Part shown: piece after piece, positions 1 through 64,000 of the stretch
How positions within the stretch are numbered: the stretch's first letter is position 1
Layout: each line of letters begins with the position of its first letter
From: Xenophilus sp. AP218F
GTDB taxonomy: Bacteria > Pseudomonadota > Gammaproteobacteria > Burkholderiales > Chromobacteriaceae
Direction of reading: 5' to 3'
DNA length: 64,000 nt
NCBI GenBank assembly: GCA_002213445.1
Contig: NJIE01000018.1
Location: 23,739-87,738, forward strand
Notes under the pieces: model-generated
Databases searched by the model: none
Told to the model about the DNA's origin: nothing
Seen by the model: only the letters and a program-made list of their open reading frames with translations
Position numbers and translations under genes: made by a program

Positions 1-1
1 T

Positions 2-907
2 TTTGCATTGGTAGACGCGCCATCCACGATCAAACCCAACGACGTGAAGGCTTTGACCAGCTGGCGCGGCACGATCGCCGGCACGGTGGATACGCTGAAA
101 TACGGCGCAGCGTATTACCCGTTCCTGAACACCCCGCTGCAGGCCCAGCCCGATACTGGAAAAATCGTGGTCGCCGGCACCCTCAAGAAGATCACCGTTG
201 ACGAGAACGGCAAGGAACAGACGGCATCGTCCACCATGCCGGAAACCACTCTGGCCGCCTTGCTCAAGAAATACACCGGCTCGCAGCTGGAAGCTCAAAC
301 GCTGGCCCTGCTGGCGCAACAAACGCTGACCCTGCCGCCCTCCGCCGCCATCGCCGGCGTCTACGCCCAGACCGACGCCGCCCGCGGCGTGTGGAAGGCA
401 CCGGCCAACGTCCCGCTCGCCGCCGTCAACGGCCCCGCCGTCATCGTCACCGCCGAACAGCAGGGCGAATTCAACGTCGACGCCACCGCCGGCAAGTCCA
501 TCAACGTCATCCGCGCCTTCACCGGCCAGGGCTCGCTGGTATGGGGCGCCCGCACCCTCGCCGGCAACAGCAACGAGTGGCGCTACATCAACGTCCGCCG
601 CCTGTTCAACATGGTGGAGGAGTCGGTCAAGAAGGCCACCGCCTTCGCCATGTTCGAACCCAATACCCCGATGACCTGGCTCAAGGTGAAGTCGATGATC
701 GACTCCTACCTCACCGGCCTGTGGAAGCAGGGCGCGCTGTTCGGCGATACCGCCGAGCAGGCCTTCTTCGTCACCGTCGGCCTGGGCACCACCATGACCG
801 AAGACGACATCAACAACGGCTACATGAACATCAAGATCGGCCTCGCCGCCGTCCGCCCCGCCGAGTTCATCGAGCTGGCCTTCTCCCACAAATCCATCGG
901 CGCTTAA
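2..907 (+). CDS. eCIS contractile sheath protein, 5' end outside window
   Basis: C-terminal part of a tail sheath subunit (Afp2/3/4 type), which contracts around the inner tube to drive injection. The frame is open to the left edge: codons before the first possible start read FALVDAP, matching RFALIDPVV inside the complete sheath at 1433. The gene therefore begins upstream and no start lies in the window. The last ~198 residues (from LAQQTLTLPPSAAIAGVYA on) are identical to the second sheath. The upstream half is different, including a segment of roughly 50 residues that looks like an exposed variable domain. It is followed 16 bp later by a tube gene. Having several sheath paralogues is normal in Afp/PVC systems; exact identity of one half is not. 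Confidence 0.9.
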   Translation, partial: FALVDAPSTIKPNDVKALTSWRGTIAGTVDTLKYGAAYYPFLNTPLQAQPDTGKIVVAGTLKKITVDENGKEQTASSTMPETTLAALLKKYTGSQLEAQTLALLAQQTLTLPPSAAIAGVYAQTDAARGVWKAPANVPLAAVNGPAVIVTAEQQGEFNVDATAGKSINVIRAFTGQGSLVWGARTLAGNSNEWRYINVRRLFNMVEESVKKATAFAMFEPNTPMTWLKVKSMIDSYLTGLWKQGALFGDTAEQAFFVTVGLGTTMTEDDINNGYMNIKIGLAAVRPAEFIELAFSHKSIGA

Positions 908-1380
908 GCGCTAGGAGCCCGACATGGCCGTCAAACCACAAGATATCGCCAACACCTATCCCATCCCGGTCTACCGCTTCGTCGTCTCCGTCGGCGGCGA
1001 ATCGCTGTCCTTCTCCGAAGTCTCCGGCCTCGACATCGCCTACGAGACCATCACCTACAAGCACGGCATGGGCAAAATCCATATGCCGGGCCAGCAGTCC
1101 GACATCAACATCACCCTCAAGCGCGGCCTGGTGAAGAAGCAGACCCAGTTCTACGACTGGATCCACTCCATCTCCCTCAACCAGATCGACAAGCGCGACA
1201 TCACCGTCAGCCTCACCGACGCCACCGGCCAGAAACCGGTCGTCACCTGGAACATCGCCAACGCCTTCCCCAAGAAGCTCACCGCCCCGAGCTTCAACGG
1301 CGGCTCCAACGAAGTTTCCGTCGAGCAGCTTGAACTGATGGCCGACGACATCACCGTCACCTTCCACTAAGCCGCGCCGC
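311..1380 (+). repeat. 1,070-bp perfect direct repeat, copy 1
   Basis: By reading the two stretches side by side, 311-1380 equals 2309-3378 at an offset of 1998 bp. The match breaks immediately on both sides (g310 vs c2308; g1381 vs t3379). It covers the 3' half of the sheath gene and all of the tube gene. Frame-by-frame translations of both copies agree on both strands. Confidence 0.93.
924..1370 (+). CDS. eCIS inner tube protein (copy 1)
   Basis: A 148-residue protein of the phage T4 gp19-like tail tube family (Afp1/Afp5 type), whose hexamers stack into the hollow inner tube that is fired through the sheath. Typical features are the YRFVVSVGG start, SFSEVSGLDIAYE, KRGLV and the VSVEQLELMADDITV ending. 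Its length is usual for the family. Start ATG 924 follows an AGGAG-like site after the sheath stop. The protein is identical, residue for residue, to the one at 2922 because both lie in the perfect 1,070-bp repeat. Confidence 0.93.
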   Translation: MAVKPQDIANTYPIPVYRFVVSVGGESLSFSEVSGLDIAYETITYKHGMGKIHMPGQQSDINITLKRGLVKKQTQFYDWIHSISLNQIDKRDITVSLTDATGQKPVVTWNIANAFPKKLTAPSFNGGSNEVSVEQLELMADDITVTFH

Positions 1381-1432
1381 GCGCGCTTCGGCGCGGCCCG
1401 CGCGCCGCGTCCCTTTCCCCAAGGCAAATATC

Positions 1433-2905
1433 ATGAGCAAACCGTATACCACTCCCGACGTTTACGTGACCGAGGTTTCCACCCTGCCGCCGTCCGTGGT
1501 GCAAGTGGCCACCGCCATCCCGGCCTTCATCGGCTATGTGGAAAAAGCGCTGGACGACAACGGCAAGTCGATCGATGTCGGCATCGAAGCCAAAAACGAC
1601 AAGGGCGTTTCCAACGGTAAAAGCATCGTCACCCGCCGCATCGGCTCGATGCTGGAATACGAACAGTATTTCGGCGTCGGCGCGCCGCAATCGGGCACAG
1701 TCAAGAAAGGCAGCAACGGCCTGACTTTCCAGGCTGACCCGCAGTCTTTCATTCTCTACTACGCGCTGCAGCACTTCTACGCCAACGGCGGCGGCGAGGC
1801 CTATATCGTGGCGGTGGGCGATTACCAGGCAACGCCCTCGGCCGGCGACTTCCAGAAGGGCATCGCCAAGACCGAGGAGCTGGACGAAGTGACGCTGTTG
1901 CTGGCGCCGGAAGCCAGCCTGCTGAAGGTGACCACTACGCCCGCAGATCCCACAACCACCCCGGCCACTCCCGAAATCATCGTGCATTCGGACTACTACG
2001 GCAAAGTCGTCGCCGACATGCTGAGCCAGGCGAAAAAGCTGGGCGACCGCTTCGCGCTGATCGACCCGGTCGTCAAGGACAAAGACGGCCATGCTCTTTC
2101 CCTGAGCGCTTTTCGCAGCATTTTGCGCGATAACCTCACCGGCACCATCGATCAGCTGAAATACGGCGCGGCCTACTATCCGCAGCTGAACAGCAGCATC
2201 GCCCCGGCGATTGGCGATGGTTCGAAAATCAAGCTGAGCGGCTTCAGCCAGGCCTCGCTCGACAAACTTGGCGTCGCCACCGCCGAATACGCCCAGGTGG
2301 CGGCCTTCCTGGCGCAACAAACGCTGACCCTGCCGCCCTCCGCCGCCATCGCCGGCGTCTACGCCCAGACCGACGCCGCCCGCGGCGTGTGGAAGGCACC
2401 GGCCAACGTCCCGCTCGCCGCCGTCAACGGCCCCGCCGTCATCGTCACCGCCGAACAGCAGGGCGAATTCAACGTCGACGCCACCGCCGGCAAGTCCATC
2501 AACGTCATCCGCGCCTTCACCGGCCAGGGCTCGCTGGTATGGGGCGCCCGCACCCTCGCCGGCAACAGCAACGAGTGGCGCTACATCAACGTCCGCCGCC
2601 TGTTCAACATGGTGGAGGAGTCGGTCAAGAAGGCCACCGCCTTCGCCATGTTCGAACCCAATACCCCGATGACCTGGCTCAAGGTGAAGTCGATGATCGA
2701 CTCCTACCTCACCGGCCTGTGGAAGCAGGGCGCGCTGTTCGGCGATACCGCCGAGCAGGCCTTCTTCGTCACCGTCGGCCTGGGCACCACCATGACCGAA
2801 GACGACATCAACAACGGCTACATGAACATCAAGATCGGCCTCGCCGCCGTCCGCCCCGCCGAGTTCATCGAGCTGGCCTTCTCCCACAAATCCATCGGCG
2901 CTTAA
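1433..2905 (+). CDS. eCIS contractile sheath protein, complete
   Basis: A 490-residue tail sheath subunit. The N-terminus MSKPYTTPDVYVTEVSTLP is typical of Afp/PVC sheaths. The mid-region (DRFALIDPVV, QLKYGAAYYP) and the C-terminal half (PPSAAIAGVYAQTD, GINVIRAF-like, RLFNMVEESVKKA, EFIELAFSH) follow the family layout. The C-terminal handle domain that binds the tube is encoded within the 1,070-bp perfect repeat shared with the partial sheath at 2-907. The N-terminal and surface portions differ. It is followed after 16 bp by an identical tube gene, giving a sheath-tube-sheath-tube array. Confidence 0.95.
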   Translation: MSKPYTTPDVYVTEVSTLPPSVVQVATAIPAFIGYVEKALDDNGKSIDVGIEAKNDKGVSNGKSIVTRRIGSMLEYEQYFGVGAPQSGTVKKGSNGLTFQADPQSFILYYALQHFYANGGGEAYIVAVGDYQATPSAGDFQKGIAKTEELDEVTLLLAPEASLLKVTTTPADPTTTPATPEIIVHSDYYGKVVADMLSQAKKLGDRFALIDPVVKDKDGHALSLSAFRSILRDNLTGTIDQLKYGAAYYPQLNSSIAPAIGDGSKIKLSGFSQASLDKLGVATAEYAQVAAFLAQQTLTLPPSAAIAGVYAQTDAARGVWKAPANVPLAAVNGPAVIVTAEQQGEFNVDATAGKSINVIRAFTGQGSLVWGARTLAGNSNEWRYINVRRLFNMVEESVKKATAFAMFEPNTPMTWLKVKSMIDSYLTGLWKQGALFGDTAEQAFFVTVGLGTTMTEDDINNGYMNIKIGLAAVRPAEFIELAFSHKSIGA

Positions 2906-3378
2906 GCGCTAGGAGCCCGACATGGCCGTCAAACCACAAGATATCGCCAACACCTATCCCATCCCGGTCTACCGCTTCGTCGTCTCCGTCGGCGGCGAAT
3001 CGCTGTCCTTCTCCGAAGTCTCCGGCCTCGACATCGCCTACGAGACCATCACCTACAAGCACGGCATGGGCAAAATCCATATGCCGGGCCAGCAGTCCGA
3101 CATCAACATCACCCTCAAGCGCGGCCTGGTGAAGAAGCAGACCCAGTTCTACGACTGGATCCACTCCATCTCCCTCAACCAGATCGACAAGCGCGACATC
3201 ACCGTCAGCCTCACCGACGCCACCGGCCAGAAACCGGTCGTCACCTGGAACATCGCCAACGCCTTCCCCAAGAAGCTCACCGCCCCGAGCTTCAACGGCG
3301 GCTCCAACGAAGTTTCCGTCGAGCAGCTTGAACTGATGGCCGACGACATCACCGTCACCTTCCACTAAGCCGCGCCGC
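2309..3378 (+). repeat. 1,070-bp perfect direct repeat, copy 2
   Basis: Second copy of the repeat at 311-1380. It contains the 3' half of the complete sheath gene and the second tube gene, and ends 10 bp after the tube stop codon. Complete identity implies recent duplication or ongoing gene conversion. Confidence 0.93.
2922..3368 (+). CDS. eCIS inner tube protein (copy 2)
   Basis: A gp19-like tail tube protein of 148 residues, identical to the product of 924-1370. In Afp-type loci different tube paralogues usually form the shaft and the baseplate-proximal rings. Here two genes encode the same protein, and a third, diverged tube-like gene follows at 3421. Start ATG lies after an AGGAG-like site 16 bp downstream of the sheath stop. 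Confidence 0.93.
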   Translation: MAVKPQDIANTYPIPVYRFVVSVGGESLSFSEVSGLDIAYETITYKHGMGKIHMPGQQSDINITLKRGLVKKQTQFYDWIHSISLNQIDKRDITVSLTDATGQKPVVTWNIANAFPKKLTAPSFNGGSNEVSVEQLELMADDITVTFH

Positions 3379-3420
3379 TCCGGCCGGCCGCCAGGCGGCC
3401 GGCCGGAGCAAGGATTCCGC

Positions 3421-3876
3421 ATGGCCAAAACCATCCTGCCCTATCTCGCCGCCTACCGCTTCGCCGTCACCATGACGGTGGGGCTGAAAATGATCGCCAG
3501 CGACCTGCGCTTCCAGTCGGTGGGCAACCTCGACCTGGAACGCAAGCTGGAATGGCAAAACGGACAAGCCTTCCTGATCAAGGACGAGAGCATCAAGACC
3601 TTGACGCTCAAGCGCGGGCTGATCGCGCCGGGCAACGCCAAGGACAACCCGCTGGAAGACGCGACCCGGCAACAGATCACCCTCTGGAGCGAACGTCTGG
3701 TGCGCACCGACCTGCTGATCAACGCCTTGGACGACAAAGGCCAGCCCAAGGCCACCTGGAAAGTGGACGGCGCGGTGCTGCGCAAGATCGACTGGGGCGG
3801 CCTCGACGCCGGCCGCAACGAGATCCTGCTGGAAGAAATGCAGTTTGAATACCGCGTATTGCGTCCGTTCTCATGA
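3421..3876 (+). CDS. eCIS tube-initiator protein, Afp5-like
   Basis: A 151-residue member of the gp19-like tube family, clearly diverged from the two identical tube genes upstream. It keeps YRFAVTM at the start, a KTLTLKRGL strand, and a C-terminal EILLEEMQFEYRVL strand like the VSVEQLELMADD end of the shaft tube. In Afp/PVC the corresponding protein (Afp5) forms the first ring on top of the spike. An A-GGA site precedes ATG 3421. Its stop overlaps the next start (ATGA at 3873), suggesting translational coupling to the Afp6-like peptide. Confidence 0.88.
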   Translation: MAKTILPYLAAYRFAVTMTVGLKMIASDLRFQSVGNLDLERKLEWQNGQAFLIKDESIKTLTLKRGLIAPGNAKDNPLEDATRQQITLWSERLVRTDLLINALDDKGQPKATWKVDGAVLRKIDWGGLDAGRNEILLEEMQFEYRVLRPFS

Positions 3877-4025
3877 CCATCCTGATCAAAGAGCTGAGCG
3901 TGCGGGTGGAGGTGGCCGCGCCGCCCGCCGCGCCCAAGCCGTCCGCGCCGCCGCCGGCCCCGCAACTGGCGCAACGCCTGCTGCGCCTGGCGCTGCAAAG
4001 CCAGCGCCGCCGCCAGCGCTGGTAA
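3873..4025 (+). CDS. Small Afp6-like (DUF5908-type) protein
   Basis: A 50-residue protein too short for most gene finders. It starts MTILIKELSVRVEV, has a Pro/Ala linker, and ends in a strongly basic tail (LRLALQSQRRRQRW). The beta-strand start, short length, basic end and position between the Afp5-like tube and the LysM protein match the small Afp6/DUF5908 proteins of eCIS loci. Their role is unclear, perhaps in baseplate assembly. It overlaps the upstream gene by ATGA, and the next gene starts 19 bp downstream with a GGAGA-type site. Confidence 0.8.
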   Translation: MTILIKELSVRVEVAAPPAAPKPSAPPPAPQLAQRLLRLALQSQRRRQRW

Positions 4026-4044
4026 CTCTGGAGACAACAGCCAC

Positions 4045-4758
4045 ATGAGCGATTCAAGTTTGCCGCAACTGACCCTGCAGGCCTATCTGGACAAGGACTG
4101 CAGCCAGACCAAGGGCAACGGCTGGATCATTCCCTACCAGCCGGGCAGCCTGAAGCTGACGCTGAACAACGAACAAAAAGAAACCAAGGTGCTGGGCTCG
4201 ACCAGCAAGGTCGCCTACCAGGGCACGCCGGCGGCCACGCTGACGGTCACCTTGCTGCTGTACAAGGTGTACTACGAGGATTGGCAAGCGTTCCAGTCAG
4301 GCAAGGGCCGCGCGGTCAAGGAGCAGCTCAAGCTGCTGTACGAAAGCCTGTACCAGGTCAACGGCGACACCCATCAACCCTCCTTCGTCACCGTAGACTG
4401 GGGCGAAGACCTGCTGCTGCCCTACGCCGGCAAGAAATTCCGCGGCGTGCTCACCCGCGCCGACGCCAGCGAGCAGCACAACGACGGCAAGGGCACGCCC
4501 ACCTACATCAAGGTGGAATGCTCGTTCACCGAGATTCCGCCGGACGTGGACGCCAAGAAGAACTCGCCCGACCTCACCCACTACCGCAAGGTGGTGGCGG
4601 GCGACCGGCTGGACTACAAGACCTGGCAGATCTACGGAGACGGTTCGCTAACGCCACAGGTGGCGCGCGGCAACGATCTGGACAGCCCGCGCCTGATCGC
4701 GCCCGGCCAGGTGCTGAGCTTCCCGCCCTTCTCCACCAGCGTGGAGAGCCAGCCATGA
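4045..4758 (+). CDS. eCIS LysM-containing baseplate hub protein, Afp7-like
   Basis: A 237-residue protein. Residues ~1-165 form a CIS tube-like domain (QAYLDKDCSQTKG, PGSLKLTLNNEQKET, AKKNSPDLTHYRKV). The C-terminal ~50 residues resemble a LysM motif (VAGDRLDYKTWQIYGD...RLIAPGQVLSFPP), as in gp53/Afp7 proteins that attach the hub to the baseplate. Length matches the family. The stop overlaps the following VgrG-like start (ATGA at 4755). Here LysM is a structural baseplate module, not evidence of a peptidoglycan enzyme. Confidence 0.9.
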   Translation: MSDSSLPQLTLQAYLDKDCSQTKGNGWIIPYQPGSLKLTLNNEQKETKVLGSTSKVAYQGTPAATLTVTLLLYKVYYEDWQAFQSGKGRAVKEQLKLLYESLYQVNGDTHQPSFVTVDWGEDLLLPYAGKKFRGVLTRADASEQHNDGKGTPTYIKVECSFTEIPPDVDAKKNSPDLTHYRKVVAGDRLDYKTWQIYGDGSLTPQVARGNDLDSPRLIAPGQVLSFPPFSTSVESQP

Positions 4759-6347
4759 CCGATATCGCCTGCTCGATCGGCAGCGTCAAGCTGCAAGCCT
4801 GGCACCTGGCGCGCATGGAGTGCGAAGCCGCCGCCAACCAGCCCACGCGGCTGACTCTGGACATCGCCGGCGACAGCCTGGATGACGCCGCCTGGCCCAA
4901 GGGCGCGGACACCGTCGAGCTGGGCAGCGCCGTCTCGCTCGACCTGACCCCGGATGGCGAGAAACAACCCAAGACCCTGTTCAAGGGCCTGCTCACCGAA
5001 CGGCGGCTGGTGCTGGACGGCGACCAGGCGCTGCTGCGCCTGGTATGCCACTGCAGCGCGGTGAAGGCCGGCGTCGGCGCGCTCGGCGCGGTCAAGAAAG
5101 ACAAGATCAAGGACGGCGCGCTGGTCAAGGAAGTGCTGGAAACAGCCGGCGTCGCGCTGGCCGGCAAGCAGGCCAAGGCCGACAGCGAGCATCCGCAACG
5201 GGTGCTGCCGCCGGTCACTCCCTGGCTGTACGCGCGGCATCTGGCCGCCGCCAACGGCCTGGTGCTGGTTTCCAGCGCCGACGGCGTGGCGCTGCACGAC
5301 CCGCAAGCCAAGAGCAAGGCCCAGCTCTTCAAACTGGGGCTATCCGCCTTGCTGAGCGTGGAGTTGGCCGAGGATGCGGAAGACGCCATCCCCGAAGCCG
5401 GCGTCGACGCCTGGAGCGTCAAGGAGCAATCCACGCCGGCCACCCAGCCGGCCAAGGCCGACGACGCCCAATCCGCGCCGGCCGGCAAGCTGGGCCGCAA
5501 GGCGATCAAGACGCGCAGCGCCGCGCCCATTCCCAAAACCGCCTGCGAGGCGCTGGCGCGCGCCCGCGTCGCCCGCGCCGCGCTCGCCTCGCGCCAGGGC
5601 AGCGTGGAAGTCGCCGGCTATCCGCCGGCCTGGGTCGGCGAGCGGATCAAGCTGGACAAGGCGCCCAAGAGTCTGCAGAGCGAATTCTGGGTGGGCGGCG
5701 TCCACGTCACGCTGGACGAGCAAGGCCTGCGCAGCACGCTGCAACTGGGACTGGAGCCGGAACGCTTCGACCCGCCCGCGCCGCTGCCGACGCCGCCGCT
5801 GATGACCGGCGTGATCCAGCCCTACCAGGACGACCCCGCCGCGCTGCTGCGCCTGCCGGTCAAGCTGATGGGCGTGCCCGACCCCGACAACCTCGCCTTC
5901 GCCCGGCTCGCCACGCCGCTGGCCGGCAAGGACCGCGGCCTCTACCTGCCCTTGCAGCCGGACGATGAAGTGGTAGTCGGCTTTCTGGGCGACAGCTGGG
6001 ACTGGCCGGTGATTCTGGGCGCGACGCACAACCCCAAGCAGAAGCCGCCCTTCCCCTACGGCAAGGAAATGCCCAAGCACGGCCTGGTGCTGGAAAAGGA
6101 CACGCAGCAGCTGATCTTCGACGCCAAGGACCAGAACCTGATCCTCGGCAACGACGCCGACACCGACCTCAAGCTTTCCAAGAAAGACGGCCTGGCCGCC
6201 CGGCGCGGCAAAGACTTGCTCAAGCTGGCCAAGGGGGCGGCGCTGCAAAGTCCGGACAACGGCCTGAAGCTGAGCGGCAAAGCCGGCGAGATCAAGAGCG
6301 ACGGCGCGCTCGACATCAAGGTCGGCAGCAGCGTCAACATTTCCTGA
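4755..6347 (+). CDS. eCIS VgrG-like central spike protein, Afp8-like
   Basis: A 530-residue trimeric hub/spike subunit. The N-terminal half is the gp27-like hub (MTDIACSIGSVKLQAWHLARME, MTRLTLDI-like strands, LARARVARAALASRQG). Around residues 355-440 a gp5-type OB-fold is visible (LLRLPVKLMGVPDPDN, GLYLPLQPDDEVVVGFLGDSW, VILGATHNPKQKPPFPYG). The C-terminus has repeated short strands typical of the beta-helical needle (KDGLAARRGKDLLKL, KLSGKAGEIKSDG). There is no extra effector domain at the C-terminus. ATG 4755 is chosen because it overlaps the previous stop. It is followed by the gp25-like and PAAR-like genes, as in Afp. Confidence 0.92.
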   Translation: MTDIACSIGSVKLQAWHLARMECEAAANQPTRLTLDIAGDSLDDAAWPKGADTVELGSAVSLDLTPDGEKQPKTLFKGLLTERRLVLDGDQALLRLVCHCSAVKAGVGALGAVKKDKIKDGALVKEVLETAGVALAGKQAKADSEHPQRVLPPVTPWLYARHLAAANGLVLVSSADGVALHDPQAKSKAQLFKLGLSALLSVELAEDAEDAIPEAGVDAWSVKEQSTPATQPAKADDAQSAPAGKLGRKAIKTRSAAPIPKTACEALARARVARAALASRQGSVEVAGYPPAWVGERIKLDKAPKSLQSEFWVGGVHVTLDEQGLRSTLQLGLEPERFDPPAPLPTPPLMTGVIQPYQDDPAALLRLPVKLMGVPDPDNLAFARLATPLAGKDRGLYLPLQPDDEVVVGFLGDSWDWPVILGATHNPKQKPPFPYGKEMPKHGLVLEKDTQQLIFDAKDQNLILGNDADTDLKLSKKDGLAARRGKDLLKLAKGAALQSPDNGLKLSGKAGEIKSDGALDIKVGSSVNIS

Positions 6348-6357
6348 GGACTTCGCC

Positions 6358-6756
6358 ATGCAAGACAACGCTTTTCTCGGCCAGGGCTGGGCCTTCCCCA
6401 TCCGCTTCCTGCGCCCCGACTTCGTCCAGCTGCAAAGCGGCGAGGGGCTGATCCGCCAATCCATGCGGCTGATCCTCTCCACCCTGCCCGGCGAGCGCGC
6501 GATGCGGCCGGACTTCGGCTCGCAGCTCAACCGCGCCCTGTTCGACGGCGTGGACGGCCGCACCCTGCACAACCTGGAACACAGCGTCCAGGACGCGCTC
6601 TCCCGCTTCGAGCCGCGCATCGACATCAACGACGTCGCCGCCCTGGCCGGCGACGAAGCCGGCCAGGTATGGATACGCGTCGACTACACCGTGCGCGAGA
6701 CCAATACCCGCAACAACCTGGTCTACCCCTTCTGGCTGACCGAGGCTGCGCAATGA
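6358..6756 (+). CDS. eCIS baseplate wedge protein, gp25-like (Afp9-like)
   Basis: A 132-residue protein of the GPW/gp25 family, which initiates sheath polymerisation at the baseplate. Characteristic segments are FLGQGWAFPIRF, the SMRLILSTLPGERAMRPDFG signature around residues 38-58, and VDYTVRETNTRNNLVYPF near the end. ATG follows a GAGGA site. The stop overlaps the next start (ATGA at 6753). Confidence 0.93.
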   Translation: MQDNAFLGQGWAFPIRFLRPDFVQLQSGEGLIRQSMRLILSTLPGERAMRPDFGSQLNRALFDGVDGRTLHNLEHSVQDALSRFEPRIDINDVAALAGDEAGQVWIRVDYTVRETNTRNNLVYPFWLTEAAQ

Positions 6757-7193
6757 GCAAGCAAGCGCTGCTCAGCGGCGACCAGATCCTGTGCAAGGGC
6801 CCGATGGGCAAGGCCATCCTGCTGGCCCCGGTTCCGCTGCCGCTCGCCGGCAGCGGCCAGAAACTCAAAGTGGGCGGCAAGCCGGTGGCGGTGGAAGGCG
6901 ACATCGCCAAATCCAAGCTGCCCGGGCCCTACATAGCCGGCCCGCACGCCATTCCCGGCGTGCTGCTGCTGCAGGCCGACAAGGAAGAAGCCAATCAGCT
7001 GAGCACCAAACTGAAAGTGCGCGGCAAGAAAGTGCTGCTCAAGGAAGCCGCGCCCATCAAAGGCAAGCTCACCGCGCCGGCGATGAAGCCCAATCCGCCG
7101 CCGGCTCCGCCGGAACCGGACAGCACCAGCGAATACAAGGCCCCCAAGGGCGGCACGCCCATCGCCCCGCCCAGCAAGCTCAAGACCGTCTGA
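6753..7193 (+). CDS. eCIS PAAR-like spike tip protein (Afp10-like)
   Basis: A 146-residue protein in the slot of the spike tip. The N-terminal ~60 residues contain PAAR-like short strands and glycines (GDQILCKGPMGKAILLAPVPLPL, VGGKPVAVEGDI, GPYIAGPHAIPGV). The C-terminal third is a Lys/Pro-rich tail without a recognisable toxin domain. The family sharpens the VgrG trimer and may carry cargo. ATG 6753 overlaps the gp25 stop. Assignment rests on position plus a weak PAAR pattern. Confidence 0.78.
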   Translation: MSKQALLSGDQILCKGPMGKAILLAPVPLPLAGSGQKLKVGGKPVAVEGDIAKSKLPGPYIAGPHAIPGVLLLQADKEEANQLSTKLKVRGKKVLLKEAAPIKGKLTAPAMKPNPPPAPPEPDSTSEYKAPKGGTPIAPPSKLKTV

Positions 7194-7217
7194 CACCTCT
7201 CTTACGCAGACCACACC

Positions 7218-10200
7218 ATGCCCAAACCCCTCTCCACCCTATCTCCCTCCGCCGGCACGCTGCAAAGCCGGCGCGCGCTGCCGGCGCAAGACCCCGCCAC
7301 CTTCAGCGTGGAAGAGCGCGGCGCGCTGGACTGGCTGGCCGTCTGGCAAGACCTGGCCGGCAAGCTGCGCTTTTACGCGCCCGACGGCCAGGAACAAGGC
7401 CGCTGGAGCGACCTGCTGCCGCCGCCGGCGGACTGGCCGGCGCTGGCCGCCTGGCTGGACGAGGGACAGCCGCTGCCCGAACGGCTCAAAGCGCGCGCCG
7501 CCCAACCGCAATTGGCGCTGCTGCTGGCCTTCCTGCGCCTGCAGCGCCATCCGCGCGCCGCCTTCGCCAATCTGACCGAACGCCACCGCCAGGATTATTA
7601 CCGCCGCCGCCTGGCGCTCGCGCCGCGCGCCGGCCAGCCCGACGAAGCCGATGTGCTGCTCACCCTCAACGACGGCGTCGAGGCCATGACGCTGCCCGCC
7701 GGCGCCGCCTTCGACGCCGGGCTGGACGCGCAAGGCAGGCAGCGCGTTTACCGCAGCCTGGACGATCTGCCTCTCAGCCAGGCCAAACTGGCCGCCGCGC
7801 TGACGCTGGCGCAAACGCGCGCCGGCGGCCAAACCCGGTTGCGCGCCGCCAGACTGCTGGACGCCGCCGCCGGCCTGGACTGGCCGGCCGAGGCGCAAGC
7901 GGTGATGGGCAGCATGGACGGCGCGCGCGCCGCGCCGCAGACGCTGGGCGTGCGGCTGGAGTCGCCGCTGCTGGCCATGCAAGCCGGCCAGCGCGCGCTG
8001 ATCCTGACCTTCTCCGGCCTGGACGCGATCAGCTGGCTGCAGGCGCTGGGACCGGACAAGGCCGACGACACAGCCCTGAGCGCGGCCTTCAACCAGGCCT
8101 GGCAAGCCCGCGCCGGCGGCGCGGAAGGCCCGCTCGCGCTGCCGCCGGCCCGTCTGCTGCGCAACCGGACGCCGTTCCGCCTGGGCGAGAGAGACAGCCC
8201 AAGCTCGGGCGAGCCCAGCCTGCAAATCGTCTGGACGCTGGATGAGGGCGCGCCGGCGCTGCAAGGCGCGGACGGCGGCGCGCCGTGGCTGGAAATGACG
8301 CTGCGCGCCGACGGCGACGCGCTGGCCGGCGATCTGGCCGTCTGGCAAGGCCTGAAATGGCAAAACGCGGCGCTCGCGGTCGAATGCCGCGGCCTCGCGC
8401 CGGCTTGCGCGCGCAACAGCGACGGCGTCGTCGACGTCAGCGCCGCCTTCGACGCCTTCCCCGGCCCGGTGCGCGACGGCAACCGCCTGTGGCTGGCGCA
8501 CCCGGAATGGTGGAACAAGCCGCTGGCCGAAATCCGGCTGGACCTGGCCTGGGAAGGCCGGCCCGGCAATCTGGAGCAATACTATCAGCTGTACCGCTCG
8601 GCGGTGGGCATGGCCGCGCCCACCCCGCGCGCGCGCCTCGTCGCCAGCCCCACCAGCGGCTATCTGCCGAACGCGGCGGAGCCGGCGCTGCTGAGCGCCG
8701 ACCGGGAAAGCGTGACCTTCTCCCTCAGCCGAAGCGGCGCGGCCCTGCCCGGCCAACCGGAAGAATGGCCCGCCGATCCTCAAGCCTGGCCCGGCTGGTT
8801 CGCGCTGGAATATCGCGGCGGCGGCTTCGGCCACGCCGAAGAAGCCGCCGCCGCCAACGTGCTGGCCGGCCGCTACACCGCCGCCCTGCTGCAGTGGAGC
8901 CGGCAGCCGCCGGTGCTGACTTCGGCAATCGGCAGCACCAACAGCGGCTGGAGCAGCCAGCTCGCCTCGCCCGGGGGCGGCACGCTGCCTTGGGAATCCG
9001 GAAGCGTCGGCGAGCAGCAGCTGACGCTGAATTACAACCGCGCCTTCCGCCCCGCCAGCCTGCAACTGTCCCTCGCGGACGATAACCGGTTGGGAAAAAA
9101 ACCCTGCCTGTACGGCAGCCGCGACGGCTCGACGTGGGAACGGCTTCTGGATTTGCCCAACCTTTCACCCAAACAGAATGTCACGCTGCCGCTCTCGGTA
9201 GACGGAAGTTACTCGCGCTACCGGTTGGCGGCCTTGCCCGGCGACATCCCGCAGTCCTCATCCATCAAGTTGCAAAGCCTGAGCATCCAGGAAGCGGCGG
9301 CGGGCGAGCCGCCCCAGCCAGACGTCCTGCCGCCGCCGTACACCCCGCGCCTGTCCGCCGTCCGGCTGGGCTACCGCGGCCAGGCGCGCGACGGCGACAA
9401 TTTGTCGGTATGGCAGCTGCACCCCATCGGCCGCCTGCCCGCGCCCTTGCAATCCAAAGCCAACGCCGGGGCGCGCTACACCCCGGTGGCCGATGAAATG
9501 GGCGCGGCCAGCGCGCTGTATCTGGGCTTCGCCCAGCTGACCAGCCCCTGCCAGCTCACCCTGCGCCCGGAGCTGATCGCCCGCGACAACGGCGATGCCG
9601 GCCTTCCCGATCCGCAATGGAAAGCGCTGACGCCGCAAGGCTGGATCAAATTGCAAGCCGACAAGCAAGGCCAGGGCGACGAAGTGGCCGCCGTGCTCAG
9701 CGACCAAAGCAACGGCCTGCGCAACAGCGGCATCGTGCGCCTGCAACTGCCGGCGCTATGGCGCGACGACGCGGGCCTGAGCTGGATCTGCGTCCAGCAG
9801 CCGCCGGCGGACGACGCGCAGGCCGCGCCGCCCGCTTACGCCGACCTCGCCCGCGTCGCCCCGCACGCGGTGCGCGTCCGCTATCAGGGCAGCGACGACG
9901 CCCACCTGGCCGCGCCCTTGCCGGCGCAAAGCATCGCCGCCTTGCTGCCGCCCCTGCCGCAAGTGGCTGAGGTCAGCCAGCCGGCCGCCTCGCAGGACGG
10001 CCACCCCGGCGAAGACGACGTCCGCTTCGCCATCCGCGCCGCGGAACGCCTCAGCCACAAGAACCGCGCCCTGCAAGCCCGCGACTACGAAAGACTGGCG
10101 TTGGACGCCTTCCCGCGGCTGGCGCTGGCGCGCGCCGAACGCGGCGAAGGCGGCGCGGTGCGGCTGGTGGTCGCGCCCTGGCCCGACCGCGACGGCCAGC

Positions 10201-10787
10201 TGCAACCGCAACCCAGCCGCCAGCTGCAGACCGCCATCGCCGCCAGGCTCTCGCCGCAGATGCCGATCAACGCCAGTCTGAGCGTCGCCGCCCCGCGCTA
10301 TCGCGTCTGCCGCATCGGCTGCAATCTGGTGCTCAAGCCCGCCTACGAACCCGGCGCCGCGCTGCGCGCCCTCAACGCCCGGCTGGTGGACTTTCTATCG
10401 CCGTGGCGGGGCAACGGCGAACAGGGGCAAAAGCAGTACCTGAGCGCCGTCAGCCGCTTCCTCTGCGCCCAAGCCGAAGTGGCCGCGGTGGTAGCCCTGC
10501 GCAGCGAATATCTGGACGACGCCGGCGACTGGATCACCAACTACCAGCCCTGGCTGGACTGCCAGGCCCAACCCGGCCTCGCCCGCGCCGATCTGCTGGT
10601 CCCCGCCGCGCAACACCTGTTCGTGCAATTGAGCGACAGCCGCCAGCTGTTCGAGGGCATAGGCGTGATGGAGCTGGAGTTCGACTTCATCGTCGCCCAG
10701 CCGCGCCCGCCCATTCTTACCGCTCCCATCGGCCAAGGCCGCGTGGGGATCGACCTCGCCGTCTCCTTCCTCCCTGGACAGCCATGA
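7218..10787 (+). CDS. eCIS baseplate J-like protein (Afp11-like)
   Basis: A 1189-residue wedge protein, the largest baseplate component. The C-terminal ~350 residues carry the gpJ-like core (IRAAERLSHKNRALQARDYERLALDAFPRLALARAER, VAPRYRVCRIGCNLVLKP, LSPWRG, LFEGIGVMELEFDF). The N-terminal region contains the VEERGALDWLAVWQDLAGKLRFY segment typical of Afp11 proteins. The middle carries beta-rich insertions (~560-760) and is slightly lower in GC around 9040-9200. It starts 24 bp after the PAAR gene, and its stop overlaps the next start by ATGA. Confidence 0.9.
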   Translation: MPKPLSTLSPSAGTLQSRRALPAQDPATFSVEERGALDWLAVWQDLAGKLRFYAPDGQEQGRWSDLLPPPADWPALAAWLDEGQPLPERLKARAAQPQLALLLAFLRLQRHPRAAFANLTERHRQDYYRRRLALAPRAGQPDEADVLLTLNDGVEAMTLPAGAAFDAGLDAQGRQRVYRSLDDLPLSQAKLAAALTLAQTRAGGQTRLRAARLLDAAAGLDWPAEAQAVMGSMDGARAAPQTLGVRLESPLLAMQAGQRALILTFSGLDAISWLQALGPDKADDTALSAAFNQAWQARAGGAEGPLALPPARLLRNRTPFRLGERDSPSSGEPSLQIVWTLDEGAPALQGADGGAPWLEMTLRADGDALAGDLAVWQGLKWQNAALAVECRGLAPACARNSDGVVDVSAAFDAFPGPVRDGNRLWLAHPEWWNKPLAEIRLDLAWEGRPGNLEQYYQLYRSAVGMAAPTPRARLVASPTSGYLPNAAEPALLSADRESVTFSLSRSGAALPGQPEEWPADPQAWPGWFALEYRGGGFGHAEEAAAANVLAGRYTAALLQWSRQPPVLTSAIGSTNSGWSSQLASPGGGTLPWESGSVGEQQLTLNYNRAFRPASLQLSLADDNRLGKKPCLYGSRDGSTWERLLDLPNLSPKQNVTLPLSVDGSYSRYRLAALPGDIPQSSSIKLQSLSIQEAAAGEPPQPDVLPPPYTPRLSAVRLGYRGQARDGDNLSVWQLHPIGRLPAPLQSKANAGARYTPVADEMGAASALYLGFAQLTSPCQLTLRPELIARDNGDAGLPDPQWKALTPQGWIKLQADKQGQGDEVAAVLSDQSNGLRNSGIVRLQLPALWRDDAGLSWICVQQPPADDAQAAPPAYADLARVAPHAVRVRYQGSDDAHLAAPLPAQSIAALLPPLPQVAEVSQPAASQDGHPGEDDVRFAIRAAERLSHKNRALQARDYERLALDAFPRLALARAERGEGGAVRLVVAPWPDRDGQLQPQPSRQLQTAIAARLSPQMPINASLSVAAPRYRVCRIGCNLVLKPAYEPGAALRALNARLVDFLSPWRGNGEQGQKQYLSAVSRFLCAQAEVAAVVALRSEYLDDAGDWITNYQPWLDCQAQPGLARADLLVPAAQHLFVQLSDSRQLFEGIGVMELEFDFIVAQPRPPILTAPIGQGRVGIDLAVSFLPGQP

Positions 10788-11956
10788 ACCCGCAAACCTT
10801 TCCCCAGAACCTGAACGAACTCGAACTGCGCTACGCCTACCTGCGCCAAGCCTTCCAGCGTGGCGCGGTGCCCGATGAAGACGCCTACGCGGCGCTGATC
10901 CAGCTCAGCCGCGACGCAGCCGCCGGCGTCCTCGCGCTGCGCGAGGCCTACGCCCACGCCGGCGCATCCGCCATTCAGACCGGCGACCCGCTATTTCTGG
11001 CGCTGGAAGCCCGCGACCAGAGCATGGAAACCGAGCTGGCCGCGCTGCGCCAAGGCCAGGCCCAGCTGCAAACCCAATGCGCGGAACTGGCGGCGGCCCT
11101 GACCCAGAACGCAGCGCAGCCCGTCGAGACCCAAACGCCAGCCGAAACGCCGGCAAGCGACGCCCCGGCTGCTGCCGACGACGCGCCCGCCGACGACGCG
11201 CCGACCACGCCGGCGACAACGGAAACGCCGACGACCGAGCCGGCCCCGGCCGCCCCACCGGCCGACGTACCAGCGCCAGCCGAAACGCCGGCAGTCGACA
11301 TCCCGGCTGCTGCCGACACCGCGCCCGCCGAAGACGCGCCGACTACGCCGGCGACAACGGAAACGCCGATGACCGAACCGGCCCCGGCCGCCCCGCCGGC
11401 CGACGTACCAGCGCCAGCCGAAACGCCGGTCGCAGAAACCCCTGCTGCCGACGCCGCCGCACCAGCCGGCGATGAACCGACCGCGCCGACGACAACGGCA
11501 ACCCCGGCGACCGAACCAGCCCCGGCCGCCCAGCCGGCCGACGTACCAGCGCCAGCCGAAACGCCGGCAGTCGACACCCCGGCTGCTGCCGACGCCGCGC
11601 CCGCCGAAGACGCGCCGACCACGCCGGCGACAACGGAAACGCCGATGACCGAACCAGCCCCGGCCGCCCAGCCGGCCGACGTACCAGCGTCAGCCGAAAC
11701 GCCGGCAGTCGACATCCCGCCAGTTGCCGACGCCGCGTCCGTCGACGATGCGCCGGCATCGACCGAACCCCCGACAACCGAACCAGCCCCGGCCGCCCAG
11801 CCGACCGATGCTCAAACGGCGGCCGAAACCCCGGCGGCGGAAACCGCCAGCCAGACGCCGCCGGAGGCCAGCGCCGCCGAAAACGCCGCGCCGGCTGACG
11901 GGAGCAAGGTGCCCTCCGCGCTGCGCCGCCTGTTCGATTCGCTGCGAGGCCAATGA
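10784..11956 (+). CDS. Pro/Ala/Thr-rich tandem-repeat protein between baseplate genes
   Basis: A 390-residue protein. Residues 1-~115 are helical and probably coiled (LNELELRYAYLRQAFQRGAVPDEDAYAALI, QSMETELAALRQGQAQLQ). Residues ~120-360 are a low-complexity Pro/Ala/Thr/Glu region built on a ~46-residue repeat (TTPATTETPMTEPAPAA, PADVPAPAETPAV, PAAADAAPAEDAP). A short C-terminal helix ends the protein (VPSALRRLFDSLRG). ATG 10784 is fixed by ATGA overlap with the Afp11-like stop, and its own stop overlaps the Afp12-like start. It is therefore translated as part of the baseplate operon. No counterpart exists in the core Afp list as I know it. It may be a flexible linker or tether; function unknown. 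Confidence 0.8.
   Translation: MNPQTFPQNLNELELRYAYLRQAFQRGAVPDEDAYAALIQLSRDAAAGVLALREAYAHAGASAIQTGDPLFLALEARDQSMETELAALRQGQAQLQTQCAELAAALTQNAAQPVETQTPAETPASDAPAAADDAPADDAPTTPATTETPTTEPAPAAPPADVPAPAETPAVDIPAAADTAPAEDAPTTPATTETPMTEPAPAAPPADVPAPAETPVAETPAADAAAPAGDEPTAPTTTATPATEPAPAAQPADVPAPAETPAVDTPAAADAAPAEDAPTTPATTETPMTEPAPAAQPADVPASAETPAVDIPPVADAASVDDAPASTEPPTTEPAPAAQPTDAQTAAETPAAETASQTPPEASAAENAAPADGSKVPSALRRLFDSLRGQ
11198..11755 (+). repeat. About four tandem 138-bp coding repeats
   Basis: DNA units of about 138 bp start near 11198, 11339, 11477 and 11615. Each includes GACAACGGAAACGCCGA-like and GACGTACCAGCGCCAGCCGA segments. Each unit encodes ~46 residues of the Pro/Ala/Thr-rich region. 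Such repeats are prone to copy-number change. Confidence 0.8.
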
Positions 11957-14385
11957 TGGCGCAAACCATAGACCCGCACCTGCAGCTGCCGCCGCACCAG
12001 GACTTCGCTGCCTTGCGCGACGAAGCCGTCGGCTTCCTGACCGCGCTGGACGGCCAGCCCTGGACCGACTTCAACCCTTCCGAGCCGGGTCTGACCCTGC
12101 TGGAAACCGCACTCACCGGCCTCGTCGACCTGGGCTATCGGCTGGACCACGACATCGCCGACCTGCTGGCGCCGGCGGCGGCGGACGAAGCCTGGCAAGC
12201 CTTGCCCGACGGGGCCGCGGCCCTGTCCTGCGAGCCCGTCAGCCAGCACGATCTCGCGCTCGCGCTGGCCGACCAGCCGGCGCTGAGCGCCGCCAGCCTC
12301 GCCGCCGCGCCGGAGCCGGGCGCGATCGACGTGTGGCTGACGCCGCGCCGCGCGCTGGACGATCGGGAAAAACTGGCGGCGCGCCAGGCAGCCTGGCGGC
12401 GCTTTCACCGCCAGCGGCCGCTCGGCCTGCGGCCCGGCCGGATCATGGTGCGCGACAAGGCCTCGCTCTACCTGTTCCCCGAGTTGGAGCTCAGCGCCGC
12501 GGCCCCGGCCGAAGAAACGCTGGCCGCCCTGATCCTCCTGTGGCGGCAGGCGCTGCAAGCACCGCCTGTGTACCAAAGCGCCGCCGCCTGCCTCGCGGCG
12601 GGGCAAAGCGGTGATACCGTGTACGACGGCCCCCTGCTGGAGCAGGGCGTGCGCCAGGACGGCCCCGCCGCGGACGGCCAGGCGCTGGCCAGCCGCCTGA
12701 TAGACCTCGCCCTCGGCTTGCCGGGCGTCGCCCGCGTGGACAGCCTGCAATTCTCCGCCGCGCCGGCCAAAGAGACGCTGTCCGACCGCAGCGACGGCGT
12801 CTGGAGCTGGACCGCGCCGGACAACAGCTATTTGCTGCTGGAGAGCGAAGAGCTGATCAATTGGTGGAGCGGCGCGGCCATGCTCAAAGGCCAGAATTTC
12901 GATCCGCTGCACCGCGACGGCCAGCGCCTGCGCGTCGACGCCGCCCGCCTGCGCGCCCTGCTGGCGGCCCAGGCCGCGGCCGACGCCGCCGCGCCGGCCC
13001 TGCCGCCGGCCTTCGGCCGCTATCGCCGCCTGTCCGATTTTCCGGCGTTCTCGCCCGCGCTGCCGGCCCAGTTCGGGCTGAGCGGCCCCAGTCCCGGCGC
13101 GAGCGCGCAGGAAAAAGCCGGCCTGTCGCAGCTGCAGGCCTATTTATTGCCGCTGGAGCAGTTGCAGGCCAACCAGGCCGCGCAGCTGGAAAACATCCGC
13201 CAGCTGCTGGAACTGCCGCGCGGCGACTGGCTGGCCACGCTGTCCGCGCTGCTGGCCAAGATGCAGGCCAGCGAAAGCCTCAGCCGCGCCGATATCGACG
13301 CCTTCTGGCGCGCGGCGGCGGCCTTGCCGCCCAGCACGCTGCGCCAGCCGGTGTCGCCGCTGCCGCTGGCCGAAGACCTGCTCGCGGCGGACGATCTGGC
13401 CGCCTACCGCGCGGCCGGGGCCGAAACCGCGCTGGAGACGCCGCTGTCGGAACGCTGGCTGGACCGCACCCTGCGCCGGCTGCGGCACCTGCTGGCGCGC
13501 TTTGGCGAAAGCCTGCCCGACGCCGCCCAGCTGCGTTATCGCGGCGTGTTCGGCCACTACGCCGCGCAGCTGCTGGCCAGCGGCTCGGCGCTGCCCATCC
13601 CGGCCGACGCGCTGCCGGCGCGGCTGGCCGCCCTGAAGCAGGCGCTGGACCTGGCCGGCTTTCTGCTGGACTTCCCGCGCCTGAGCGCGGCGCGCGGCAG
13701 CGGCGCGGACATCGCCGCCTCGCTGCACAGCCGCAGCGGCCTGGAATGGCGCCTGGCGCGCCGCCTCGGCATCCCGCTGGAGCACAGCCCGCTTTCGCTG
13801 GGCAACCGCGAAGGGCTGTATCTGGTGGAAGGCGCGCTGTTGCCGCGCCGCGACGGCAGCGCGCCGCCGGCCGAAGAGGCCGGCCGCCTGTACTGGATCT
13901 TGCCCAGCTACGGCTGCCGCTTCGGCAACGACGCCTTCCGCCGCCTGGTGGAGCAAGCCATCTGCGAAGAAACGCCGCTGCACCTGCAAGCGATGGTGTG
14001 CTGGCTGGACGGCGCGGCGCTCAACCAGTTCGAAAGGCTCTACCGCCACTGGCGCGCCAAGTGGCTGGAGCTGGGCGGCCCGGCCGCGCCCAGCGTGCCC
14101 GGCGAAGCCGACTGGCGCGCCGACGGCGCGCCGCAAAGCCGCCGCGCCCGGTTATGGGACTGCAGCCAGATGCTGGCCGACGCCCTGGCCGCCAGCGCCA
14201 TCATCCCGCCCTTCGATCCGGAACGCTGGCTCAGCCACATCGGCCGCGACGAAATCGGCGGCAGCTTCACCCTGGGCTACGCGGACGTTCCCGTTCTGCG
14301 TCCCGCCACCCCGGACGGAAAAATCGGCGACGCGAGCAGGCCTTACGTCATTGCCGTCTCCGCCCCCCTCCCCCTGAACGACTGA
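11953..14385 (+). CDS. eCIS second baseplate wedge protein (Afp12-like)
   Basis: An 810-residue protein in the Afp12 position, directly after the J-like wedge and before the fibre. The N-terminus has the conserved 'D F ... LR ... EAVGFLTALDGQPWTDFNPSEPGLTLLETA...LDLGYRLDHDIADLL' pattern (residues ~15-65), shared with baseplate J-related wedge partners. The C-terminal part (RLYWILPSYGCRFGNDAFRRLVEQAI, CWLDGAALNQFERLYRHWR, HIGRDEIGGSFTLGYADVPV) is also typical. ATG 11953 overlaps the previous stop. Family assignment is good; the detailed role in linking wedge and fibre is inferred from Afp/PVC. Confidence 0.85.
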   Translation: MMAQTIDPHLQLPPHQDFAALRDEAVGFLTALDGQPWTDFNPSEPGLTLLETALTGLVDLGYRLDHDIADLLAPAAADEAWQALPDGAAALSCEPVSQHDLALALADQPALSAASLAAAPEPGAIDVWLTPRRALDDREKLAARQAAWRRFHRQRPLGLRPGRIMVRDKASLYLFPELELSAAAPAEETLAALILLWRQALQAPPVYQSAAACLAAGQSGDTVYDGPLLEQGVRQDGPAADGQALASRLIDLALGLPGVARVDSLQFSAAPAKETLSDRSDGVWSWTAPDNSYLLLESEELINWWSGAAMLKGQNFDPLHRDGQRLRVDAARLRALLAAQAAADAAAPALPPAFGRYRRLSDFPAFSPALPAQFGLSGPSPGASAQEKAGLSQLQAYLLPLEQLQANQAAQLENIRQLLELPRGDWLATLSALLAKMQASESLSRADIDAFWRAAAALPPSTLRQPVSPLPLAEDLLAADDLAAYRAAGAETALETPLSERWLDRTLRRLRHLLARFGESLPDAAQLRYRGVFGHYAAQLLASGSALPIPADALPARLAALKQALDLAGFLLDFPRLSAARGSGADIAASLHSRSGLEWRLARRLGIPLEHSPLSLGNREGLYLVEGALLPRRDGSAPPAEEAGRLYWILPSYGCRFGNDAFRRLVEQAICEETPLHLQAMVCWLDGAALNQFERLYRHWRAKWLELGGPAAPSVPGEADWRADGAPQSRRARLWDCSQMLADALAASAIIPPFDPERWLSHIGRDEIGGSFTLGYADVPVLRPATPDGKIGDASRPYVIAVSAPLPLND

Positions 14386-14397
14386 CAAGGACGTTTC

Positions 14398-17300
14398 ATG
14401 ACCCCGCAAACCACCCGCGCCGACCTGGAAACCAAGTTCGGCAACAACCAGACCCCGACGGGAGAAGACTTCAAGAGCCTGCTCGCCAGCACGCTGATCC
14501 AGCGCGACGACGGCGTCAGGCTCAGCGACGACCAGTCCACGCTGACGCTCTCCAAACCCGCCCAGGCCACGCAAGGCCTGAGCGTAGGCCAGACGTTCAA
14601 GGCGCAAGGCGACGCCCGCTTCGACAGAGCCGTCAACGTCGGCGGCGCAGCCGTCTTCAACGACGCCCTGAGCGTGGGCAAGGCCGCCGCGTTCCAGGAC
14701 AAGGTCAACGTCGTCGGCCCTCTCAGCCTGAACGATCTCCACGCCAACGGCCCGGCCGCCTTCCAGAACGACATCGCCGTGCAAGGCGACGCGACGCTGG
14801 CCAAGGGGCTGGCCGTGCAAGGCGCGGCCACCTTCAAAGAAGGCTTCGCCGCCGCCAAGCCGGCCAGCTTCGCGCAAGGCTTTTCCGCCGACGGTCCTGC
14901 CGTCTTCAATCAGGCGCTGAGCGCCAACGGCCCGGCCGATTTCAAGCAGACGCTGACCGCCAACGGCCCGGCCGTCTTCAACCAGTCTCTGACCGCCCAT
15001 ATCGCGCCGGATCTGCAAAATGGCCTGAGCGTGGCCGGCCTGGCCAATTTCGACGCAGCCGTAGGCAAGGTCACCGTGCTGGCCGGCAATGGTCTGGAAG
15101 TCCGAGGCGACAGCGCGCTCTCCACGCTGTCGGTAAGCGGCGACGCCAAGATCCACGCCAATCTCGAAGTGCAAGACCGCATCCGCGCCGAATCCCTGCA
15201 TCTGGACGGCAACGCCGAACTGGACGGCGGCGCCCGGCTGAGCGGCCTGCTGGCGGTTGCCGGCCCGGCCAATTTGCAGGGCGGCGCGGCGGTGAAGAAC
15301 GGCTTAGTGGCCGATACCCTCGCCGTCAACGGCGCGCTGCAGGCCGCGGCCGACGCGCGCGTCGACGGCAATCTGGCGCTGGGCAGTCAGCTGGCGGTGG
15401 CCGGTCCGTCTCAATTGCGCGGCGGCCTGGCCGTCACCCAGGGCATCGTCGGCGACACGCTGCACATCAATCAAAGCATGCAGGTGGCCGACGGGGCCCA
15501 GATCGGCGGCGACGCCACCCTGGGCGGCTTCCTGTCGGTGGCCGGCCCGGCTGCGCTCAACGGCGGCTTGACGGTGGAAAACGGCATCGCCGGCGACAGC
15601 CTCAACGTAGCCGGCGCGCTGCGCGCCGGCGGCCCCGGCCGCATCGACGGCGGCCTGACGCTGGGCGACTTCCTGACCACGGCGGGCCAAACCGAGCTCC
15701 AGGGCGGCCTGAAGGTGGCAAACGGCATCGTCGGCGACAGCCTGCACCTCTCCGGCGGCATGCAAGTGGCCGATACCGTCCAGATCGGCGGCGACGCCAC
15801 CTTGGGCGGCTTCCTGTCGGTGGCCGGCCCGGCCGCGCTCAACGGCGGCCTGAAGGTGGAAAACGGCATCGCCGGCGACAGCCTGCACGTGTCGCAGGGC
15901 ATGCAAGTGGCCGATACCGCCCAGATCGGCGGCGACGTCACCATCGGCGGCTTCCTCGACGCCGCCGGCCCGGCCCGGCTCAACGGCGGCCTGAAGGTGG
16001 AAAACGGCATCGCCGGCGACAGCCTGACGCTTGGCGGCCCCGCTCGCCTCGACGGCGGCGCGGCGGTGCAAGGCGGCCTCGCCAGCGACAGCCTGCACGT
16101 CTCGCAGGGCATGCAAGTGGCCGATACCGTCCAGATCGGCGGCGACGCCACCCTGGGCGGCTTCCTGTCGGTGGCCGGCCCGGCCGCGCTAAACGGCGGC
16201 CTGAAGGTGGAAAACGGCATCGCCGGCGACAGCCTGCACGTCTCGCAAGGCATGCAAGTGGCCGATACCGCCCAGATCGGCGGCGACGTCACCATCGGCG
16301 GCTTTCTCGACGCCGCCGGCCCGGCCCGACTCAACGACAGCCTGACCGTGGCCGCCCACGCCGAAGTCGGCGGCGACGCCCGGGTAGCCGGCCAGGCCAG
16401 CCTGAGCGGCGGCGTGGTGATCAGCCCCAGTCAACAGGAGACGATTCCCTTGGAAATCCGCAACCCCCATCAAAACACCACGCCGTTGATGGTCAGCCCC
16501 AGCGGCGCGATCGGCGTCAACACCGCCCAGCCGGCGGCCCAACTGCATGTCGTCGCCCAGGACAAGCGCGCGCCGCTGCGCATCGCCCTGCCCGGCGCGG
16601 ACGGCAAGGAAATGGCCGCGCTCAGCGTCAACGCCGCCGGCCAGCTGGCCATCGGCCGCGATTCGGCCTGCGCGGCGCTGGACGTGGCCGGCGACGGCCT
16701 CCTGGACGGCACCCTGCGCGTGCTGCGCGATCTGGACGTGGACGGCAAGGCCGTGCTGCATCAGGCGCAGGTGGAAACCGCGCTGAACGTGGACGGCGCG
16801 GCCACCGTCAAAGGCGCGCTCACCGCCGACGGCGCGGCGCTGTTCGGCAACGGCCAGACCACCCACGGCCAGGCGGTGTTCCACAACGACGTGGACGCCA
16901 AGGCCAGCCTGTCCATCGCCGGCGCGCTGTCGGCGCAAGGCGACGCCGACCTGAAAAAAACCCTGCGCGTGCGCGGCGCGCTCGCCGCCGACGACGCCGC
17001 GCAGCTGAACGGCGCGCTGACCGTGGCCGGCGCGGCGCTGTTCCAGAACGCGCTGGAAGTGAAGAAGGCCATCAAGGTCGCCGACCATAGCGAACTCTCC
17101 GGCGGCGTCACCGTGCTGGGCCAAGCCAACCTCAAGGGCGGCATGACGCTGGCGCACGGCGACATGGTGCACACCATCTCCGCCGACCCCTATCTGGGCG
17201 AGGAAGACGCCAACCACCGCACCCTGGCCACCCAACTGGCGGTGAAATCCTACGTCGATACCTACGCCTCGCCGTTCGGCCGCGGCGGCCGCACCTGGAG

Positions 17301-18222
17301 CATCCGCACCCAGGCCGAGTTCGAACAGGTGTTCGGCGACGGCTCCGGCGAAAAAACCATCGCCGACAACAGCACCATCATCCTGCTGCCGCCGCGCGAG
17401 CACGGCCACAGCCACCCCTACACCCGCCTCGACGGCAGCCGCATCGAGCCGGGCTGCGACGAATGGCAAGCCATCGCCGCCTACGCGCTACGCAACCCGG
17501 TGCGGCTGGGCAGCGGCGTCAGCATCGTCGGCTTCAACGAAGACGCGATGCGCGTGATCAAGACCGCCGCCGATTGCCGCTTCCTGATCGAAGGCCGCCC
17601 GGCGCAGCCTGTCGTCCAGGTCGCGCTGCAAGGCTTCACCTTCGACGGCGCCGGCCTGCCGTATGGCGGCCACGGCGGCGCGATCAGCCTGCGCCACGCC
17701 CGCGACGTCGTCGTCTCGGCCCGCCTGGTGGGCCACGTGGCGCGCGGCAACGGCGGCGCGCTGTTCGCGGAGAATAGCCGCCGCGTCAAGGCCGACAACA
17801 TCCACGCCTGCTTCGCGCAAAGCGACGCCCCGCGCGCGCGCCTGAGCTTCGGCGGCGCGGCCTACGGTCTTTCCGACAGCGACATCGTCGCCAGCCGCTG
17901 CTACGCCGACGTCGGCGGCGCGGTGGCCCAGTGCCACGACAGCCGCGCCCGCGCGCAAGGCTGCCAGGCGCTGTACGGCGGCGCGGCCTACGCCAGCGAA
18001 CGGCTGACGCTGAACGCGCGTTACTGCACCGCCCACTACCAGGGCGGCGGCGCTTACGGCTGCCCGGACCTGACCGCCAGCGGCTACTGGACCGGCAACT
18101 ACAGCTCGCAATTCGGCAACCGCAACATCGCCGCCTACACCGGCAACCGCCAGTGGAACCTGTGGCGCGGCGACTTCATCGAGCGCCGCATCGAACCGGG
18201 CTGGCACTGCCACGACCTGTAA
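14398..18222 (+). CDS. eCIS tail fibre 1 (Afp13-position), repetitive with beta-helix C-terminus
   Basis: A 1274-residue fibre expected to determine target binding. Residues 1-30 (TRADLETKFGNNQTPTGEDF then KSLLAS) form a docking motif also found in the second fibre at 34534. Residues ~50-830 are a long array of short beta repeats (GLKVENGIAGDSLHVSQGMQ, ADTAQIGGDVTIGGFLDAAG). One ~226-bp block at 15760-15985 recurs almost exactly at 16111-16336. Near residue 830 a junction (LEIRNPHQNTTPLMVSPSGA) resembles phage-fibre transition segments. The last ~330 residues look like a right-handed beta-helix (GGHGGAISLRHARDVVV, GNGGALFAENSRRV, GGAAYGLSDSDIV), as in pectate-lyase-like receptor-binding heads. 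A GGACG site precedes the ATG. Confidence 0.85.
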   Translation: MTPQTTRADLETKFGNNQTPTGEDFKSLLASTLIQRDDGVRLSDDQSTLTLSKPAQATQGLSVGQTFKAQGDARFDRAVNVGGAAVFNDALSVGKAAAFQDKVNVVGPLSLNDLHANGPAAFQNDIAVQGDATLAKGLAVQGAATFKEGFAAAKPASFAQGFSADGPAVFNQALSANGPADFKQTLTANGPAVFNQSLTAHIAPDLQNGLSVAGLANFDAAVGKVTVLAGNGLEVRGDSALSTLSVSGDAKIHANLEVQDRIRAESLHLDGNAELDGGARLSGLLAVAGPANLQGGAAVKNGLVADTLAVNGALQAAADARVDGNLALGSQLAVAGPSQLRGGLAVTQGIVGDTLHINQSMQVADGAQIGGDATLGGFLSVAGPAALNGGLTVENGIAGDSLNVAGALRAGGPGRIDGGLTLGDFLTTAGQTELQGGLKVANGIVGDSLHLSGGMQVADTVQIGGDATLGGFLSVAGPAALNGGLKVENGIAGDSLHVSQGMQVADTAQIGGDVTIGGFLDAAGPARLNGGLKVENGIAGDSLTLGGPARLDGGAAVQGGLASDSLHVSQGMQVADTVQIGGDATLGGFLSVAGPAALNGGLKVENGIAGDSLHVSQGMQVADTAQIGGDVTIGGFLDAAGPARLNDSLTVAAHAEVGGDARVAGQASLSGGVVISPSQQETIPLEIRNPHQNTTPLMVSPSGAIGVNTAQPAAQLHVVAQDKRAPLRIALPGADGKEMAALSVNAAGQLAIGRDSACAALDVAGDGLLDGTLRVLRDLDVDGKAVLHQAQVETALNVDGAATVKGALTADGAALFGNGQTTHGQAVFHNDVDAKASLSIAGALSAQGDADLKKTLRVRGALAADDAAQLNGALTVAGAALFQNALEVKKAIKVADHSELSGGVTVLGQANLKGGMTLAHGDMVHTISADPYLGEEDANHRTLATQLAVKSYVDTYASPFGRGGRTWSIRTQAEFEQVFGDGSGEKTIADNSTIILLPPREHGHSHPYTRLDGSRIEPGCDEWQAIAAYALRNPVRLGSGVSIVGFNEDAMRVIKTAADCRFLIEGRPAQPVVQVALQGFTFDGAGLPYGGHGGAISLRHARDVVVSARLVGHVARGNGGALFAENSRRVKADNIHACFAQSDAPRARLSFGGAAYGLSDSDIVASRCYADVGGAVAQCHDSRARAQGCQALYGGAAYASERLTLNARYCTAHYQGGGAYGCPDLTASGYWTGNYSSQFGNRNIAAYTGNRQWNLWRGDFIERRIEPGWHCHDL
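15760..16336 (+). repeat. Near-identical internal fibre repeat, offset 351 bp
   Basis: The block starting ATGCAAGTGGCCGATACCGT at 15760 recurs at 16111, offset 351 bp (117 codons). Each copy runs ~226 bp with only a few silent differences. It is an in-frame duplication inside the fibre shaft and could change shaft length by recombination. Confidence 0.82.
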
Positions 18223-18291
18223 CCCTCCCCATCCTTCCCCGCGGCGGCCGCCCGCGCCGCCGCGCGCACGCTTTCCTCTCTGGAGCCCGCT

Positions 18292-18744
18292 ATGACCCGC
18301 TACATCAAATGCTCGCGCCTCAACGGCCTGGTGATCGACGACACGCTGGCCGCCGACGCCGGCGACCTGATCCAGCCCAACCTGTTCTGGGTAGCCGTGG
18401 AACCCAACGCCCAGGGCGGCGGCGACTGGCAACGCCGCCACCCCAACGACGTGGTGATCTTCTCGCCCCTGCCGCCCTTCGCCGACAACGACCCGCGCCC
18501 CATCGTGCCGGCGCGCCAGGGCGGCTTCCAGCATCAGATCGATGCCGCCGCCCCGCTGCTCAAGCAGCTGGAGCGCCAGGACCAGGACACGCTGATGCGC
18601 GCCAGGCTGGACCAATGGTGCATGAGCCAGCCGGAAGGCAATGAACAGGCCTTCCTCGACCAGGGCCGCCTGGACCCGGCCTCGCCGCGCTACCGCGCCT
18701 ACCAGCAAGCGCTGCAAGCCCTCAAGCGCGAACACGGCCTGTAA
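18292..18744 (+). CDS. Small protein of unknown function between fibre and tape measure
   Basis: A 150-residue protein (MTRYIKCSRLNGLVIDD ... QALKREHGL). It is acidic-to-neutral, without a signal peptide or membrane segment. The N-terminal half seems beta-rich and the C-terminal half helical (AAPLLKQLERQDQDTLMRARLDQW). ATG 18292 follows a CTGGAG site. The stop lies 6 bp before the tape-measure-like start, so it is part of the eCIS operon. Its place just after the fibre would fit a fibre chaperone or assembly factor, but this is inference from position only. Confidence 0.7.
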   Translation: MTRYIKCSRLNGLVIDDTLAADAGDLIQPNLFWVAVEPNAQGGGDWQRRHPNDVVIFSPLPPFADNDPRPIVPARQGGFQHQIDAAAPLLKQLERQDQDTLMRARLDQWCMSQPEGNEQAFLDQGRLDPASPRYRAYQQALQALKREHGL

Positions 18745-18750
18745 ATCGCC

Positions 18751-21453
18751 ATGACCGAACTGACCGTCGACAGGATGACCCTGGACGCGCGCCTGCCGCG
18801 CGCCGACAACGCCCTCATCGACCGCCTCCAGCGCGCGCTGTCGCGCTGGAGCGACGAGAGCCGCCTGCGCGCGCCGGACAATCTGGCCGCGCGGGTGCTG
18901 CCCGCGCTGACGCTGGACCTGGGCCGCATCCCCGAAGCCGATCTGGAACGCGAACTGACGGCGCGGCTGGACCGCGCGCTCGCCGCCGCGCTGGCCGGCC
19001 TGACGCCGCCGCTGGACGAGCGCGGCCGCCGCGCCGAAATCGCCCGCTGGCTGCAACACGGCACGCCGCTGTGGACCCAGCCCTCGCTCAGCGCCACCGC
19101 GCTGGGCGCGCTGCTCTACAGCGAACTGCGCCGCGGCGACGGCGCGGCGTGGCTGACGCCGCTGCTCTCCCGCCAGGCGGCCAGACTGCGCCTGCTGCGC
19201 CTGCCCGCGCCGCTGGTGGAGGCGATACTGGACTGGCTGGAACAAGCGCTGCCCGTCGCCAAACCGGACGGCAACGCCGACAACGCCGCCGCCCGGCTCG
19301 CTCGACCCGCCGCCGGGGCGGACGAAGCCGGAGCCGAATCCCAGACGGCGCGCCGCGGCCCAGCATCCGGCGCCGGAGACGCCGCGCCGGACGCCGCCCG
19401 ACAGTCCGAAGCGGAAACCGCCTGCGGGCTCACTTCCGACTCGACACCCGCCGGTGCCGCCGCCGAAGACCTGGCCCCGTCCGCCGCGACGGACACGGGG
19501 CAGGCAGCCGGCCAGACCGCCTCCCGCGCCGCCCGGCCCCAGGCCGCCGGCGAGGCCGAAAGCGATGCGGAGCGCCCCTCGACGCCGGCCCAGCGGCTGG
19601 CGCGGCTGCTCAACGTCTGGGACGACGCCCAGCCGCTCAGCGGCCGCGAACGCGGCTACTGGCGTCGCCTGCTCAAGGACATAGAACACGGCCTCGCCGC
19701 CGGCCCCGGCGGCGACGACGCCTGGCTTGAGTGGCTGACGGCAGAAGTGGCCCGCCGCGGCGCGCCGCCCGGCCTCGCGCCCTTGCTGGACGCCCTGCTG
19801 GAACACAGCCGGCTGCCCTTGCGCCCCGGCACCCTGCGCGCCAGGCGGCGGGTGCAGGCGCTGCGCGGCGGCGAGATCTCGGACGGCGCGGCCGACCTCG
19901 CCGGCCGGCTGCTGCACGCGCTGGGCAAGACGCCGCGCCTCGTCCCGCTTCTGGACGCGCTGCGCGCCGCCGAAGCGGAATTGCCGCCGGCGCGCCTGAA
20001 CGCCGCCTTGCGGCTGTGGCTGGCCAACGCCTGGCGCATCCTGCAGCCGGAAGCGCGCGCCTGGCCGCAAAGCGACGCCGAAGCCGCCGCCCGGCTGCGC
20101 CAGACCCTGCGCGAAGACGCGCGCCAGGCCGCCCTCCCCGCCTTGCTGGCCGCGCTGGAGGCCAGAATCGCCGAAGCCCGCGCCGCCGACAGCGACGAGC
20201 GCGCGTTGTGCGACCTGATCGAACTGCCGCGCCTGCTGGCCAGCCCGGCGCTGCCGGCGCGGCTGGCCGAGCAGCTGGAGCGCTTCCTCGCCGCCTCCGC
20301 GCCCGGCCTGCGCTGGCGGCGCAAGCTCAACCGCCAGCTGCGGCTCTGGAGCGAGGGCCGCGCCGCGCCGCAAGACTACGCCTGGGAACAGGAAGCGCGC
20401 GAGCGGCTGGCGGCGTGGGCAAGCCGCCTCGCCCCGCTGGCCGCCAGCCCCGTGCAGATCGCCGCGCTGCGGGCCTGCCGCGCGCCCGGCGACGCGCACC
20501 GCCAGGCGCTGGCCGCCCGCTTGCTGGCGCTGGAGAAACTGCTGCCGCCGCTGCTGGGCGCCCATCCTGAACTCGCCGCCGCCCCGCACTGGCAGCAGCA
20601 GCTCAAGCGGCTGCGGCTCAAACTGTGGCGCGGCGCGGCCGCGCCCTGGCAACCGCTGGCCGAAGCGCTGGCGGCGCAATGCGCCGACGCGCAAGGCCTG
20701 CCCGGCCTGTGGCCGGACGCCTTGACGCTGGACGAAGACACGCTGGCGCAGAGGCTGGAAGCGGCGCGCGAACCGGCGCTGGCCCAGGCCTGGCAAGCGG
20801 CCCGCGCCCTCTCGCGCCCCTTGCGCGGCGACGAGCGCCGCCAATGGCGCGAGGCGGCCGACGCGCTGCGCCAGCTGCTGGACGGGCAAAGCCTGGATCA
20901 GGACAGCCGCTTCTGGTGCGACGACGCCGGCCTGGTGCTGCTGTGGCCCTTCCTGCCGGAGTGGTTCCGCCGCGCCGGCTGGCTGGACGACGACGGCCAC
21001 TGGCTGGACGAAGCTTGCCAGCTCAAGGCCTGGCGCGCGCTGGCCGGCCTGATCGGCCGCGCCGAAGACCACGAGCAAGGCCACACCGCCAGGCTGCTGG
21101 CCGGGCTGGAAATCGACGAGCCGCTGGCCGACGCGCCGGAAATGTCGGCGGCGGAAAGCGCCGCCTGTTCCGACGCCTGCGCCGCTTTCGAACAGGCCTG
21201 GGCCGCGGCCATGCCCGCCATGCCGCTGGCCAGCGGCATCTCCCAGCTGTTCCTGCGCCGCCAGGGCGTCTGGCGCATCAGCCAGGCCGGCTGGCAGCTG
21301 AGCGTGGAGGGCCAGTCGCAAGACATCCTGCTCGCCCGCCTGCCCTGGTCGCTGGGGCTGGCCATGCTGCCCTGGCGCGAAGACCTGCTCACCATCAACT
21401 GGCAGCGCCCGGCGCTGCCCGCCGCCGAAGAGAACCCGCATGCACCCGACTGA
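18751..21453 (+). CDS. eCIS tape-measure-like protein (Afp14-position, CIS_TMP type)
   Basis: A 900-residue helical protein between the fibre and the AAA+ ATPase, the Afp14 position. The N-terminus (VDRMTLDARLPRADNALIDR, LQRALSRWSDESRLRA, LARVLPALTLDLGRIPE-like) and C-terminus (ISQLFLRRQGVWRISQAGWQ, LPWSLGLAMLPWREDLLTI) match the contractile injection system tape-measure pattern as I recall it. Residues ~175-275 are a low-complexity Ala/Pro-rich insertion, the likely flexible or length-variable part. Tape measures set particle length, so a 900-residue protein could mean a shorter particle than Afp. It overlaps the ATPase gene by 14 bp. Confidence 0.75.
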   Translation: MTELTVDRMTLDARLPRADNALIDRLQRALSRWSDESRLRAPDNLAARVLPALTLDLGRIPEADLERELTARLDRALAAALAGLTPPLDERGRRAEIARWLQHGTPLWTQPSLSATALGALLYSELRRGDGAAWLTPLLSRQAARLRLLRLPAPLVEAILDWLEQALPVAKPDGNADNAAARLARPAAGADEAGAESQTARRGPASGAGDAAPDAARQSEAETACGLTSDSTPAGAAAEDLAPSAATDTGQAAGQTASRAARPQAAGEAESDAERPSTPAQRLARLLNVWDDAQPLSGRERGYWRRLLKDIEHGLAAGPGGDDAWLEWLTAEVARRGAPPGLAPLLDALLEHSRLPLRPGTLRARRRVQALRGGEISDGAADLAGRLLHALGKTPRLVPLLDALRAAEAELPPARLNAALRLWLANAWRILQPEARAWPQSDAEAAARLRQTLREDARQAALPALLAALEARIAEARAADSDERALCDLIELPRLLASPALPARLAEQLERFLAASAPGLRWRRKLNRQLRLWSEGRAAPQDYAWEQEARERLAAWASRLAPLAASPVQIAALRACRAPGDAHRQALAARLLALEKLLPPLLGAHPELAAAPHWQQQLKRLRLKLWRGAAAPWQPLAEALAAQCADAQGLPGLWPDALTLDEDTLAQRLEAAREPALAQAWQAARALSRPLRGDERRQWREAADALRQLLDGQSLDQDSRFWCDDAGLVLLWPFLPEWFRRAGWLDDDGHWLDEACQLKAWRALAGLIGRAEDHEQGHTARLLAGLEIDEPLADAPEMSAAESAACSDACAAFEQAWAAAMPAMPLASGISQLFLRRQGVWRISQAGWQLSVEGQSQDILLARLPWSLGLAMLPWREDLLTINWQRPALPAAEENPHAPD

Positions 21454-23287
21454 CTGGGGTTTTGAACCCGACGCGCTGCTGGACGCCGCGCTCGCCATGC
21501 TGGAGCGCGGCGACGAAGCCGCCTGGGCCGACGCCTGCCGCGCGGCGCTGGCCGGCGCGCGCGCGCCGCAAGCGCTGGCGCGGCTGGACCTGAACGGCTT
21601 CGACGCCGTCTGCCTGGCCCTGGCGCTCGCGCTGGACGCCGGCCACCCGGCCGCGGCGGCGCTGGCCGGCGAGCGCGGCCCAAGCCTGCACCTGCTGGCG
21701 CAGCTGGCCAGCCCACAAGCCGACGACTACCCGGCCGCGCTGGCGCGTTTGGCCGACGGCCCGCTCGCCCGCCGCCGCCTGCTGATCCACGGCGGCGGCG
21801 ACAACTGGGCCCGCCTGCGGCTCAGCCCGCAACTGGCCCAGCAGCTGGCGGCCGGCCGCGGCCAGACGCTGGACCTCAACCGCCTGCTGCTGCGGCTGCC
21901 CGCGCCCCCCGGGCTGCTGGCCCGCCCCGGCCTGCCGGCGGCGCGCGGCTGCCAGCTCACCGGCCCGACGGGCAGCGGCCGCAAAAGCGCGCTCCTGGCC
22001 GCCGCCGGCGACGCGCCGGTCTATCTCGCCAACAGCGAACGCTTTTACCAGTTCGACGCGCCCGAAGAGCTGCTGGCCGATCTGCTGACCTTCGTCGATC
22101 TCAACCACGGCTGGCTGTTGTGGCCGGACGAGGACCGGCTGATCCGCCACCCCACCTTGCTCGCGCAGATCGAGGCCTGGCTGGACGGCCACCCCGAGCG
22201 CCGCTTCGCGCGGTTGGCGGAACGGCCGGAGCACGCCCCGGCCTGCCTCGCCGCCGAATGGCGCTTCGGCCTGCCCGCGCCGGAAGAAGCCGCCTTGCTG
22301 TGGCGCGCGCTGTGCGGCGACGCCGGCCCCGCCGACGCCGAGCTGGCCGAGCTGGCCGCGCGTTACCCGCTCCTGCCCGGCGACATGCGCCGGGTGGCCG
22401 ACGCCGCCCGCGCCCACGGTTTGAGCGCCGCCGCGCTGGGCGCCGCCTGCTTGGGCCACCAGCCCTCCAGCCTGGGCGCGCTGGCGCGGCGCGTGGCCCC
22501 GCGGGCGCGGCTGGCCGACATGACCCTGGCAGACGGGGAACGCGCCGCGCTGGCCGAACTCTCGCTGCGCTACCGCGAACGCGGCCGCCTGCGCGCCGAA
22601 GGGCTCACCCACGCCGACGGCCTCACCGCCCTGTTCTGGGGCAAACCCGGCACCGGCAAGACGCTGGCCGCCCACGCGCTGGCCGCCGAGCTGGCGCTGC
22701 CGCTCTACCAGGTCAATCTGGCCCAGGTGAGCAGCAAGTGGATAGGCGAAACCGAAAAACACCTGGCCGCGCTGTTCGACGCCGCCGAGCGCCAACCCTG
22801 CCTGCTGTTCTTCGACGAGGCCGACGCGGTGTTCGGCAAGCGCAGCGAGGTGAAGGACAGCCACGACCGCAACGCCAACCTGTCGGTCAGCTACCTGCTG
22901 CAAAGGCTGGACGAAAGCAGCGCGCTGGCCATCCTCGCCAGCAACTTCAAGCAGAACCTGGACCCGGCCTTCCTGCGCCGCTTCGCCATCGCCATCGAAT
23001 TTTCCGACCCGGACCCGGGGCGGCGGCTCTCCTTGTGGCAGGCGCGCGCCGGACAACTGGAGCTGCCGCCGGAAAGGCTGGCCGCGCTGGCCAGAGACTT
23101 CGAACTCACCCCGGCGCAGGTGGCCAACGTGGCGCTGGGCGCGCGTCTGGCCCAACTGGCCTACCCGGCGCTGTCCCCGGCCGAACGGCTGGCCCACGCG
23201 CTGCTACGCGAATTCGACAAAACCAACCAGCGCTATCCGCTGCAAACGCGCGTGAACGCCTGGCTGCAAGGAAACCGCCATGTATAA
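21440..23287 (+). CDS. eCIS AAA+ ATPase (Afp15-like)
   Basis: A 615-residue AAA+ ATPase required for particle assembly or cargo loading in Afp/PVC systems. Visible motifs are Walker A GKPGTGKT near residue 400, Walker B CLLFFDEADAVFG near 453-465, sensor 1 ILASNFKQN near 495, and an arginine-finger region FLRRFAIAIEF near 510. The N-terminal ~370 residues include a degenerate second nucleotide-binding-like segment (GPTGSGRKSALLAAAG). The gene overlaps both neighbours (14 bp upstream, 8 bp downstream), showing tight translational coupling. Confidence 0.93.
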   Translation: MHPTDWGFEPDALLDAALAMLERGDEAAWADACRAALAGARAPQALARLDLNGFDAVCLALALALDAGHPAAAALAGERGPSLHLLAQLASPQADDYPAALARLADGPLARRRLLIHGGGDNWARLRLSPQLAQQLAAGRGQTLDLNRLLLRLPAPPGLLARPGLPAARGCQLTGPTGSGRKSALLAAAGDAPVYLANSERFYQFDAPEELLADLLTFVDLNHGWLLWPDEDRLIRHPTLLAQIEAWLDGHPERRFARLAERPEHAPACLAAEWRFGLPAPEEAALLWRALCGDAGPADAELAELAARYPLLPGDMRRVADAARAHGLSAAALGAACLGHQPSSLGALARRVAPRARLADMTLADGERAALAELSLRYRERGRLRAEGLTHADGLTALFWGKPGTGKTLAAHALAAELALPLYQVNLAQVSSKWIGETEKHLAALFDAAERQPCLLFFDEADAVFGKRSEVKDSHDRNANLSVSYLLQRLDESSALAILASNFKQNLDPAFLRRFAIAIEFSDPDPGRRLSLWQARAGQLELPPERLAALARDFELTPAQVANVALGARLAQLAYPALSPAERLAHALLREFDKTNQRYPLQTRVNAWLQGNRHV

Positions 23288-24179
23288 CAGCAACTTCGCG
23301 CTGCTCACCCGCGCGCTGCAAACCCTGCTGGCGCAAAACGTGCTGGCCAACGTGCCCGGCCTGAAAATCACCACCGCCGTCCCCGGCCGCGACTTTCAAA
23401 GCCGGCTGTCGGAGCGGTCCGAGCCGGTGCTCAATCTTTACCTCACCGGCGTCCGCCAGGACCTCAGCCGCCGCATGAGCGACCCGGGCGCCATCCTGCG
23501 CGCCGGCGACAACAAAAGCGGCGCCACCGACGCCTTCCCGCGCATCATCGCCCTCACCTACATGGTGACCGCCTGGAGCAGCGAAGGCGACAATGACGCC
23601 GAAATGCAGCAGGACCTGCTCTATCGCGTGCTGCAGGGCATGACCAACTACCCGGAGCTGCCGGACGCCATCGCCAAGCAGGCCGGCCTCGACACCAACG
23701 GCTTTCCGGTGCAGCTGGACATGCTGCACGAGCGCGACGGCGGCATCCGCAGCGGCGATTACTGGAGCGCGCTGGGCACGCCGCCGCGCCCGCTGCTGGA
23801 GCTCACCGCGCTGATCCCCATCCAGGAAGGCAGCCCGGCCACCCTGCCGCTGATCCGCGAGCTGGGCTACGACGCCCACCCGCTGCAAGACGCGCCGCCG
23901 CCCACGCCGCCAGCGCAAAACCCGCAGATATCCGGCATCGTCAGCGCGCCCTTCCCGCCCAATCTGCTGCAGCTGCAGCTGCGCGGCATGGAAACCGGCC
24001 ACCGCAGCGCCTGGATCCGCCCGGACGCGCAAGGCCGCTTCAGCGTCAACAGCCTGCCGGACGACGACTACATGATCCGCCTGGCCCCGGACGACAAGGC
24101 CCTGGCCAAGAAATGGTGGGGGCCGCTGCTGGCCGACGTCTTGAACGACGGCGAAACCGTCAAAGTCACCTGGGGCTGA
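23280..24179 (+). CDS. eCIS tail terminator, Afp16-like (DUF4255)
   Basis: A 299-residue protein whose N-terminal ~180 residues fit DUF4255 (YNSNFALLTRALQTLLAQNV, LNLYLTGVRQDLS, RIIALTYMVTAWS, EMQQDLLYRVLQGM, PLLELTALIPI). Afp16 caps the sheath-tube end distal to the baseplate and sets length. A proline-rich linker (PPPTPPAQNP) joins a C-terminal beta domain (ISGIVSAPFPPNLLQLQLRG ... DDYMIRLAPDD). It is the last core gene of the locus; no more eCIS structural genes follow until the second fibre at 34.5 kb. Confidence 0.92.
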   Translation: MYNSNFALLTRALQTLLAQNVLANVPGLKITTAVPGRDFQSRLSERSEPVLNLYLTGVRQDLSRRMSDPGAILRAGDNKSGATDAFPRIIALTYMVTAWSSEGDNDAEMQQDLLYRVLQGMTNYPELPDAIAKQAGLDTNGFPVQLDMLHERDGGIRSGDYWSALGTPPRPLLELTALIPIQEGSPATLPLIRELGYDAHPLQDAPPPTPPAQNPQISGIVSAPFPPNLLQLQLRGMETGHRSAWIRPDAQGRFSVNSLPDDDYMIRLAPDDKALAKKWWGPLLADVLNDGETVKVTWG

Positions 24180-24209
24180 CCCACTCCACTCGCCAGGAAA
24201 GGAAACCGC

Positions 24210-24650
24210 ATGCACGTAGCCGCCACAACCAACGGCTTTGACGCCTCCCACTGGGCCGCGGACCGGGCCAGCGCGCTGGCGAAATCCCGCGCCCGGGTCA
24301 ATGGCGGCGCGGTGAATCAAAGCGTCTGCTTCAACAGCGTGGACCATAACGACGACGCCCTGCGCAACCGGATGGTAGATGCAGTGAAAGGCACAACCGC
24401 CACCGGCGACACGGTCGTCAAAAAAAGCTCCAGCAAGCTCTACAGCTGGGCCGGCGTCTCCATCCCTTCCGGCAGCGCGATCCGCAACGCCATGTCGGCC
24501 TGGAAGCAAGACGGCACGCTCAGAGACAACAGCGGTTTCGCATCTCCCAAGTGGTACGGCACCATCTGGCTGGGCAAAACCAAATCGGAAGAATGGAGCC
24601 GCGCGGTGATGTACCACATCGGCTACGAGCGGGCCTACAACGGCCAGTGA
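24210..24650 (+). CDS. Unknown 146-residue protein directly after eCIS core
   Basis: I do not recognise this protein (MHVAATTNGFDASHWAADRA ... MYHIGYERAYNGQ). It has no signal peptide or membrane segment. It is rich in Ser, Ala, Asn and Trp, with an FNSVDHNDDALRN segment and a Trp-rich C-terminal half (FASPKWYGTIWLGKTKSEEW). ATG 24210 is preceded by AGGAAAGGAAACC, a strong ribosome site, 30 bp after the Afp16-like stop, so it is probably co-transcribed with the particle genes. Cargo or a cargo chaperone is possible from position; the sequence gives no direct evidence of toxicity. Confidence 0.7.
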   Translation: MHVAATTNGFDASHWAADRASALAKSRARVNGGAVNQSVCFNSVDHNDDALRNRMVDAVKGTTATGDTVVKKSSSKLYSWAGVSIPSGSAIRNAMSAWKQDGTLRDNSGFASPKWYGTIWLGKTKSEEWSRAVMYHIGYERAYNGQ

Positions 24651-24760
24651 TCGGACACGCTGGCCTTTTTGCCGGGAATCAATAATTCAATTAGCATTAG
24701 AAGGCATTGGACTCTATGAAGAACAGGCAACACCCGTCCTCTTACTTCCGGAGCCTGACC

Positions 24761-25030
24761 ATGTCCATCAAAGTCACCAACAACTCCAACGAAACCTACC
24801 AGGTCGCCATCAACCAATGGGGTACCGGCGGCGATACCAGCTATTTCACGCTCACCCCGGGCAAGAGCGATAGCTGGGATCGCACCGACTTCCGCGGCTT
24901 TGTGCTGTCCTTGCAGGCGCGCGGCAAAAGCACGGCCTACATCGTTTTCCCGGAAGACGACATCAGCATCAATGAAAGCAATGTCACGGCCAATGGCAAA
25001 GCGCTCAATCACGCTGTGGCCGCCGCCTGA
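24761..25030 (+). CDS. Small beta-rich protein of unknown function
   Basis: An 89-residue protein (MSIKVTNNSNETYQVAINQW ... GKALNHAVAAA). The alternating pattern with Asn/Gly/Trp suggests a small beta-sandwich or lectin-like fold. I choose ATG 24761 over an in-frame start 54 bp upstream because CGGAG lies at the right spacing before it, and the extra residues (MDSMKNRQHPSSYFR) look unlike protein. A strong bidirectional terminator follows. It could be a surface-binding or accessory cargo protein; function unknown. Confidence 0.7.
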   Translation: MSIKVTNNSNETYQVAINQWGTGGDTSYFTLTPGKSDSWDRTDFRGFVLSLQARGKSTAYIVFPEDDISINESNVTANGKALNHAVAAA

Positions 25031-25053
25031 GTTTCCAAACCGGCCCCGCAATG

Positions 25054-25082
25054 AAAAAACCCGCCAAGGCGGGTTTTTTTCA
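25054..25082 (+). terminator. Bidirectional intrinsic terminator
   Basis: The stem CCCGCC/GGCGGG is flanked by A6 and T7 runs, so it can end transcription from both the + strand small gene and the convergent - strand nuclease gene at 25121-25690. Confidence 0.9.
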
Positions 25083-25120
25083 TTGCGGGCGCGGCCAAGT
25101 CACAGGGCCAAGGCGCGAAG

Positions 25121-25690
25121 TCAGGCGGCTTCATTGCTTACCCACAGCGTGGGCGTGCTGGATTTCAATGCGCCGGAGGGAGCGTAAACATCGGTATTGG
25201 CTCTGACCCAGCGACAGAAGTAATCCATATAGCCGCTGCCGTTCAGCGTCGCCTGGTCCGCTGTGCTCAACTTGGTTCCCCCCAGCGCGGCCGCCGTAGG
25301 GGCACCGCCGCTGTAATCGGCTGTCACCGAATACCGGATGTTGTCGCCGGCCTCGATGGCGCTTTTCGCGTCCTTCTCGAAGTAATTCAGCATGGTGGTG
25401 TTGGCGCTTTTGGTGATCGGCGTCAGGTTATCCATATTGTCGCCGCCGCCGATGTGATGGTTGAGCAAGTGGCCCTGCACCATATAGTTTTCAGCAAACG
25501 TCTGGATGCCCGCGGACAAGCCTTTCAAGCCGCCCCACCAGCTGGGGCGCGACGCCGGCGGCGACTTGCCCGCCGCCTTCAGGGCGGCCTTCTCCGCGCC
25601 AAATAGCTCTGCTTCCATTGCCGTGCCGCAATCATTCCTTCGCTTGCCGAACCCAGCCTTGGAATGGGTACAACCCTTTATGACCTGCAT
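25121..25690 (-). CDS. Putative DNA/RNA non-specific endonuclease-like protein (candidate eCIS payload)
   Basis: A 189-residue protein. Residues 73-97 read GHLLNHHIGGG then DNMDNLTPITKSAN, which parallels the (D)RGHL...N..P....N core of non-specific endonucleases (Endonuclea_NS type): catalytic His74 and metal-site Asn97, with N88 in the NLxPI strand. The following FEKDAKSAIEAGDNIRYSV strand-helix pattern also fits. Start 25690 is chosen because AGGAGG lies 8 bp upstream; a longer reading frame to 25819 runs back into the repeat element and is less likely. A second protein with the same core is encoded at 32683-33816. There is no signal peptide, so delivery by a particle rather than Sec export is plausible, but this is inference. 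No immunity gene is evident. Confidence 0.68.
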   Translation of the reverse strand: MQVIKGCTHSKAGFGKRRNDCGTAMEAELFGAEKAALKAAGKSPPASRPSWWGGLKGLSAGIQTFAENYMVQGHLLNHHIGGGDNMDNLTPITKSANTTMLNYFEKDAKSAIEAGDNIRYSVTADYSGGAPTAAALGGTKLSTADQATLNGSGYMDYFCRWVRANTDVYAPSGALKSSTPTLWVSNEAA

Positions 25691-25775
25691 GCTGCTTTCC
25701 TCCTGGTTTGTCGTCTCGGATAGAGATTCGCCAACGCCTCCTCCTTCCGGAACACATCTCCCGGATGCCGCCAGC

Positions 25776-25940
25776 CGTAGGGTGCGATACCCGGCCCCCG
25801 CCAAATCCATGCGGCCCATTCAACAACCGGGCATCGCACCGACATGTTGCGTTGCGCGGTGCGACGCCCGGCGGGTGAGGTTTTGCGTGGGGAAGCTTGA
25901 TGCCGGGTGTCGCACCCTACGATTGCGCCGTACGGCCGTG
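25776..25940 (+). repeat. REP/BIME-like element, copy A
   Basis: The outer arms GTAGGGTGCGATACCCGG and CCGGGTGTCGCACCCTAC are inverted repeats. Inner arms CCGGGCATCGCACC and GGTGCGACGCCCGG each pair with one outer arm, giving two hairpins back to back. It ends with the shared tail GATTGCGCCGTACGGCCGT. It lies between the - strand nuclease and the + strand gene at 25975. Confidence 0.88.
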
Positions 25941-25974
25941 TCAGAAATGACAGGGCTATTTGATTTAAGGCTAA

Positions 25975-26766
25975 GTGAATCTGGCCGATGAAAAAGACAA
26001 GCGCACCATAAAAGTAAACAATATGCTCACCATCCCCGCCGTAGGCATCCCATCCGGCAAGCTGCCCTCCTTCACCATTCCTGCGGTAAACCTATCCCGC
26101 GACAACGCCTCGCAGCCTGCCTCCGCGACGCAGGCCTCGGCAGCCGCGAGCGCCACCGACACCTATGGTCTGAGCCAGGACATGCTTCAGATCATCAAAA
26201 GCCAAGATGTGCGCAACATCAGCATCCAGAATTTGATTCAGCTGACGCGGTTGATGAGGATAGACGGCAAGATCGACGATTACACGGCATCCATGGCGTA
26301 CGGACTGCAAATAGACAAGGGCTTGGGGCAAAAAATCGACGCGGCCGCATATTTCAACCAGGAGATGGATTCCGTCAAGCAGCTGCAAGCCTCCGGAAGA
26401 ATTCAGTTCCAGCCCTCCGCCTTAAGCGGCTATCAGGGCGCGCAACAGCTGATGCAAAAGCTGGCGGCATGGCACGACGCGCTGCAAAAAGACGACCGGG
26501 TGCAAGCGGCGCCCGAAGACGGGTTGCAGCAGGCGCTGGATAGCCGCTTGCTGACGGCCTGGGTGTCGGAGCGCCTTCAGGGCGCGGCGGCGGAGCACGG
26601 TGAAAAAGACTGGGCGGCCATCTCCCGCGCCATGCAAGCCAAGGGCATGGCCCTGAAACCGATGGATCCAGGCTCGACCGTGGCGCAGCGGCTTGACGCC
26701 GCGTGGCAGGATTATCAGCAGTGGGCCGGGCAAACCCGCCAGCCGGGCATCGACACAAGCGCCTGA
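25975..26766 (+). CDS. Unknown 263-residue helical protein
   Basis: I do not recognise a family. The N-terminal ~65 residues are low complexity (Ala/Ser/Thr-rich, ASQPASATQASAAASATD). The remainder looks helical, with a segment (QNLIQLTRLMRIDGKIDDYT) followed by amphipathic stretches and a Gln-rich end. No signal peptide or membrane segment. The start is uncertain: GTG 25975 has TAAGG just upstream, while ATG 26023 gives 247 residues but lacks a clear ribosome site. It sits between REP-like copies A and B. Helical proteins with disordered N-termini are common among secreted cargo, but nothing here proves that. Confidence 0.6.
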   Translation: MNLADEKDKRTIKVNNMLTIPAVGIPSGKLPSFTIPAVNLSRDNASQPASATQASAAASATDTYGLSQDMLQIIKSQDVRNISIQNLIQLTRLMRIDGKIDDYTASMAYGLQIDKGLGQKIDAAAYFNQEMDSVKQLQASGRIQFQPSALSGYQGAQQLMQKLAAWHDALQKDDRVQAAPEDGLQQALDSRLLTAWVSERLQGAAAEHGEKDWAAISRAMQAKGMALKPMDPGSTVAQRLDAAWQDYQQWAGQTRQPGIDTSA

Positions 26767-26789
26767 GTCCAGCGCCGGGCCGGGCCGGC

Positions 26790-26956
26790 GTAGGGTGCGA
26801 TACCCGGCTTCGATCGAAGCGATGCGGCCCCCTGCCGCCGGGCATCGCACCGATTTTCGTATTGCATGGGAGCGGCGCGACGCCCGGCGGGTGAGGTTTT
26901 GCGTGTGGGAGGTTGATGCCGGGTGTCGCACCCTACGATTGCGCCGTACGGCCGTG
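26790..26956 (+). repeat. REP/BIME-like element, copy B
   Basis: Same architecture as copy A: outer arms GTAGGGTGCGATACCCGG and CCGGGTGTCGCACCCTAC, inner arms CCGGGCATCGCACC and GCGACGCCCGG, and tail GATTGCGCCGTACGGCCGT. It lies 67 bp upstream of the reverse transcriptase start. Confidence 0.88.
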
Positions 26957-27023
26957 GCCAGCCTCCGGGTGACGCCACGCCTCTACCGCTGTTATGCTGC
27001 GGCCGGAAAAAGGAGAACGCGCG

Positions 27024-27941
27024 ATGCTGCGCCAGGCGCTGGCCGATCACGACAATCTGGAAGCCGCTTACCGCTGGCTATGCCGCCAGCGGCGCGACTA
27101 CGGCCACAACGACGACGTGTGGGGCCTGCGCCGCGCCTGGGCGCAGCTGAAGCCCCGCCTCGCCGCCGATTTGCTGGCTGGCCGCTACCGGCTGGGGCCG
27201 CTGATGCAACGGCGCGGGCGCGATGGCTCCAGCTGCCTGCTGTGGAGCGCGCAGGACGCTTTGGCGCTGCGCGCGCTGGCGCAAGTGTTGGGCGAGGCCT
27301 GGGCGGAGCAGCACTCGCCACACTGCTACCACGTGGCCGGGCGCGGCGGCTTGAAAGGCGCGGTGCGCGCCTTGCGCCGGCAGCTGCCGGGCCGCGCCTT
27401 CGTGTTCCGCACCGATGTGAAGGGCTACTACGCCAATATCGACCACGGCTGGCTCAAGCTGCAGCTGGCGGAACGGATTGACGACGACTACCTGCTGGCC
27501 TTGATCGGCGACTACATCGCCTGCACCGTGTGCGACGGCGGCGAATTCCGCACAGCCGCGCGCGGCATCACCCGCGGCTGCCCCTTGGCCCCGCTGTTGG
27601 GCGCGCTGCACCTGGACGAGCTGGACCGCGCCATGGCCGGCCTGCCGGTGGCCTATATCCGCTATATGGACGACTGGGTGGTGCTGGCCGACAGCCGCTG
27701 GCGGCTGCGCCGCGCCATCGCCCGCGTCAATGAAATCTTGGGCAAACTGGGCCTGCGCCAGCACCCGGACAAAACCTTCATCGGCCGCGTGGCGGCCGGC
27801 TTTGAATTCTTGGGCTACCACCACACGGACAAGGACATCACGGTGGCGGCCAAAACGCTGCAACGCAGCCGCGAGCAGATCACCCGGCTTTACGAGCAAG
27901 GCGCGGACCACACCCGCGTTGGGGAGTATTTGCGACTCTAG
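27024..27941 (+). CDS. Reverse transcriptase, group II-like, with early stop
   Basis: A 305-residue RNA-directed DNA polymerase. Motif A is FRTDVKGYYANID (Asp131), motif B-like ITRGCPLAPLLGAL, motif C YMDD at 214-217, and motif D/E KTFIGRVAAGFEFLGYHH. It resembles the fingers/palm of group II intron-type RTs but has no maturase X domain or endonuclease domain. It lacks the retron NAxxH and VTG signatures and the SQ motif of diversity-generating RTs. Start 27024 has AAAGGAG 9 bp upstream (an in-frame ATG lies at 26994). After the TAG at 27939 the same frame continues for 22 codons (LRWCESGIERLSECAAVMGL) to TGA 28008. This looks like a natural continuation, so the C-terminus may have been lost by a nonsense change. 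Flanked by REP-like copies B and C. Confidence 0.85.
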   Translation: MLRQALADHDNLEAAYRWLCRQRRDYGHNDDVWGLRRAWAQLKPRLAADLLAGRYRLGPLMQRRGRDGSSCLLWSAQDALALRALAQVLGEAWAEQHSPHCYHVAGRGGLKGAVRALRRQLPGRAFVFRTDVKGYYANIDHGWLKLQLAERIDDDYLLALIGDYIACTVCDGGEFRTAARGITRGCPLAPLLGALHLDELDRAMAGLPVAYIRYMDDWVVLADSRWRLRRAIARVNEILGKLGLRQHPDKTFIGRVAAGFEFLGYHHTDKDITVAAKTLQRSREQITRLYEQGADHTRVGEYLRL

Positions 27942-28017
27942 CTGCGCTGGTGCGAGAGCGGGATAGAGCGGTTGAGCGAATGCGCGGCGGTGATGGGCTT
28001 GCGGGCGTGATTGGAGG

Positions 28018-28205
28018 GTAGGGTGCGATACCCGGCGCCCGCAGAATCCATGCAACCTACCCAACGGCCGGGCTTCGCACCGATTTTTGTGTTGCGTTGG
28101 AACGATGTGATGGGAGTTGGAGCGGGGCGACGCCCGGCGGGTGAGGTGTTGGGGGAGAGAGGTTGATGCCGGGTGTCACTCCCTACGATTGCACCGTACG
28201 GCCGT
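28018..28205 (+). repeat. REP/BIME-like element, copy C
   Basis: Third copy, slightly longer because of ~20 extra bases in the centre. Left arm GTAGGGTGCGATACCCGG; right arm CCGGGTGTCACTCCCTAC carries substitutions. It begins 8 bp after the end of the extended RT frame, so the RT gene fills the space between copies B and C. Confidence 0.82.
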
Positions 28206-28407
28206 TGAACCAGCGCCAGCGCAAGGCGAAATCGCTATAGCCCGGCGGCAGATCCCGCACGCCATGGCGATGATCCGGTAACTCCTCCCTGCCGCGGATG
28301 ATTACCGGGAGCGAGCCCTGCCTGGCGCGCACAGCCTCGCGCAGGTCGTCGATGTGGCGTGTCCGCAGATTCTTGCCCCGCCTTTGCAGCAAGGTCACGG
28401 TGCCCAT
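28183..28407 (-). CDS. Possible small basic protein, 74 residues
   Basis: A short frame starting 4 bp after the stop of the - strand gene at 28412-29167, so it could be translated as its downstream partner. It is Arg-rich (LLQRRGKNLRTRHIDDLREA, RGREELPDHRHGVRDLPPGY). Its last residues come from REP-like copy C. No ribosome site is obvious and I recognise no family. It could be a remnant of a larger toxin-like C-terminus. Treat as tentative. Confidence 0.3.
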   Translation of the reverse strand: MGTVTLLQRRGKNLRTRHIDDLREAVRARQGSLPVIIRGREELPDHRHGVRDLPPGYSDFALRWRWFNGRTVQS

Positions 28408-28411
28408 ATGA

Positions 28412-29167
28412 TCACATGAGTTCTGTCACCTGACCTTTGACCCCCCCATTCGTGATTGCCGCGTACTTTCGCCCGTCATGCTCTAGCCTAACATCCAACG
28501 GGAGTTCGATACCGTTATAACTACCATAGTTTACCACTCTACGAGCCAATTCATTACTTGCGGACCACTTGCCCGATCTGAAATCTTTCTCTTTTTTGGC
28601 CCAACGAGTTTCTGTAAACGGGTACGTGTTACGTACATCCGCGTTGTGCACCGTCAGTAACAGCTGCGTATACTGTTTTGTACCCTGCCTTTTCTCCAGC
28701 TGCGCTAACCCTTCGGCCACCAAGCTCGAAACCGCACTCTCTGCTGGACTCGTGCTAGCTTTAAGTTCTAACGCTTGTGTATCACGCCGCGCTACCACCA
28801 TTTTATTGTCATCAACTACGGTCCAAACCATTTTCTCCACCCTTACATCTGGATCTTTATCCGTGTCCGCCCCCAAAATTGCGATCGCACTATCCACAAA
28901 ATTTTTCCCTACCCTGGTATGATCTCTCGCCTTTTGCACCTCATACAAATATGCCTGGGACTTGTTATAATAATTTTTTGTCCACGCTTCGAGACCCTCA
29001 GATGCCTGTTCTACCTCATGTGACATCCTGCCACCCTGGTCGTGCGATGACATCTCTTCCGCACTTTTCAACTCTCCAATATACTCTTCCATTTTAGTGC
29101 TTACCCACCTATAATATTTGTCCCCATTACTAAGATTGCCCCTCGCACTTTCAATATGATTTTGCAT
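28412..29167 (-). CDS. AT-rich orphan gene, possible polymorphic-toxin-like protein
   Basis: A 251-residue protein (start MQNHIESARGNL) whose codon use is much more AT-rich than the rest of the window, a sign of foreign origin. Residues 1-90 are helical (KMEEYIGELKSAEEMSSHDQ, EVEQASEGLEAWTKNYYNKS). The C-terminal part has a VVARRDTQALELKAS strand with ELK at 134-136, then EGLAQLEKRQGTKQYTQLLL. This order loosely recalls PD-(D/E)XK nucleases (E-x-K then Q-x-x-x-R), but the evidence is weak. AAGGGGA 7 bp before the ATG is a good ribosome site. The other AT-rich gene lies upstream on the same strand. Confidence 0.6.
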   Translation of the reverse strand: MQNHIESARGNLSNGDKYYRWVSTKMEEYIGELKSAEEMSSHDQGGRMSHEVEQASEGLEAWTKNYYNKSQAYLYEVQKARDHTRVGKNFVDSAIAILGADTDKDPDVRVEKMVWTVVDDNKMVVARRDTQALELKASTSPAESAVSSLVAEGLAQLEKRQGTKQYTQLLLTVHNADVRNTYPFTETRWAKKEKDFRSGKWSASNELARRVVNYGSYNGIELPLDVRLEHDGRKYAAITNGGVKGQVTELM

Positions 29168-29385
29168 AATCTTTCCCCTTTTATATTTTAGGATAACCTG
29201 GCTGCGTTTCGAAATTCAGACCGCTGAAATCCCCATATCGTCCAAATCTATTCAACACCGTCCACCTCGCGACATAGCACCGATTACCATCTCACGTTGA
29301 GATGGGGCGACGACCTACGGATACTATCGCGAGAGAGTCCTAAGCATGGTGTCCCTTTCTTCGGTAATACCGGACGACCGTGATG

Positions 29386-29886
29386 TCATTTTTTCTTAGC
29401 CTTCTGTTTAGATTTCGAACTCGTTACGAACACTTCTACTATGGTACTTTTTGAATTCACCCACTTGAGTAAGTCAAACCCCACCAACGCTACGTTATCA
29501 GGCTCGTCCATCCGCGTAACTAACGTCGGCTTCTTTTTATCCTTCACCGAGTCCTCATTCTCCACTACATGCTGCGTAATCACGTCACTGGTTATCATGG
29601 ACCGTAAAGTCGGCATCTCGAACCAACAACCCCGCTCATAGTCCGGATCTGTCGTTGACTTGCCAGCTAAGTTGACACTATTCCTATGCCCCGATGATAT
29701 CCACTTTACTTGGTATTTCTCCGCTCCCTTTTCATCATGAAAATTAAGCGGCAGCCACCTTTTCGCCACCGATTCCTTCCCAAACTCCTGCTTACTTCCG
29801 AAACGCGACCACTTTGTTTGATCCAACAAATCCTTATGTATTTTTTGCTCATTTAGATCTTCCTTGGCTTGATTTTTTGCTTGCAC
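29386..29886 (-). CDS. AT-rich orphan gene, 166 residues, very basic end
   Basis: Starts at GTG 29886 after an AAAGGATATAGGA region. The protein is charged (KNQAKEDLNEQKIHKDLLDQ at the start, SSKSKQKAKKK at the end), with a central segment WLPLNFHDEKGAEKYQVKWI and LVGFDLLKWVNSKSTIVEVF. No family recognised; no signal peptide. Base composition matches the neighbouring orphan gene and differs from everything else here. The two may be an acquired pair (effector plus partner), inferred only from adjacency and composition. The 218 bp between the two genes shows no gene. Confidence 0.55.
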   Translation of the reverse strand: MQAKNQAKEDLNEQKIHKDLLDQTKWSRFGSKQEFGKESVAKRWLPLNFHDEKGAEKYQVKWISSGHRNSVNLAGKSTTDPDYERGCWFEMPTLRSMITSDVITQHVVENEDSVKDKKKPTLVTRMDEPDNVALVGFDLLKWVNSKSTIVEVFVTSSKSKQKAKKK

Positions 29887-29984
29887 GGTTCCTATATCCT
29901 TTCTCTATGCCATCACGGTTCATCAAGAAATAGCGGGACAGTCCACCATTTCCTACCTTCCCAACTCTTCCTCACCACCTCGAG

Positions 29985-30573
29985 ACTGCACCACCCTCCC
30001 ACTCCTCACATTCCCCCCCTAACCGCAGACTCCCTCCCCACTCCTATAACCCCAAACACCGCCCCATCCATCCCCTCCCTCGCCACTCCGGCGCGACGTA
30101 GGTGAAAACATTCACCGCGCCGCCTTCAGCACCAGCACGCAGCACGATGAATCCGACAAGCCCCAGCGCCGGGTGCAGCAGCGCCAACGGCAGGGCGGCT
30201 GGACCGGTGGCCTCTTCGCTTATCCACTCCGCCGCCGCGTCCACGTCTGACCAGTCCGGCAGGCGGGTCAGCGTCATATCGTGGCCGTCGCGGCAGGCCC
30301 AGGCCAGTTCTCGGCGTGGTGGGGCATCAGCGGCGACAGCGCCAGGCCGGTGTCTTCGCACCGGGCCCGCGCCGGGTCCCAGCCCTGGCGGGCGACAAAG
30401 CGGCTTTGCCAATCGTTAAAGCGCGCGCGCAGGCTGCGGGTTTTGGGGTGGTCCGGCTCCACGGCCTCCAACGCGGCGAGGATGTCTTCCGCGCGCGGCG
30501 CGTCGCCGGTGAGCATTTCCAGCAGCGCCAGGTTGTGCAGCGCCGGGGCCGGGTTGGCGGCCTGCGGCAGGGC
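29985..30573 (-). pseudogene. Frameshifted partial duplicate of the GNAT-ended gene at 30617-32545
   Basis: The sequence repeats the 3' end of the downstream gene at an offset of about 660 bp (e.g. TTTTGGGGTGGTCCGG at 30441 and 31102). The encoded pieces match (ALHNLALLEMLTGDAPRAED; VAPEWRGRGWMGR), but a one-base loss near 30311-30316 (TCTCGGCG versus TCGCGGGCG) shifts the frame and there is no start. Divergence of several percent shows it is older than the sheath repeat. The block ends exactly where REP-like copy D begins. Confidence 0.82.
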
Positions 30574-30574
30574 C

Positions 30575-30637
30575 GTAGGGTGCGATACCCGGCCACCGAG
30601 ATTCCTGTGATCCGCTTTACGGCCGGGCATCGTACCG
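30575..30637 (+). repeat. REP-like half element, copy D (single hairpin)
   Basis: Only the first hairpin of the element is present: GTAGGGTGCGATACCCGG and GGCCGGGCATCGTACC, with 30 bp between. It overlaps the end of the - strand gene at 30617-32545, supplying its last codons (RERYDARP), and borders the duplicated pseudogene. Confidence 0.78.
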
Positions 30638-32545
30638 CTCGCGTCTCAACACCCGCCCACTCCGCACATTCCCGCTCCAGACCTCCGATTCGAGCTCGCC
30701 GGCTAACAAAGACAAACCCCGCCCCATCCACCCCCGCCCGCGCCATTCTGGCGCGACGAAGGTGCAGACATTGACCGCGCCACCGTCTGCCCCAGCACGC
30801 AACACGATGAACCCCACCAGCCCCAGCGCCGGGTGCAGCAGCGCCAGCGGCAGGGCGGCCGGGTCAGCGGCCTCTTCGCTTATCCACGCCGCGGCGGCGT
30901 CCACATCGGCCAAGTCCGGTAGCCGTGTCAGCGCCATGTCGTGGACATCGCGGCAGGCCCAGGCCAGTTCGCGGGCGTGGTGCGGCATCAGCGGCGACAG
31001 CGCCAGGCCGGTGCCGTCGCACCGGGCGCGCGCCGGGTCCCAGCCCAGGCGGGCGGCAAAGCAGCTTTGCCAGTCGTTAATGCGCGCGCGCAGGCGGCGG
31101 GTTTTGGGGTGGTCCGGCTCCACGGCCTCCAGCGCGGCGAGGATGTCTTCCGCGCGCGGCGCGTCGCCGGTGAGCATTTCCAGCAGCGCCAGGTTGTGCA
31201 GCGCCGGGGCCGGGTTGGCGGCCTGCGGCAGCGCGTCCAGCAACGCCGCCCGCGCCACGCCGTAATGCGCGAAGCGCATGGCGAGGCAGCCTAAAGAAAA
31301 TGCGTGCGCCTCGCCGGGGCGGGCGCGCTGCCAGGCCTGCTCCAGCGCCGCCAGCCAGGCGGCGCGCTGGGCCGGGTCTATCTCCTGTTTTTCCAGCTCT
31401 TCCATATGCCGCGCCAGATAGCGCGGGTTGCAGCCGGCGCGCTGGACTGCCGCCAGGCTGGCCGCCTCGTCGCCGAACAGCGCGTCCGCCTGCCAGCCTT
31501 GCGCCGCCAGGCGGGTGAGCGGCCACGGCGCGTGGCCATCTTGCAGCACGCCGTGCAGCAGCGCGGCTTGCTCGCCCGCCCGCCACAGCGCGCGCAAGGC
31601 GGGGTGGCGGCGGACGATGGCTTCGGCATTGAGCGGCAGCGCCGCGTCCAGTTCTGCCGGCAGCGTTTGCGGCGGCGCGGCGGCGTAAGCCAGGTCCGCC
31701 AGATGCACCAGCACGCCGTCCGGGTGGGCGGCGCTTAGGGTATCCAGGTGGGCAAATAGCGTGACCGGCAGCGCGGCCACGCCGCAGTCGGCGCGGCCTT
31801 GCTGGCGCGCCGCCAAGGCTTGATCGGCCGCGTCGTCGAACAGCGGCGGCAGCTCCGGTTGCGGCAGCGGGCCGCCGACGGCGATCTTGACTGGTTCGGC
31901 GGGATAGTCCGCGCGCGGCGTCAAGCGCCAGCGCGGGCCGTCTTCCGTCATCGCCACCCGCGCCTGCCAGGCTTCGCCATAGTGGTTCCAGGCGATTTTG
32001 GCCGGGCGGCGGCTGTAGTGGCCGTGGGCGATCAGCGCGGCGTGGCGGCCGGCTTGCGGGGCCACGTCGCCGTCCGCGATCTGCCAGTGGCCTTGTTGTA
32101 TCAATTCGGCGATGTCGTCCTGCTCGGCCACGTGCGGCAAGGCGTGGTAGAGGCGGAACACGGCGGGCGGCATGCCCAGCTCGCCGGCTTCGTCCAGCAG
32201 GTTGCGCCACAGCTGCCAGGCGTAAGCGCCGTCGTGGCTGCCGGGCAGGTGCACGGTGACGGGCGCGTCCGCATCCGCCGCGCCGTCCAGCAGGAAGGCC
32301 AGCAGCTGGCGCGCGGCACAGAGCGCGCCGCCGCCCTCGTGCGCCAGCGCCGGGGCCAGCCGCGCCGGGCTGTCCGTCCACAGGCCGCTGTCCTCGCTGG
32401 GCAAATCCGGCGCGCCCTCCGGCGCGGTGGAGACCGGCGGCGGACGGCGAGCGATGGGCTGCGGGTTGTAAACGGGCTGGGCCGGCGCGGGGCGCGGCAA
32501 GAGGCGCAGCGGGTGCACGGAGGCGGTGTGGGCGGCTTGGCTCAT
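30617..32545 (-). CDS. Unknown 642-residue protein with GNAT-like C-terminal end
   Basis: Residues 1-70 are Pro-rich and probably disordered. The middle is Ala/Leu-rich and helical, with a TPR-like stretch around 430-490 (GCLAMRFAHYGVARAALLDA, LHNLALLEMLTGDAPRAED, ILAALEAVEPDHPKTRRL). The C-terminal ~100 residues contain LGLVGFIVLRAGADGGAV then VAPEWRGRGWMGRGL, which resembles the acetyl-CoA loop (R-G-x-G) of GNAT acetyltransferases. The real C-terminus may have been replaced by REP-like sequence. ATG 32545 lies opposite a divergent nuclease gene across ~140 bp. A cargo-modifying or host-acting enzyme is conceivable; I cannot assign a function. Confidence 0.65.
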   Translation of the reverse strand: MSQAAHTASVHPLRLLPRPAPAQPVYNPQPIARRPPPVSTAPEGAPDLPSEDSGLWTDSPARLAPALAHEGGGALCAARQLLAFLLDGAADADAPVTVHLPGSHDGAYAWQLWRNLLDEAGELGMPPAVFRLYHALPHVAEQDDIAELIQQGHWQIADGDVAPQAGRHAALIAHGHYSRRPAKIAWNHYGEAWQARVAMTEDGPRWRLTPRADYPAEPVKIAVGGPLPQPELPPLFDDAADQALAARQQGRADCGVAALPVTLFAHLDTLSAAHPDGVLVHLADLAYAAAPPQTLPAELDAALPLNAEAIVRRHPALRALWRAGEQAALLHGVLQDGHAPWPLTRLAAQGWQADALFGDEAASLAAVQRAGCNPRYLARHMEELEKQEIDPAQRAAWLAALEQAWQRARPGEAHAFSLGCLAMRFAHYGVARAALLDALPQAANPAPALHNLALLEMLTGDAPRAEDILAALEAVEPDHPKTRRLRARINDWQSCFAARLGWDPARARCDGTGLALSPLMPHHARELAWACRDVHDMALTRLPDLADVDAAAAWISEEAADPAALPLALLHPALGLVGFIVLRAGADGGAVNVCTFVAPEWRGRGWMGRGLSLLAGELESEVWSGNVRSGRVLRRERYDARP

Positions 32546-32682
32546 GATGGGCTGGCGGAATAAGGCCCGGGCGGGCGGGTGGGGCGCAGGCTGCTGCCTG
32601 GCGCGGGGACTGTCCGGCCACTATACGCCAAAGCGGCGGCTTGCCCAGCCGGGCGCGACACAGGCGGTGGAGCGGGGGCGGC

Positions 32683-33816
32683 ATGCGGGGCGAAGTTGAG
32701 CGCATCATGGCAGCACGCTCTTCCCCGCCGCCATCGCGCGCCCCTTCTCTTCTGGTACGCCTCATGCACGCCCTCCCCGCCACACGCATCCAGCATCGCT
32801 ACAGCTACGTCAACGTCCTCATGCCGGACCCGCCCAACCTGGCCGGCGTGGTCAAACCATACAAGGTGGGCCAGCGCATGGACGCCCGCCTCAACCCGGA
32901 CGACGTGGTGGTGGGCAGCGCCACCGGCCCCAACTGGACCTGGATGCAGGCTTTGCGCCAGCGTTACGCCGCCGCCAACGTGGTGCGCGGCCATTTGCTC
33001 AATCACGATCTGGGCGGCCGGTCGGTGGAGGAGAATCTGTACCCGATTTCCACTTCCGCCAACGGCGAGCACAGCCGCAACGTGGAAGTTCACGTCAAGG
33101 AAGCGCTGGCCGATACCAAGCGGCTGGCTTGGGACCAGCCGGTGGAGTACTCGGTGCAGGTGCAGGAAAACGCCGCGCACGACCCGGCAGCGGCCCGCTT
33201 TGTGTGCGACTGGGAATACGGCCCCAGCGGCGGCCGCGTGGCTCAGACCTATACCGTGACATCCAATTTGCAGCTGGGGTCGGCCTATTCCGGCCGCGCC
33301 ACCGGCCCCAAGCTGGCCAGCTGGGACCACGACAAGGGCGGCAGCCTGGCGCAGGAACGCATCGCCTTCGCGGGGCTGAGCCCCAGGGTCAGCGCCGAGT
33401 GGCACGATGCCACCAACCCGGCCCCCGCCCTGGAACCCAGCGTGGAAGCGCCGGGCGGCCACGGCGGGCTGCCGGATTGGTGGAAAAACAATCAATGGAC
33501 GCTGGAGAGCTGGGCCAAAGCGCCGCTGCTTGAGGCGCTGGCGTGGATGGACACGCAAAGCGCCCAGGGCAAGGACACGGCGTTTTCCTTCGGCACGCTG
33601 CCCCGGGCGGAAGCGGAAGACATCGTGGATGCCTGCGCCACGCCCAAAACCGGCCAGCCGCTGGCCGCGTCGGTTTGGAACCGATACTGGAAATGGCTGC
33701 AAGCCGACGGCGCGCGGCGCGGCTGGTTCTTGTCCAACTACGCGCTCGTCAAGCCGGACCCGGCGCGGCTGGTGCCCGACTTCGTCCAGTGGGCCAAGGA
33801 TGAGCTGCTGACCTGA
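32683..33816 (+). CDS. Putative endonuclease-like protein 2, related to 25121-25690
   Basis: 377 residues with this start. Residues 103-127 read RGHLLNHDLGG then SVEENLYPISTSAN, the same catalytic pattern as the smaller protein at 25121-25690 (His104 candidate base, Asn of SAN as metal ligand). RNVEVHVKEALADTK and a strand PVEYSVQVQEN follow. The ~190-residue C-terminal extension (GGLPDWWKNNQWTLESWAKA ... DFVQWAKDELLT) is absent from the smaller relative. Start is uncertain: ATG 32683 has GGAG 10 bp upstream; ATG 32707 and 32764 are alternatives. No signal peptide. Candidate anti-target nuclease delivered by the eCIS, by inference. Confidence 0.65.
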   Translation: MRGEVERIMAARSSPPPSRAPSLLVRLMHALPATRIQHRYSYVNVLMPDPPNLAGVVKPYKVGQRMDARLNPDDVVVGSATGPNWTWMQALRQRYAAANVVRGHLLNHDLGGRSVEENLYPISTSANGEHSRNVEVHVKEALADTKRLAWDQPVEYSVQVQENAAHDPAAARFVCDWEYGPSGGRVAQTYTVTSNLQLGSAYSGRATGPKLASWDHDKGGSLAQERIAFAGLSPRVSAEWHDATNPAPALEPSVEAPGGHGGLPDWWKNNQWTLESWAKAPLLEALAWMDTQSAQGKDTAFSFGTLPRAEAEDIVDACATPKTGQPLAASVWNRYWKWLQADGARRGWFLSNYALVKPDPARLVPDFVQWAKDELLT

Positions 33817-33868
33817 GCCGCGCGTCTCGCCGGCGCGACAGCAAGCGCGGCGGCATGGCACAGCCTGT

Positions 33869-33885
33869 GTAGCAAATTGCGACAC
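33869..33885. promoter_or_regulatory. parS-like palindrome 1
   Basis: TGTAGCAA-A-TTGCGACA, matching the palindrome family found around parAB and the iterons. It lies in the 297-bp gap (33817-34113) between the nuclease and the HTH gene. The rest of that gap is AT-rich towards its right end, with repeated GATATCG, and may hold the promoter for the HTH gene. Confidence 0.6.
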
Positions 33886-34113
33886 TCACCGCGCCGCGGC
33901 GGGCCGGACTCAAGCGCCAGCCACAGGGCGACGCTGGCCAAAGCCTTGTCAAACCAGCGTTTCCGGCGAACCCAGGCGCGCTTTCATCCACCAGGTTTTG
34001 CTTTTTGCAGCTGTAAATGATAATTGAGTTTTAATTTAAGCAATGCAATGATATCGGCAATTTGATATCGCTTGCTTCCACCACCCGCCTACCTCATGTC
34101 ACGGATCACTGCC

Positions 34114-34362
34114 ATGGAACTTTCGGTCTACATCCACTGCATCGGCGATGAAACCGCCGCCCGCCAATTCGGCGTCGCCATCCGCACCGCCAGCAGCTGG
34201 CGCAGAATGGAGCGCGCGCCCAGCCCGCAGCAGGCGCTGAAAATCGTTGAATTGAGCGCCGGCAAGGTGGACTGGAAGGGCATTTACGCGCCCTACGCCC
34301 GCCATCGTCTGCGTCGCGCCGGCGAGCGTTCGCTGCCCTCCTCGCTGCGGCTGGGCGACTGA
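34114..34362 (+). CDS. Small Cro/YdaS-like helix-turn-helix protein
   Basis: An 82-residue protein whose segment IGDETAARQFGVAIRTASSW then RRMERAPSPQQALKIVELSAG fits a Cro/YdaS-type HTH, with a short basic C-terminal tail. ATG 34114 is chosen because the family begins close to the first helix; two upstream in-frame starts add a non-conserved stretch. It sits just before the second fibre and lysis genes and is preceded by an AT-rich stretch, so it may control them. A phage-like regulator is the simplest reading. Confidence 0.68.
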   Translation: MELSVYIHCIGDETAARQFGVAIRTASSWRRMERAPSPQQALKIVELSAGKVDWKGIYAPYARHRLRRAGERSLPSSLRLGD

Positions 34363-34403
34363 AGCGCCTACACGCCCCGTGAGCCGCGGCGCGCCCGCCG
34401 CGC

Positions 34404-34455
34404 GCCCGCTTTGCCATAATCTTCCTGTCTTGCCGCCTGGGTTCCCGGGCGACGT
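34404..34455 (+). promoter_or_regulatory. Leader with CATAAT box upstream of fibre 2
   Basis: CTTTGCCATAATCTTCCTG followed by a small dyad CGCCTGGG-TT-CCCGGGCG. A similar arrangement (CTCTGACATAATCTG, then GCCCTGGTTCCAAGGC) precedes the lysis genes at 36969-37020. CATAAT fits a -10 element; no good -35 is visible, so an activator may be needed. Confidence 0.45.
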
Positions 34456-34533
34456 CTTTCCCCGCCTTGCGCGCGGCCCCATGCCACATCCCCCGGCCTC
34501 GCGCGCGGGCATCTTCCCTTCTGGAAACCCGCC

Positions 34534-36081
34534 ATGCCCACATTCAATCTCCACTCCCGCGCCGAGCTCAAAAAGCGCTTCTCCGCCGGCAGCAAGCCCA
34601 CCGCCGCCGATTTCGCCAATCTGCTGGACAGCGTGCCCAACCTGGGCGACGACAAACTGGTAGCCAACGACGCGCTGCAACTGCAGATCAGCGCCGACGC
34701 CAGCGGCAAAACCACGCTGACGGCGCTGCCCGACGCCAAATTGCAAGGCAACCTGCAGGTTGCCGGCCCCGCCACGCTGGCCTCCGCGCTGACGGTGCAA
34801 GGCGCGGCCACCCTGAACGGCGCGGCGTCCGCCGCTGCCCTCAACGTGCAAAACGCCGCCGCCTTCAACGGCCCCGCCGCCTTCGCGTCCACGCTGACGG
34901 CGCAAGGCGCGGTCGAACTGGCCGGCGCCACTCACGCCGCCGATCTGAAAGCGGATCAGCTGACGCTGTCGTCCACCGCGCCGGTCAAGTCCATTCGCGG
35001 CAAGGACTTGCAACTGAGCGCCCAGCCGGACGCGGAGCTGGCCACCGTGGGCGCCATTCGCCAGTACGTGGCGGAAACCTCGCTGGGACTGACGCTGCGC
35101 GCCAGCGCCAAGGCAGTGGCCGTGGACTACTTCGACGTCAAGAGCCCGCCGGCCAGTGTGGACGGCGTGTTGCTGGCCAAGGGCGATACCATCTTGCTGA
35201 CCAACCAGGGCGGCGGCAAAGGCCACCCCGACAACCGGCTGTGGACCTGGGGCGACGCCGGTTGGCAACGCGCCGCCGCCACCGACGGCGACCCGTACTA
35301 CGAACTGGAGCCGGGCACCGCGGTGCTGGCGCTGATGGGCAACGCCAACGGCGGCAAGCTGTGGGTGATGACCGCCGCCAGCGGCGATCCGCAATGGGCG
35401 CCGCGCACCGACCTGGACTACCTGAGCGCCGGCGACGGCCTGAAGAAATCCGGGCTGATCATGCAGGTTAACCTGGCGGCCAACAGCGGGCTGGCCGCCG
35501 ACCCTTCCGGCCTGAAAGTGGGGGCCGGCAACGGACTGATAGCCAGCGGCGGCAACGTCCATATCGCCGTCGGCAATGGCCTGGACGCCAGCGCCGATTT
35601 GCTGCAGCTGAAACTGGACCCGGCCGGCGGGTTGTCCGCCGTCCCGGCTGGTCTCAAGGCCAATATCGGCCCAGGCCTCGCCATCGCCGGCAACGCGCTT
35701 CAGGTGAGCACCGCGGGCGACAGCGGCTTGTTCTCCGACGCCGCCGGCCTGAAGGTGGGCGCGGGCAACGGACTGGTGGCCAGCGGCGGCAGCATCCACG
35801 TGGCCGCCGGCAACGGCCTGGACGCCAGCGCGGATTTGTTGAAGCTGAAACTCAACTCCGCTGGTGGGTTGATCGCCGACGCATCCGGCTTGCAGGTAAG
35901 CGCCGGAACAGGCCTGACAGCGGGCAGCTCGCTGGCGGTAGACACCAACTGGCTAAACAAAACCTGGCTGCCGCAGCGAATCGCGATGGTGGCGGAAGGA
36001 CCAACGTCGGACGACACCTTGGCGCGCGTGAATCAGGCTTTGGCCGCCGGCGCGCTGCTGGTCGGCACTTACCGGAGTTGA
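34534..36081 (+). CDS. Second tail-fibre-like protein
   Basis: 515 residues. Residues 8-32 (SRAELKKRFSAGSKPTAADF then ANLLDS) match the first 30 residues of the 1274-residue fibre at 14398 (RADLETKF..NQTPTGEDFKSLLAS), implying attachment to the same baseplate site. Residues ~70-150 repeat short strands (LQGNLQVAGPATLASALTVQ). A compact domain follows (GDTILLTNQGGGKGHPDNRL, LWTWGDAGWQRAAATDGDPY). Residues ~300-470 contain paired repeats (GLKVGAGNGLIASGGN; GLKVGAGNGLVASGGS). The start has TTCTGGA upstream. The tip-like gene follows 3 bp after the stop. Alternative host range for the eCIS is the likely role, inferred. Confidence 0.75.
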   Translation: MPTFNLHSRAELKKRFSAGSKPTAADFANLLDSVPNLGDDKLVANDALQLQISADASGKTTLTALPDAKLQGNLQVAGPATLASALTVQGAATLNGAASAAALNVQNAAAFNGPAAFASTLTAQGAVELAGATHAADLKADQLTLSSTAPVKSIRGKDLQLSAQPDAELATVGAIRQYVAETSLGLTLRASAKAVAVDYFDVKSPPASVDGVLLAKGDTILLTNQGGGKGHPDNRLWTWGDAGWQRAAATDGDPYYELEPGTAVLALMGNANGGKLWVMTAASGDPQWAPRTDLDYLSAGDGLKKSGLIMQVNLAANSGLAADPSGLKVGAGNGLIASGGNVHIAVGNGLDASADLLQLKLDPAGGLSAVPAGLKANIGPGLAIAGNALQVSTAGDSGLFSDAAGLKVGAGNGLVASGGSIHVAAGNGLDASADLLKLKLNSAGGLIADASGLQVSAGTGLTAGSSLAVDTNWLNKTWLPQRIAMVAEGPTSDDTLARVNQALAAGALLVGTYRS

Positions 36082-36084
36082 AAC

Positions 36085-36843
36085 ATGGCCATTTATCAAA
36101 ATGGATCGACTCAATGCGTTCCATCCATCTATGGACCGACATCCGCCGGGACAAAACGACTAAGCGCCGTCTATGCCCAAGTATCGGGGGCCACTTGCCG
36201 TATTTATGAAGATAGCAATCTGGCGGTTTTTGTTAATGCGGCATATCACTTCATCAGCAACAACGAAGCAAATGAATCATTGAACGTTAGGAATACGCTA
36301 GTCCGCAACGGGCTCGGTGGATTCTCCGTGTTTGACAGCATGACGACCTCAGGCCAACTCTTGGCGCTAGCTGGAAAAAAATATCTGGTGATTCCTGATT
36401 TGGAGCATGGCGATTTGCTTGCCGACCTTGGTAATAATGCTTTAAGTTCTTTGCTGAATTTTGTTGGTCGGGGTGGTCATTTGCTGCTTTTCCACACAGG
36501 CACATGCACTGTCCGCCTGATGGAAAACTTCGATATGAAAATCTCTTCAATACTGCCAAGCGGCGATTTCAAACGAACTTCCGAATCATTACCAGGTTTG
36601 CCTGCCAACCTTCCAGATAGTTTGGTGTTCGCAATGAATCCACCCAGTTGTAGTAGCATCATGGCTCTTAAAATCTCCGATTCGAACAGAACAGCCTACA
36701 CAGTTTTGTACGGCAATAGCGACAATGCCGGGGTTCTAAGTTTTACTTATGGTCAAGGGCGAGTGAGTTATCTGGGTTGGGACTGGTGCGGCAAAAGCAA
36801 CGCCAACTGGGAAGCCGTGTTGATTGGTTTGCTGCAGGTTTAA
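36085..36843 (+). CDS. AT-richer fibre-tip or glutamine-amidotransferase-fold-like protein
   Basis: A 252-residue protein starting 3 bp after fibre 2. Its base composition is clearly more AT-rich than the fibre it follows, pointing to exchange of the distal module. The N-terminal ~55 residues (STQCVPSIYGPTSAGTKRLS) may bind the fibre. The rest resembles class I glutamine-amidotransferase-like or ThuA-like alpha/beta folds (KKYLVIPDLEHGDLLADLGN, LLNFVGRGGHLLLFHTG, GQGRVSYLGWDWCG), where the usual catalytic Cys position is not obvious. A receptor-binding tip is my best guess; an enzyme acting on surface glycans is possible. Confidence 0.6.
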   Translation: MAIYQNGSTQCVPSIYGPTSAGTKRLSAVYAQVSGATCRIYEDSNLAVFVNAAYHFISNNEANESLNVRNTLVRNGLGGFSVFDSMTTSGQLLALAGKKYLVIPDLEHGDLLADLGNNALSSLLNFVGRGGHLLLFHTGTCTVRLMENFDMKISSILPSGDFKRTSESLPGLPANLPDSLVFAMNPPSCSSIMALKISDSNRTAYTVLYGNSDNAGVLSFTYGQGRVSYLGWDWCGKSNANWEAVLIGLLQV

Positions 36844-37166
36844 GCTGTCACTCGGACTGACATTCAAACCCGCTGTGATTTGCGCGCCGGTCCGCTGGGG
36901 GAGCGCATGGCGTCCATGCCCCCCGCCAGTCCGCACACCGCCCGTGAATCGCCAATGCGCCGGCCCCGCTCCGCTCTGACATAATCTGTTTGCCACCCTC
37001 GCCCTGGTTCCAAGGCGAAATGCCGTCCCATCTCTTATCCCGATTCGGTCACTCGCCCTGCCAGGTCCAGGGTGGCTTCCCCCAGCAACCTCCAGATTCG
37101 ACACCGCCATGCCCTGCCATTCATCCCCAACGCCTTCCGCCGTCGCTCTTCGCCAGGAATGGGCCG
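36844..37166. other. Gene-free stretch before lysis module
   Basis: About 320 bp with no supported gene. It carries the leader-like segment at 36969-37020. Frames crossing it have poor codon quality. Confidence 0.5.
36969..37020 (+). promoter_or_regulatory. Leader with CATAAT box upstream of lysis genes
   Basis: GCTCTGACATAATCTG followed by GCCCTGGTTCCAAGGC, similar in order and spacing to the leader before fibre 2 (34404-34455). It may be a promoter for the holin-like, transglycosylase and spanin genes. Confidence 0.45.
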
Positions 37167-37442
37167 ATGCCTGAAGCCGCGCGTCCCGCCGATTACGACC
37201 GCCGCTTGCAGGCGCTGGAAACCGCCATCTCCGAGCTGGCGCGCCAACGCGAGGCCCAGCAGCGCACGCTGGACGAACTGCACGCCGTGGTCAACGACCT
37301 GCGCGACTTGCTGCAAGCCTGGGAAACCACCCGCGGCGCTTTCCACCTGCTGCGCGCGCTGGGCAACGCCGCGCGCTGGCTGATCACCGTGGCCGCCGCC
37401 GTGGCGGCGCTATGGCTGTGGATGAAGTCCAGCTTCAAGTAG
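37167..37442 (+). CDS. Holin-like single-membrane-span protein
   Basis: A 91-residue protein. Residues ~8-50 form a coiled coil (RRLQALETAISELARQREAQ, QRTLDELHAVVNDLRDLL). Residues ~65-87 form one membrane helix (AARWLITVAAAVAALWLWMK), followed by a short basic end. ATG 37167 has AGGA at proper distance; the in-frame upstream extension is Pro-rich and unlikely. Position directly before a lytic transglycosylase and a spanin pair suggests a role in membrane permeabilisation, as a holin or holin accessory. Confidence 0.68.
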   Translation: MPEAARPADYDRRLQALETAISELARQREAQQRTLDELHAVVNDLRDLLQAWETTRGAFHLLRALGNAARWLITVAAAVAALWLWMKSSFK

Positions 37443-37496
37443 CCGCGCCTTTTTTTTCCGATTTCGCCGCCAGCGGGCGGTTTTTCCTCCGAGGTC

Positions 37497-38525
37497 ATGA
37501 TGCTTATTTCGCTTATCCGACGCGCGCGTCTGCCGGAACGCTGGCAGCGCCGACTGCAAGACTGGCGCCGCGATTTGCGCGGCGACCTGGTTCGCCTGGC
37601 CTGGCTATCGCTGGTCGCTGGCTTCAGCCTGCTGGCGCTCAACCGGCTGCCCTGGGCCGGCACCCCGGGCGACCTGCTCTCCGCGCTGGCCTTCGTGCTG
37701 GCGGCGATGACGCTGCTCAGCCACGCGCTGCGCCGCATCCTGCTGCCGCGCGTGCAGTTGGGCGAGCTGGCGGTTTGCGCCCAGCGCGAGCCGCTGTCCG
37801 CCGCCATCGCCTTCGCCGCCGTCCTGCTGTTCAAGGCCTGCCTGCTGTTCGCCTTCGTCCTCTTGTTCATCATGCCCGGCCACGCGGCCGCCCTGCCCGC
37901 CGGCTTGCCCGCCAACGCTTACCGCAACTTGCCGCTGGTGCTCAGCGAGCAGCGCTCCCTGTGGCCGGATCATCCTGCGCCTTCGGTGCTGGCGGCGCAG
38001 ATCGAACAGGAAACCTGCCCCTCGCTCGGCTCGCGCCAGTGCTGGTCGGAGCGCGCCGAGCTGAAGACCGCGCGCGAACACGGCGTGGGCCTGGGCCAGG
38101 TGACGCGCACCGCGCGCTTCGACACCCTGGCCGATCTCAAACGCCAGCACGGCAAGCTGCTGGCCGGCTGGTCGTGGAGCCGCCCTTACGACGCGCGCCT
38201 GCAAGCGCGGGCGCTGGTGCTGCAGGATAAACGCTGCTATCAGCCTTTGAGCGGCGTAGCCAACGCCGAAGAACGGCTGGCGATGGCGCTCAATTGCTAC
38301 AACGCCGGCCCCGGCATGCTGGCCATCAGCCGCAGCCGCTGCGCGGCGCAAACCGGCTGCGATCCGGCGCGCTGGTTCGGCCACGTGGAGCGGGCGGAAG
38401 GGCCCAGCCGCCGCGTCGGCTACGGACAGCGCTCGTTCTACACCATCAGCCGCGAATACGTGTCCAACATCATGCTCAAGCGCCGGCCGCGATATCACTT
38501 TCTGGACGCGCCGAGGCCGGCATGA
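37497..38525 (+). CDS. Membrane-anchored lytic transglycosylase (lysis enzyme)
   Basis: 342 residues. Three hydrophobic segments lie near residues 30-50, 60-80 and 100-128 (LSLVAGFSLLALNRL; ALAFVLAAMTLLSH; FKACLLFAFVLLFIM). The C-terminal ~200 residues then look like a soluble-lytic-transglycosylase domain: SVLAAQIEQETCP (catalytic Glu candidate in QIEQE), EHGVGLGQVTRTARFD, and AMALNCYNAGPGM. It cleaves peptidoglycan beta-1,4 glycosidic bonds to anhydro-muramic products. GAGG lies before the ATG at 37497. The stop overlaps the i-spanin start (ATGA at 38522). The fusion of membrane spans to the enzyme resembles phage-type lysis proteins with built-in anchors. Confidence 0.82.
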   Translation: MMLISLIRRARLPERWQRRLQDWRRDLRGDLVRLAWLSLVAGFSLLALNRLPWAGTPGDLLSALAFVLAAMTLLSHALRRILLPRVQLGELAVCAQREPLSAAIAFAAVLLFKACLLFAFVLLFIMPGHAAALPAGLPANAYRNLPLVLSEQRSLWPDHPAPSVLAAQIEQETCPSLGSRQCWSERAELKTAREHGVGLGQVTRTARFDTLADLKRQHGKLLAGWSWSRPYDARLQARALVLQDKRCYQPLSGVANAEERLAMALNCYNAGPGMLAISRSRCAAQTGCDPARWFGHVERAEGPSRRVGYGQRSFYTISREYVSNIMLKRRPRYHFLDAPRPA

Positions 38526-39001
38526 TGGGCCGCGTGCTGCTAGTGGCCATGCTGGCTTTCATCGCCGGCGTGATGCTGGGCCGCGCGCGGGCGCAAGACC
38601 AGGCCCTGCGTCAGGGCGAAGCGCAGCGCGAAGCCTGGCTGCGCCGCTGGCAGGAGCAGGAGCGCGGCAACGCCGCCCTGGCGCGCCGGCTGGCCGACGA
38701 GGCCCTGCGGCGCGAATCCGCCGTTCGATCACTGGAGCGCAATCTTGAAGACTATCGCCATCGCGTTCGCCAGCGCGTGTTGCTGCCTGGCGCTTGGCGG
38801 CTGCAGCACGACGCCGCCGCCCGCCTGTCCGCCGCTGCCCAGCCCGCCGCCGACACTATTGACGCCGCCCGGCCAGTTGATGACCTTGCCGCCCTGGAAA
38901 CCGTCACCGGCAACTACGTCCAATGCCAGGAATGGCGCGCCGCGCTGATAGGCTGGCAACAATGGCATCGGCAGCTGGCCGTGCCGGCCGCTTCGCCATG
39001 A
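38522..39001 (+). CDS. i-spanin (Rz-like) inner-membrane lysis subunit
   Basis: A 159-residue protein with a single N-terminal membrane helix (GRVLLVAMLAFIAGVMLG, residues 3-20) followed by a long coiled-coil periplasmic domain (EAQREAWLRRWQEQERGNAA, LARRLADEALRRESAVRSLE). This is the layout of phage i-spanins, which pair with an outer-membrane lipoprotein to disrupt the outer membrane. The o-spanin gene lies inside it in another frame. The start is fixed by ATGA overlap with the transglycosylase. Confidence 0.82.
   Translation: MMGRVLLVAMLAFIAGVMLGRARAQDQALRQGEAQREAWLRRWQEQERGNAALARRLADEALRRESAVRSLERNLEDYRHRVRQRVLLPGAWRLQHDAAARLSAAAQPAADTIDAARPVDDLAALETVTGNYVQCQEWRAALIGWQQWHRQLAVPAASP
38745..38948 (+). 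CDS. o-spanin (Rz1-like) lipoprotein nested inside the i-spanin gene
   Basis: A 67-residue protein read in a different frame entirely within the i-spanin gene. It starts at TTG 38745 with GGAG 8 bp upstream. Signal peptide MKTIAIAFASACCCLALGGC ends in an LGGC lipobox, followed by a proline-rich mature part (STTPPPACPPLPSPPPTLL). Proline-rich lipoprotein plus nested position is the hallmark of Rz1. The high GC and unusual start make it easy to overlook. Confidence 0.85.
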   Translation: MKTIAIAFASACCCLALGGCSTTPPPACPPLPSPPPTLLTPPGQLMTLPPWKPSPATTSNARNGAPR

Positions 39002-39015
39002 AGCGCCGAAACCAA

Positions 39016-39053
39016 AAGCGCTGCCGCTTGGATAGCGGCAGCGCTTGTTTTTT
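39016..39053 (+). terminator. Intrinsic terminator after spanins
   Basis: Long stem AAGCGCTGCCGCT / AGCGGCAGCGCTT with a TGGAT loop, followed by GTTTTTT. It ends the lysis transcript; its A-rich 5' flank may also stop parB transcription from the other side. Confidence 0.9.
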
Positions 39054-39057
39054 GGAG

Positions 39058-39074
39058 TGTAGCAAGTTGCTACG
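39058..39074. promoter_or_regulatory. parS-like palindrome 2
   Basis: TGTAGCAA-G-TTGCTACG, overlapping the parB stop codon region. Fifteen of its bases form a perfect palindrome. Confidence 0.65.
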
Positions 39075-39981
39075 CTTTTTCGGCCAGCAGCGCCTGCAGG
39101 AATTGTTCCAGCCTGGCGGCTTCGTCTTCGCTCAGGGCGCTGGCTTTGAGCTTGATCGACAGGTGTTTCTCGTCGCGGGTAAAGGTGCCCACCGCTTTGC
39201 CGGCGCGCGCAAGCTTGGTGCTCAGGCGCTCCACCGGCGCGCGGGATTCCGCCGGCGCGTGCAGCAGGCGCTGCACATAGGCGGCGAACTTGCCTTGCTC
39301 CAGCTCGCCCTGTTCCAGCGCGCTCCAGGCGCGATCCAGCGCCGAATCCAGCGCTGGGCCGTGATCGACGTGGTCCAGCAGGCGCTTGAGTTCGCTGGCC
39401 GCGGCGCGCGACATCAGTCGCGGCGCATGCTCCAAGCGTTCGCGCAGCCGGGCGGGCAGGGCCTCGAAGGCGAAATAGCGGTACATGTCTTCGCGATTCA
39501 TGCCCAGCGATTCGGCCAGCTTCTTCTTGGAGGGAAACAGGTTCTCGATCCGGCGCAGCGCCTGGCCGATTTCATAATCGGCCAGATCCTGGCGATCTAT
39601 GTTCTCCACCAGGGCCAGCACCGCCATGTCGGCGTCGGCGGACGACACCACGATGGCCTCGATGCTGCTCTTGCCGAGCAGTTCGTGGGCGCGCAGCCGG
39701 CGTTCGCCGGCGATCAACTGGTAGCGGTTGCCGTGCCGACGCACGCTCACCGGTTGCAGCAGCCCGGCTTCGGCGATGGAGGAGGCCAGCGCGTTCAGAT
39801 CTTCCAGCGGAAAGGAGCGGCGCGGCTGGTAGGGGTTGGGATCGATCAGGCCCAACTCCAGCCGCACGTGCTGGCGGCCTTCGTCGAATTCGGCCTCTTG
39901 CGGCGATTCGCGGTGGCGCTGGTTGTTCTCGGCCAGTTTCCTGGCCAGCATGGCTTTAAGATTCTTGGACATCTTGCTCAT
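39070..39981 (-). CDS. parB: ParB-type centromere-binding partition protein
   Basis: 303 residues. The ParB N-terminal (CTP-binding) domain is evident: LGLIDPNPYQPRRSFPLEDL, ALASSIAEAGLLQPVSVRR, YQLIAGERRLRAHELLGKSS, VLALVENIDRQDLADYEIGQ. An HTH follows around residues 140-175 (KKLAESLGMNREDMYRYFAF), then a helical C-terminal domain likely for dimerisation. It overlaps parA by 26 bp. Candidate binding sites are the TGTAGCAA-N-TTGCTACA palindromes nearby. It acts with ParA in segregation of this replicon. Confidence 0.92.
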   Translation of the reverse strand: MSKMSKNLKAMLARKLAENNQRHRESPQEAEFDEGRQHVRLELGLIDPNPYQPRRSFPLEDLNALASSIAEAGLLQPVSVRRHGNRYQLIAGERRLRAHELLGKSSIEAIVVSSADADMAVLALVENIDRQDLADYEIGQALRRIENLFPSKKKLAESLGMNREDMYRYFAFEALPARLRERLEHAPRLMSRAAASELKRLLDHVDHGPALDSALDRAWSALEQGELEQGKFAAYVQRLLHAPAESRAPVERLSTKLARAGKAVGTFTRDEKHLSIKLKASALSEDEAARLEQFLQALLAEKA

Positions 39982-40789
39982 CGCTTGCGGTTTCTTCGGT
40001 CGGCGCGCGCGGGCTGAGCGCCAGCTGCGTCGCGATCAGTTGCGCCAGGGCGCGGAATTCGCGCGCCACCTTGGCGGAACGGTCCAGGCTATGCAGGCTG
40101 GTTTGCGCCATCGCCGCCTGGTTGACGCGGGTGCTGGTGGGAATGCGCACCGGCAGCAATTTGCCGATCTGCTCGCGGGCCGCGCCTTCGATCAGCCGGC
40201 AGACGGTTTGCCGTTCGTCGTGCTTGACCAGCAGGGCGCCCAGCAGCTCCAGTTGCGGGTTGATGCGGCGGATGCGCTGCACGTGGCGCAGCAGGTCGGT
40301 AACGCCGTACAGCCCGTATTGCGAGCCGGATTCGATGGGAATGATCAGTTGCGAAGACGCTGCCAGCGCGTTGCTGGTCAACAGTTTCAGGCTGGGCGGG
40401 CAGTCGATCAGGATGACGTCGTACAAGCCCATCAGCGGCGCCAGCTTCTGGCGCAGCTCCTCCGACGGACGCGGGGTTTCGTCCTTGAGCTCGTCCTCCG
40501 CCTTGCCCAGTTGCAGGGAGCCGTAGATCAGGCCGACGCCGGGGATGTGGTTGTCTTCGTAAATCGCCGACGGCAGCTTTTCCACCTCGGCCAGCAGCAA
40601 TTCGGCGCTGGTGACCGGCACTTCGCTGGGGTGTTTCTTGCCAAGGTGCAGGCTGGCGTTGGCTTGCGGGTCCATGTCCACTACCAGCACGCTCAAGCCC
40701 ATTCTGGCGAACTCCGCCGCCAGGTTGACCACGGTGGTGGTCTTGCCGCACCCGCCCTTGTGGTTGGCAACCGCGATGACTTGCGTCAT
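39956..40789 (-). CDS. parA: ParA-type partition ATPase
   Basis: 277 residues. The deviant Walker A motif KGGCGKTT lies at 11-18, after MTQVIAVANH. The segments VLVVDMDPQANASLHLG (switch/A') and YDVILIDCPPSLKLLTSNAL (Walker B) are present. There is no N-terminal HTH extension, so it is of the short Ia-lacking (Ib or IncC-like) size class. It is transcribed away from the rep gene at 40967; the 177-bp divergent gap contains a perfect parS-like palindrome, suggesting ParB or ParA autoregulation. Confidence 0.93.
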   Translation of the reverse strand: MTQVIAVANHKGGCGKTTTVVNLAAEFARMGLSVLVVDMDPQANASLHLGKKHPSEVPVTSAELLLAEVEKLPSAIYEDNHIPGVGLIYGSLQLGKAEDELKDETPRPSEELRQKLAPLMGLYDVILIDCPPSLKLLTSNALAASSQLIIPIESGSQYGLYGVTDLLRHVQRIRRINPQLELLGALLVKHDERQTVCRLIEGAAREQIGKLLPVRIPTSTRVNQAAMAQTSLHSLDRSAKVAREFRALAQLIATQLALSPRAPTEETASDEQDVQES

Positions 40790-40875
40790 TTTCGTTTCCG
40801 ATCCCGTGTTCGATATCTTTCAATTCCGTGCAAGATACACCGGAGAATTCGCCGCGTCCAGTCCAGCGTCCCGCC

Positions 40876-40892
40876 TGTAGCAACTTGCTACA
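40876..40892. promoter_or_regulatory. parS-like palindrome 3 (perfect)
   Basis: TGTAGCAA-C-TTGCTACA, a perfect 17-bp palindrome midway between the divergent parA and rep genes. Position suits a ParB operator or partition site. Confidence 0.7.
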
Positions 40893-40966
40893 GCGCGGCA
40901 AAGGCTCGCCCTCTCTTGCGATCTGCTATTTACTGCCTTCCCGTATCACGAAAGATCTGTCCGATC

Positions 40967-42103
40967 ATGGAAAGCTTGTTGCAACAATTCATTCAGCTCC
41001 CTGCCGACATCCGCCAACAATTTCTGGACTTGCTGCAGCATGAGGCGCAACGCGACGACGCCCTGGCCTTGTTGCTGACGCTGCCGGAACAAATCGCTCG
41101 CCAGCAGGCCAGGCTCAAGCAGGATCTGCGAACGCAAGCCGCGCTGCGGGCAAAAGCGGAGCAGCGCCTGGCGCTGGCCAGCCGGGTGATGACGTGCCGA
41201 CAGGCCGCTGCTCCGCAGGTGCCGCAGTTGGCGCCCGAAACCGAGCCGGAGGTGCTGGACTGCGTCCCTTTGCGGCAATGGAAAAGCGATGGATTCAGCC
41301 TGGAGTTGCCGCTATTCGCCTTGTCGTCTCGCGACAGCGCCGAGCGCTGGCAATGGCAAAACCGGGACGGCAGCCGCAGCCTGCAGGTATGGAACGAACA
41401 GCGCGGGGGACGCCGGGCGCATCTCTACGACCGCGAGTTGCTGCTGTATTTCTGCTCGCAGCTATGCGGGCATTTCTTCGGAAAATCCCATGCCGGGCGC
41501 TCGCTTCCTTCCAGTCTCAGGTTCGGCATTTCCGCTTTCTTGCGGGAAACCGGAAAGGATGGCGGTGGGAAAAGCTATCAAGCCGTGTTCGAAAGCCTGC
41601 AAAGGCTGAGTCAAACCCGTTTCCAATACCAGCAGCAAGGCAAGCCTGTCGTCACGCATGCCTTGCTGCAAAGTTGGAGCAAGGAAGAGGGCGGCAAGAT
41701 TCGCGCCGAAATGGCGCCCTGGCTGCTGGAAGCGATTCGGGCGCGGCACGTATTGAGCGTGGATCCGGCGTACCTGCGCCTGCGCAAACCGCTGGCGCGC
41801 AGGTTATACGAGTTGGCGCGCAAGCATTGCGGGCATCAGCCGGAATGGCGCATCGGTTTGGACAGCTTGCATCTGAAATGCGGGAGTTCGTCGTCGCGGA
41901 GGGAATTTCGTCGCATGCTGAAAGCCTTGCTGGCGACGGAGGTTTTCCCTGGTTATCAGCTGGGGCTGGACGAGCGACGCGATCAGTTGCATTGCCGTAA
42001 CCTGAATGCCTCGCCGGCGGTATTGCACCCACGCTTGAGACGGGTGTTGCTGGCGAGAAAAGGGACTTTGCCCACGGCGGTTTCAAAAATCACGGGGCGA
42101 TAA
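40967..42103 (+). CDS. Replication initiator, RPA-type
   Basis: A 378-residue protein. The N-terminal ~100 residues are helical (MESLLQQFIQLPADIRQQFL, QRDDALALLLTLPEQIARQQ). The core fits the replication initiator protein A family as I recall it: FSLELPLFALSSRDSAERW, HLYDRELLLYFCSQLCGHFF, SLRFGISAFLRETGKDGGGK, YQAVFESLQRLSQTRFQYQ, and a winged-helix-like end AYLRLRKPLARRLYELARKH. ATG 40967 is chosen because the long upstream frame is antisense to parA. No strong ribosome site is seen before it. Presence of a second, unrelated initiator suggests replicon fusion or two functional origins. Confidence 0.72.
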   Translation: MESLLQQFIQLPADIRQQFLDLLQHEAQRDDALALLLTLPEQIARQQARLKQDLRTQAALRAKAEQRLALASRVMTCRQAAAPQVPQLAPETEPEVLDCVPLRQWKSDGFSLELPLFALSSRDSAERWQWQNRDGSRSLQVWNEQRGGRRAHLYDRELLLYFCSQLCGHFFGKSHAGRSLPSSLRFGISAFLRETGKDGGGKSYQAVFESLQRLSQTRFQYQQQGKPVVTHALLQSWSKEEGGKIRAEMAPWLLEAIRARHVLSVDPAYLRLRKPLARRLYELARKHCGHQPEWRIGLDSLHLKCGSSSSRREFRRMLKALLATEVFPGYQLGLDERRDQLHCRNLNASPAVLHPRLRRVLLARKGTLPTAVSKITGR

Positions 42104-42174
42104 ACACTGCCGGCTGGGGGCTTGCCCACAAATGCGGCTACATGGGTTTGATTTCGCTGAAGATTTACATAGCA

Positions 42175-42195
42175 TAATTCACGCGCGGTGAATTA
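42175..42195. promoter_or_regulatory. Perfect dyad TAATTCAC-GCGCG-GTGAATTA
   Basis: An 8-bp inverted repeat with a 5-bp spacer in the 246-bp gap between the convergent rep genes (42104-42349). It could be an operator or weak structure. No gene is visible in the gap, which is AT-richer than its surroundings. Confidence 0.45.
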
Positions 42196-42349
42196 ACTTT
42201 AAAGCATTAATGCGGTAACTCGCAGAGAAAATCTGACAGGCGACAAGCTGTCTGAAAGGCGCGTTGCCTGTTCAATTGTAATGCAGATATCGTGCCTGTT
42301 TTGCTACTGATTCGAAGCATTGGAGTTGATGAATGCGAGCAACCGACCG

Positions 42350-43834
42350 TCAAGCACTGGGCTCGCTGGTTTTGCGGTAAACGAACAAATACAGGCTGTC
42401 CGCCAGCAGTTCATTGCCGAGCAAGGTCGCTTCGTCCACAGCATGATTGGCCAGTTTCAATCGGCGCAGCAGGATGAAAGCCTCCGACGACAGCAGAAAT
42501 TCTTCCTGCATCGCCTTGGCCGAAGATTTGTCCAGTTTGTTGTAGCGCTCGTAGCCGGTGGCGATACGCAACTCCCGTTCGTGTTGCAGCGCGGCTTCAG
42601 CCTGGGCTTGACTCTGGGCCATGAACTCGGTCTGGACTTCGGGTTTTTCCTGTTTTTTGGGCTTGCCGGCGGTTTTGGCTACAGGGGGGCTAGCTTCGAA
42701 GGGAAGCATGGGGGTCGCGCTTTCCTTGGTTTTATCGCCATCCTCATGAATGGAGATCATCTGTTTTTCAGCTGGAGACAGCGCCAGATTCTGCCTCAAC
42801 GCAGTCATCAGATAGCCAGCTGGATTGCGTTTGATCTGCCCGGTACGTAACCGATAGCGGGTAAATTCGATGGCGTTGGCGATCCATTCATCGGTCCAGA
42901 CGTCGCGGTGTTCCGATATTTCATTGATCGCGCGCGATGACAGCCGGAACTCTTCCGTCAGCACGCGATAGATTTCCTGAGCTTCCTTCAAGGATTCCAG
43001 AGCGAAAATCTTGCCTTCTTTTTTCTTCAGATGAAAACGAATTTGGTCGATTTTTCTTGAGCGGGGAGTCGTCCCTCGGGTTTCAAAAGAAATTTCGATA
43101 TCGGAAACCTCGTTGATCTGCCGGATTGCAGGGTCCAGATAATCGCGTTTGAAATACTTGTAGGCAGCCTTGCTCGCGGCCTTTTCGCCAGGCCAGCTCC
43201 TGAGCTCATCAACGGGAATCCAGCCGGTCTGACCTTCCGCGACGTGGAGCAGAACCTGCATGTAGATGGCTCTGGCGTAGACCAGGGTAAACGCCGCCGC
43301 AATGCGCAAGCTTAACCAATGAGATGGTCCGGGTTCCTTGATATGGCGGACCAGCTGGTTGGGAACCTCGAATACGATGCGTCCGTTGTTGATGCCGGCA
43401 GTGCCCAGCAGTTGAACGGAAACCCATTTGCCGTGTTCGGTGATTTCTTCTCCCGGAGGCGTATCGGAGACAGCGATTACCGACTTTTGGCAATCCTGGA
43501 TGACCTGTCGCAGGTACTTGAAATTGCGACTGTCAAAACGCATCAACCAGCGGAAATAGGTAAGCTCGACATCGAATACATTGGCGCCGGAACGGTCTTG
43601 AGCGACGATGAAGTAGGCCGCGTCGAGAAAGCGTTGCGAAGTCATGTTCAGCGCTGTTAGCTCAAGAAACAGGTTATTGCGCTGGAAACCAATGTCCTTG
43701 GGGGAATGCTGGATCGACAAACCCTGGCTGAGCATGTCCTCGAACAGACTGAGTGAAAGCTGGGAAGCGGTGGCCAAGCGATTGGCAGGCGCTTCAGTTT
43801 CCGGTTTGTCCGAGGGTTGGATAGGGTTTGTCAT
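42350..43834 (-). CDS. Replication initiator, Rep_3-type
   Basis: A 494-residue protein. The N-terminal ~260 residues look like a Rep_3/RepB-type double winged-helix initiator: LFLELTALNMTSQRFLDAAY, FRWLMRFDSRNFKYLRQVIQ, WLSLRIAAAFTLVYARAIYM, EKAASKAAYKYFKRDYLDPA, IDQIRFHLKKKEGK. A ~230-residue helical C-terminal extension (ERYNKLDKSSAKAMQEEFLL) is longer than usual. It is transcribed away from a dense 17-bp iteron array starting ~180 bp upstream (44012-44770), its likely binding region. Confidence 0.75.
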   Translation of the reverse strand: MTNPIQPSDKPETEAPANRLATASQLSLSLFEDMLSQGLSIQHSPKDIGFQRNNLFLELTALNMTSQRFLDAAYFIVAQDRSGANVFDVELTYFRWLMRFDSRNFKYLRQVIQDCQKSVIAVSDTPPGEEITEHGKWVSVQLLGTAGINNGRIVFEVPNQLVRHIKEPGPSHWLSLRIAAAFTLVYARAIYMQVLLHVAEGQTGWIPVDELRSWPGEKAASKAAYKYFKRDYLDPAIRQINEVSDIEISFETRGTTPRSRKIDQIRFHLKKKEGKIFALESLKEAQEIYRVLTEEFRLSSRAINEISEHRDVWTDEWIANAIEFTRYRLRTGQIKRNPAGYLMTALRQNLALSPAEKQMISIHEDGDKTKESATPMLPFEASPPVAKTAGKPKKQEKPEVQTEFMAQSQAQAEAALQHERELRIATGYERYNKLDKSSAKAMQEEFLLSSEAFILLRRLKLANHAVDEATLLGNELLADSLYLFVYRKTSEPSA

Positions 43835-44011
43835 ATTGTGCAGCTTCAGTTTTGCGTTTGGCTGACTCTAGCCTAGCTATGGTGAGCTGTCAAAATTTTC
43901 CACCTCACCTTTTTCTTGCCGACCTATGCATGCTGTTTTTCTTTTATTACAGACAAACCAACATACAAGAGAAGAAAAATATCTTTTGTTATTAGCATCT
44001 TAGCTTTGATA

Positions 44012-44770
44012 GGTGATAAACCTTGTGCCAAAAGTGATGGGTGATGTGACATAAGGTGGTGCTTTTTGTGTCCTGTTGTGAGGCTCTATGTGCACTGAAG
44101 GTGAGGCTTGGTGTGCTGAGGTAAGCGTTGGTGAGGAAGTATGTGCTGCTAGACAAAGCGCATGATTTCAACGACTTGTTAGCTAGATCAGTAGGTGAGG
44201 TGAGAGTTTATGTGCGATGGTGATGCTTGATGTGATGAGAGGTGAGGTTTTTTGTGCTTCATTTGATATGGGATATCTGCGTTTTTAGGTGAGATTTTTT
44301 GTGCAAAAAGGAATCCAGGTTGGCAATGGTGAGTGATTTTGTGCGCCGTTGAACGAGTCTGCTGGAGCTTGTTCAGGCTTGAGTCGTTTGAGGGTGAGGT
44401 TTTTTGTGCGGAGCTTTTGCGCTGATGGTGAGGCTATATGTGCGGAAGCTGCGATTTTCGCTTTTAAGGTGAGCTATTTTGTGTTGAATTGTCGGCAAAT
44501 GCTCCCGGTGGAGAAGCGCTTTTGCAATTTTTGCCCGTAAAGGTGAGGGGATGTGTGCCGACTTTGGAAGTTGCCAGCCTATGGTGAGATTCTTTGTGCT
44601 AGTCGGCGGTGGCTAACAACGCTTGCATGTTAAATCCGCACATTATCTCTCACCATGACAGGTAGCGGATATGCAGGTGGTGTAGCAAGTTGCGACAATG
44701 CGTGATATTTAGGAAATGTTGCGTCGCAGCATTTTGCTGCCTGCGCAACTTGCGCACAAAATGGCTCACC
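44012..44770 (+). other. Iteron array, probable replication origin
   Basis: 17-bp repeats of consensus GGTGAGNNTTTTTGTGC. Direct copies start at 44012, 44055, 44077, 44100, 44130, 44199, 44219, 44241, 44288, 44328, 44393, 44427, 44468, 44542 and 44583. Inverted copies lie at 44638-44654 and 44754-44770. Spacing is irregular (20-74 bp). An AT-rich stretch at 43920-44010 adjoins the array and could be the melting site. Apparent frames inside have no coding character. Confidence 0.88.
44681..44697. promoter_or_regulatory. parS-like palindrome 4
   Basis: TGTAGCAA-G-TTGCGACA, between the two inverted iterons. A related palindrome TGCGCAA-C-TTGCGCA lies at 44742-44756. Confidence 0.65.
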
Positions 44771-44943
44771 ATAGTCGCGCGCTTTGTCGATTTCATTGCC
44801 GGATCCCTTGTCTGGCTGGCGGGCTTGAATTCGGCGGCGGCGCTTGTGTTGCCGCAAGCTTTCCTGGCCGACTAGCTTTCATATGAATCCGAGGAAACGA
44901 TTTCCGCCGGAGTTCGTTCTTGCTGAGGGCCAAGACAACGGTT

Positions 44944-44960
44944 TGTCGCAATTTGCTACA
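44944..44960. promoter_or_regulatory. parS-like palindrome 5
   Basis: TGTCGCAA-T-TTGCTACA, downstream of the iteron array and just before a terminator-like hairpin. Confidence 0.62.
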
Positions 44961-44975
44961 TTTGATGATTTAACC

Positions 44976-45012
44976 AAGCCGGGCGCGGGTATCCGCCGCC
45001 GGCTTTTTGTTT
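44976..45012 (+). terminator. Terminator-like hairpin between replicon and biosynthetic operon
   Basis: AAGCCGGGCGCGG and CCGCCGCCGGCTT form an imperfect stem around GTAT, followed by TTTTGTTTTT. It would insulate the downstream operon from origin transcripts. Confidence 0.65.
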
Positions 45013-45187
45013 TTCCGCCTTTCCCGATTCTGCCTGTCGCGGTCGAGTCATATCCCTGATTCGGGATTCCAAAAACGGGATTTTCTCAAAAACGGCGCAT
45101 GAGTTTGCATGAGGAATGGGACTGTCTGGTGGCGACGGTCTGGATTTAGAGCAATCATTCCTATTTTGGGATGGCATTTCCCTGAGC

Positions 45188-45203
45188 TGGCACGCTGTTT
45201 GCA
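45188..45203 (+). promoter_or_regulatory. Sigma-54 promoter of the biosynthetic operon
   Basis: TGGCACGCTGTTTGCA matches the RpoN consensus TGGCACG-N4-TTGCW exactly, with GG and GC at the required spacing. The expected transcription start is near 45214, 30 bp before the first ATG at 45244. Upstream, 45060-45170 holds short GGGAT/ATTCC dyads (e.g. ATTCCTATTTTGGGAT) that may bind an enhancer-binding protein, which is not encoded in the window. Confidence 0.85.
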
Positions 45204-45243
45204 TTTGTCATTTTTGTGATTTTGTGAAATGGCAAAGAGGTAA

Positions 45244-45681
45244 ATGGTGGACATCGCGACAAGCATCGCCGTTCGCGCGGCGGTAGACCACTGGGCGTAT
45301 CTGGTTCGGGACAGCGAGGCGAGCGCCTGCGCGTTGCGGCTGTTCTTCCCGCTGCGCCGGACATGGCGGCAGCCGCATGCTGGCCAGCGCGTGCTGATCA
45401 GCTTTCTGGAAAACGCCGACGGGGCGCGCGTGGAGCTGGTGGAGCCGCTTGCCGAGCACACCCTGCTGCAAAAGCAGCTGGCGGATGCCGGGCGGGACTG
45501 CGTGCCGTACCACCTGTGCCTGCGGGTGGACGATTTTCACGCCGCGCGCGAATGCATGCGCCGCCAGGGCTGGGCGACGCTGACCCGGCCCTTTCCCGCG
45601 CTGGATCCGGCCGAGCTGGCCAGCCATCTCTACCATCCTTCGGCCGGCATGGTCGAAATCATCGGTCCGGCCGCGCCATGA
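45244..45681 (+). CDS. VOC-superfamily (glyoxalase-fold) protein, first gene of operon
   Basis: 145 residues with two beta-alpha-beta-beta-beta modules and the usual metal ligands: His in VDHWAYLVRD, Glu in GARVELVEP, His in PYHLCLRVDD, and Glu in GMVEIIGP. This arrangement resembles methylmalonyl-CoA epimerase and related lyases, which use enolate chemistry. AGAGG lies 5 bp before the ATG; the sigma-54 promoter is directly upstream. In this pathway it may epimerise or cyclise a carrier- or CoA-bound intermediate, or confer resistance. The stop overlaps the next gene by ATGA. Confidence 0.8.
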   Translation: MVDIATSIAVRAAVDHWAYLVRDSEASACALRLFFPLRRTWRQPHAGQRVLISFLENADGARVELVEPLAEHTLLQKQLADAGRDCVPYHLCLRVDDFHAARECMRRQGWATLTRPFPALDPAELASHLYHPSAGMVEIIGPAAP

Positions 45682-46595
45682 TCCGGCTCGCGTCCATTCA
45701 TCGCGGCGATGACGGCGTCGCGCTCTTGCCGCTGGAAGCGCTGGGCGAGACGCACGCGCTGCGTCCGGCGATGGCGCGCACCTTGCGCAAATTCTATGGA
45801 TTGGACACGGTTCCGCAGAGCGCGCGGCGACACGCCGCCTTGTTCGACGAGGCGCTTGACGCTGCCCTGGCCGCCCATCCGGATTTGAGGCGGATGAGCG
45901 GCCAGCTCTGGCACTGCAAGACCCAGACGCAGAATACCCGTTGCCAGGATCCGTGGCTGGGCGCGCTGCTGGCCCGGCACGGCTTGCGCCGTTGGCAGGC
46001 GCAAAGCTGGAGCATGACCCACTGCGCCTCCGGTCTGGCCTTGCTCCACTATCTGCGCCGCGCGCCGTCCGCTGCGCCGGCCTTGCTGCTCACCGGCGAG
46101 AAGAGTTTCCACCCGGCCACCAGCCGCTTGAGCATGGGCGCGCTGGGCGAGCTGCCGCTGGTCGGCGTGCTGCGCGAGGACGCGGCCGGCTGGCGGATCG
46201 CGGATAGCGCGGTGCGGCATCTGCCCGCGTTCTATCCCAGCGCGGCGCATCTGCCCGAAGCGCTGGCCAAGGAACAGCAAAGGATTTTCCCGCAGGCGCT
46301 GCAGCGTTTTCTGGCGGATTTTCTGGCTGGCCGGGAAGCGCCTGACCGAGTGCTGCCCTACAACCTGAACCGTCCGCTGTTGTCGCAGCTGGCGCTTGGC
46401 TTCGGCTGGGGCGAGCGCATGCGGCTGGATACCCTGGCCAGTCACGGCCATCTGTTTTGTTCCGACGTATTCCTGTCTTTTTCCTGTTTCCCGCCGGCGC
46501 CGTCCGAGACGCGGGTCCTGCTGTTCGCCGCCGGGATGGGGCTGACGCTGGCCGCCGTCTGGCTGGAGCGCGGCGATTCTCCCACCGCTAGATGA
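45678..46595 (+). CDS. KAS III-like condensing enzyme 1
   Basis: 305 residues of the thiolase superfamily. The nucleophile Cys116 lies in SMTHCASGLALLHYL. The oxidised-His position reads LPYNLNRPL, so the usual histidine is replaced by Tyr. The Asn position reads SHGHLFCSDVFLSF, with His instead of Asn. Such changes suggest acyl transfer or an atypical condensation rather than standard fatty-acid initiation. The start is fixed by ATGA overlap with the VOC gene. An ACP gene follows 13 bp downstream, its likely partner. Confidence 0.75.
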   Translation: MIRLASIHRGDDGVALLPLEALGETHALRPAMARTLRKFYGLDTVPQSARRHAALFDEALDAALAAHPDLRRMSGQLWHCKTQTQNTRCQDPWLGALLARHGLRRWQAQSWSMTHCASGLALLHYLRRAPSAAPALLLTGEKSFHPATSRLSMGALGELPLVGVLREDAAGWRIADSAVRHLPAFYPSAAHLPEALAKEQQRIFPQALQRFLADFLAGREAPDRVLPYNLNRPLLSQLALGFGWGERMRLDTLASHGHLFCSDVFLSFSCFPPAPSETRVLLFAAGMGLTLAAVWLERGDSPTAR

Positions 46596-46608
46596 AAGGA
46601 AGTTTGCC

Positions 46609-46872
46609 ATGTCGCATCAGGACTATCTGACCCGGGTTGAACAAGCGCTGAGCGAAGTGCTGGAGCAGCCGGTTTCCGGCCTGTCCGAGGCCACCCAGCT
46701 GGACACCGATCTGGACCTGGATTCGGTGACTTTCATGCAGTTCCTGCTGACGCTGGAAGACAAGATTCCGGGCCTGATCTTCAACCCGGATCAGCTGGCG
46801 CAGACCGACTTCAATCGCGTCGGCTCCCTCCTGGAATACATCGCCGATCAACAACTGCCGGCGGAGGCCTGA
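46609..46872 (+). CDS. Acyl carrier protein 1
   Basis: 87 residues with the 4'-phosphopantetheine site Ser39 in DLDLDSVTFMQFLL and typical acidic helices (LSEVLEQPVSGLSEATQLD; TLEDKIPGLIFNPDQL). GAAAGGAAG precedes the ATG. It is encoded between KAS III-like 1 and two acyl-CoA dehydrogenase-like genes, which suggests that these act on its bound acyl chain. A phosphopantetheinyl transferase is not encoded in the window. Confidence 0.9.
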   Translation: MSHQDYLTRVEQALSEVLEQPVSGLSEATQLDTDLDLDSVTFMQFLLTLEDKIPGLIFNPDQLAQTDFNRVGSLLEYIADQQLPAEA

Positions 46873-46873
46873 C

Positions 46874-47527
46874 ATGTCGGCGCGTCTGAATGGCCGGGCG
46901 CTGGACGAATTGCGCGATCTGGCCCGCGCCCAGCCTTTGGCGCGCGCGCTGGCGCGGATGACCGCGGCGCTGGCCGGGCGCGAGGGCTATCTGTTGTGGC
47001 GCGGCCACGCGCTGTTGCCGAGCGAGGCGGGCCTGCCGCTCGTGGACGCGGCGGCGGCGGAGCGCGCCCCCGGCGAGCTGACCTTGTGCGACGACCCGCT
47101 GGCGGAAGCCCACGGCCTGCGGCTGGCCGTCGCCGCGGGCGACGAGGCGCGCGGCATCGAAGCCGGCGAGCTTGGCCTGTGCGTGCTGGCGCTGCGTTGC
47201 GGGCTGGCGCTGCGCATCCTGGACATGAGCCATCGCCATCTGGCGGAGCGCTGGAGTTTCGGCAAGAAAACGCTCAGCCATCAGCTGGTGAAGGCCAGCT
47301 TCTCCACGGTGCATGCCGGTCTGGAACAGCTGCGCGAACAGGCGCGCCTGCGGCTGGAGCAAGGCTGGCTGCAGGGGCTGGAGGAGGAGCAGCGCGAATT
47401 GAGCGAGCTGACCGGCCAGGCCGAAAAACTGATGGGCGGCCACGGCTATCTGCAGGACGGCAGCCACGGCGTGTCCTATCTGTCGATGCTGCTGTATTCG
47501 GTATATGGAGCGGAATGTGAAGCATGA
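46874..47527 (+). CDS. C-terminal-domain-only acyl-CoA dehydrogenase-like protein
   Basis: 217 residues. The second half matches the helical C-terminal domain of acyl-CoA dehydrogenases (HRHLAERWSFGKKTLSHQLV, SFSTVHAGLEQLREQARL, LMGGHGYLQDGSHGVSYLSM). The N-terminal and beta domains are missing and the first ~85 residues are not recognisable. It overlaps by 23 bp the full-length homologue downstream, so it may be a structural partner. On its own it could not bind FAD in the canonical way. Confidence 0.68.
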   Translation: MSARLNGRALDELRDLARAQPLARALARMTAALAGREGYLLWRGHALLPSEAGLPLVDAAAAERAPGELTLCDDPLAEAHGLRLAVAAGDEARGIEAGELGLCVLALRCGLALRILDMSHRHLAERWSFGKKTLSHQLVKASFSTVHAGLEQLREQARLRLEQGWLQGLEEEQRELSELTGQAEKLMGGHGYLQDGSHGVSYLSMLLYSVYGAECEA

Positions 47528-48647
47528 TCTGGGCCGACTGCTGACGCGGGAGCGCGAGGCTCACCGCGCGCTGGGCGCGACGCTGGAGCGCCAGCCGGCG
47601 CGAGTGGAGGCGATGCGCGATTTCGCCTTCGCCTGGCAAACCAACAGCATGGCGCTGCCGACGGCGCGCAACCGCCATCCCTTCGTGTTGCCGGACGGCC
47701 GCGAGCTGCGCCGCCTGAACACCCGCCAGCGCGCCGAGCTGTACGAGGCGCTGGGCTACCTCGACCCCAACCTGCTGTTCGCCGCGCCGGGCGGCAGCAT
47801 GGCCGGCTTCGTGGTGGACGGGTTGGGCGACGAGGCGACGCGCGAACGCTTCCACGCGCATTTCGAAGGCGAGCTGTGCTGGACCTTTTTCGCGCTGAGC
47901 GAGCCCGCGGTCGGCTCCGACGCCTCGCGGCTGGCCGCCCGCGCCCGCAAGGTGGACGGCGGCTACCTGCTGGACGGCGAAAAATACTTCATCGGCAACG
48001 GCGCGCTGGCGCCTCTGGGCGTGGTGTTCGCCCGGACCAACGACGGCCCGTTGGGGCTGGAAGCTTTCCTGCTGGAGACGCGCGGCCTGGCGGGGTTTTC
48101 CGCGCGGCCGCTCGCCCCAAGCGGCTGCCCGGCCTGCAATTTCGCCCACCTGAAGCTGGACGGCGTATTCGTGCCGGACAGCCATCGTCTGGGCGGCCAT
48201 CTCAAGCCGACCGAGCGCTTTTCGCGCTCGGCCTTGCTGACCTTCGACGCGCTGCGCCCCTGCGTGGCGGCCGCGGCGCTGGGCGTGGCCGCCAGCCTGC
48301 TGGATCGGGCCGAGGAAACTTTCCGGGCCGACGCGCGCTGGTTGCGCGCCGGCCGCGCGCGGCTGGAGGCCATGCGCGGGCTGCTGTTCGCCTGCTGCGA
48401 CGATTTCGACCAGGGCCGCCGCGCCGGGCGCCGCGCGGGCTTGATGAAGGCCGCAGCCACGGCGTTGGCCGAAGCGCTGGCGCTGGAGACGCTGCACCGC
48501 GCGCCGGCCGGCGCGGCGCTGGACTGGCCGTGGCTGGCCAAGGGCTGGCGCGACGTCAAGGCGTTCGAATACACCGAGGGCACGCGCTTCATCCATTGGC
48601 AAAACGCCGCCGCCGGCTTCCAGGAGCGCGAACATGGCGCGCGCTGA
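47505..48647 (+). CDS. Acyl-CoA dehydrogenase-like flavoprotein 1
   Basis: 380 residues. The FAD/substrate-binding beta domain is clear: CWTFFALSEPAVGSDASRLA then ARARKVDGGYLLDGEKYFIG-NGA. A helical C-terminal domain follows (LLTFDALRPCVAAAALGVAA ... FEYTEGTRFIHWQNAAAGF). The usual catalytic Glu near the end could be in YTEGTRF. In secondary metabolism such enzymes desaturate carrier-bound acyl or aminoacyl groups (e.g. prolyl to pyrrolyl). It overlaps both neighbours. A second similar enzyme is encoded at 54045. Confidence 0.82.
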   Translation: MERNVKHDLGRLLTREREAHRALGATLERQPARVEAMRDFAFAWQTNSMALPTARNRHPFVLPDGRELRRLNTRQRAELYEALGYLDPNLLFAAPGGSMAGFVVDGLGDEATRERFHAHFEGELCWTFFALSEPAVGSDASRLAARARKVDGGYLLDGEKYFIGNGALAPLGVVFARTNDGPLGLEAFLLETRGLAGFSARPLAPSGCPACNFAHLKLDGVFVPDSHRLGGHLKPTERFSRSALLTFDALRPCVAAAALGVAASLLDRAEETFRADARWLRAGRARLEAMRGLLFACCDDFDQGRRAGRRAGLMKAAATALAEALALETLHRAPAGAALDWPWLAKGWRDVKAFEYTEGTRFIHWQNAAAGFQEREHGAR

Positions 48648-49170
48648 CGATTTGCCCGGCCGCGTTCTGGCCGAAGGTCGGCTGGAGGCGGCGCAGCGCG
48701 CCTGGCCGCTGGACGGGATCGACGCCGCCTGGCTGGAGGCCTGGCTGTGCCGCGCCGACGCCGAACCGGACTGGCGCTACGGCTACGCGCAGGAAAACGG
48801 CGCGCTGTTTCCGGCGGCGCTGGCCACGCTGCTGGCGAGCGAAGCCGCGCGCCATCCCGGCCTCGCCCTGCTGTACCAGCACCGCGGCGGCTGGCGGCAA
48901 AGCAAGACGCCGCTGCTGCAAAAGCTGCTGGCCGGCGGCGGCTTTCCCGGCCCGGCCTACGCCTTGCGCGCGCAGGAGGCGGGCTGGTCGCCCGCCGCGC
49001 TGGAGCTGGCCGCCTGCCTGCTGGCCGACGGCGTCCCCTGCCTGTTGCTGGACGATCTGACGCCCCGTCTCGGCGCCGACCCCGTCGCGCCCCCCGCGCG
49101 CCTGCGCTACTTGCTGCTGTCGGCAAGCGAGGCCGCGCCTTCCCTCTCATCGGAGCCGCAACATGCTTGA
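48634..49170 (+). CDS. Unknown 178-residue protein, possibly ketosynthase-fold-like
   Basis: I do not firmly recognise it. Segments GGGFPGPAYALRAQEAGWSP and ALELAACLLADGVPCLLLDD loosely resemble the core of small beta-ketoacyl-synthase-like proteins (Ketoacyl-synt_2 type) without an active-site Cys. It overlaps the dehydrogenase by 14 bp and the MATE gene by 8 bp, so it is a true operon member. A scaffold or dimer partner is possible; confidence in function is low. Confidence 0.55.
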   Translation: MARADDLPGRVLAEGRLEAAQRAWPLDGIDAAWLEAWLCRADAEPDWRYGYAQENGALFPAALATLLASEAARHPGLALLYQHRGGWRQSKTPLLQKLLAGGGFPGPAYALRAQEAGWSPAALELAACLLADGVPCLLLDDLTPRLGADPVAPPARLRYLLLSASEAAPSLSSEPQHA

Positions 49171-50512
49171 ACATCGTTTGACTACCTCCGCGCCGCTGGC
49201 GCGCGGCAGCCTGTGGCCGGCCATTCTGGCGCTGGCCTGGCCGATGATGCTGAGCGCCGTGCTGGCCGGCGTGCTGCAAAACGGCCAGGTCTGGGTGCTG
49301 GGCCGCGACGGCAGCGATAGCCGCGCGCTGTACCTGTTGTCGATGCTGCAACCGTATTTCCTGCTGTTCATCGCCTTCATGGAAGGCCTGGCGGTGACCA
49401 ATCAGGTCTTCAGCGCCCGCTCCGCGCGGCAATGGCCGCGCCGCCGGGTGTGGCACAGCACGCTGTGGCTGATCCTGGCCGGCGCGGCCGCGACGGCGAT
49501 CCTGGCGCCGGCGGCTTCGCTGCTGGCGCGCCACGCGCCGACGATGGCCGGGGCCGACATGCGCGAAGTGTGGCGCGCGCTGCCCTGGTATCTGGGCTCG
49601 CTGCTGCCGCTGTTGTGCTTCGAAATCGTCAACGCCGGCCTGCGCGGCCAGGGCCGGACGCTGCCGGGGCTGGCGCTGTCGCTGTCGGCGGCCTGCCTGA
49701 ACCTGGCGTGCTGCTACGCGCTGTTCGCCTACGGCGGGCTGGGCTTCGAGGCCATCGTCGCGGCCAACGCCTTGTCCTACGGCGTGTTCTGCCTGCCGCT
49801 GGCCTGGATTCTGCGGCGCGCCGTCCGCGACGGCGAGGCCGGCCCGGCGGCCGCTTTCCGCGCCCGGTTGCTGGCGATTCTTCTGGACGCCGGCCTGCCG
49901 GTGTTCCTCACCATCGTGGTGGCGTTCGCCAGTTCGGCCGTGGTGTTCCCGGCGCTGGCCGGCTTGAGCGGCGACAACAGCGTCGCCTTCCTGCTGGTGA
50001 TCAAGCTGCGGATGCTGTTCGTGATCCCGGCGGTGGCGCTGGGGTCGGCGGTGGCCATTCTGGCCAACCAGCGGCTGGAGGGCGATCCGGAAGGCCGCGG
50101 CGGCCTGCTGCGCGAGGGCCTGCTGCTGGTGGCCTGCGTCTATCTGGCGCTGACCGCGCTGGCCTGGTGGCAGCAGCACGCCCTGATCGACCTGCTCAGC
50201 CGCAGCGCCGGCGTGCGCGCGGCGGGCTACCAGCTGATGCAATGGCTGCTGCCCACCTTCTTCCTGACCGCGCTGAGCACCATGTTGCAAACCTTGCTGG
50301 AGCAACTGGGGCGCGGCAAGCAGGTGCTGCTGGCCACGCTGGCGCTGGAGCTGGGCCTCGCCGCCGCCATCTTGCTGGCGATCGCCCAGGCGCGCGCCCT
50401 GGACTGGGTGCTGGGCTGCATGCTGGTTTGCGCCCTGCTGTACGCGGCGGTTTTCCTGCGCGAATTCTTCCGGCTGGCCAGAACGCCGAGCGAGGCCCGC
50501 CATGATGCATAG
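49163..50512 (+). CDS. MATE-family multidrug/metabolite exporter
   Basis: 449 residues with about 12 membrane helices. The MATE start is typical: RGSLWPAILALAWPMMLSAVL then AGVLQNGQVWVLGR. FEIVNAGLRGQGRTLPGLAL lies at the middle of the first half and ILANQRLEGDPEGRG in the second. It uses Na+ or H+ gradients to export organic compounds. Its place inside the operon suggests product export or self-protection. Confidence 0.87.
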   Translation: MLEHRLTTSAPLARGSLWPAILALAWPMMLSAVLAGVLQNGQVWVLGRDGSDSRALYLLSMLQPYFLLFIAFMEGLAVTNQVFSARSARQWPRRRVWHSTLWLILAGAAATAILAPAASLLARHAPTMAGADMREVWRALPWYLGSLLPLLCFEIVNAGLRGQGRTLPGLALSLSAACLNLACCYALFAYGGLGFEAIVAANALSYGVFCLPLAWILRRAVRDGEAGPAAAFRARLLAILLDAGLPVFLTIVVAFASSAVVFPALAGLSGDNSVAFLLVIKLRMLFVIPAVALGSAVAILANQRLEGDPEGRGGLLREGLLLVACVYLALTALAWWQQHALIDLLSRSAGVRAAGYQLMQWLLPTFFLTALSTMLQTLLEQLGRGKQVLLATLALELGLAAAILLAIAQARALDWVLGCMLVCALLYAAVFLREFFRLARTPSEARHDA

Positions 50513-51470
50513 CCTGGGCTACCCCTTGCTGTGGCTGTGGGCTGGCGGCCATCAGCGCTACAACCGGCTGATGGCGCGGCTGGGGCGCAAGCCGCCGGCG
50601 GTGGCCAAGGTGCGCATCCGGCCGGAAACCCATTACCGGCGCGCGTGCGACCAGCTGCGCCGGCTGGACATGGCCCTGCTGTGGCGCTGCTCGCGGCCGC
50701 GGCTGGCCAGGCTGGTGATCGGCTTGTTCGAAACCGCGCTGCGCACGCAGGGCAAGGCTTCGGAGCAGCGCTTTCTGGACGGCCTGCGCCGCGAATGGCT
50801 GCCGCTGGACGACGGCGGCGCGCCGGTCTACCTGGCCGGCGATCCGACGGCCCCGGCGGTGCTGGTGGCGCACGGCTGGGAAGGCCGCGCCGGCATGATG
50901 CAGACGGTGTGCCAGCCGCTGCTGGACGCCGGCTACCGCATCATTCTGCCCGAGCTGTACGCCCATGGCGGGGCAGACGGACGAAGCGTCTCGTTTTTCG
51001 CGCTGGCGAACCAGTTGCGGCGGGTGGAAGCGCGCTACGGTCCGGCGCATTGCGTGGTGGGACACTCCGCCGGCGGGCTGATCGCGGCGCTGGCGATACA
51101 GGATGGTCTGCGTTGCCGGCGGCTGGCGACGATAGGCGCGCCGTTCAGCCTGCGTCGCCTGCTGCGCCGCCATTTCGACCTGTGCCGGCTGTCCGCCGCG
51201 CAGCAAGCCTACTGTCTGGGGAGTTACCGGGCGCGCTACGGGCTGAGCGAGGCGGACCTGGACGCCGGACGCTGGGCGTCGATCGCCCAACCCTGGCTGG
51301 TTTGCCACGACCGTTACGATCAGACGGTGCCGCTGGCCGAGGCCGAGGCGGCGGCGCTGGCCCCCGGCGCCAGGCTGTGCCTGACCCGCGGCGGCGGCCA
51401 CCTGGGCGTGCTGCGCAACCCGCAGCTGCTGGCGGCGCTGCGGGCCTTCGTCGACGAGGAGCGGCCATGA
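50502..51470 (+). CDS. Alpha/beta hydrolase
   Basis: 322 residues. Nucleophile elbow GHSAGG with Ser189, Asp in CHDRYDQTVP and His in RGGGHLGVLR form a complete triad. The oxyanion/HGWE loop is LVAHGWEGRAGMM. The N-terminal ~110 residues are basic and helical. It may release or cyclise the carrier-bound product as a thioesterase, or hydrolyse an ester or amide protecting group. It overlaps the MATE gene by 11 bp and the next by ATGA. Confidence 0.83.
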   Translation: MMHSLGYPLLWLWAGGHQRYNRLMARLGRKPPAVAKVRIRPETHYRRACDQLRRLDMALLWRCSRPRLARLVIGLFETALRTQGKASEQRFLDGLRREWLPLDDGGAPVYLAGDPTAPAVLVAHGWEGRAGMMQTVCQPLLDAGYRIILPELYAHGGADGRSVSFFALANQLRRVEARYGPAHCVVGHSAGGLIAALAIQDGLRCRRLATIGAPFSLRRLLRRHFDLCRLSAAQQAYCLGSYRARYGLSEADLDAGRWASIAQPWLVCHDRYDQTVPLAEAEAAALAPGARLCLTRGGGHLGVLRNPQLLAALRAFVDEERP

Positions 51471-52402
51471 ATCCGCTGCGCATCGTCGATATCGGCGCGC
51501 ATGTGCCGGCCAGCCGCCAGACCGTGGCCGAGGCGGCGCGCGAACTGGCCTTGCCGGCGATGGAAGGCCGGCTGTTCGAGCGTTTCTACGGCCTGTCCTC
51601 CCTGCCTTACGAAGCCGGCGGCAGCTTGTGGTCGCTGCATCAGCCGGCGGTGGCGGCGCTGGCGGCGCGCCATCCGGAGCTGGGCCGGAGTCTGGACCTG
51701 ATCGTCTTCACTCACACCCTGCCGGCGATCACGCCCCTGCATGGCGGCCGGCTGGCGGCGCGGCTGGCCGCCATGCTGGATTGCCGGGCGGAGGTGATGG
51801 ACCTGTCGCTGGGCCACTGCGCCACCGCGCTGGCCGCCTTGCCGCTGCTGGCCGCGCGCCTCAAGCCGGGCCGCCAGGCGCTGCTCCTGGCCGGCGAGCG
51901 CGGCTTCCACCCCCAGCTGCGGGTGCTGCCGGCCACCACCATCATGGGCGAGGCTGCTTGCGCGGTGCTGTTGCAGCCGGATGCCGGCGGCTTTCTGGTG
52001 GAGGGCGTGCACGCCCGGCACGACGGCCGCTTCTGCCGCAACAGCGGCCACCAGCGCGAAGCGGACGGACCCGCCTTCGCCGCCCACTACCCGACGCTGC
52101 TGGTGGCGCATCTGCGCGATTCCCTGCGGCGCTTCGGACTGACGGTGGACCAGCTCAAGCTGGTTTTGCCGCACAACGTCAACGCGCCGTCCTGGCAAGC
52201 CGCGCTGCGGCAGTTGGCATGGCCGCAGGACAAGCTGTACCTCGACAACATCGCGCGTTACGGCCACTGCTTCGGCGCGGACCCTTTCCTCAACTTGCGG
52301 CACGCCCTCGCCGAAGGGCGGCTGGCGCGCGGCGACCGGGCCTTGCTGGTCGCGGTGGGGATGGGCGCCACGCTGGCGTCGGCCTTGGTGCGCCTGATCT
52401 GA
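51467..52402 (+). CDS. KAS III-like condensing enzyme 2
   Basis: 311 residues. Nucleophile Cys118 lies in SLGHCATALAAL; histidine H236 in LPHNVNAPSW is retained. The third position reads RYGHCFGADPFLNL, with His where FabH has Asn. The N-terminus (MNPLRIVDIGAHVPASRQTV) is typical for the family, and GERGFHPQLRV resembles the KAS III dimer strand. A gap of 50 bp and a GGAGA site separate it from ACP 2. Likely condenses or transfers an acyl group to or from an ACP. Confidence 0.78.
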   Translation: MNPLRIVDIGAHVPASRQTVAEAARELALPAMEGRLFERFYGLSSLPYEAGGSLWSLHQPAVAALAARHPELGRSLDLIVFTHTLPAITPLHGGRLAARLAAMLDCRAEVMDLSLGHCATALAALPLLAARLKPGRQALLLAGERGFHPQLRVLPATTIMGEAACAVLLQPDAGGFLVEGVHARHDGRFCRNSGHQREADGPAFAAHYPTLLVAHLRDSLRRFGLTVDQLKLVLPHNVNAPSWQAALRQLAWPQDKLYLDNIARYGHCFGADPFLNLRHALAEGRLARGDRALLVAVGMGATLASALVRLI

Positions 52403-52452
52403 AGTTTTGGCGGAGAACCGCGGCCGATCGCCGGCCGCATAGGGAGAACGAT

Positions 52453-52755
52453 ATGCAAGACGCAATGAGTACCGAAGCGCGGTTGCTGCGCGAGGCTTGG
52501 CGGCTGGCCGGGCTGCCGGCGGACAAAGAGGCGGCGCTGAACGCCGGCGCGGCCCTGTACGGCGCGGGCGGCCTGCTCGATTCGATAGGCGTGGTCAGCC
52601 TGATCGCGGCGCTGGCCGAGCTGCTGGAAAACGAAAGCGGGCAGGGCGACAGCCTGCTCGATCGCATCGACGCCGAGCTGCTGTCCCGCTTCGGCGACCG
52701 CGACAGCCTGCTGGATTGGCTGGGCGAACACCTGACGGAGGCCGCCGATGCTTGA
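52453..52755 (+). CDS. Acyl carrier protein 2
   Basis: 100 residues. The phosphopantetheine Ser44 lies in GGLLDSIGVVSLIAAL. Helices flank it (EARLLREAWRLAGLPADKEA; LAELLENESGQGDSLLDRID). AGGGAGA lies 6 bp before the ATG. The stop codon lies within the next gene, the PLP decarboxylase (8-bp overlap), so this carrier probably bears the substrate of that enzyme, as BtrI does for BtrK in butirosin biosynthesis. Confidence 0.88.
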   Translation: MQDAMSTEARLLREAWRLAGLPADKEAALNAGAALYGAGGLLDSIGVVSLIAALAELLENESGQGDSLLDRIDAELLSRFGDRDSLLDWLGEHLTEAADA

Positions 52756-54061
52756 ACCGCATCTGACCCGGGAGGGCGTGGAAGGACTGAGCTGGGAAGC
52801 GCTGGCGCGCATCGCCGGCACGCCGTTTTACGCCTACAGCGCGGCCGCGCTGCGCGACAACCTGGCGCGCCTGCGCCGCCATCTGCCGCCGGCGCTGAAT
52901 CTGCTGTATTCACTCAAGGCCAATCCCAACCGCAGCCTGGTGCAAAAGCTGCGCGAGCAGGGCGTGGGCTGCGAGGTGTGCTCGCTGGCCGAGCTGGAAA
53001 CCGTGCTGCTGGCCGGCGCGCGCCCGGAACATATCCTGTTCGTGGGGCCGGGCAAATCCGAACAGGAGCTGGCGCGCTGCGTCGAGCTGGGCATCAAGGC
53101 GGTGGTGGCCGAATCGGAACAGGAGCTGGACAAGCTGCAAGCGCTGGCGGCGGCGGCCGGCAAGATCCAGACGGTGGGCCTGCGCGTCAATCCCGATTTC
53201 CAGGGCAGCAAGGCGCGGCTGGTGATGGGCGGCAAGCCGCGCCAGTTCGGCATCGACGAAGCGCGTCTGGCCGGCCTCCTGGCGCGGCGGGACGAGTATC
53301 CGGCGCTGCGCTTCGCCGGCCTGCACATCTATATGGGCACCCGCATCCTGGACGCGCAGGCGGTGGCCGACAACACCGGCAACATCCTGGAACTGGCCCG
53401 CGCCTTGTCGACCGGAGGCTGGCGGCCGGATTTCATCGATATCGGCGGCGGCCTGGGCGTGCCTTACTTCGAGAAGGAGCGCGAGCTGGATCTGGCCGCG
53501 CTGGGCGCGGCGCTGGCGCCGCTGATCGCCGCCCAGCGCCAGGCGATGCCGGATACCGAGCTGTACATGGAGCTGGGCCGCTTCCTGGTGGCCGATTGCG
53601 GCGTGTTCGTCACCGCCGTGCGCTACACCAAGTGGTCCAAGGGCCAGCGTTTCGCGGTGTGCGACGGCGGGTCCAACTGCCATAGCGCGGCGGCCGGCGG
53701 CGGCAGCATGCTGCGCCGCAACTTTCCCCTGGCCAAGCTGGGCGCGGCCGGCGGCGAGCCGGAAACCTACACCCTCAGCGGCCCCTTGTGCACGCCGACG
53801 GACGTGATCGGCGAACAGGTCGCGCTGCCGCCGCTGCGGCCGGGCGACCTGATCGGCATTTTCCGCTCCGGCGCTTACGGCGCCACCGCTTCGCCGGTGC
53901 AGTTCCTCAGCTTCGGCCACCCGGCCGAGGTGCTGGTGGACGGCGAGACGGTGTGGCAGGTGCGCGCCCGCGACCAGTTGCAGCGCATGCTGGCCGAGCA
54001 ACAGCCGCGGCTGTTGCGCGCCGCCGACGAACAGGAGGCCGCCGATGCGCTTGTGTGCTGA
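52748..54061 (+). CDS. Fold-type III PLP decarboxylase, BtrK/DAP-decarboxylase-like
   Basis: 437 residues. The PLP lysine is Lys57 in LLYSLKANPN. The glycine-rich phosphate loop is DIGGGLGVPYF. The active-site cysteine segment is GPLCTPTDV, and the tyrosine near the end lies in RSGAYGATASP. The fold matches diaminopimelate and ornithine decarboxylases. Placement right after ACP 2 and inside a carrier-protein pathway suggests that it decarboxylates a carrier-bound amino acid, like BtrK, rather than free diaminopimelate. The stop overlaps the second dehydrogenase start by 17 bp. Confidence 0.87.
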   Translation: MLEPHLTREGVEGLSWEALARIAGTPFYAYSAAALRDNLARLRRHLPPALNLLYSLKANPNRSLVQKLREQGVGCEVCSLAELETVLLAGARPEHILFVGPGKSEQELARCVELGIKAVVAESEQELDKLQALAAAAGKIQTVGLRVNPDFQGSKARLVMGGKPRQFGIDEARLAGLLARRDEYPALRFAGLHIYMGTRILDAQAVADNTGNILELARALSTGGWRPDFIDIGGGLGVPYFEKERELDLAALGAALAPLIAAQRQAMPDTELYMELGRFLVADCGVFVTAVRYTKWSKGQRFAVCDGGSNCHSAAAGGGSMLRRNFPLAKLGAAGGEPETYTLSGPLCTPTDVIGEQVALPPLRPGDLIGIFRSGAYGATASPVQFLSFGHPAEVLVDGETVWQVRARDQLQRMLAEQQPRLLRAADEQEAADALVC

Positions 54062-55187
54062 ACGGGTCTTGCCCGAGCTGGAGCCGATCGGCGAGGCCTT
54101 CCGCGAGCGCTGCGGCCTGCTGGAGCGCTTGCCCGGCGCGCTGGACGCGCTGTGGGACGAGTCGCCGCTGTTGCGCGCCATCGCCTGCATCGGCCTGCCC
54201 GCCGAATACAACCCCCATCCGCTGGCCCTGGCCGGCGCGACGGACGGCGGCTGCCCGTACCCGCTGCATCTGGCCATCATCGAGCAGCTGTCGCGCTTCG
54301 ACGCCAACGGGCTGATGGCCCTGCCCGGCGCGTCGCTGTCCACCCGCGCGGTGCTGGAGCTGGGCGACGCGGCGCAGCAGCGCCGCTTCTTCGAGCGCTT
54401 TCTGGACGGGCCGCACTGGACCTTTTTCGCGGTGAGCGAGCCGGAAGTCGGCTCGGACGCGAGCCAGGTGCGCTCCGGCTGGCGCATGGACGAGGACGGC
54501 GGCGTGCGCATCCGCGCCGACAAGATGCTGATCGGCGGCGTGACCCGCGCCAGCGTCGGCGTGCTCTATCTGGCCGGGCCGGAAGGCGCCGCGCCCAGGC
54601 TGGCGATGTTCGAGCCGGGCGCGCATCCGGGCCGGGTGGAAACCAGCCTGCTGCCCAGCCTTGGCTTGCGCGGCGCGGGCATCGGCCGCTTGCGCATCGA
54701 CGATTGCCGCTTGCCGGCCGACGCCTTGCTCGGCGGCCACCTGCGCGGCCTGCAACAGGGCCTCAACGGGCTGACGCGGGTATTCGAACGCCACCGCCCG
54801 ATGGTGGCGGCCATGGCGCTGGGCACCGCCCGCGGCCTGCTGGACGGCCTGCGCGAACACGGCGCGACCGGACTGGAGGGCTGGTACCTGCGCTACCGGG
54901 CGCTGGGCCGCATGCTGGACGAGGTGGCCGAGCGCTACCAGCGCGGCGAGAGCCGGCCGGCGGCTACCAGCCAGATCAAGTTCCTGGCCACCGAGTTCGC
55001 CGAGCGGACGGCTCGGTTGCTGGCGCACCGCTTGCCGCCCGAGGCCTGGCTGCGCGGCGGAAGGTGGCGTCGCCGCTACCGCGACGCCTTCGCGTTCGAA
55101 TACATGGAAGGCACCCGCTTCATCCACCTGCAGCACGCCGCGCGGGCGTTCCGGCCGCAAGGAGGCCGCCATGGCGTTGACGCTTGA
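54045..55187 (+). CDS. Acyl-CoA dehydrogenase-like flavoprotein 2
   Basis: 380 residues, similar in length and layout to 47505-48647. WTFFAVSEPEVGSDASQVRS marks the FAD/substrate beta domain. The C-terminal helical domain ends FAFEYMEGTRFIHLQHAARA, where the first enzyme has FEYTEGTRFIHWQNAAAGF. Two related flavoenzymes imply two desaturation or oxidation steps. It follows the decarboxylase, so an amine-bearing carrier-bound intermediate may be oxidised here. Confidence 0.82.
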   Translation: MRLCAERVLPELEPIGEAFRERCGLLERLPGALDALWDESPLLRAIACIGLPAEYNPHPLALAGATDGGCPYPLHLAIIEQLSRFDANGLMALPGASLSTRAVLELGDAAQQRRFFERFLDGPHWTFFAVSEPEVGSDASQVRSGWRMDEDGGVRIRADKMLIGGVTRASVGVLYLAGPEGAAPRLAMFEPGAHPGRVETSLLPSLGLRGAGIGRLRIDDCRLPADALLGGHLRGLQQGLNGLTRVFERHRPMVAAMALGTARGLLDGLREHGATGLEGWYLRYRALGRMLDEVAERYQRGESRPAATSQIKFLATEFAERTARLLAHRLPPEAWLRGGRWRRRYRDAFAFEYMEGTRFIHLQHAARAFRPQGGRHGVDA

Positions 55188-56010
55188 ACATCTGGATTGC
55201 CGGGCGTTCGACGGGCTGGAGCCTGTCGATCCGGCCTGGCTGGAGGAGCGCGATTACTGGGAAAGCTACATCGCCGCGCTGTACCGCTCCAACGGCCTGC
55301 CGTGGAGCGAGGCGGACAGCAATGTCGACGTCTGGCTGCGCGCGCCGGATCGCGCGCCCTTCATCATGATGGCGGAGCGGCTGCTGCCGGCGCTGCGCGC
55401 CGGCCGCGACCTGAGCCGGGTGGCGCTGGCCATCGTGGCGCACTGGACGCCGGATCTGCATCTGGGCACCTCGGTCAGCAACTATCTGCTGCACGAACTG
55501 GGCCTGGAGACGGCGCTGGGTTTCGCCATCAGCGAGCGCGGCCTGTCCGCGCCGCTGTTCGCCGCCGATTGCGCCGAGCGCTATCTGCAGCCCGGGCAGC
55601 AGGCGCTGATCCTGATCGCCGACCAGAAACATCTGCTGTACCGCAGTCCGGATTTCCAGCCGGACGCCGTGCGCAACAGCGCCAGTCTGCTGCTCCTGGA
55701 GCGCGACGGTCCCGGCCGGCCGCTGGCGGGCTATCGCCGGCAATTGCTGACGGCGGGGGCAACCGTCTCCGACGCGCTGGGCCTGTTGCGCGCCGGCTGG
55801 CCGGCGTGGCCGGACGCGGCGACGTTGATCGCCGATCCGGCTTTGCTCGCCGCCAGCGGCTGGCGCGGCCCGGCGCGCCCGTTCGACCCGGCCTGGCTGT
55901 GCAGCGCGCCCTTCGCCGAGCTCGGCGGCGTCGCCGGCCCGGCCGTGCTGTTGCAGGCGGACGGAGACGCGATCTACGCGCTGGCGGCGGGGGAGGCGGC
56001 ATGCGGATAA
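55171..56010 (+). CDS. KAS III-like protein lacking the nucleophile (PqsB-like partner)
   Basis: 279 residues with a thiolase-type fold (LSRVALAIVAHWTPDLHLGT, HELGLETALGFAISERGLSA, YLQPGQQALILIADQKHLLY). At the nucleophile position the sequence reads AISERG, with Ser121 in place of Cys, and no LPHxxN motif follows. It overlaps the complete enzyme at 56001 by 10 bp. This resembles PqsB/PqsC, where an inactive subunit pairs with a catalytic one. I infer a heterodimer. Confidence 0.65.
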   Translation: MALTLEHLDCRAFDGLEPVDPAWLEERDYWESYIAALYRSNGLPWSEADSNVDVWLRAPDRAPFIMMAERLLPALRAGRDLSRVALAIVAHWTPDLHLGTSVSNYLLHELGLETALGFAISERGLSAPLFAADCAERYLQPGQQALILIADQKHLLYRSPDFQPDAVRNSASLLLLERDGPGRPLAGYRRQLLTAGATVSDALGLLRAGWPAWPDAATLIADPALLAASGWRGPARPFDPAWLCSAPFAELGGVAGPAVLLQADGDAIYALAAGEAACG

Positions 56011-56876
56011 ACCGTTTGCTGTGCCATGTTCCGTCGCGCCGGCTGCCGGGCGCGGACATCCTGGCCGCCGCCGGCGAGAGCCGCGCGCAGGCGCGCATCT
56101 TCGGCAAATTGTTCGGCTTCGAATCGGCGGCGGCCTACGCCTCGCCGGCAGAGGTTGAAACCGCCTGGCTCGAACTGTTCGGGCAGATCGGTGCGGCGGC
56201 CGCGCCGGACGCGGTGATCGAAGTGCGCGGCCTGCCCTTGCCGGCGAGCCTGCCCGAGCATCCGGCGCTGGCCGGCGCGCGGCGTTTCCGCATCGACCAG
56301 TTCAACTGCGCAGGCCTGTTCTGGGGGCTGGATCTGGCCGAGCGGCTGCTGCGGCAGGGCCGCGCCCGGCGCGTGCTGCTGCTGGCGGGCGAGGACAGCA
56401 GCGCCTTGCCTCCGGCGCATCGCTACTGGGCGGGCTGCACCCTGATCGGCGACGCCTGCGCCGCGCTGCTGCTGGACGCGGAGCCGGGCGGGGCGCGCCT
56501 GGAGCGGCCGCGGCTGGCGCGGCGCAACCAGCATCACCAGGGACTGTACGGCGCGCCGGAAGAGACGCAGGCCTTCTACCAGGCCCACGACGACATGGTG
56601 GACGCGCTGCTGGCGCAAATCGGTTTCGATGCCGAACGCGACGCGCTGCTGCCGCACAACATCAATCAGCTCAGCTGGGTGCAATACAGCCGCCGCCGCG
56701 GCCTGGCGCTGGAACGGATACGGCGCGATCTCCTGCCGGCTGTCGGCCACTGCTACGCGGCGGACCCGCTGCTGCTGCTGCGCCGCTGGCTGGACGAGGG
56801 CGAAGGCGAGGCGGCGGCGCTGCTGTCCATCGGCCTGGGCGCTTACAGCGGCGCCTGCATGGCGAGGCGCGCGTGA
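56001..56876 (+). CDS. KAS III-like condensing enzyme 3 (PqsC-like partner)
   Basis: 291 residues. Nucleophile Cys103 lies in QFNCAGLFWGLDL; H219 in LPHNINQLSW; third position VGHCYAADPLLLL, with His instead of Asn. It is shorter than FabH, as PqsC-type partners can be. It overlaps the nucleophile-lacking gene upstream and the next KAS III-like gene by a few bases. Likely forms a heterodimer with 55171-56010 and joins an acyl group to an amine or a carbon nucleophile. Confidence 0.76.
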   Translation: MRINRLLCHVPSRRLPGADILAAAGESRAQARIFGKLFGFESAAAYASPAEVETAWLELFGQIGAAAAPDAVIEVRGLPLPASLPEHPALAGARRFRIDQFNCAGLFWGLDLAERLLRQGRARRVLLLAGEDSSALPPAHRYWAGCTLIGDACAALLLDAEPGGARLERPRLARRNQHHQGLYGAPEETQAFYQAHDDMVDALLAQIGFDAERDALLPHNINQLSWVQYSRRRGLALERIRRDLLPAVGHCYAADPLLLLRRWLDEGEGEAAALLSIGLGAYSGACMARRA

Positions 56877-57799
56877 TGCGGGTGCTGGCGATACGGGACA
56901 GCCGCGCGCTGGGGCGGGCCTGGCCGCTTGCCGAGCTTGCCGAGCGTTATCGGCTTTCCGAGCGCGATTACCGCATCTTCTCGCGCTTTCACCGCTTCGA
57001 GAGCGCCTGGCTCGCGCCCGAGGCCGGCTTGCCGCAACTGCTGGCGGCGGCGCTGGACGGCCTGCCGCCGGCCGCGCCGAGCTATCTGTGCTACAGCCAT
57101 TCGCTGCACGACAACAGCGCGCGCGGCGGGCGGCTGCTGGCCGAGCTGGCGCGCCGCTACCGAAGCGCGCCGGAGCGTCTGGCGGTGAGCCAGGGCGCCT
57201 GCGCCTCCGGCGCGCTGGCCCTCAGATGGCTGCAACGGCAGCTGCGGCCGGGCGAGCAGGCGGTATGGCTGGCCGGCGAGAAATGTTTTCACCCGATGGT
57301 GCAGTACGTGGGGCAAACCGCCTGCTTCGGCGAGGCCGCGGCGGCGGTGCTGCTGGAGGCCAGTATCGGACCCGGCTGGCGGCTTGTGCGGGCGGAGAGC
57401 GCCGTCATCGGCGGCTTCGCTTCGCGGCTGGTGGCCACCAGCCGCGAGCAGGAAAACCGCTACGACCACGCTTTTTTGCCGGCGATGGCCGCACTGACGG
57501 CGCGCGCGCTGGCCGGCGCGGGCATCGGGCCGGAGGCGGTCGCCGCCATCCTGCCGTATCACGTCAGCCCGGTCAGTTTCGACCGGCTGGCCGAACTGAG
57601 CGGCATCGGCCGCGAGCGGGTGTTCCGCGAGCACCTCTACCGGCTGGGGCACTGCTTCTGCGCCGACGCCTTCATCAACCTGGGTTCGCCCGCCTTGGGC
57701 GCGGCGCTGACGCCGACCCGGCGCTTCGCGCTGGCGCTGGCCGCCGGCATCACCGGCTCGCTGGGCGCGCTGTTGTTCGAATATCGAGAGGAAGCCTGA
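56876..57799 (+). CDS. KAS III-like condensing enzyme 4
   Basis: 307 residues. Nucleophile Cys109 lies in SQGACASGALAL. The second catalytic segment reads LPYHVSPVSF, in which the usual His is shifted one residue (Tyr-His instead of His-Asn). The third is LGHCFCADAFINL. GEKCFHPMVQY resembles the strand also seen in KAS III-like 1 and 2. ATG 56876 (TGATG junction) is preferred over GTG 56873 in the same frame. It belongs to the same lineage as the other three by shared GHCF-type motif. Confidence 0.76.
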   Translation: MRVLAIRDSRALGRAWPLAELAERYRLSERDYRIFSRFHRFESAWLAPEAGLPQLLAAALDGLPPAAPSYLCYSHSLHDNSARGGRLLAELARRYRSAPERLAVSQGACASGALALRWLQRQLRPGEQAVWLAGEKCFHPMVQYVGQTACFGEAAAAVLLEASIGPGWRLVRAESAVIGGFASRLVATSREQENRYDHAFLPAMAALTARALAGAGIGPEAVAAILPYHVSPVSFDRLAELSGIGRERVFREHLYRLGHCFCADAFINLGSPALGAALTPTRRFALALAAGITGSLGALLFEYREEA

Positions 57800-57801
57800 C
57801 C

Positions 57802-59361
57802 ATGAAGCCAAGCCACAACCTGATTTTGCTGATCGACTACCTGCGCCGCGGCGCGCTGGCGCGCCCGGAGGCAACCGCCTTGCTGGCCGAAGGCCGGGAG
57901 ATGACCTACGCCGAACTGTGGCGCGCCGCGCGCGCGCTGGCCGGCGAAATGGCGCGGCGCGGCGTGCGCCGCGGCGACCGGGTCTTGCTGTTTTTGCCCA
58001 ACTCTCTCGAATACGCGGCGGCGTTCTGGGCGATCCAGTACCTGGGCGCGGCGGCGGTGCCGGTCAGCCCGGACACCAAGGCCGCCAAGCTCGCCTGGAT
58101 GCTGGACGACTGCGAGCCGCGCGCGGCGCTGGCCGACGCCGCCTTGCGCGCCACGCTGGAGGAGGCCGGCGCGGCTTGCCGCCACCGCTTCGAGCGCTTG
58201 TGGCAGGGCGAGGGCGACAGCCTGCTCGGGCCGTGGCCGGAGGCGGCGGATGTCCCGCCCGGCGGCGGCGCGCTGGACCAAGACCTGGCCGCCATCATCT
58301 ATACCTCCGGCTCCACCGGCTTTCCCAAGGGCGTGATGCTCAGCCAGCGCAATATGGTGGCCGCCTCGCAGTCGGTATCGCAATACCTGGGACTGGAGGC
58401 GTCGGACCGCATCCTGTGCGCCATTCCGCTCACCTTCGATTACGGTCTGCACCAGTTGACGATGAGCGCGCTGGTGGGCGCCAGCGTGATCATCGAAGCG
58501 TCGTTCGCCCAGCCGCTATTCACGCTGGCGCGGCTGGTCAGGTTCAAGGCCACCGTCTTCCCCATCGTGCCCACCATGCTGGCGCTATTGGCGCCCATCG
58601 CCGGCCGCTTCGACTTCTCCAGCGTGCGCAAGGTGACCAATACCGCCGCCGCGCTGCACCCGGAGGCGATCGACCAGGCGCGCGCCATCTTCCGCAACGC
58701 CGAGCTGTTTTCCATGTACGGCCTCACCGAATGCCACCGCTGCACCTATCTGCCGCCGGCGCAGCTGGACGCGCGCAAGGGCAGCGTCGGCGTGGCCATT
58801 CCCAATACCGAGTTGTGGCTGGTGGATGAAGCCGGCCGCCGCCATACCCGCGCCGCCGAGGGAGAACTGGTGATCCGCGGCGCCACTGTGATGCGCGGCT
58901 ACTGGAACAACCCGGCCAAAACCGCGGAAAAGCTGCGACCGGGCCCGCTGCCGGGGGAAATGGTGCTCTACACCGGCGACTGGTGCCGGCTGGACGATGA
59001 GGGCTATCTGTATTTCCTGGCGCGGCTGGACGAGGTGCTCAAGGTCAAGGGCGAGAAGGTGGCGCCCAAGGAGATCGAAGCGGTATTGCAGCAACACCCC
59101 GACATCGAACTGGCGGCGGTGATCGGCATCGACCATCCGGTTGACGGTCAGCGGCCGCTGGCCTTCGTCCAGCCGCGGGCCGGCGCGCTCAGCGGCGAGG
59201 CCGACTGGCGCGCCTGGTGCCAGGCGCGGCTGCAGCCTTTCATGCTGCCATCTCGGATTTTGGCGCAGATGGCGTTGCCCAAGAACGGCAACGGCAAGAT
59301 AGACAAGCTGGCGCTGCGCGCCGGCCTGGAAACCGAACCCGCCAGCCCGGCGCTGGCTTGA
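57802..59361 (+). CDS. AMP-forming acyl-CoA/acyl-ACP synthetase-like ligase
   Basis: 519 residues of the ANL superfamily. P-loop IIYTSGSTGFPKGVM near residue 170; A5-like SMYGLTECHRCTYLP; YTGDWCRLDDEGYLYFLARL with hinge Asp; C-terminal catalytic Lys in LPKNGNGKIDKLAL. The start is typical for long- or medium-chain acyl ligases (MTYAELWRAARALAGEMARR). It would adenylate a carboxylic acid and pass it to CoA or, more likely here, to ACP 3 encoded 15 bp downstream. GAGAGGAAG precedes the ATG. Confidence 0.87.
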   Translation: MKPSHNLILLIDYLRRGALARPEATALLAEGREMTYAELWRAARALAGEMARRGVRRGDRVLLFLPNSLEYAAAFWAIQYLGAAAVPVSPDTKAAKLAWMLDDCEPRAALADAALRATLEEAGAACRHRFERLWQGEGDSLLGPWPEAADVPPGGGALDQDLAAIIYTSGSTGFPKGVMLSQRNMVAASQSVSQYLGLEASDRILCAIPLTFDYGLHQLTMSALVGASVIIEASFAQPLFTLARLVRFKATVFPIVPTMLALLAPIAGRFDFSSVRKVTNTAAALHPEAIDQARAIFRNAELFSMYGLTECHRCTYLPPAQLDARKGSVGVAIPNTELWLVDEAGRRHTRAAEGELVIRGATVMRGYWNNPAKTAEKLRPGPLPGEMVLYTGDWCRLDDEGYLYFLARLDEVLKVKGEKVAPKEIEAVLQQHPDIELAAVIGIDHPVDGQRPLAFVQPRAGALSGEADWRAWCQARLQPFMLPSRILAQMALPKNGNGKIDKLALRAGLETEPASPALA

Positions 59362-59376
59362 TCAAGGAAAAGCATC

Positions 59377-59661
59377 ATGAGCATGGATGAATCGCGTTTC
59401 GAACGGCAGGTCATCGAGGCCATCGCGCGGGTGATGGAGATGGACGACACCGCGGGCCTGGACGGCGCAACCCGGCTGGAAGCCGACATCGGCTTCGACA
59501 GCGGCTTGTTCATCGAACTGCTGATGTATCTGGAAGAAGGCCAGCCCGGTCTGGCGCTGGACCCGGTCCTGCTCAACGCCGAGGACTTCGTCACGGTGGC
59601 GAGCGTCGGGCGCTTCCTCGCGCGCCAGCTGGCGGCGCAGGGCCTGCTGGAGGAAGCGTGA
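59377..59661 (+). CDS. Acyl carrier protein 3
   Basis: 94 residues. Phosphopantetheine Ser42 lies in ADIGFDSGLFIELLMYL. It is acidic and helical (FERQVIEAIARVMEMDD). Encoded between two ANL ligases, so it is the probable acceptor of one of them. AAGGAAA lies before the ATG. The stop overlaps the next gene by ATGA. Confidence 0.88.
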   Translation: MSMDESRFERQVIEAIARVMEMDDTAGLDGATRLEADIGFDSGLFIELLMYLEEGQPGLALDPVLLNAEDFVTVASVGRFLARQLAAQGLLEEA

Positions 59662-61181
59662 TGGCCGACGCCGATTTTCGCGGCCTGTTCGCCGGCTTTC
59701 GCGCCTGCGACGCGCCGGCCTACCTGCACCCCGACGGCGACTTGAGCTACGACCAGCTGTTCCGCGGCGCGCTGGCGCTGGCGCTCAGGCTGGCGGCCTG
59801 CGCGCCGCGCGGCCAGTTGCTGCTGGTGGGCGAGCGCGGCCGGCGCAGCCAGATCGCCTGGTGGGCCAGCCTGCTGGCCGGCTGGACGCTGTTTCCGCTC
59901 GCCGGCGACACCCCGCCGGCGCGCTTGCGGCAGGTGGCGGCCAGCGCGGCGCGGCCATTGTGGCTGTGGAGCGAGGCGGAGCCGCCGCCGCAGGACGCGC
60001 CCTGGCTGGCGTGGCCCGAGGCGGAGACTGACGAGGCGCGGCTGGCGGCGCAATGGAACGCGTTGCTGCGGCTGCCGGCGGCGGACCCGGAAGACATCGC
60101 CTACCAGATGTTCTCCTCCGGCACCACCGGCCAGCCCAAGGGCATCGCGGTGCGCTACCGCAACCTTGCCGGCTTCGTCGACTGGATGCGGCGGCTGGAC
60201 GCGGAGTGGGGCGGCGCCGGCGTGGTGAGCGGCATGGTGCGCCCCTGCTTCGATGTGTCGCTGTTCGAGATGTGGCTTGCCTGGCTCGGCCGGCAGGCGC
60301 AATCGGCGCTGGCGGCGCGGGACTTTCACAATACCCGCCGCTATCTGGAGCGCTTCGCCGAGCACGGCCTGCGCGCGTGGGTGTCCACGCCCTCGCAGGC
60401 GCACGCCTATCTGGCCGACCCGCGTTTCAACGCCCGGACGCTGCCTGGCCTGCGGGTGTTCCTGTTTTGCGGCGAAACCCTGTCCAAGCCGCTGCTGGCG
60501 GCCTTGTGGCAGCGTTTCCCGGCGGCGCGGGTATTCAACAGTTACGGGCCGACCGAATGCGCGGTGGCGGTCAGCTGCGCGGAACTGACGCCGGCCGATC
60601 TGGCCTCGCCGCTGCCCCTGAGCGTAGGCCGGGCGCGCCCCGGCGCGACGCTGTCGCTGCGCCCGCTGCCCGGCCTGCCGCCGGGGCGGGGCGAGATCGT
60701 CATCGGCGGCGAGGCGGTCGGCGCGGGCTATCCCGGCCAGTCGGAGCTGAGCGCGGCGAGATTTCGCGACGGCGGCTACCTGAGCGGCGACATCGGCAGC
60801 GTAGGCGAAGACGGACGCTTTTATTTCTGGGGCCGGCAGGACCGAGAGTGCAAGGTGCTGGGCGCGCGGGTGGACCTCAACGAAGTGGAGCGGCACCTGC
60901 AAAGCCTGCCGGGCGTCGGCGAGGCCGTGGTGGAGCCCTACCAGCTGCGCGGCCAGACCCGCGGCCTGCGCGCCTGGCTGCGCGGCCCGGACGCCGCCGC
61001 CCTGCCGGCGCTGGCCGCCCTGGCGGCCGAGGAGCTGCCGCGCCACCTGCTGCCGCGCTTCTGGCACGCGCTGAGCCAACCCGCGCTCAACCGCAACGGC
61101 AAGCTGGACCGCCAAGCCCTGATCGATCACCCCCTTCACCACGCGGACTATGTCTATGCGCCTGATACGTTCCCTGCTTGA
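59658..61181 (+). CDS. Stand-alone adenylation enzyme 1 (DltA/A-domain-like)
   Basis: 507 residues. MFSSGTTGQPKGIAVRYRNL is the P-loop. FNSYGPTECAVAVSC, YLSGDIGSVGEDGRFYFWGR and the C-terminal Lys in NRNGKLDRQAL complete the ANL signature. It is closer to amino-acid-activating stand-alone A domains (DltA, PigI type) than to acyl-CoA ligases, judged by the DRECKVLGARVDLNEVE segment. It may load an amino acid onto ACP 2 or ACP 3. It overlaps the next ligase by 32 bp. Confidence 0.84.
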   Translation: MMADADFRGLFAGFRACDAPAYLHPDGDLSYDQLFRGALALALRLAACAPRGQLLLVGERGRRSQIAWWASLLAGWTLFPLAGDTPPARLRQVAASAARPLWLWSEAEPPPQDAPWLAWPEAETDEARLAAQWNALLRLPAADPEDIAYQMFSSGTTGQPKGIAVRYRNLAGFVDWMRRLDAEWGGAGVVSGMVRPCFDVSLFEMWLAWLGRQAQSALAARDFHNTRRYLERFAEHGLRAWVSTPSQAHAYLADPRFNARTLPGLRVFLFCGETLSKPLLAALWQRFPAARVFNSYGPTECAVAVSCAELTPADLASPLPLSVGRARPGATLSLRPLPGLPPGRGEIVIGGEAVGAGYPGQSELSAARFRDGGYLSGDIGSVGEDGRFYFWGRQDRECKVLGARVDLNEVERHLQSLPGVGEAVVEPYQLRGQTRGLRAWLRGPDAAALPALAALAAEELPRHLLPRFWHALSQPALNRNGKLDRQALIDHPLHHADYVYAPDTFPA

Positions 61182-62625
61182 CCATCTTGGCCAGCCGACG
61201 CTGGCTCTGGCTGGTCCCGACGGCGAGTGCGGTTTTGACCGGCTGGGCGCGCGCGCCGGCGCGGTCCAGGCGGCCCTGCGCCGTCTGCCTGCCGGCGCCG
61301 TCCTGATCCACGGCCACAAGGAAGCCGACGCCGTGGCGGCGATGCTGGCCTGCGCGGCGGACGCGCGGCCGTTCTGCTTCGTCGATCGCAGCCAGCCGCC
61401 GGCCCGCGTCGAGCGGGTGGCGCGCATCGCCGGCGCGGTCTGCCTGATCGCCTGCGGCGAGCCGCCGGCCTGCGCGCTGCCGACGCTGCGCGCCGCCGAT
61501 CTCGCCGACGCGCCGCTGTCGCCGGGCGCGGACGCGCCGGACGAGGCGGTGTTCTACTACATCTTCACCTCCGGCAGCAGCGGCGAGCCCAAAGGCATCG
61601 CCATCAGCCGCGGCAACTTCGCCGCCTTCGACGACTGGTACGGGCCGCAGTTGGCCATCTCGCCCGGCGACGGCCTGCACCTCAACCACGCCAACCTGGC
61701 TTTCGACATGGGCATGCTGGACCTGTGGCCGGTGCTGTCGCGCGGCCGCGGCGTGCTGATGCTGGATCACGCCAACAACGCGTTGCCGCGGCAGAATCTG
61801 CGCCTGATGCAGCGTTACGCCGCGCGCCTGCGCTCGGCGATGGCCACGCCGTCCTTCATGGCCACGCTGTGCCGCGACGCCCTGTTCCGCGCCGAGGGCT
61901 TCCCGGCGCTGGCCGATATTTACATCGCCGGAGAAGCCGCGCCGCCGGCCTTGTGCGCGCAGTTGTTCGAACGCTTCCCGGCCGCGCGCCGCTGGAACGG
62001 CTATGGGCCGAGCGAAACCACCTGCATGAGCCACACCCAGGCGCTGGCGCCGGAAGTGCGATCGGCGGCGGCGCTGTCCAGCTTCGACGCCGCCAGCGCG
62101 CATTGCCGCGTCGAGGTGTGGAACGCCGCGGGCGAACCGGTGATCGGCGAAGCGGGCGAGGTGGTGATTTTCGGCCCGCAGGTGGCGGGCGGTTATCTGC
62201 CGGCGTCCTTGCCGCAAAACCGCGCCTTCGGCGAGCGAAACGGCGAGCGCTATTACCGCAGCGGCGACGGCGGCACGCTGGACGCGGACGGCCGCCTGTG
62301 GCTGCACGGCCGGCTGGACCGGCAGGTGAAGATCAACGGCAACCGGGTGGAGCTGGCCGAGATCGAAAGGCGCGCGCTGGCCTGCCCCGGCGTGGAAGAG
62401 GCGGTGGCGATGGCGCATCAGGACGACGGCGGCGTCGAATTGCTGCTGTTCGTCGGCGGCGCGGCCGAGGCGGCGGCGCTGGCCGGCTACCTGGCTCGCC
62501 ACCTGCCGCCCTACATGCTGCCCAGGCGCATCTTTCACAGCCAGGCGCTGCCCTTCAACCGCAACGGCAAGATAGACCGCGCGCGCCTCCTGGCCGAGGC
62601 CTCGCGCGCTCAGGAGGTCGCATGA
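61150..62625 (+). CDS. Stand-alone adenylation enzyme 2 (DltA/A-domain-like)
   Basis: 491 residues. YYIFTSGSSGEPKGIAISRG is the P-loop. ANLAFDMGMLDLWPVLSRG resembles substrate-pocket strands of DltA-like enzymes. WNGYGPSETTCMSHTQAL, YYRSGDGGTLDADGRLWLHG, RQVKINGNRVELAEIE and NRNGKIDRARLL follow. It is related to but clearly different from the preceding ligase, so it probably activates a different amino or hydroxy acid. ATG 61150 lies 32 bp inside the previous gene; ATG 61156 is possible. The stop overlaps the P450 start by ATGA. Confidence 0.84.
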   Translation: MSMRLIRSLLDHLGQPTLALAGPDGECGFDRLGARAGAVQAALRRLPAGAVLIHGHKEADAVAAMLACAADARPFCFVDRSQPPARVERVARIAGAVCLIACGEPPACALPTLRAADLADAPLSPGADAPDEAVFYYIFTSGSSGEPKGIAISRGNFAAFDDWYGPQLAISPGDGLHLNHANLAFDMGMLDLWPVLSRGRGVLMLDHANNALPRQNLRLMQRYAARLRSAMATPSFMATLCRDALFRAEGFPALADIYIAGEAAPPALCAQLFERFPAARRWNGYGPSETTCMSHTQALAPEVRSAAALSSFDAASAHCRVEVWNAAGEPVIGEAGEVVIFGPQVAGGYLPASLPQNRAFGERNGERYYRSGDGGTLDADGRLWLHGRLDRQVKINGNRVELAEIERRALACPGVEEAVAMAHQDDGGVELLLFVGGAAEAAALAGYLARHLPPYMLPRRIFHSQALPFNRNGKIDRARLLAEASRAQEVA

Positions 62626-63956
62626 CGCTCGCCATTCCCGAGTTTTCCTTTTCCAGCCGCCAGTTGGCGGGGTCGGGCCTGCTGCCCATCCTGGACCGGG
62701 CAGTGGCCCGGCACGGCACGCTGACGCGCCTGCGCGACAGCGAAGGCGGCGAGCTGGTGCTGTTGGCCGACGCCGGCCACGCCCGCTACTGGTCGTCCCA
62801 TCCGGAGAGCTTCATCAAGGACGTGGACCGGCCCAGCGCTTCCGCGGCCGTGGTGCGGCTGTTGCTTGACGACGCGCTCACCGCCACCCGCGACGGCGAA
62901 GAGTGGCGGCGCTCGCGCATCATGACCGCGCCGCTGGTCAACCACACCGCGCCCTACATGACGCGCGACAACCACGTCTGCGCGCGGCAGTTGGCGGACA
63001 GGCTCAAGGCCGGACCGACGCTGACCGAGCTTTCCGGCGCGTGCGATGCCTGGGCCATCCAGCTGGTTTGCCGCCCCCTGATGGGGCCGGGCATGGGCGA
63101 GGAGACCGCCACCGCCTTCGCCCACGTGTTCCGCCGCGGGTTCTACCAGATCCTGATGAAGGCCGCGCAGGCCGGCGACTGCCGCGGCCTGGCGCAAGAT
63201 CCGGACTTCCTGGCATTGCGCGGACACATGGACGAGCTGACGCGCCGCCTGCTGGCGCTGACGCCGGAGCCGGACAGCATGGTCGGCCGCCTGCTCGCCT
63301 GGCTGGGGCCGGACGCGGACCCGGCGGAAATCCACCGGGTGGTGCGCAACACCGTGGTCGGCAACTTCGCCGCCAGCGCCGACAATACCAGCGCCGCGTT
63401 GCACTGGAGCCTGCTGCACCTGGCGCAGCGGCCGGATCTGCAACAGGCGCTGCGCGAGGAGGCGGCGGCGCTGGACTACCGCGACTGGGACATGCAGCGC
63501 GCGCCGCTGGCGCTGGCCTGCGTGCGCGAGGCGCTGCGCCTGACGCCGGTGTCGCCGGTGGTGGAACGCACCTGCGTCGCGGAAACCGAGCTGGACGGCT
63601 ACCGGTTGGCGCCGGGCCAACCGGTGCTGTTCGCGCCCTGGATCGTGCAGCGCAGCGAGCGCTACTGGCCGCAGCCCTTGTCCTATCGCCCGGAACGCTT
63701 TCTGGAGCGGCCCAAGCCGGAGCCGGGCACTTATTTTCCTTTCGGCGCGGGCAAGCGCGTCTGCGTGGGCATGAACCTGGCGCTGGCGCAGCTGACGCTG
63801 GCGGTGTCGCTGCTGCACCGCGAGCTGGCCATCCGGCTGGACCCGGACAGCCGGCCGGTGGACCGCCAGCCGGTTTTCCGCAGCAATCTGCTGCCGCGCG
63901 GCGAAGTGCGCTTCGCCTTGACCCCGCTGTCGGCGCGGGCCGCGATGCCGGCCTGA
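62622..63956 (+). CDS. Cytochrome P450
   Basis: 444 residues. Heme-binding FPFGAGKRVCVGMNLALAQ with Cys381; ExxR in VREALRLTPVSP; I-helix GNFAASADNTSAALHWSLL; PERF-type segment YRPERFLERPKPE. It is an intact bacterial P450 needing external ferredoxin and reductase, which are not encoded here. Likely oxidises a late or carrier-bound intermediate. It is the last gene in view; the operon may continue beyond the right edge. Confidence 0.9.
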   Translation: MTLAIPEFSFSSRQLAGSGLLPILDRAVARHGTLTRLRDSEGGELVLLADAGHARYWSSHPESFIKDVDRPSASAAVVRLLLDDALTATRDGEEWRRSRIMTAPLVNHTAPYMTRDNHVCARQLADRLKAGPTLTELSGACDAWAIQLVCRPLMGPGMGEETATAFAHVFRRGFYQILMKAAQAGDCRGLAQDPDFLALRGHMDELTRRLLALTPEPDSMVGRLLAWLGPDADPAEIHRVVRNTVVGNFAASADNTSAALHWSLLHLAQRPDLQQALREEAAALDYRDWDMQRAPLALACVREALRLTPVSPVVERTCVAETELDGYRLAPGQPVLFAPWIVQRSERYWPQPLSYRPERFLERPKPEPGTYFPFGAGKRVCVGMNLALAQLTLAVSLLHRELAIRLDPDSRPVDRQPVFRSNLLPRGEVRFALTPLSARAAMPA

Positions 63957-63969
63957 GAGCGGAACATCG

Positions 63970-63999
63970 TCCCGTTTTCGGGATGGCCGGCGTGCCGGC
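63970..63999. other. Two adjacent small hairpins after the P450 gene
   Basis: TCCCG-TTTT-CGGGA (63970-63983) and GCCGGC-GT-GCCGGC (63986-63999). No T run follows before the window ends, so this is at most a possible terminator. Confidence 0.3.
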
Positions 64000-64000
64000 G

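Follow-up and report, generated by a model that had tools for sequence, protein, structure and literature searches.

A twenty-gene carrier-protein cluster with KAS III-like proteins in Xenophilus sp. AP218F, predicted to assemble a dehydro-β-alanine peptide

Introduction

What can be assembled by a gene cluster that encodes three free carrier proteins, five proteins of the KAS III fold and three ANL ligases, and no condensation domain? Such a cluster is found in Xenophilus sp. AP218F (contig NJIE01000018.1), within the 64,000-nucleotide stretch analysed here, referred to as the window. On balance, it would seem to build a short peptide on its free carriers without a condensation domain; aspartate would be turned into β-alanine and then dehydro-β-alanine, and the KAS III-like proteins would form the amides. 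The predicted product is narrowed to a dehydro-β-alanine peptide or amide, in place of the amine, imine or heterocycle proposed in an earlier, sequence-only reading. Gene content and order, conserved residues, the predicted fold of protein M, distribution and a promoter-like sequence, from which this picture is drawn, are all seen directly.

Organisation of the cluster

The cluster consists of 20 co-directional genes, A–T, on the + strand (window positions 45244–63956), overlapping at 14 of the 19 junctions; most likely they constitute one biosynthetic operon. The gene inventory and the mostly overlapping order described in the sequence-only reading are confirmed: there are three carrier proteins, five KAS III-fold proteins, three acyl-CoA-dehydrogenase-like proteins, three ANL ligases, a BtrK-type decarboxylase, a hydrolase, a MATE exporter and a cytochrome P450. 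A Pfam scan of the 20 proteins, up to the contig end just after P450 gene T, found no condensation domain. Each ligase and each carrier has a gene of its own, unlike the C-A-T modules of a modular NRPS. As that scan shows no such domains, a modular NRPS or PKS reading was rejected, in agreement with the earlier statement that modular synthases are missing.

A sigma-54 (−24/−12) promoter-like site, TGGCACGCTGTTTGCA (45188–45203, +), begins 56 nt upstream of gene A, bearing out, at the level of sequence, the sigma-54 promoter claimed for the cluster. It is the sole perfect match in the window and one of six across the genome. No such site, allowing up to one mismatch, was found within the 200–400 nt upstream of seven operon starts in relatives, those of the Rahnella biosynthetic genes included; AraC-type genes adjoin the cluster in A. 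vitis and Gemmobacter instead. Another contig of the genome, C34, carries a sigma-54 regulator, a phosphopantetheinyl transferase and an exporter resembling those flanking a Rahnella cluster. A search for end overlaps found none between C34 and C11, and no terminal overlap that would make C11 circular.

The carrier proteins are C (46609–46872; PF00550 above the cut-off, serine conserved in 5/5 aligned rows), the divergent J (52453–52755; (D/N)S serine conserved in 6/6 rows) and Q (59377–59661; PF00550 just above the cut-off, serine conserved in 6/6 rows). Gene K (52748–54061) encodes a BtrK-type PLP decarboxylase, assigned by its match to BtrK in the PDB (E 5e-79) and by Pfam, and L (54045–55187) an acyl-ACP dehydrogenase-like flavoprotein (PF00441, E 6e-12). 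Two more dehydrogenase-like proteins are encoded by D (46874–47527), truncated to the C-terminal domain (PF00441, E 7e-6; orthologues), and E (47517–48647), an acyl-CoA/acyl-ACP dehydrogenase-like flavoprotein (PF02770, PF00441). The best match of E is cyclohexane-1-carbonyl-CoA dehydrogenase (68.5 bits, cut-off 650); its likeness to the prolyl dehydrogenases PigA and RedW is weak (63 and 53 bits, cut-offs 500 and 650), so no pyrrole is claimed. The remaining accessory genes encode a VOC/glyoxalase-superfamily protein (A, 45244–45681; PF13669, E 4e-12), a MATE exporter (G, 49163–50512; PF01554), an alpha/beta hydrolase that is a candidate thioesterase (H, 50502–51470; PF00561) and a cytochrome P450 (T, 62622–63956; PF00067, E 2.5e-43). 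Gene F (48634–49170) has divergent counterparts in relatives and gave no match in Pfam and NCBIfam searches; profile comparison with the KAS III set (P 0.09) and with M (P 0.13) added no identity.

KAS III-like proteins

Four of the five KAS III-fold proteins have the catalytic cysteine and a GHxxxxD motif. I (51467–52402; PF08541, E 8e-20) and N (56001–56876; PF08545, PF08541) also retain the PHN histidine in the alignment. In O (56873–57799; Pfam below the cut-off) tyrosine replaces this histidine, which is also missing from some B proteins; B itself (45678–46595) has an ACP_syn_III_C match below the cut-off. The fifth protein, M (55171–56010), has the KAS III fold by prediction; an alignment of 36 of the 60 M homologues with the window's own M shows that it lacks the catalytic cysteine and the aspartate, the histidine being mostly gone too. 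PqsB/PqsC provides a precedent for a pair of one dead and one active KAS III protein.

Alignment with the FabH references L005 and L013 (the FabD-like L021 row was left out) shows that the FabH asparagine is replaced by histidine in B, I, N and O, breaking the Cys-His-Asn triad. The best FabH scorer, I, reaches 43 bits, the cut-off being 249. With the asparagine lost and scores far below the cut-off, an ordinary FabH role was rejected for the set. The cysteine and GHxxxxD pattern, lost in M, is that of the acyltransferase ChlB3, a thiolase-fold protein with Cys and His-x4-Asp described together with CerJ (PMC9573744). These enzymes are reported to acylate the thiol of a carrier or the hydroxyl of a sugar, whereas amide formation is what would be expected of the cluster.

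ANL ligases

Protein P (57802–59361) is a VinN-type ANL ligase, predicted to be an isoaspartyl-carrier ligase; its best stand-alone PDB match is VinN (3wvn, E 7e-67). Residues D213, T281 and R313 of P are equivalent to D230, S299 and R331 of VinN and are invariant in 5/5 rows. These VinN-like recognition residues point to aspartate as the substrate; the threonine in place of Ser299 counts against that reading. The enzyme logic of the sequence-only reading, in which acids are activated onto free carriers, decarboxylated, desaturated and then joined by KAS III-type enzymes, is supported in part, namely where residues could be compared: the Asp230 and Arg331 equivalents of P, and the Cys and GHxxxxD of B, I, N and O.

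Proteins R (59658–61181) and S (61150–62625) are DltA-like, a feature that suggests amino-acid chemistry. R scores 217 bits with the DltA HMM, below the cut-off of 476, and its pocket motifs are near-invariant in 7/7 rows; the pocket of S is variable. Adenylation-code positions were used for both. As for a counterpart of the fatty acyl-AMP ligase AfcA, the models used liken P to VinN and R and S to DltA.

Comparison with known pathways

The pathway logic is not unprecedented. The closest parallel is AFC-BC11 of the Burkholderia cepacia complex (JACS 2025), a condensation-free peptide with dehydro-β-alanine; its reported route employs a VinN-type adenylating enzyme, a free carrier, a PLP decarboxylase acting on carrier-bound aspartate, a dehydrogenase expected to yield dehydro-β-alanine and KAS III-like Cys/His/Asp proteins, and no condensation domains (PMC12186527). 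By sequence, the cluster shares the VinN-type ligase residues, the BtrK-type decarboxylase, the KAS III Cys/His/Asp and the lack of a condensation domain. The afc locus, as described, differs in having one carrier, a citrate synthase (AfcS) and an O-methyltransferase (AfcT), and it also has a fatty acyl-AMP ligase (AfcA) (PMC12186527); the cluster has three carriers (C, J and Q), two DltA-like ligases, a P450, a MATE pump, a VOC protein and, besides its dead KAS III-like protein, four that have Cys and GHxxxxD. Counterparts of AfcS and AfcT are missing as Pfam domains from the 20 proteins up to the contig end, and the annotation of six relatives shows none within the cluster.

Bolagladin of Burkholderia gladioli (2020) shares part of these enzyme kinds: VinN-like BolO, the ACP BolC, BtrK-like BolN, ACAD-like BolQ and KAS III-like BolM and BolP, a set proposed to give one N-acyl-dehydro-β-alanyl unit (PMC7756342). 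In bol, however, a classical modular NRPS follows, and in BolM and BolP the cysteine that B, I, N and O retain is replaced by Ser and Thr, respectively (PMC7756342). VinN/VinO/VinL of vicenistatin and BtrJ/BtrK/BtrI of butirosin likewise are reported to activate an amino acid and attach it to a free carrier before α-decarboxylation, but in vicenistatin the decarboxylated unit starts a polyketide, and the passages on the two pathways mention no ACAD-like or KAS III-like joining set. A parallel with solanimycin was dropped, its residues being reported as dehydro-α-alanine formed from serine.

The earlier claim that no described pathway has this gene set therefore stands for the whole set, which was not found described in a literature search of titles and abstract starts (mostly outside subscription journals), and fails for the core, since its enzyme kinds occur in AFC-BC11 and bolagladin. 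AFC-BC11, reported from Burkholderia, is the only condensation-free pathway with such a parts list and in vitro data that this search found; plasmids of alpha- and gammaproteobacteria, and the Xenophilus genome too, carry a more extensive version that comprises a dead KAS III protein, three carriers and two DltA-like ligases.

Proposed pathway and alternatives

In the proposed pathway, the side-chain carboxyl of aspartate would be attached by P to J or Q, both candidates because J adjoins K and Q adjoins P in 6/6 relatives examined. K would decarboxylate the aspartyl-carrier to β-alanyl-carrier and L would convert this unit into dehydro-β-alanine; K and L are presumed to act in sequence because they are fused in a single reading frame in three relatives (L023, L026, L033). 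Two further amino acids, one of them small and alanine-like, may be loaded by R and S. B, I, N and O would each accept an aminoacyl or peptidyl group on the cysteine before transferring it to the amine of the carrier-bound unit that follows; M probably pairs with its neighbour N. The chain would then be oxidised by D/E and P450 T, released by H and exported by MATE and ABC pumps. If the KAS III-like proteins do make amides, peptides could be put together with a compact set of stand-alone tools, more readily engineered than megasynthases. We put forward only tentatively the stronger proposal of a plasmid-spread class of such peptides, in which every amide between residues on the three carriers is formed by dedicated KAS III-like acyltransferases, some of them working as active/dead pairs (N with M), and whose dehydro-β-alanine products could be light-switchable. 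Were this true, it would be a third general route to carrier-bound peptides, beside condensation domains and iterating ligases.

The amides may instead be made by ligases P, R and S using carrier-bound amines, with the KAS III-like proteins only shuttling or releasing the chain. For AFC-BC11, the ligase AfcQ rather than a KAS III-like protein is reported to form the β-alanine amide bonds and to couple aspartates iteratively without another enzyme (PMC12186527); the ligases here could therefore do likewise, P being of the same VinN type. VinM of vicenistatin is also reported to acylate an aminoacyl-carrier directly. We nevertheless regard this division of labour as unlikely: four triad-bearing KAS III-like genes would exceed the need of a single release step, and AfcL, when given Lys-CoA, reportedly forms a new amide (PMC12186527).

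Carbon–carbon bond formation by the KAS III-like proteins, in which β-aminoacyl starters would be lengthened by malonyl units and then close into a pyrroline, pyrrole or related ring, is quite unlikely. Such a product would be closer to the one guessed in the sequence-only reading. By profile FabH is the nearest solved family, and I and N keep the cysteine and the FabH PHN histidine. The GHxxxxD motif is itself compatible with Claisen chemistry, because DpsC (Ser-His-His) has histidine at the FabH asparagine position, yet is reported to make C–C bonds. However, His plus Asp replace the FabH asparagine in all four cysteine-bearing paralogues, the Pfam scan recognised no acyltransferase-domain or ketoreductase gene among the 20, and the two DltA-like ligases favour amino-acid chemistry.

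The BtrI/BtrJ/BtrK unit of butirosin decorates an aminoglycoside. A similar role, with the K module giving γ-aminobutyryl-carrier from glutamate and the cluster attaching an aminoacyl side chain to some other molecule instead of making a free peptide, would fit BtrK as the closest solved relative of K and the resemblance of R to ligases that load single amino acids; it is improbable given that P is nearest VinN, with aspartate-recognition residues kept, and that the Pfam scan recognised no sugar or aminoglycoside gene among the 20. Most improbable of all is a relative of the exosortase-A-associated ligase/decarboxylase pair acting in surface-polymer or protein acylation. In its favour, P and K score 394 bits (TIGR03098) and 382.8 bits (TIGR03099), and P and K are no more than 3.3 kb apart in 14/14 inspected Burkholderiaceae loci. 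These loci, the eight best-scoring places and six others without an internal stop in frame, come from the 88 genomes, out of 349, that gave a match; one of them, L100, spans just 7.7 kb. The candidate was rejected because both scores fall below the curated cut-offs (592.35 and 478.45). No exosortase or polysaccharide gene was recognised among the 20, and the 14 loci have no KAS III-like or ACAD-like matches.

Distribution

The cluster is not confined to one genome, and the word 'orphan' applied to it earlier is wrong as regards distribution: each of the six plasmid loci that were examined, from the distantly related Rahnella, Tritonibacter, Agrobacterium, Rhizobium and Gemmobacter, has 15–19 of the 20 genes. 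Of 72,556 plasmid records, one and the same set of 16 contains L as well as M. K is missing from 18 congeners, and a scan of genome contigs with K returned three distant loci only. Homologues of P at L068–L070 (49, 49 and 45%), and also at L071, have no K match within the surrounding 19–20 kb. P and K searches of the sampled genomes brought up no locus recognisable as afc or bol. Proteins homologous to M or L are also named from Pseudomonas, Lonsdalea, Vibrio and Xenorhabdus. Homologues of K, L and M are also present on plasmid CP003404.1 of Rahnella aquatilis HX2, a crown-gall biocontrol strain. An antibacterial substance of HX2 has been partly characterised, according to a title cited in PMC9015054; its link to this plasmid is putative.

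Gene set and layout of the probable operon

The stretch 45244–63956, most likely a single operon, comprises 20 genes, designated A–T, all on the plus strand; 14 of the 19 junctions overlap and the remaining five are gaps of 1–50 nt, which bears out the sequence-only reading of co-directional, mostly overlapping genes. According to Pfam and NCBIfam, A is a VOC protein, B, I, N and O are KAS III-like, C and Q are carrier proteins, D (truncated), E and L are acyl-CoA-dehydrogenase-like, G is a MATE protein, H is an alpha/beta hydrolase, K is a type III PLP decarboxylase, P, R and S are ANL ligases and T is a P450. The same two databases yielded no recognised family for F, no significant match for the carrier J and no match at all for M, a KAS III-fold protein without the catalytic Cys and Asp. 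Neither detected a condensation or PKS domain in the A–T proteins, in agreement with the claim that modular PKS or NRPS is absent. The contig is 87,738 bases long and stops 44 bases past T, so 3′ genes of the cluster may be missing.

Relatives and distribution

When K was compared by tblastn with 72,556 plasmid records, loci carrying this gene set emerged, and six of them were examined. By best assignment at E 1e-4, Rahnella H145 carries 19 of the 20 window genes, Tritonibacter mobilis and Agrobacterium vitis VAR03-1 17 each, Rahnella aceris and Rhizobium sp. 16 each and Gemmobacter fulvus 15, in a locus cut by the record end; the pathway is thus not the orphan it was taken for. Protein identities to these relatives are 25–59%. 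In Tritonibacter, Rhizobium and Gemmobacter, a single reading frame encodes both K and L, suggesting that they work one after the other. A Rahnella locus (L022) holds between K and O, at 16288–17199, a second M-type protein of about 303 aa, closer to the Pseudomonas ones, so there may be dead KAS III paralogues of two kinds.

Among the 72,556 plasmid records, M (E 1e-5) and L (E 1e-25) each match an identical set of 16, ten of them from Rahnella. Further relatives in protein databases, 60 for M (E 1e-5, from 7,997 scored candidates) and 83 for L (E 1e-40), add, by name only, Pseudomonas, Lonsdalea, Vibrio, Phaeobacter, Pseudovibrio, Azospirillum, Serratia and Xenorhabdus. M occurs in one of 399 sampled genomes of the order and one of 369 of the class, each time solely the window's own, and K (E 1e-40) in one of 19 genomes of the genus, again its own. 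Homologues of K, L and M are present on plasmid CP003404.1 of Rahnella aquatilis HX2, a strain cited in connection with an antibacterial substance that acts on the agent of crown gall (PMC9015054).

A K-type match was found in 88 of 349 genomes of Burkholderiaceae (our reading of sample family f49). Fourteen loci were taken from the 88, namely the eight top-ranked places and a further six free of internal stops; one of the 14 is only 7.7 kb long. A VinN-like P lies within 3.3 kb of a BtrK-like K in all 14, and no KAS III-like or ACAD-like match was found in them at E 1e-6; therefore, the P–K pair is common and the full gene set is not. These pairs are possibly exosortase-associated. A plasmid of Streptomyces sp. 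NBC_01208 (L024, 15010–19920) carries another small carrier-based cluster, with a BtrK-like decarboxylase, holo-ACP synthase, hotdog protein, VinN-like ligase, carrier protein, ectoine synthase and EctA; its product is possibly ectoine-like.

Catalytic residues and predicted chemistry

The closest stand-alone solved protein to P is VinN (E 6.7e-67), multi-domain gramicidin synthase entries outranking it on summed domains. D213, T281 and R313 of P, invariant in all five rows, are the counterparts of VinN D230, S299 and R331, as mapped via a Streptomyces homologue aligned with the solved VinN chain; P is therefore predicted to activate aspartate via its side-chain carboxyl. The closest solved protein to K is BtrK. 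The pocket of R, DltA-like when read by eye at the adenylation-code positions (DVF-S-L/I-C-S/T-VA), is near-invariant across all seven rows, unlike that of S, which varies among rows. In the alignment, the Cys of FabH is conserved in B, I, N and O, and the FabH Asn is replaced by His, with an Asp five residues on; FabH's own active-site His (in PHN) is kept in I and N and absent from O and some B proteins. The His–Asp spacing is also that of the KAS III-like acyltransferase ChlB3 (His296 and Asp301; PMC9573744).

Gene content, conservation and residue patterns were observed directly, and from here we infer substrates, bond type, step order and product. The mechanism for A–T as a whole is slightly favoured; that the KAS III-like proteins make every amide bond is doubtful. 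The main rival is that P, R or S may form amide bonds themselves, by analogy with AfcQ, a ligase of the AFC-BC11 pathway that reportedly makes them unaided (PMC12186527).

Compared by kind of enzyme, the cluster has its core in common with the AFC-BC11 and bolagladin pathways; in the latter, BolO, BolC, BolN and BolQ are proposed to supply one dehydro-beta-alanine, followed by a modular NRPS (PMC7756342). The claim that no described pathway has this gene set consequently fails for the core enzyme kinds and, within the literature searched, holds for the whole set, which differs in its three carriers, two DltA-like ligases, P450, M and four KAS III-like proteins bearing Cys and GHxxxxD. Neither citrate synthase nor methyltransferase was recognised in the window cluster. 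We class the cluster as a new form of condensation-free, carrier-based peptide assembly and not among the afc clusters.

Sigma-54 sites and a second contig

The site at 45188–45203 is the sole perfect TGGCAYRN4TTGCW in the window. Taken alone, it is modest evidence for sigma-54 control, because 0.13 matches are expected and 12 of 100 shuffles hold at least one. The whole genome contains six, versus one for a reversed control pattern. In Rahnella H145, the cluster lies beside genes for a phosphopantetheinyl transferase (PPTase), PAS kinase, sigma-54 regulator and ABC exporter, and the HlyD gene is preceded by two sigma-54 sites, one perfect and one with a single mismatch. The top matches in the window's own genome to that regulator and PPTase are both on another contig, C34, which has counterparts of all five genes (regulator 51%, ATPase 59%, permease 37%, PAS kinase 40%, PPTase 45%); no HlyD match was found there. 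The C34 regulator/exporter operon is also preceded by a perfect site. Its regulator is matched at E 1e-100 in 6 of 18 congeners at 44–48%, below its 51% to Rahnella's, and in the other 12 not at all. The ends of C34 and of the window's contig do not overlap. In relatives, seven operon starts were checked, and the 200–400 nt preceding them hold no site with at most one mismatch, so sigma-54 control is not shared family-wide.

Type VI secretion genes (TssF, TssG, a ClpB-like ATPase and ImpA_N) adjoin the regulator/exporter operon on C34 (L067, 1–14000). By eye, the heads of both contigs resemble pieces of VgrG-type genes, possibly repeats that interrupted assembly.

Probable plasmid context and the rest of the window

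Upstream of the operon stand a ParA gene (39956–40789, minus strand), a Rep3-type initiator (42350–43834, minus strand) and ten copies of a 19-nt iteron-like repeat (44075–44599). This region likely serves plasmid replication and partition, and the operon is therefore probably plasmid-borne in this genome too. Within the first 25 kb, a Baseplate_J protein (7218–10787) suggests a phage-tail-like apparatus at 1–25000. Near the window start, the frame pairs 924–1370/2922–3368 and 361–573/2359–2571 (minus strand) agree within each pair in length and codon-position GC, suggesting that a stretch of about 2 kb is duplicated.
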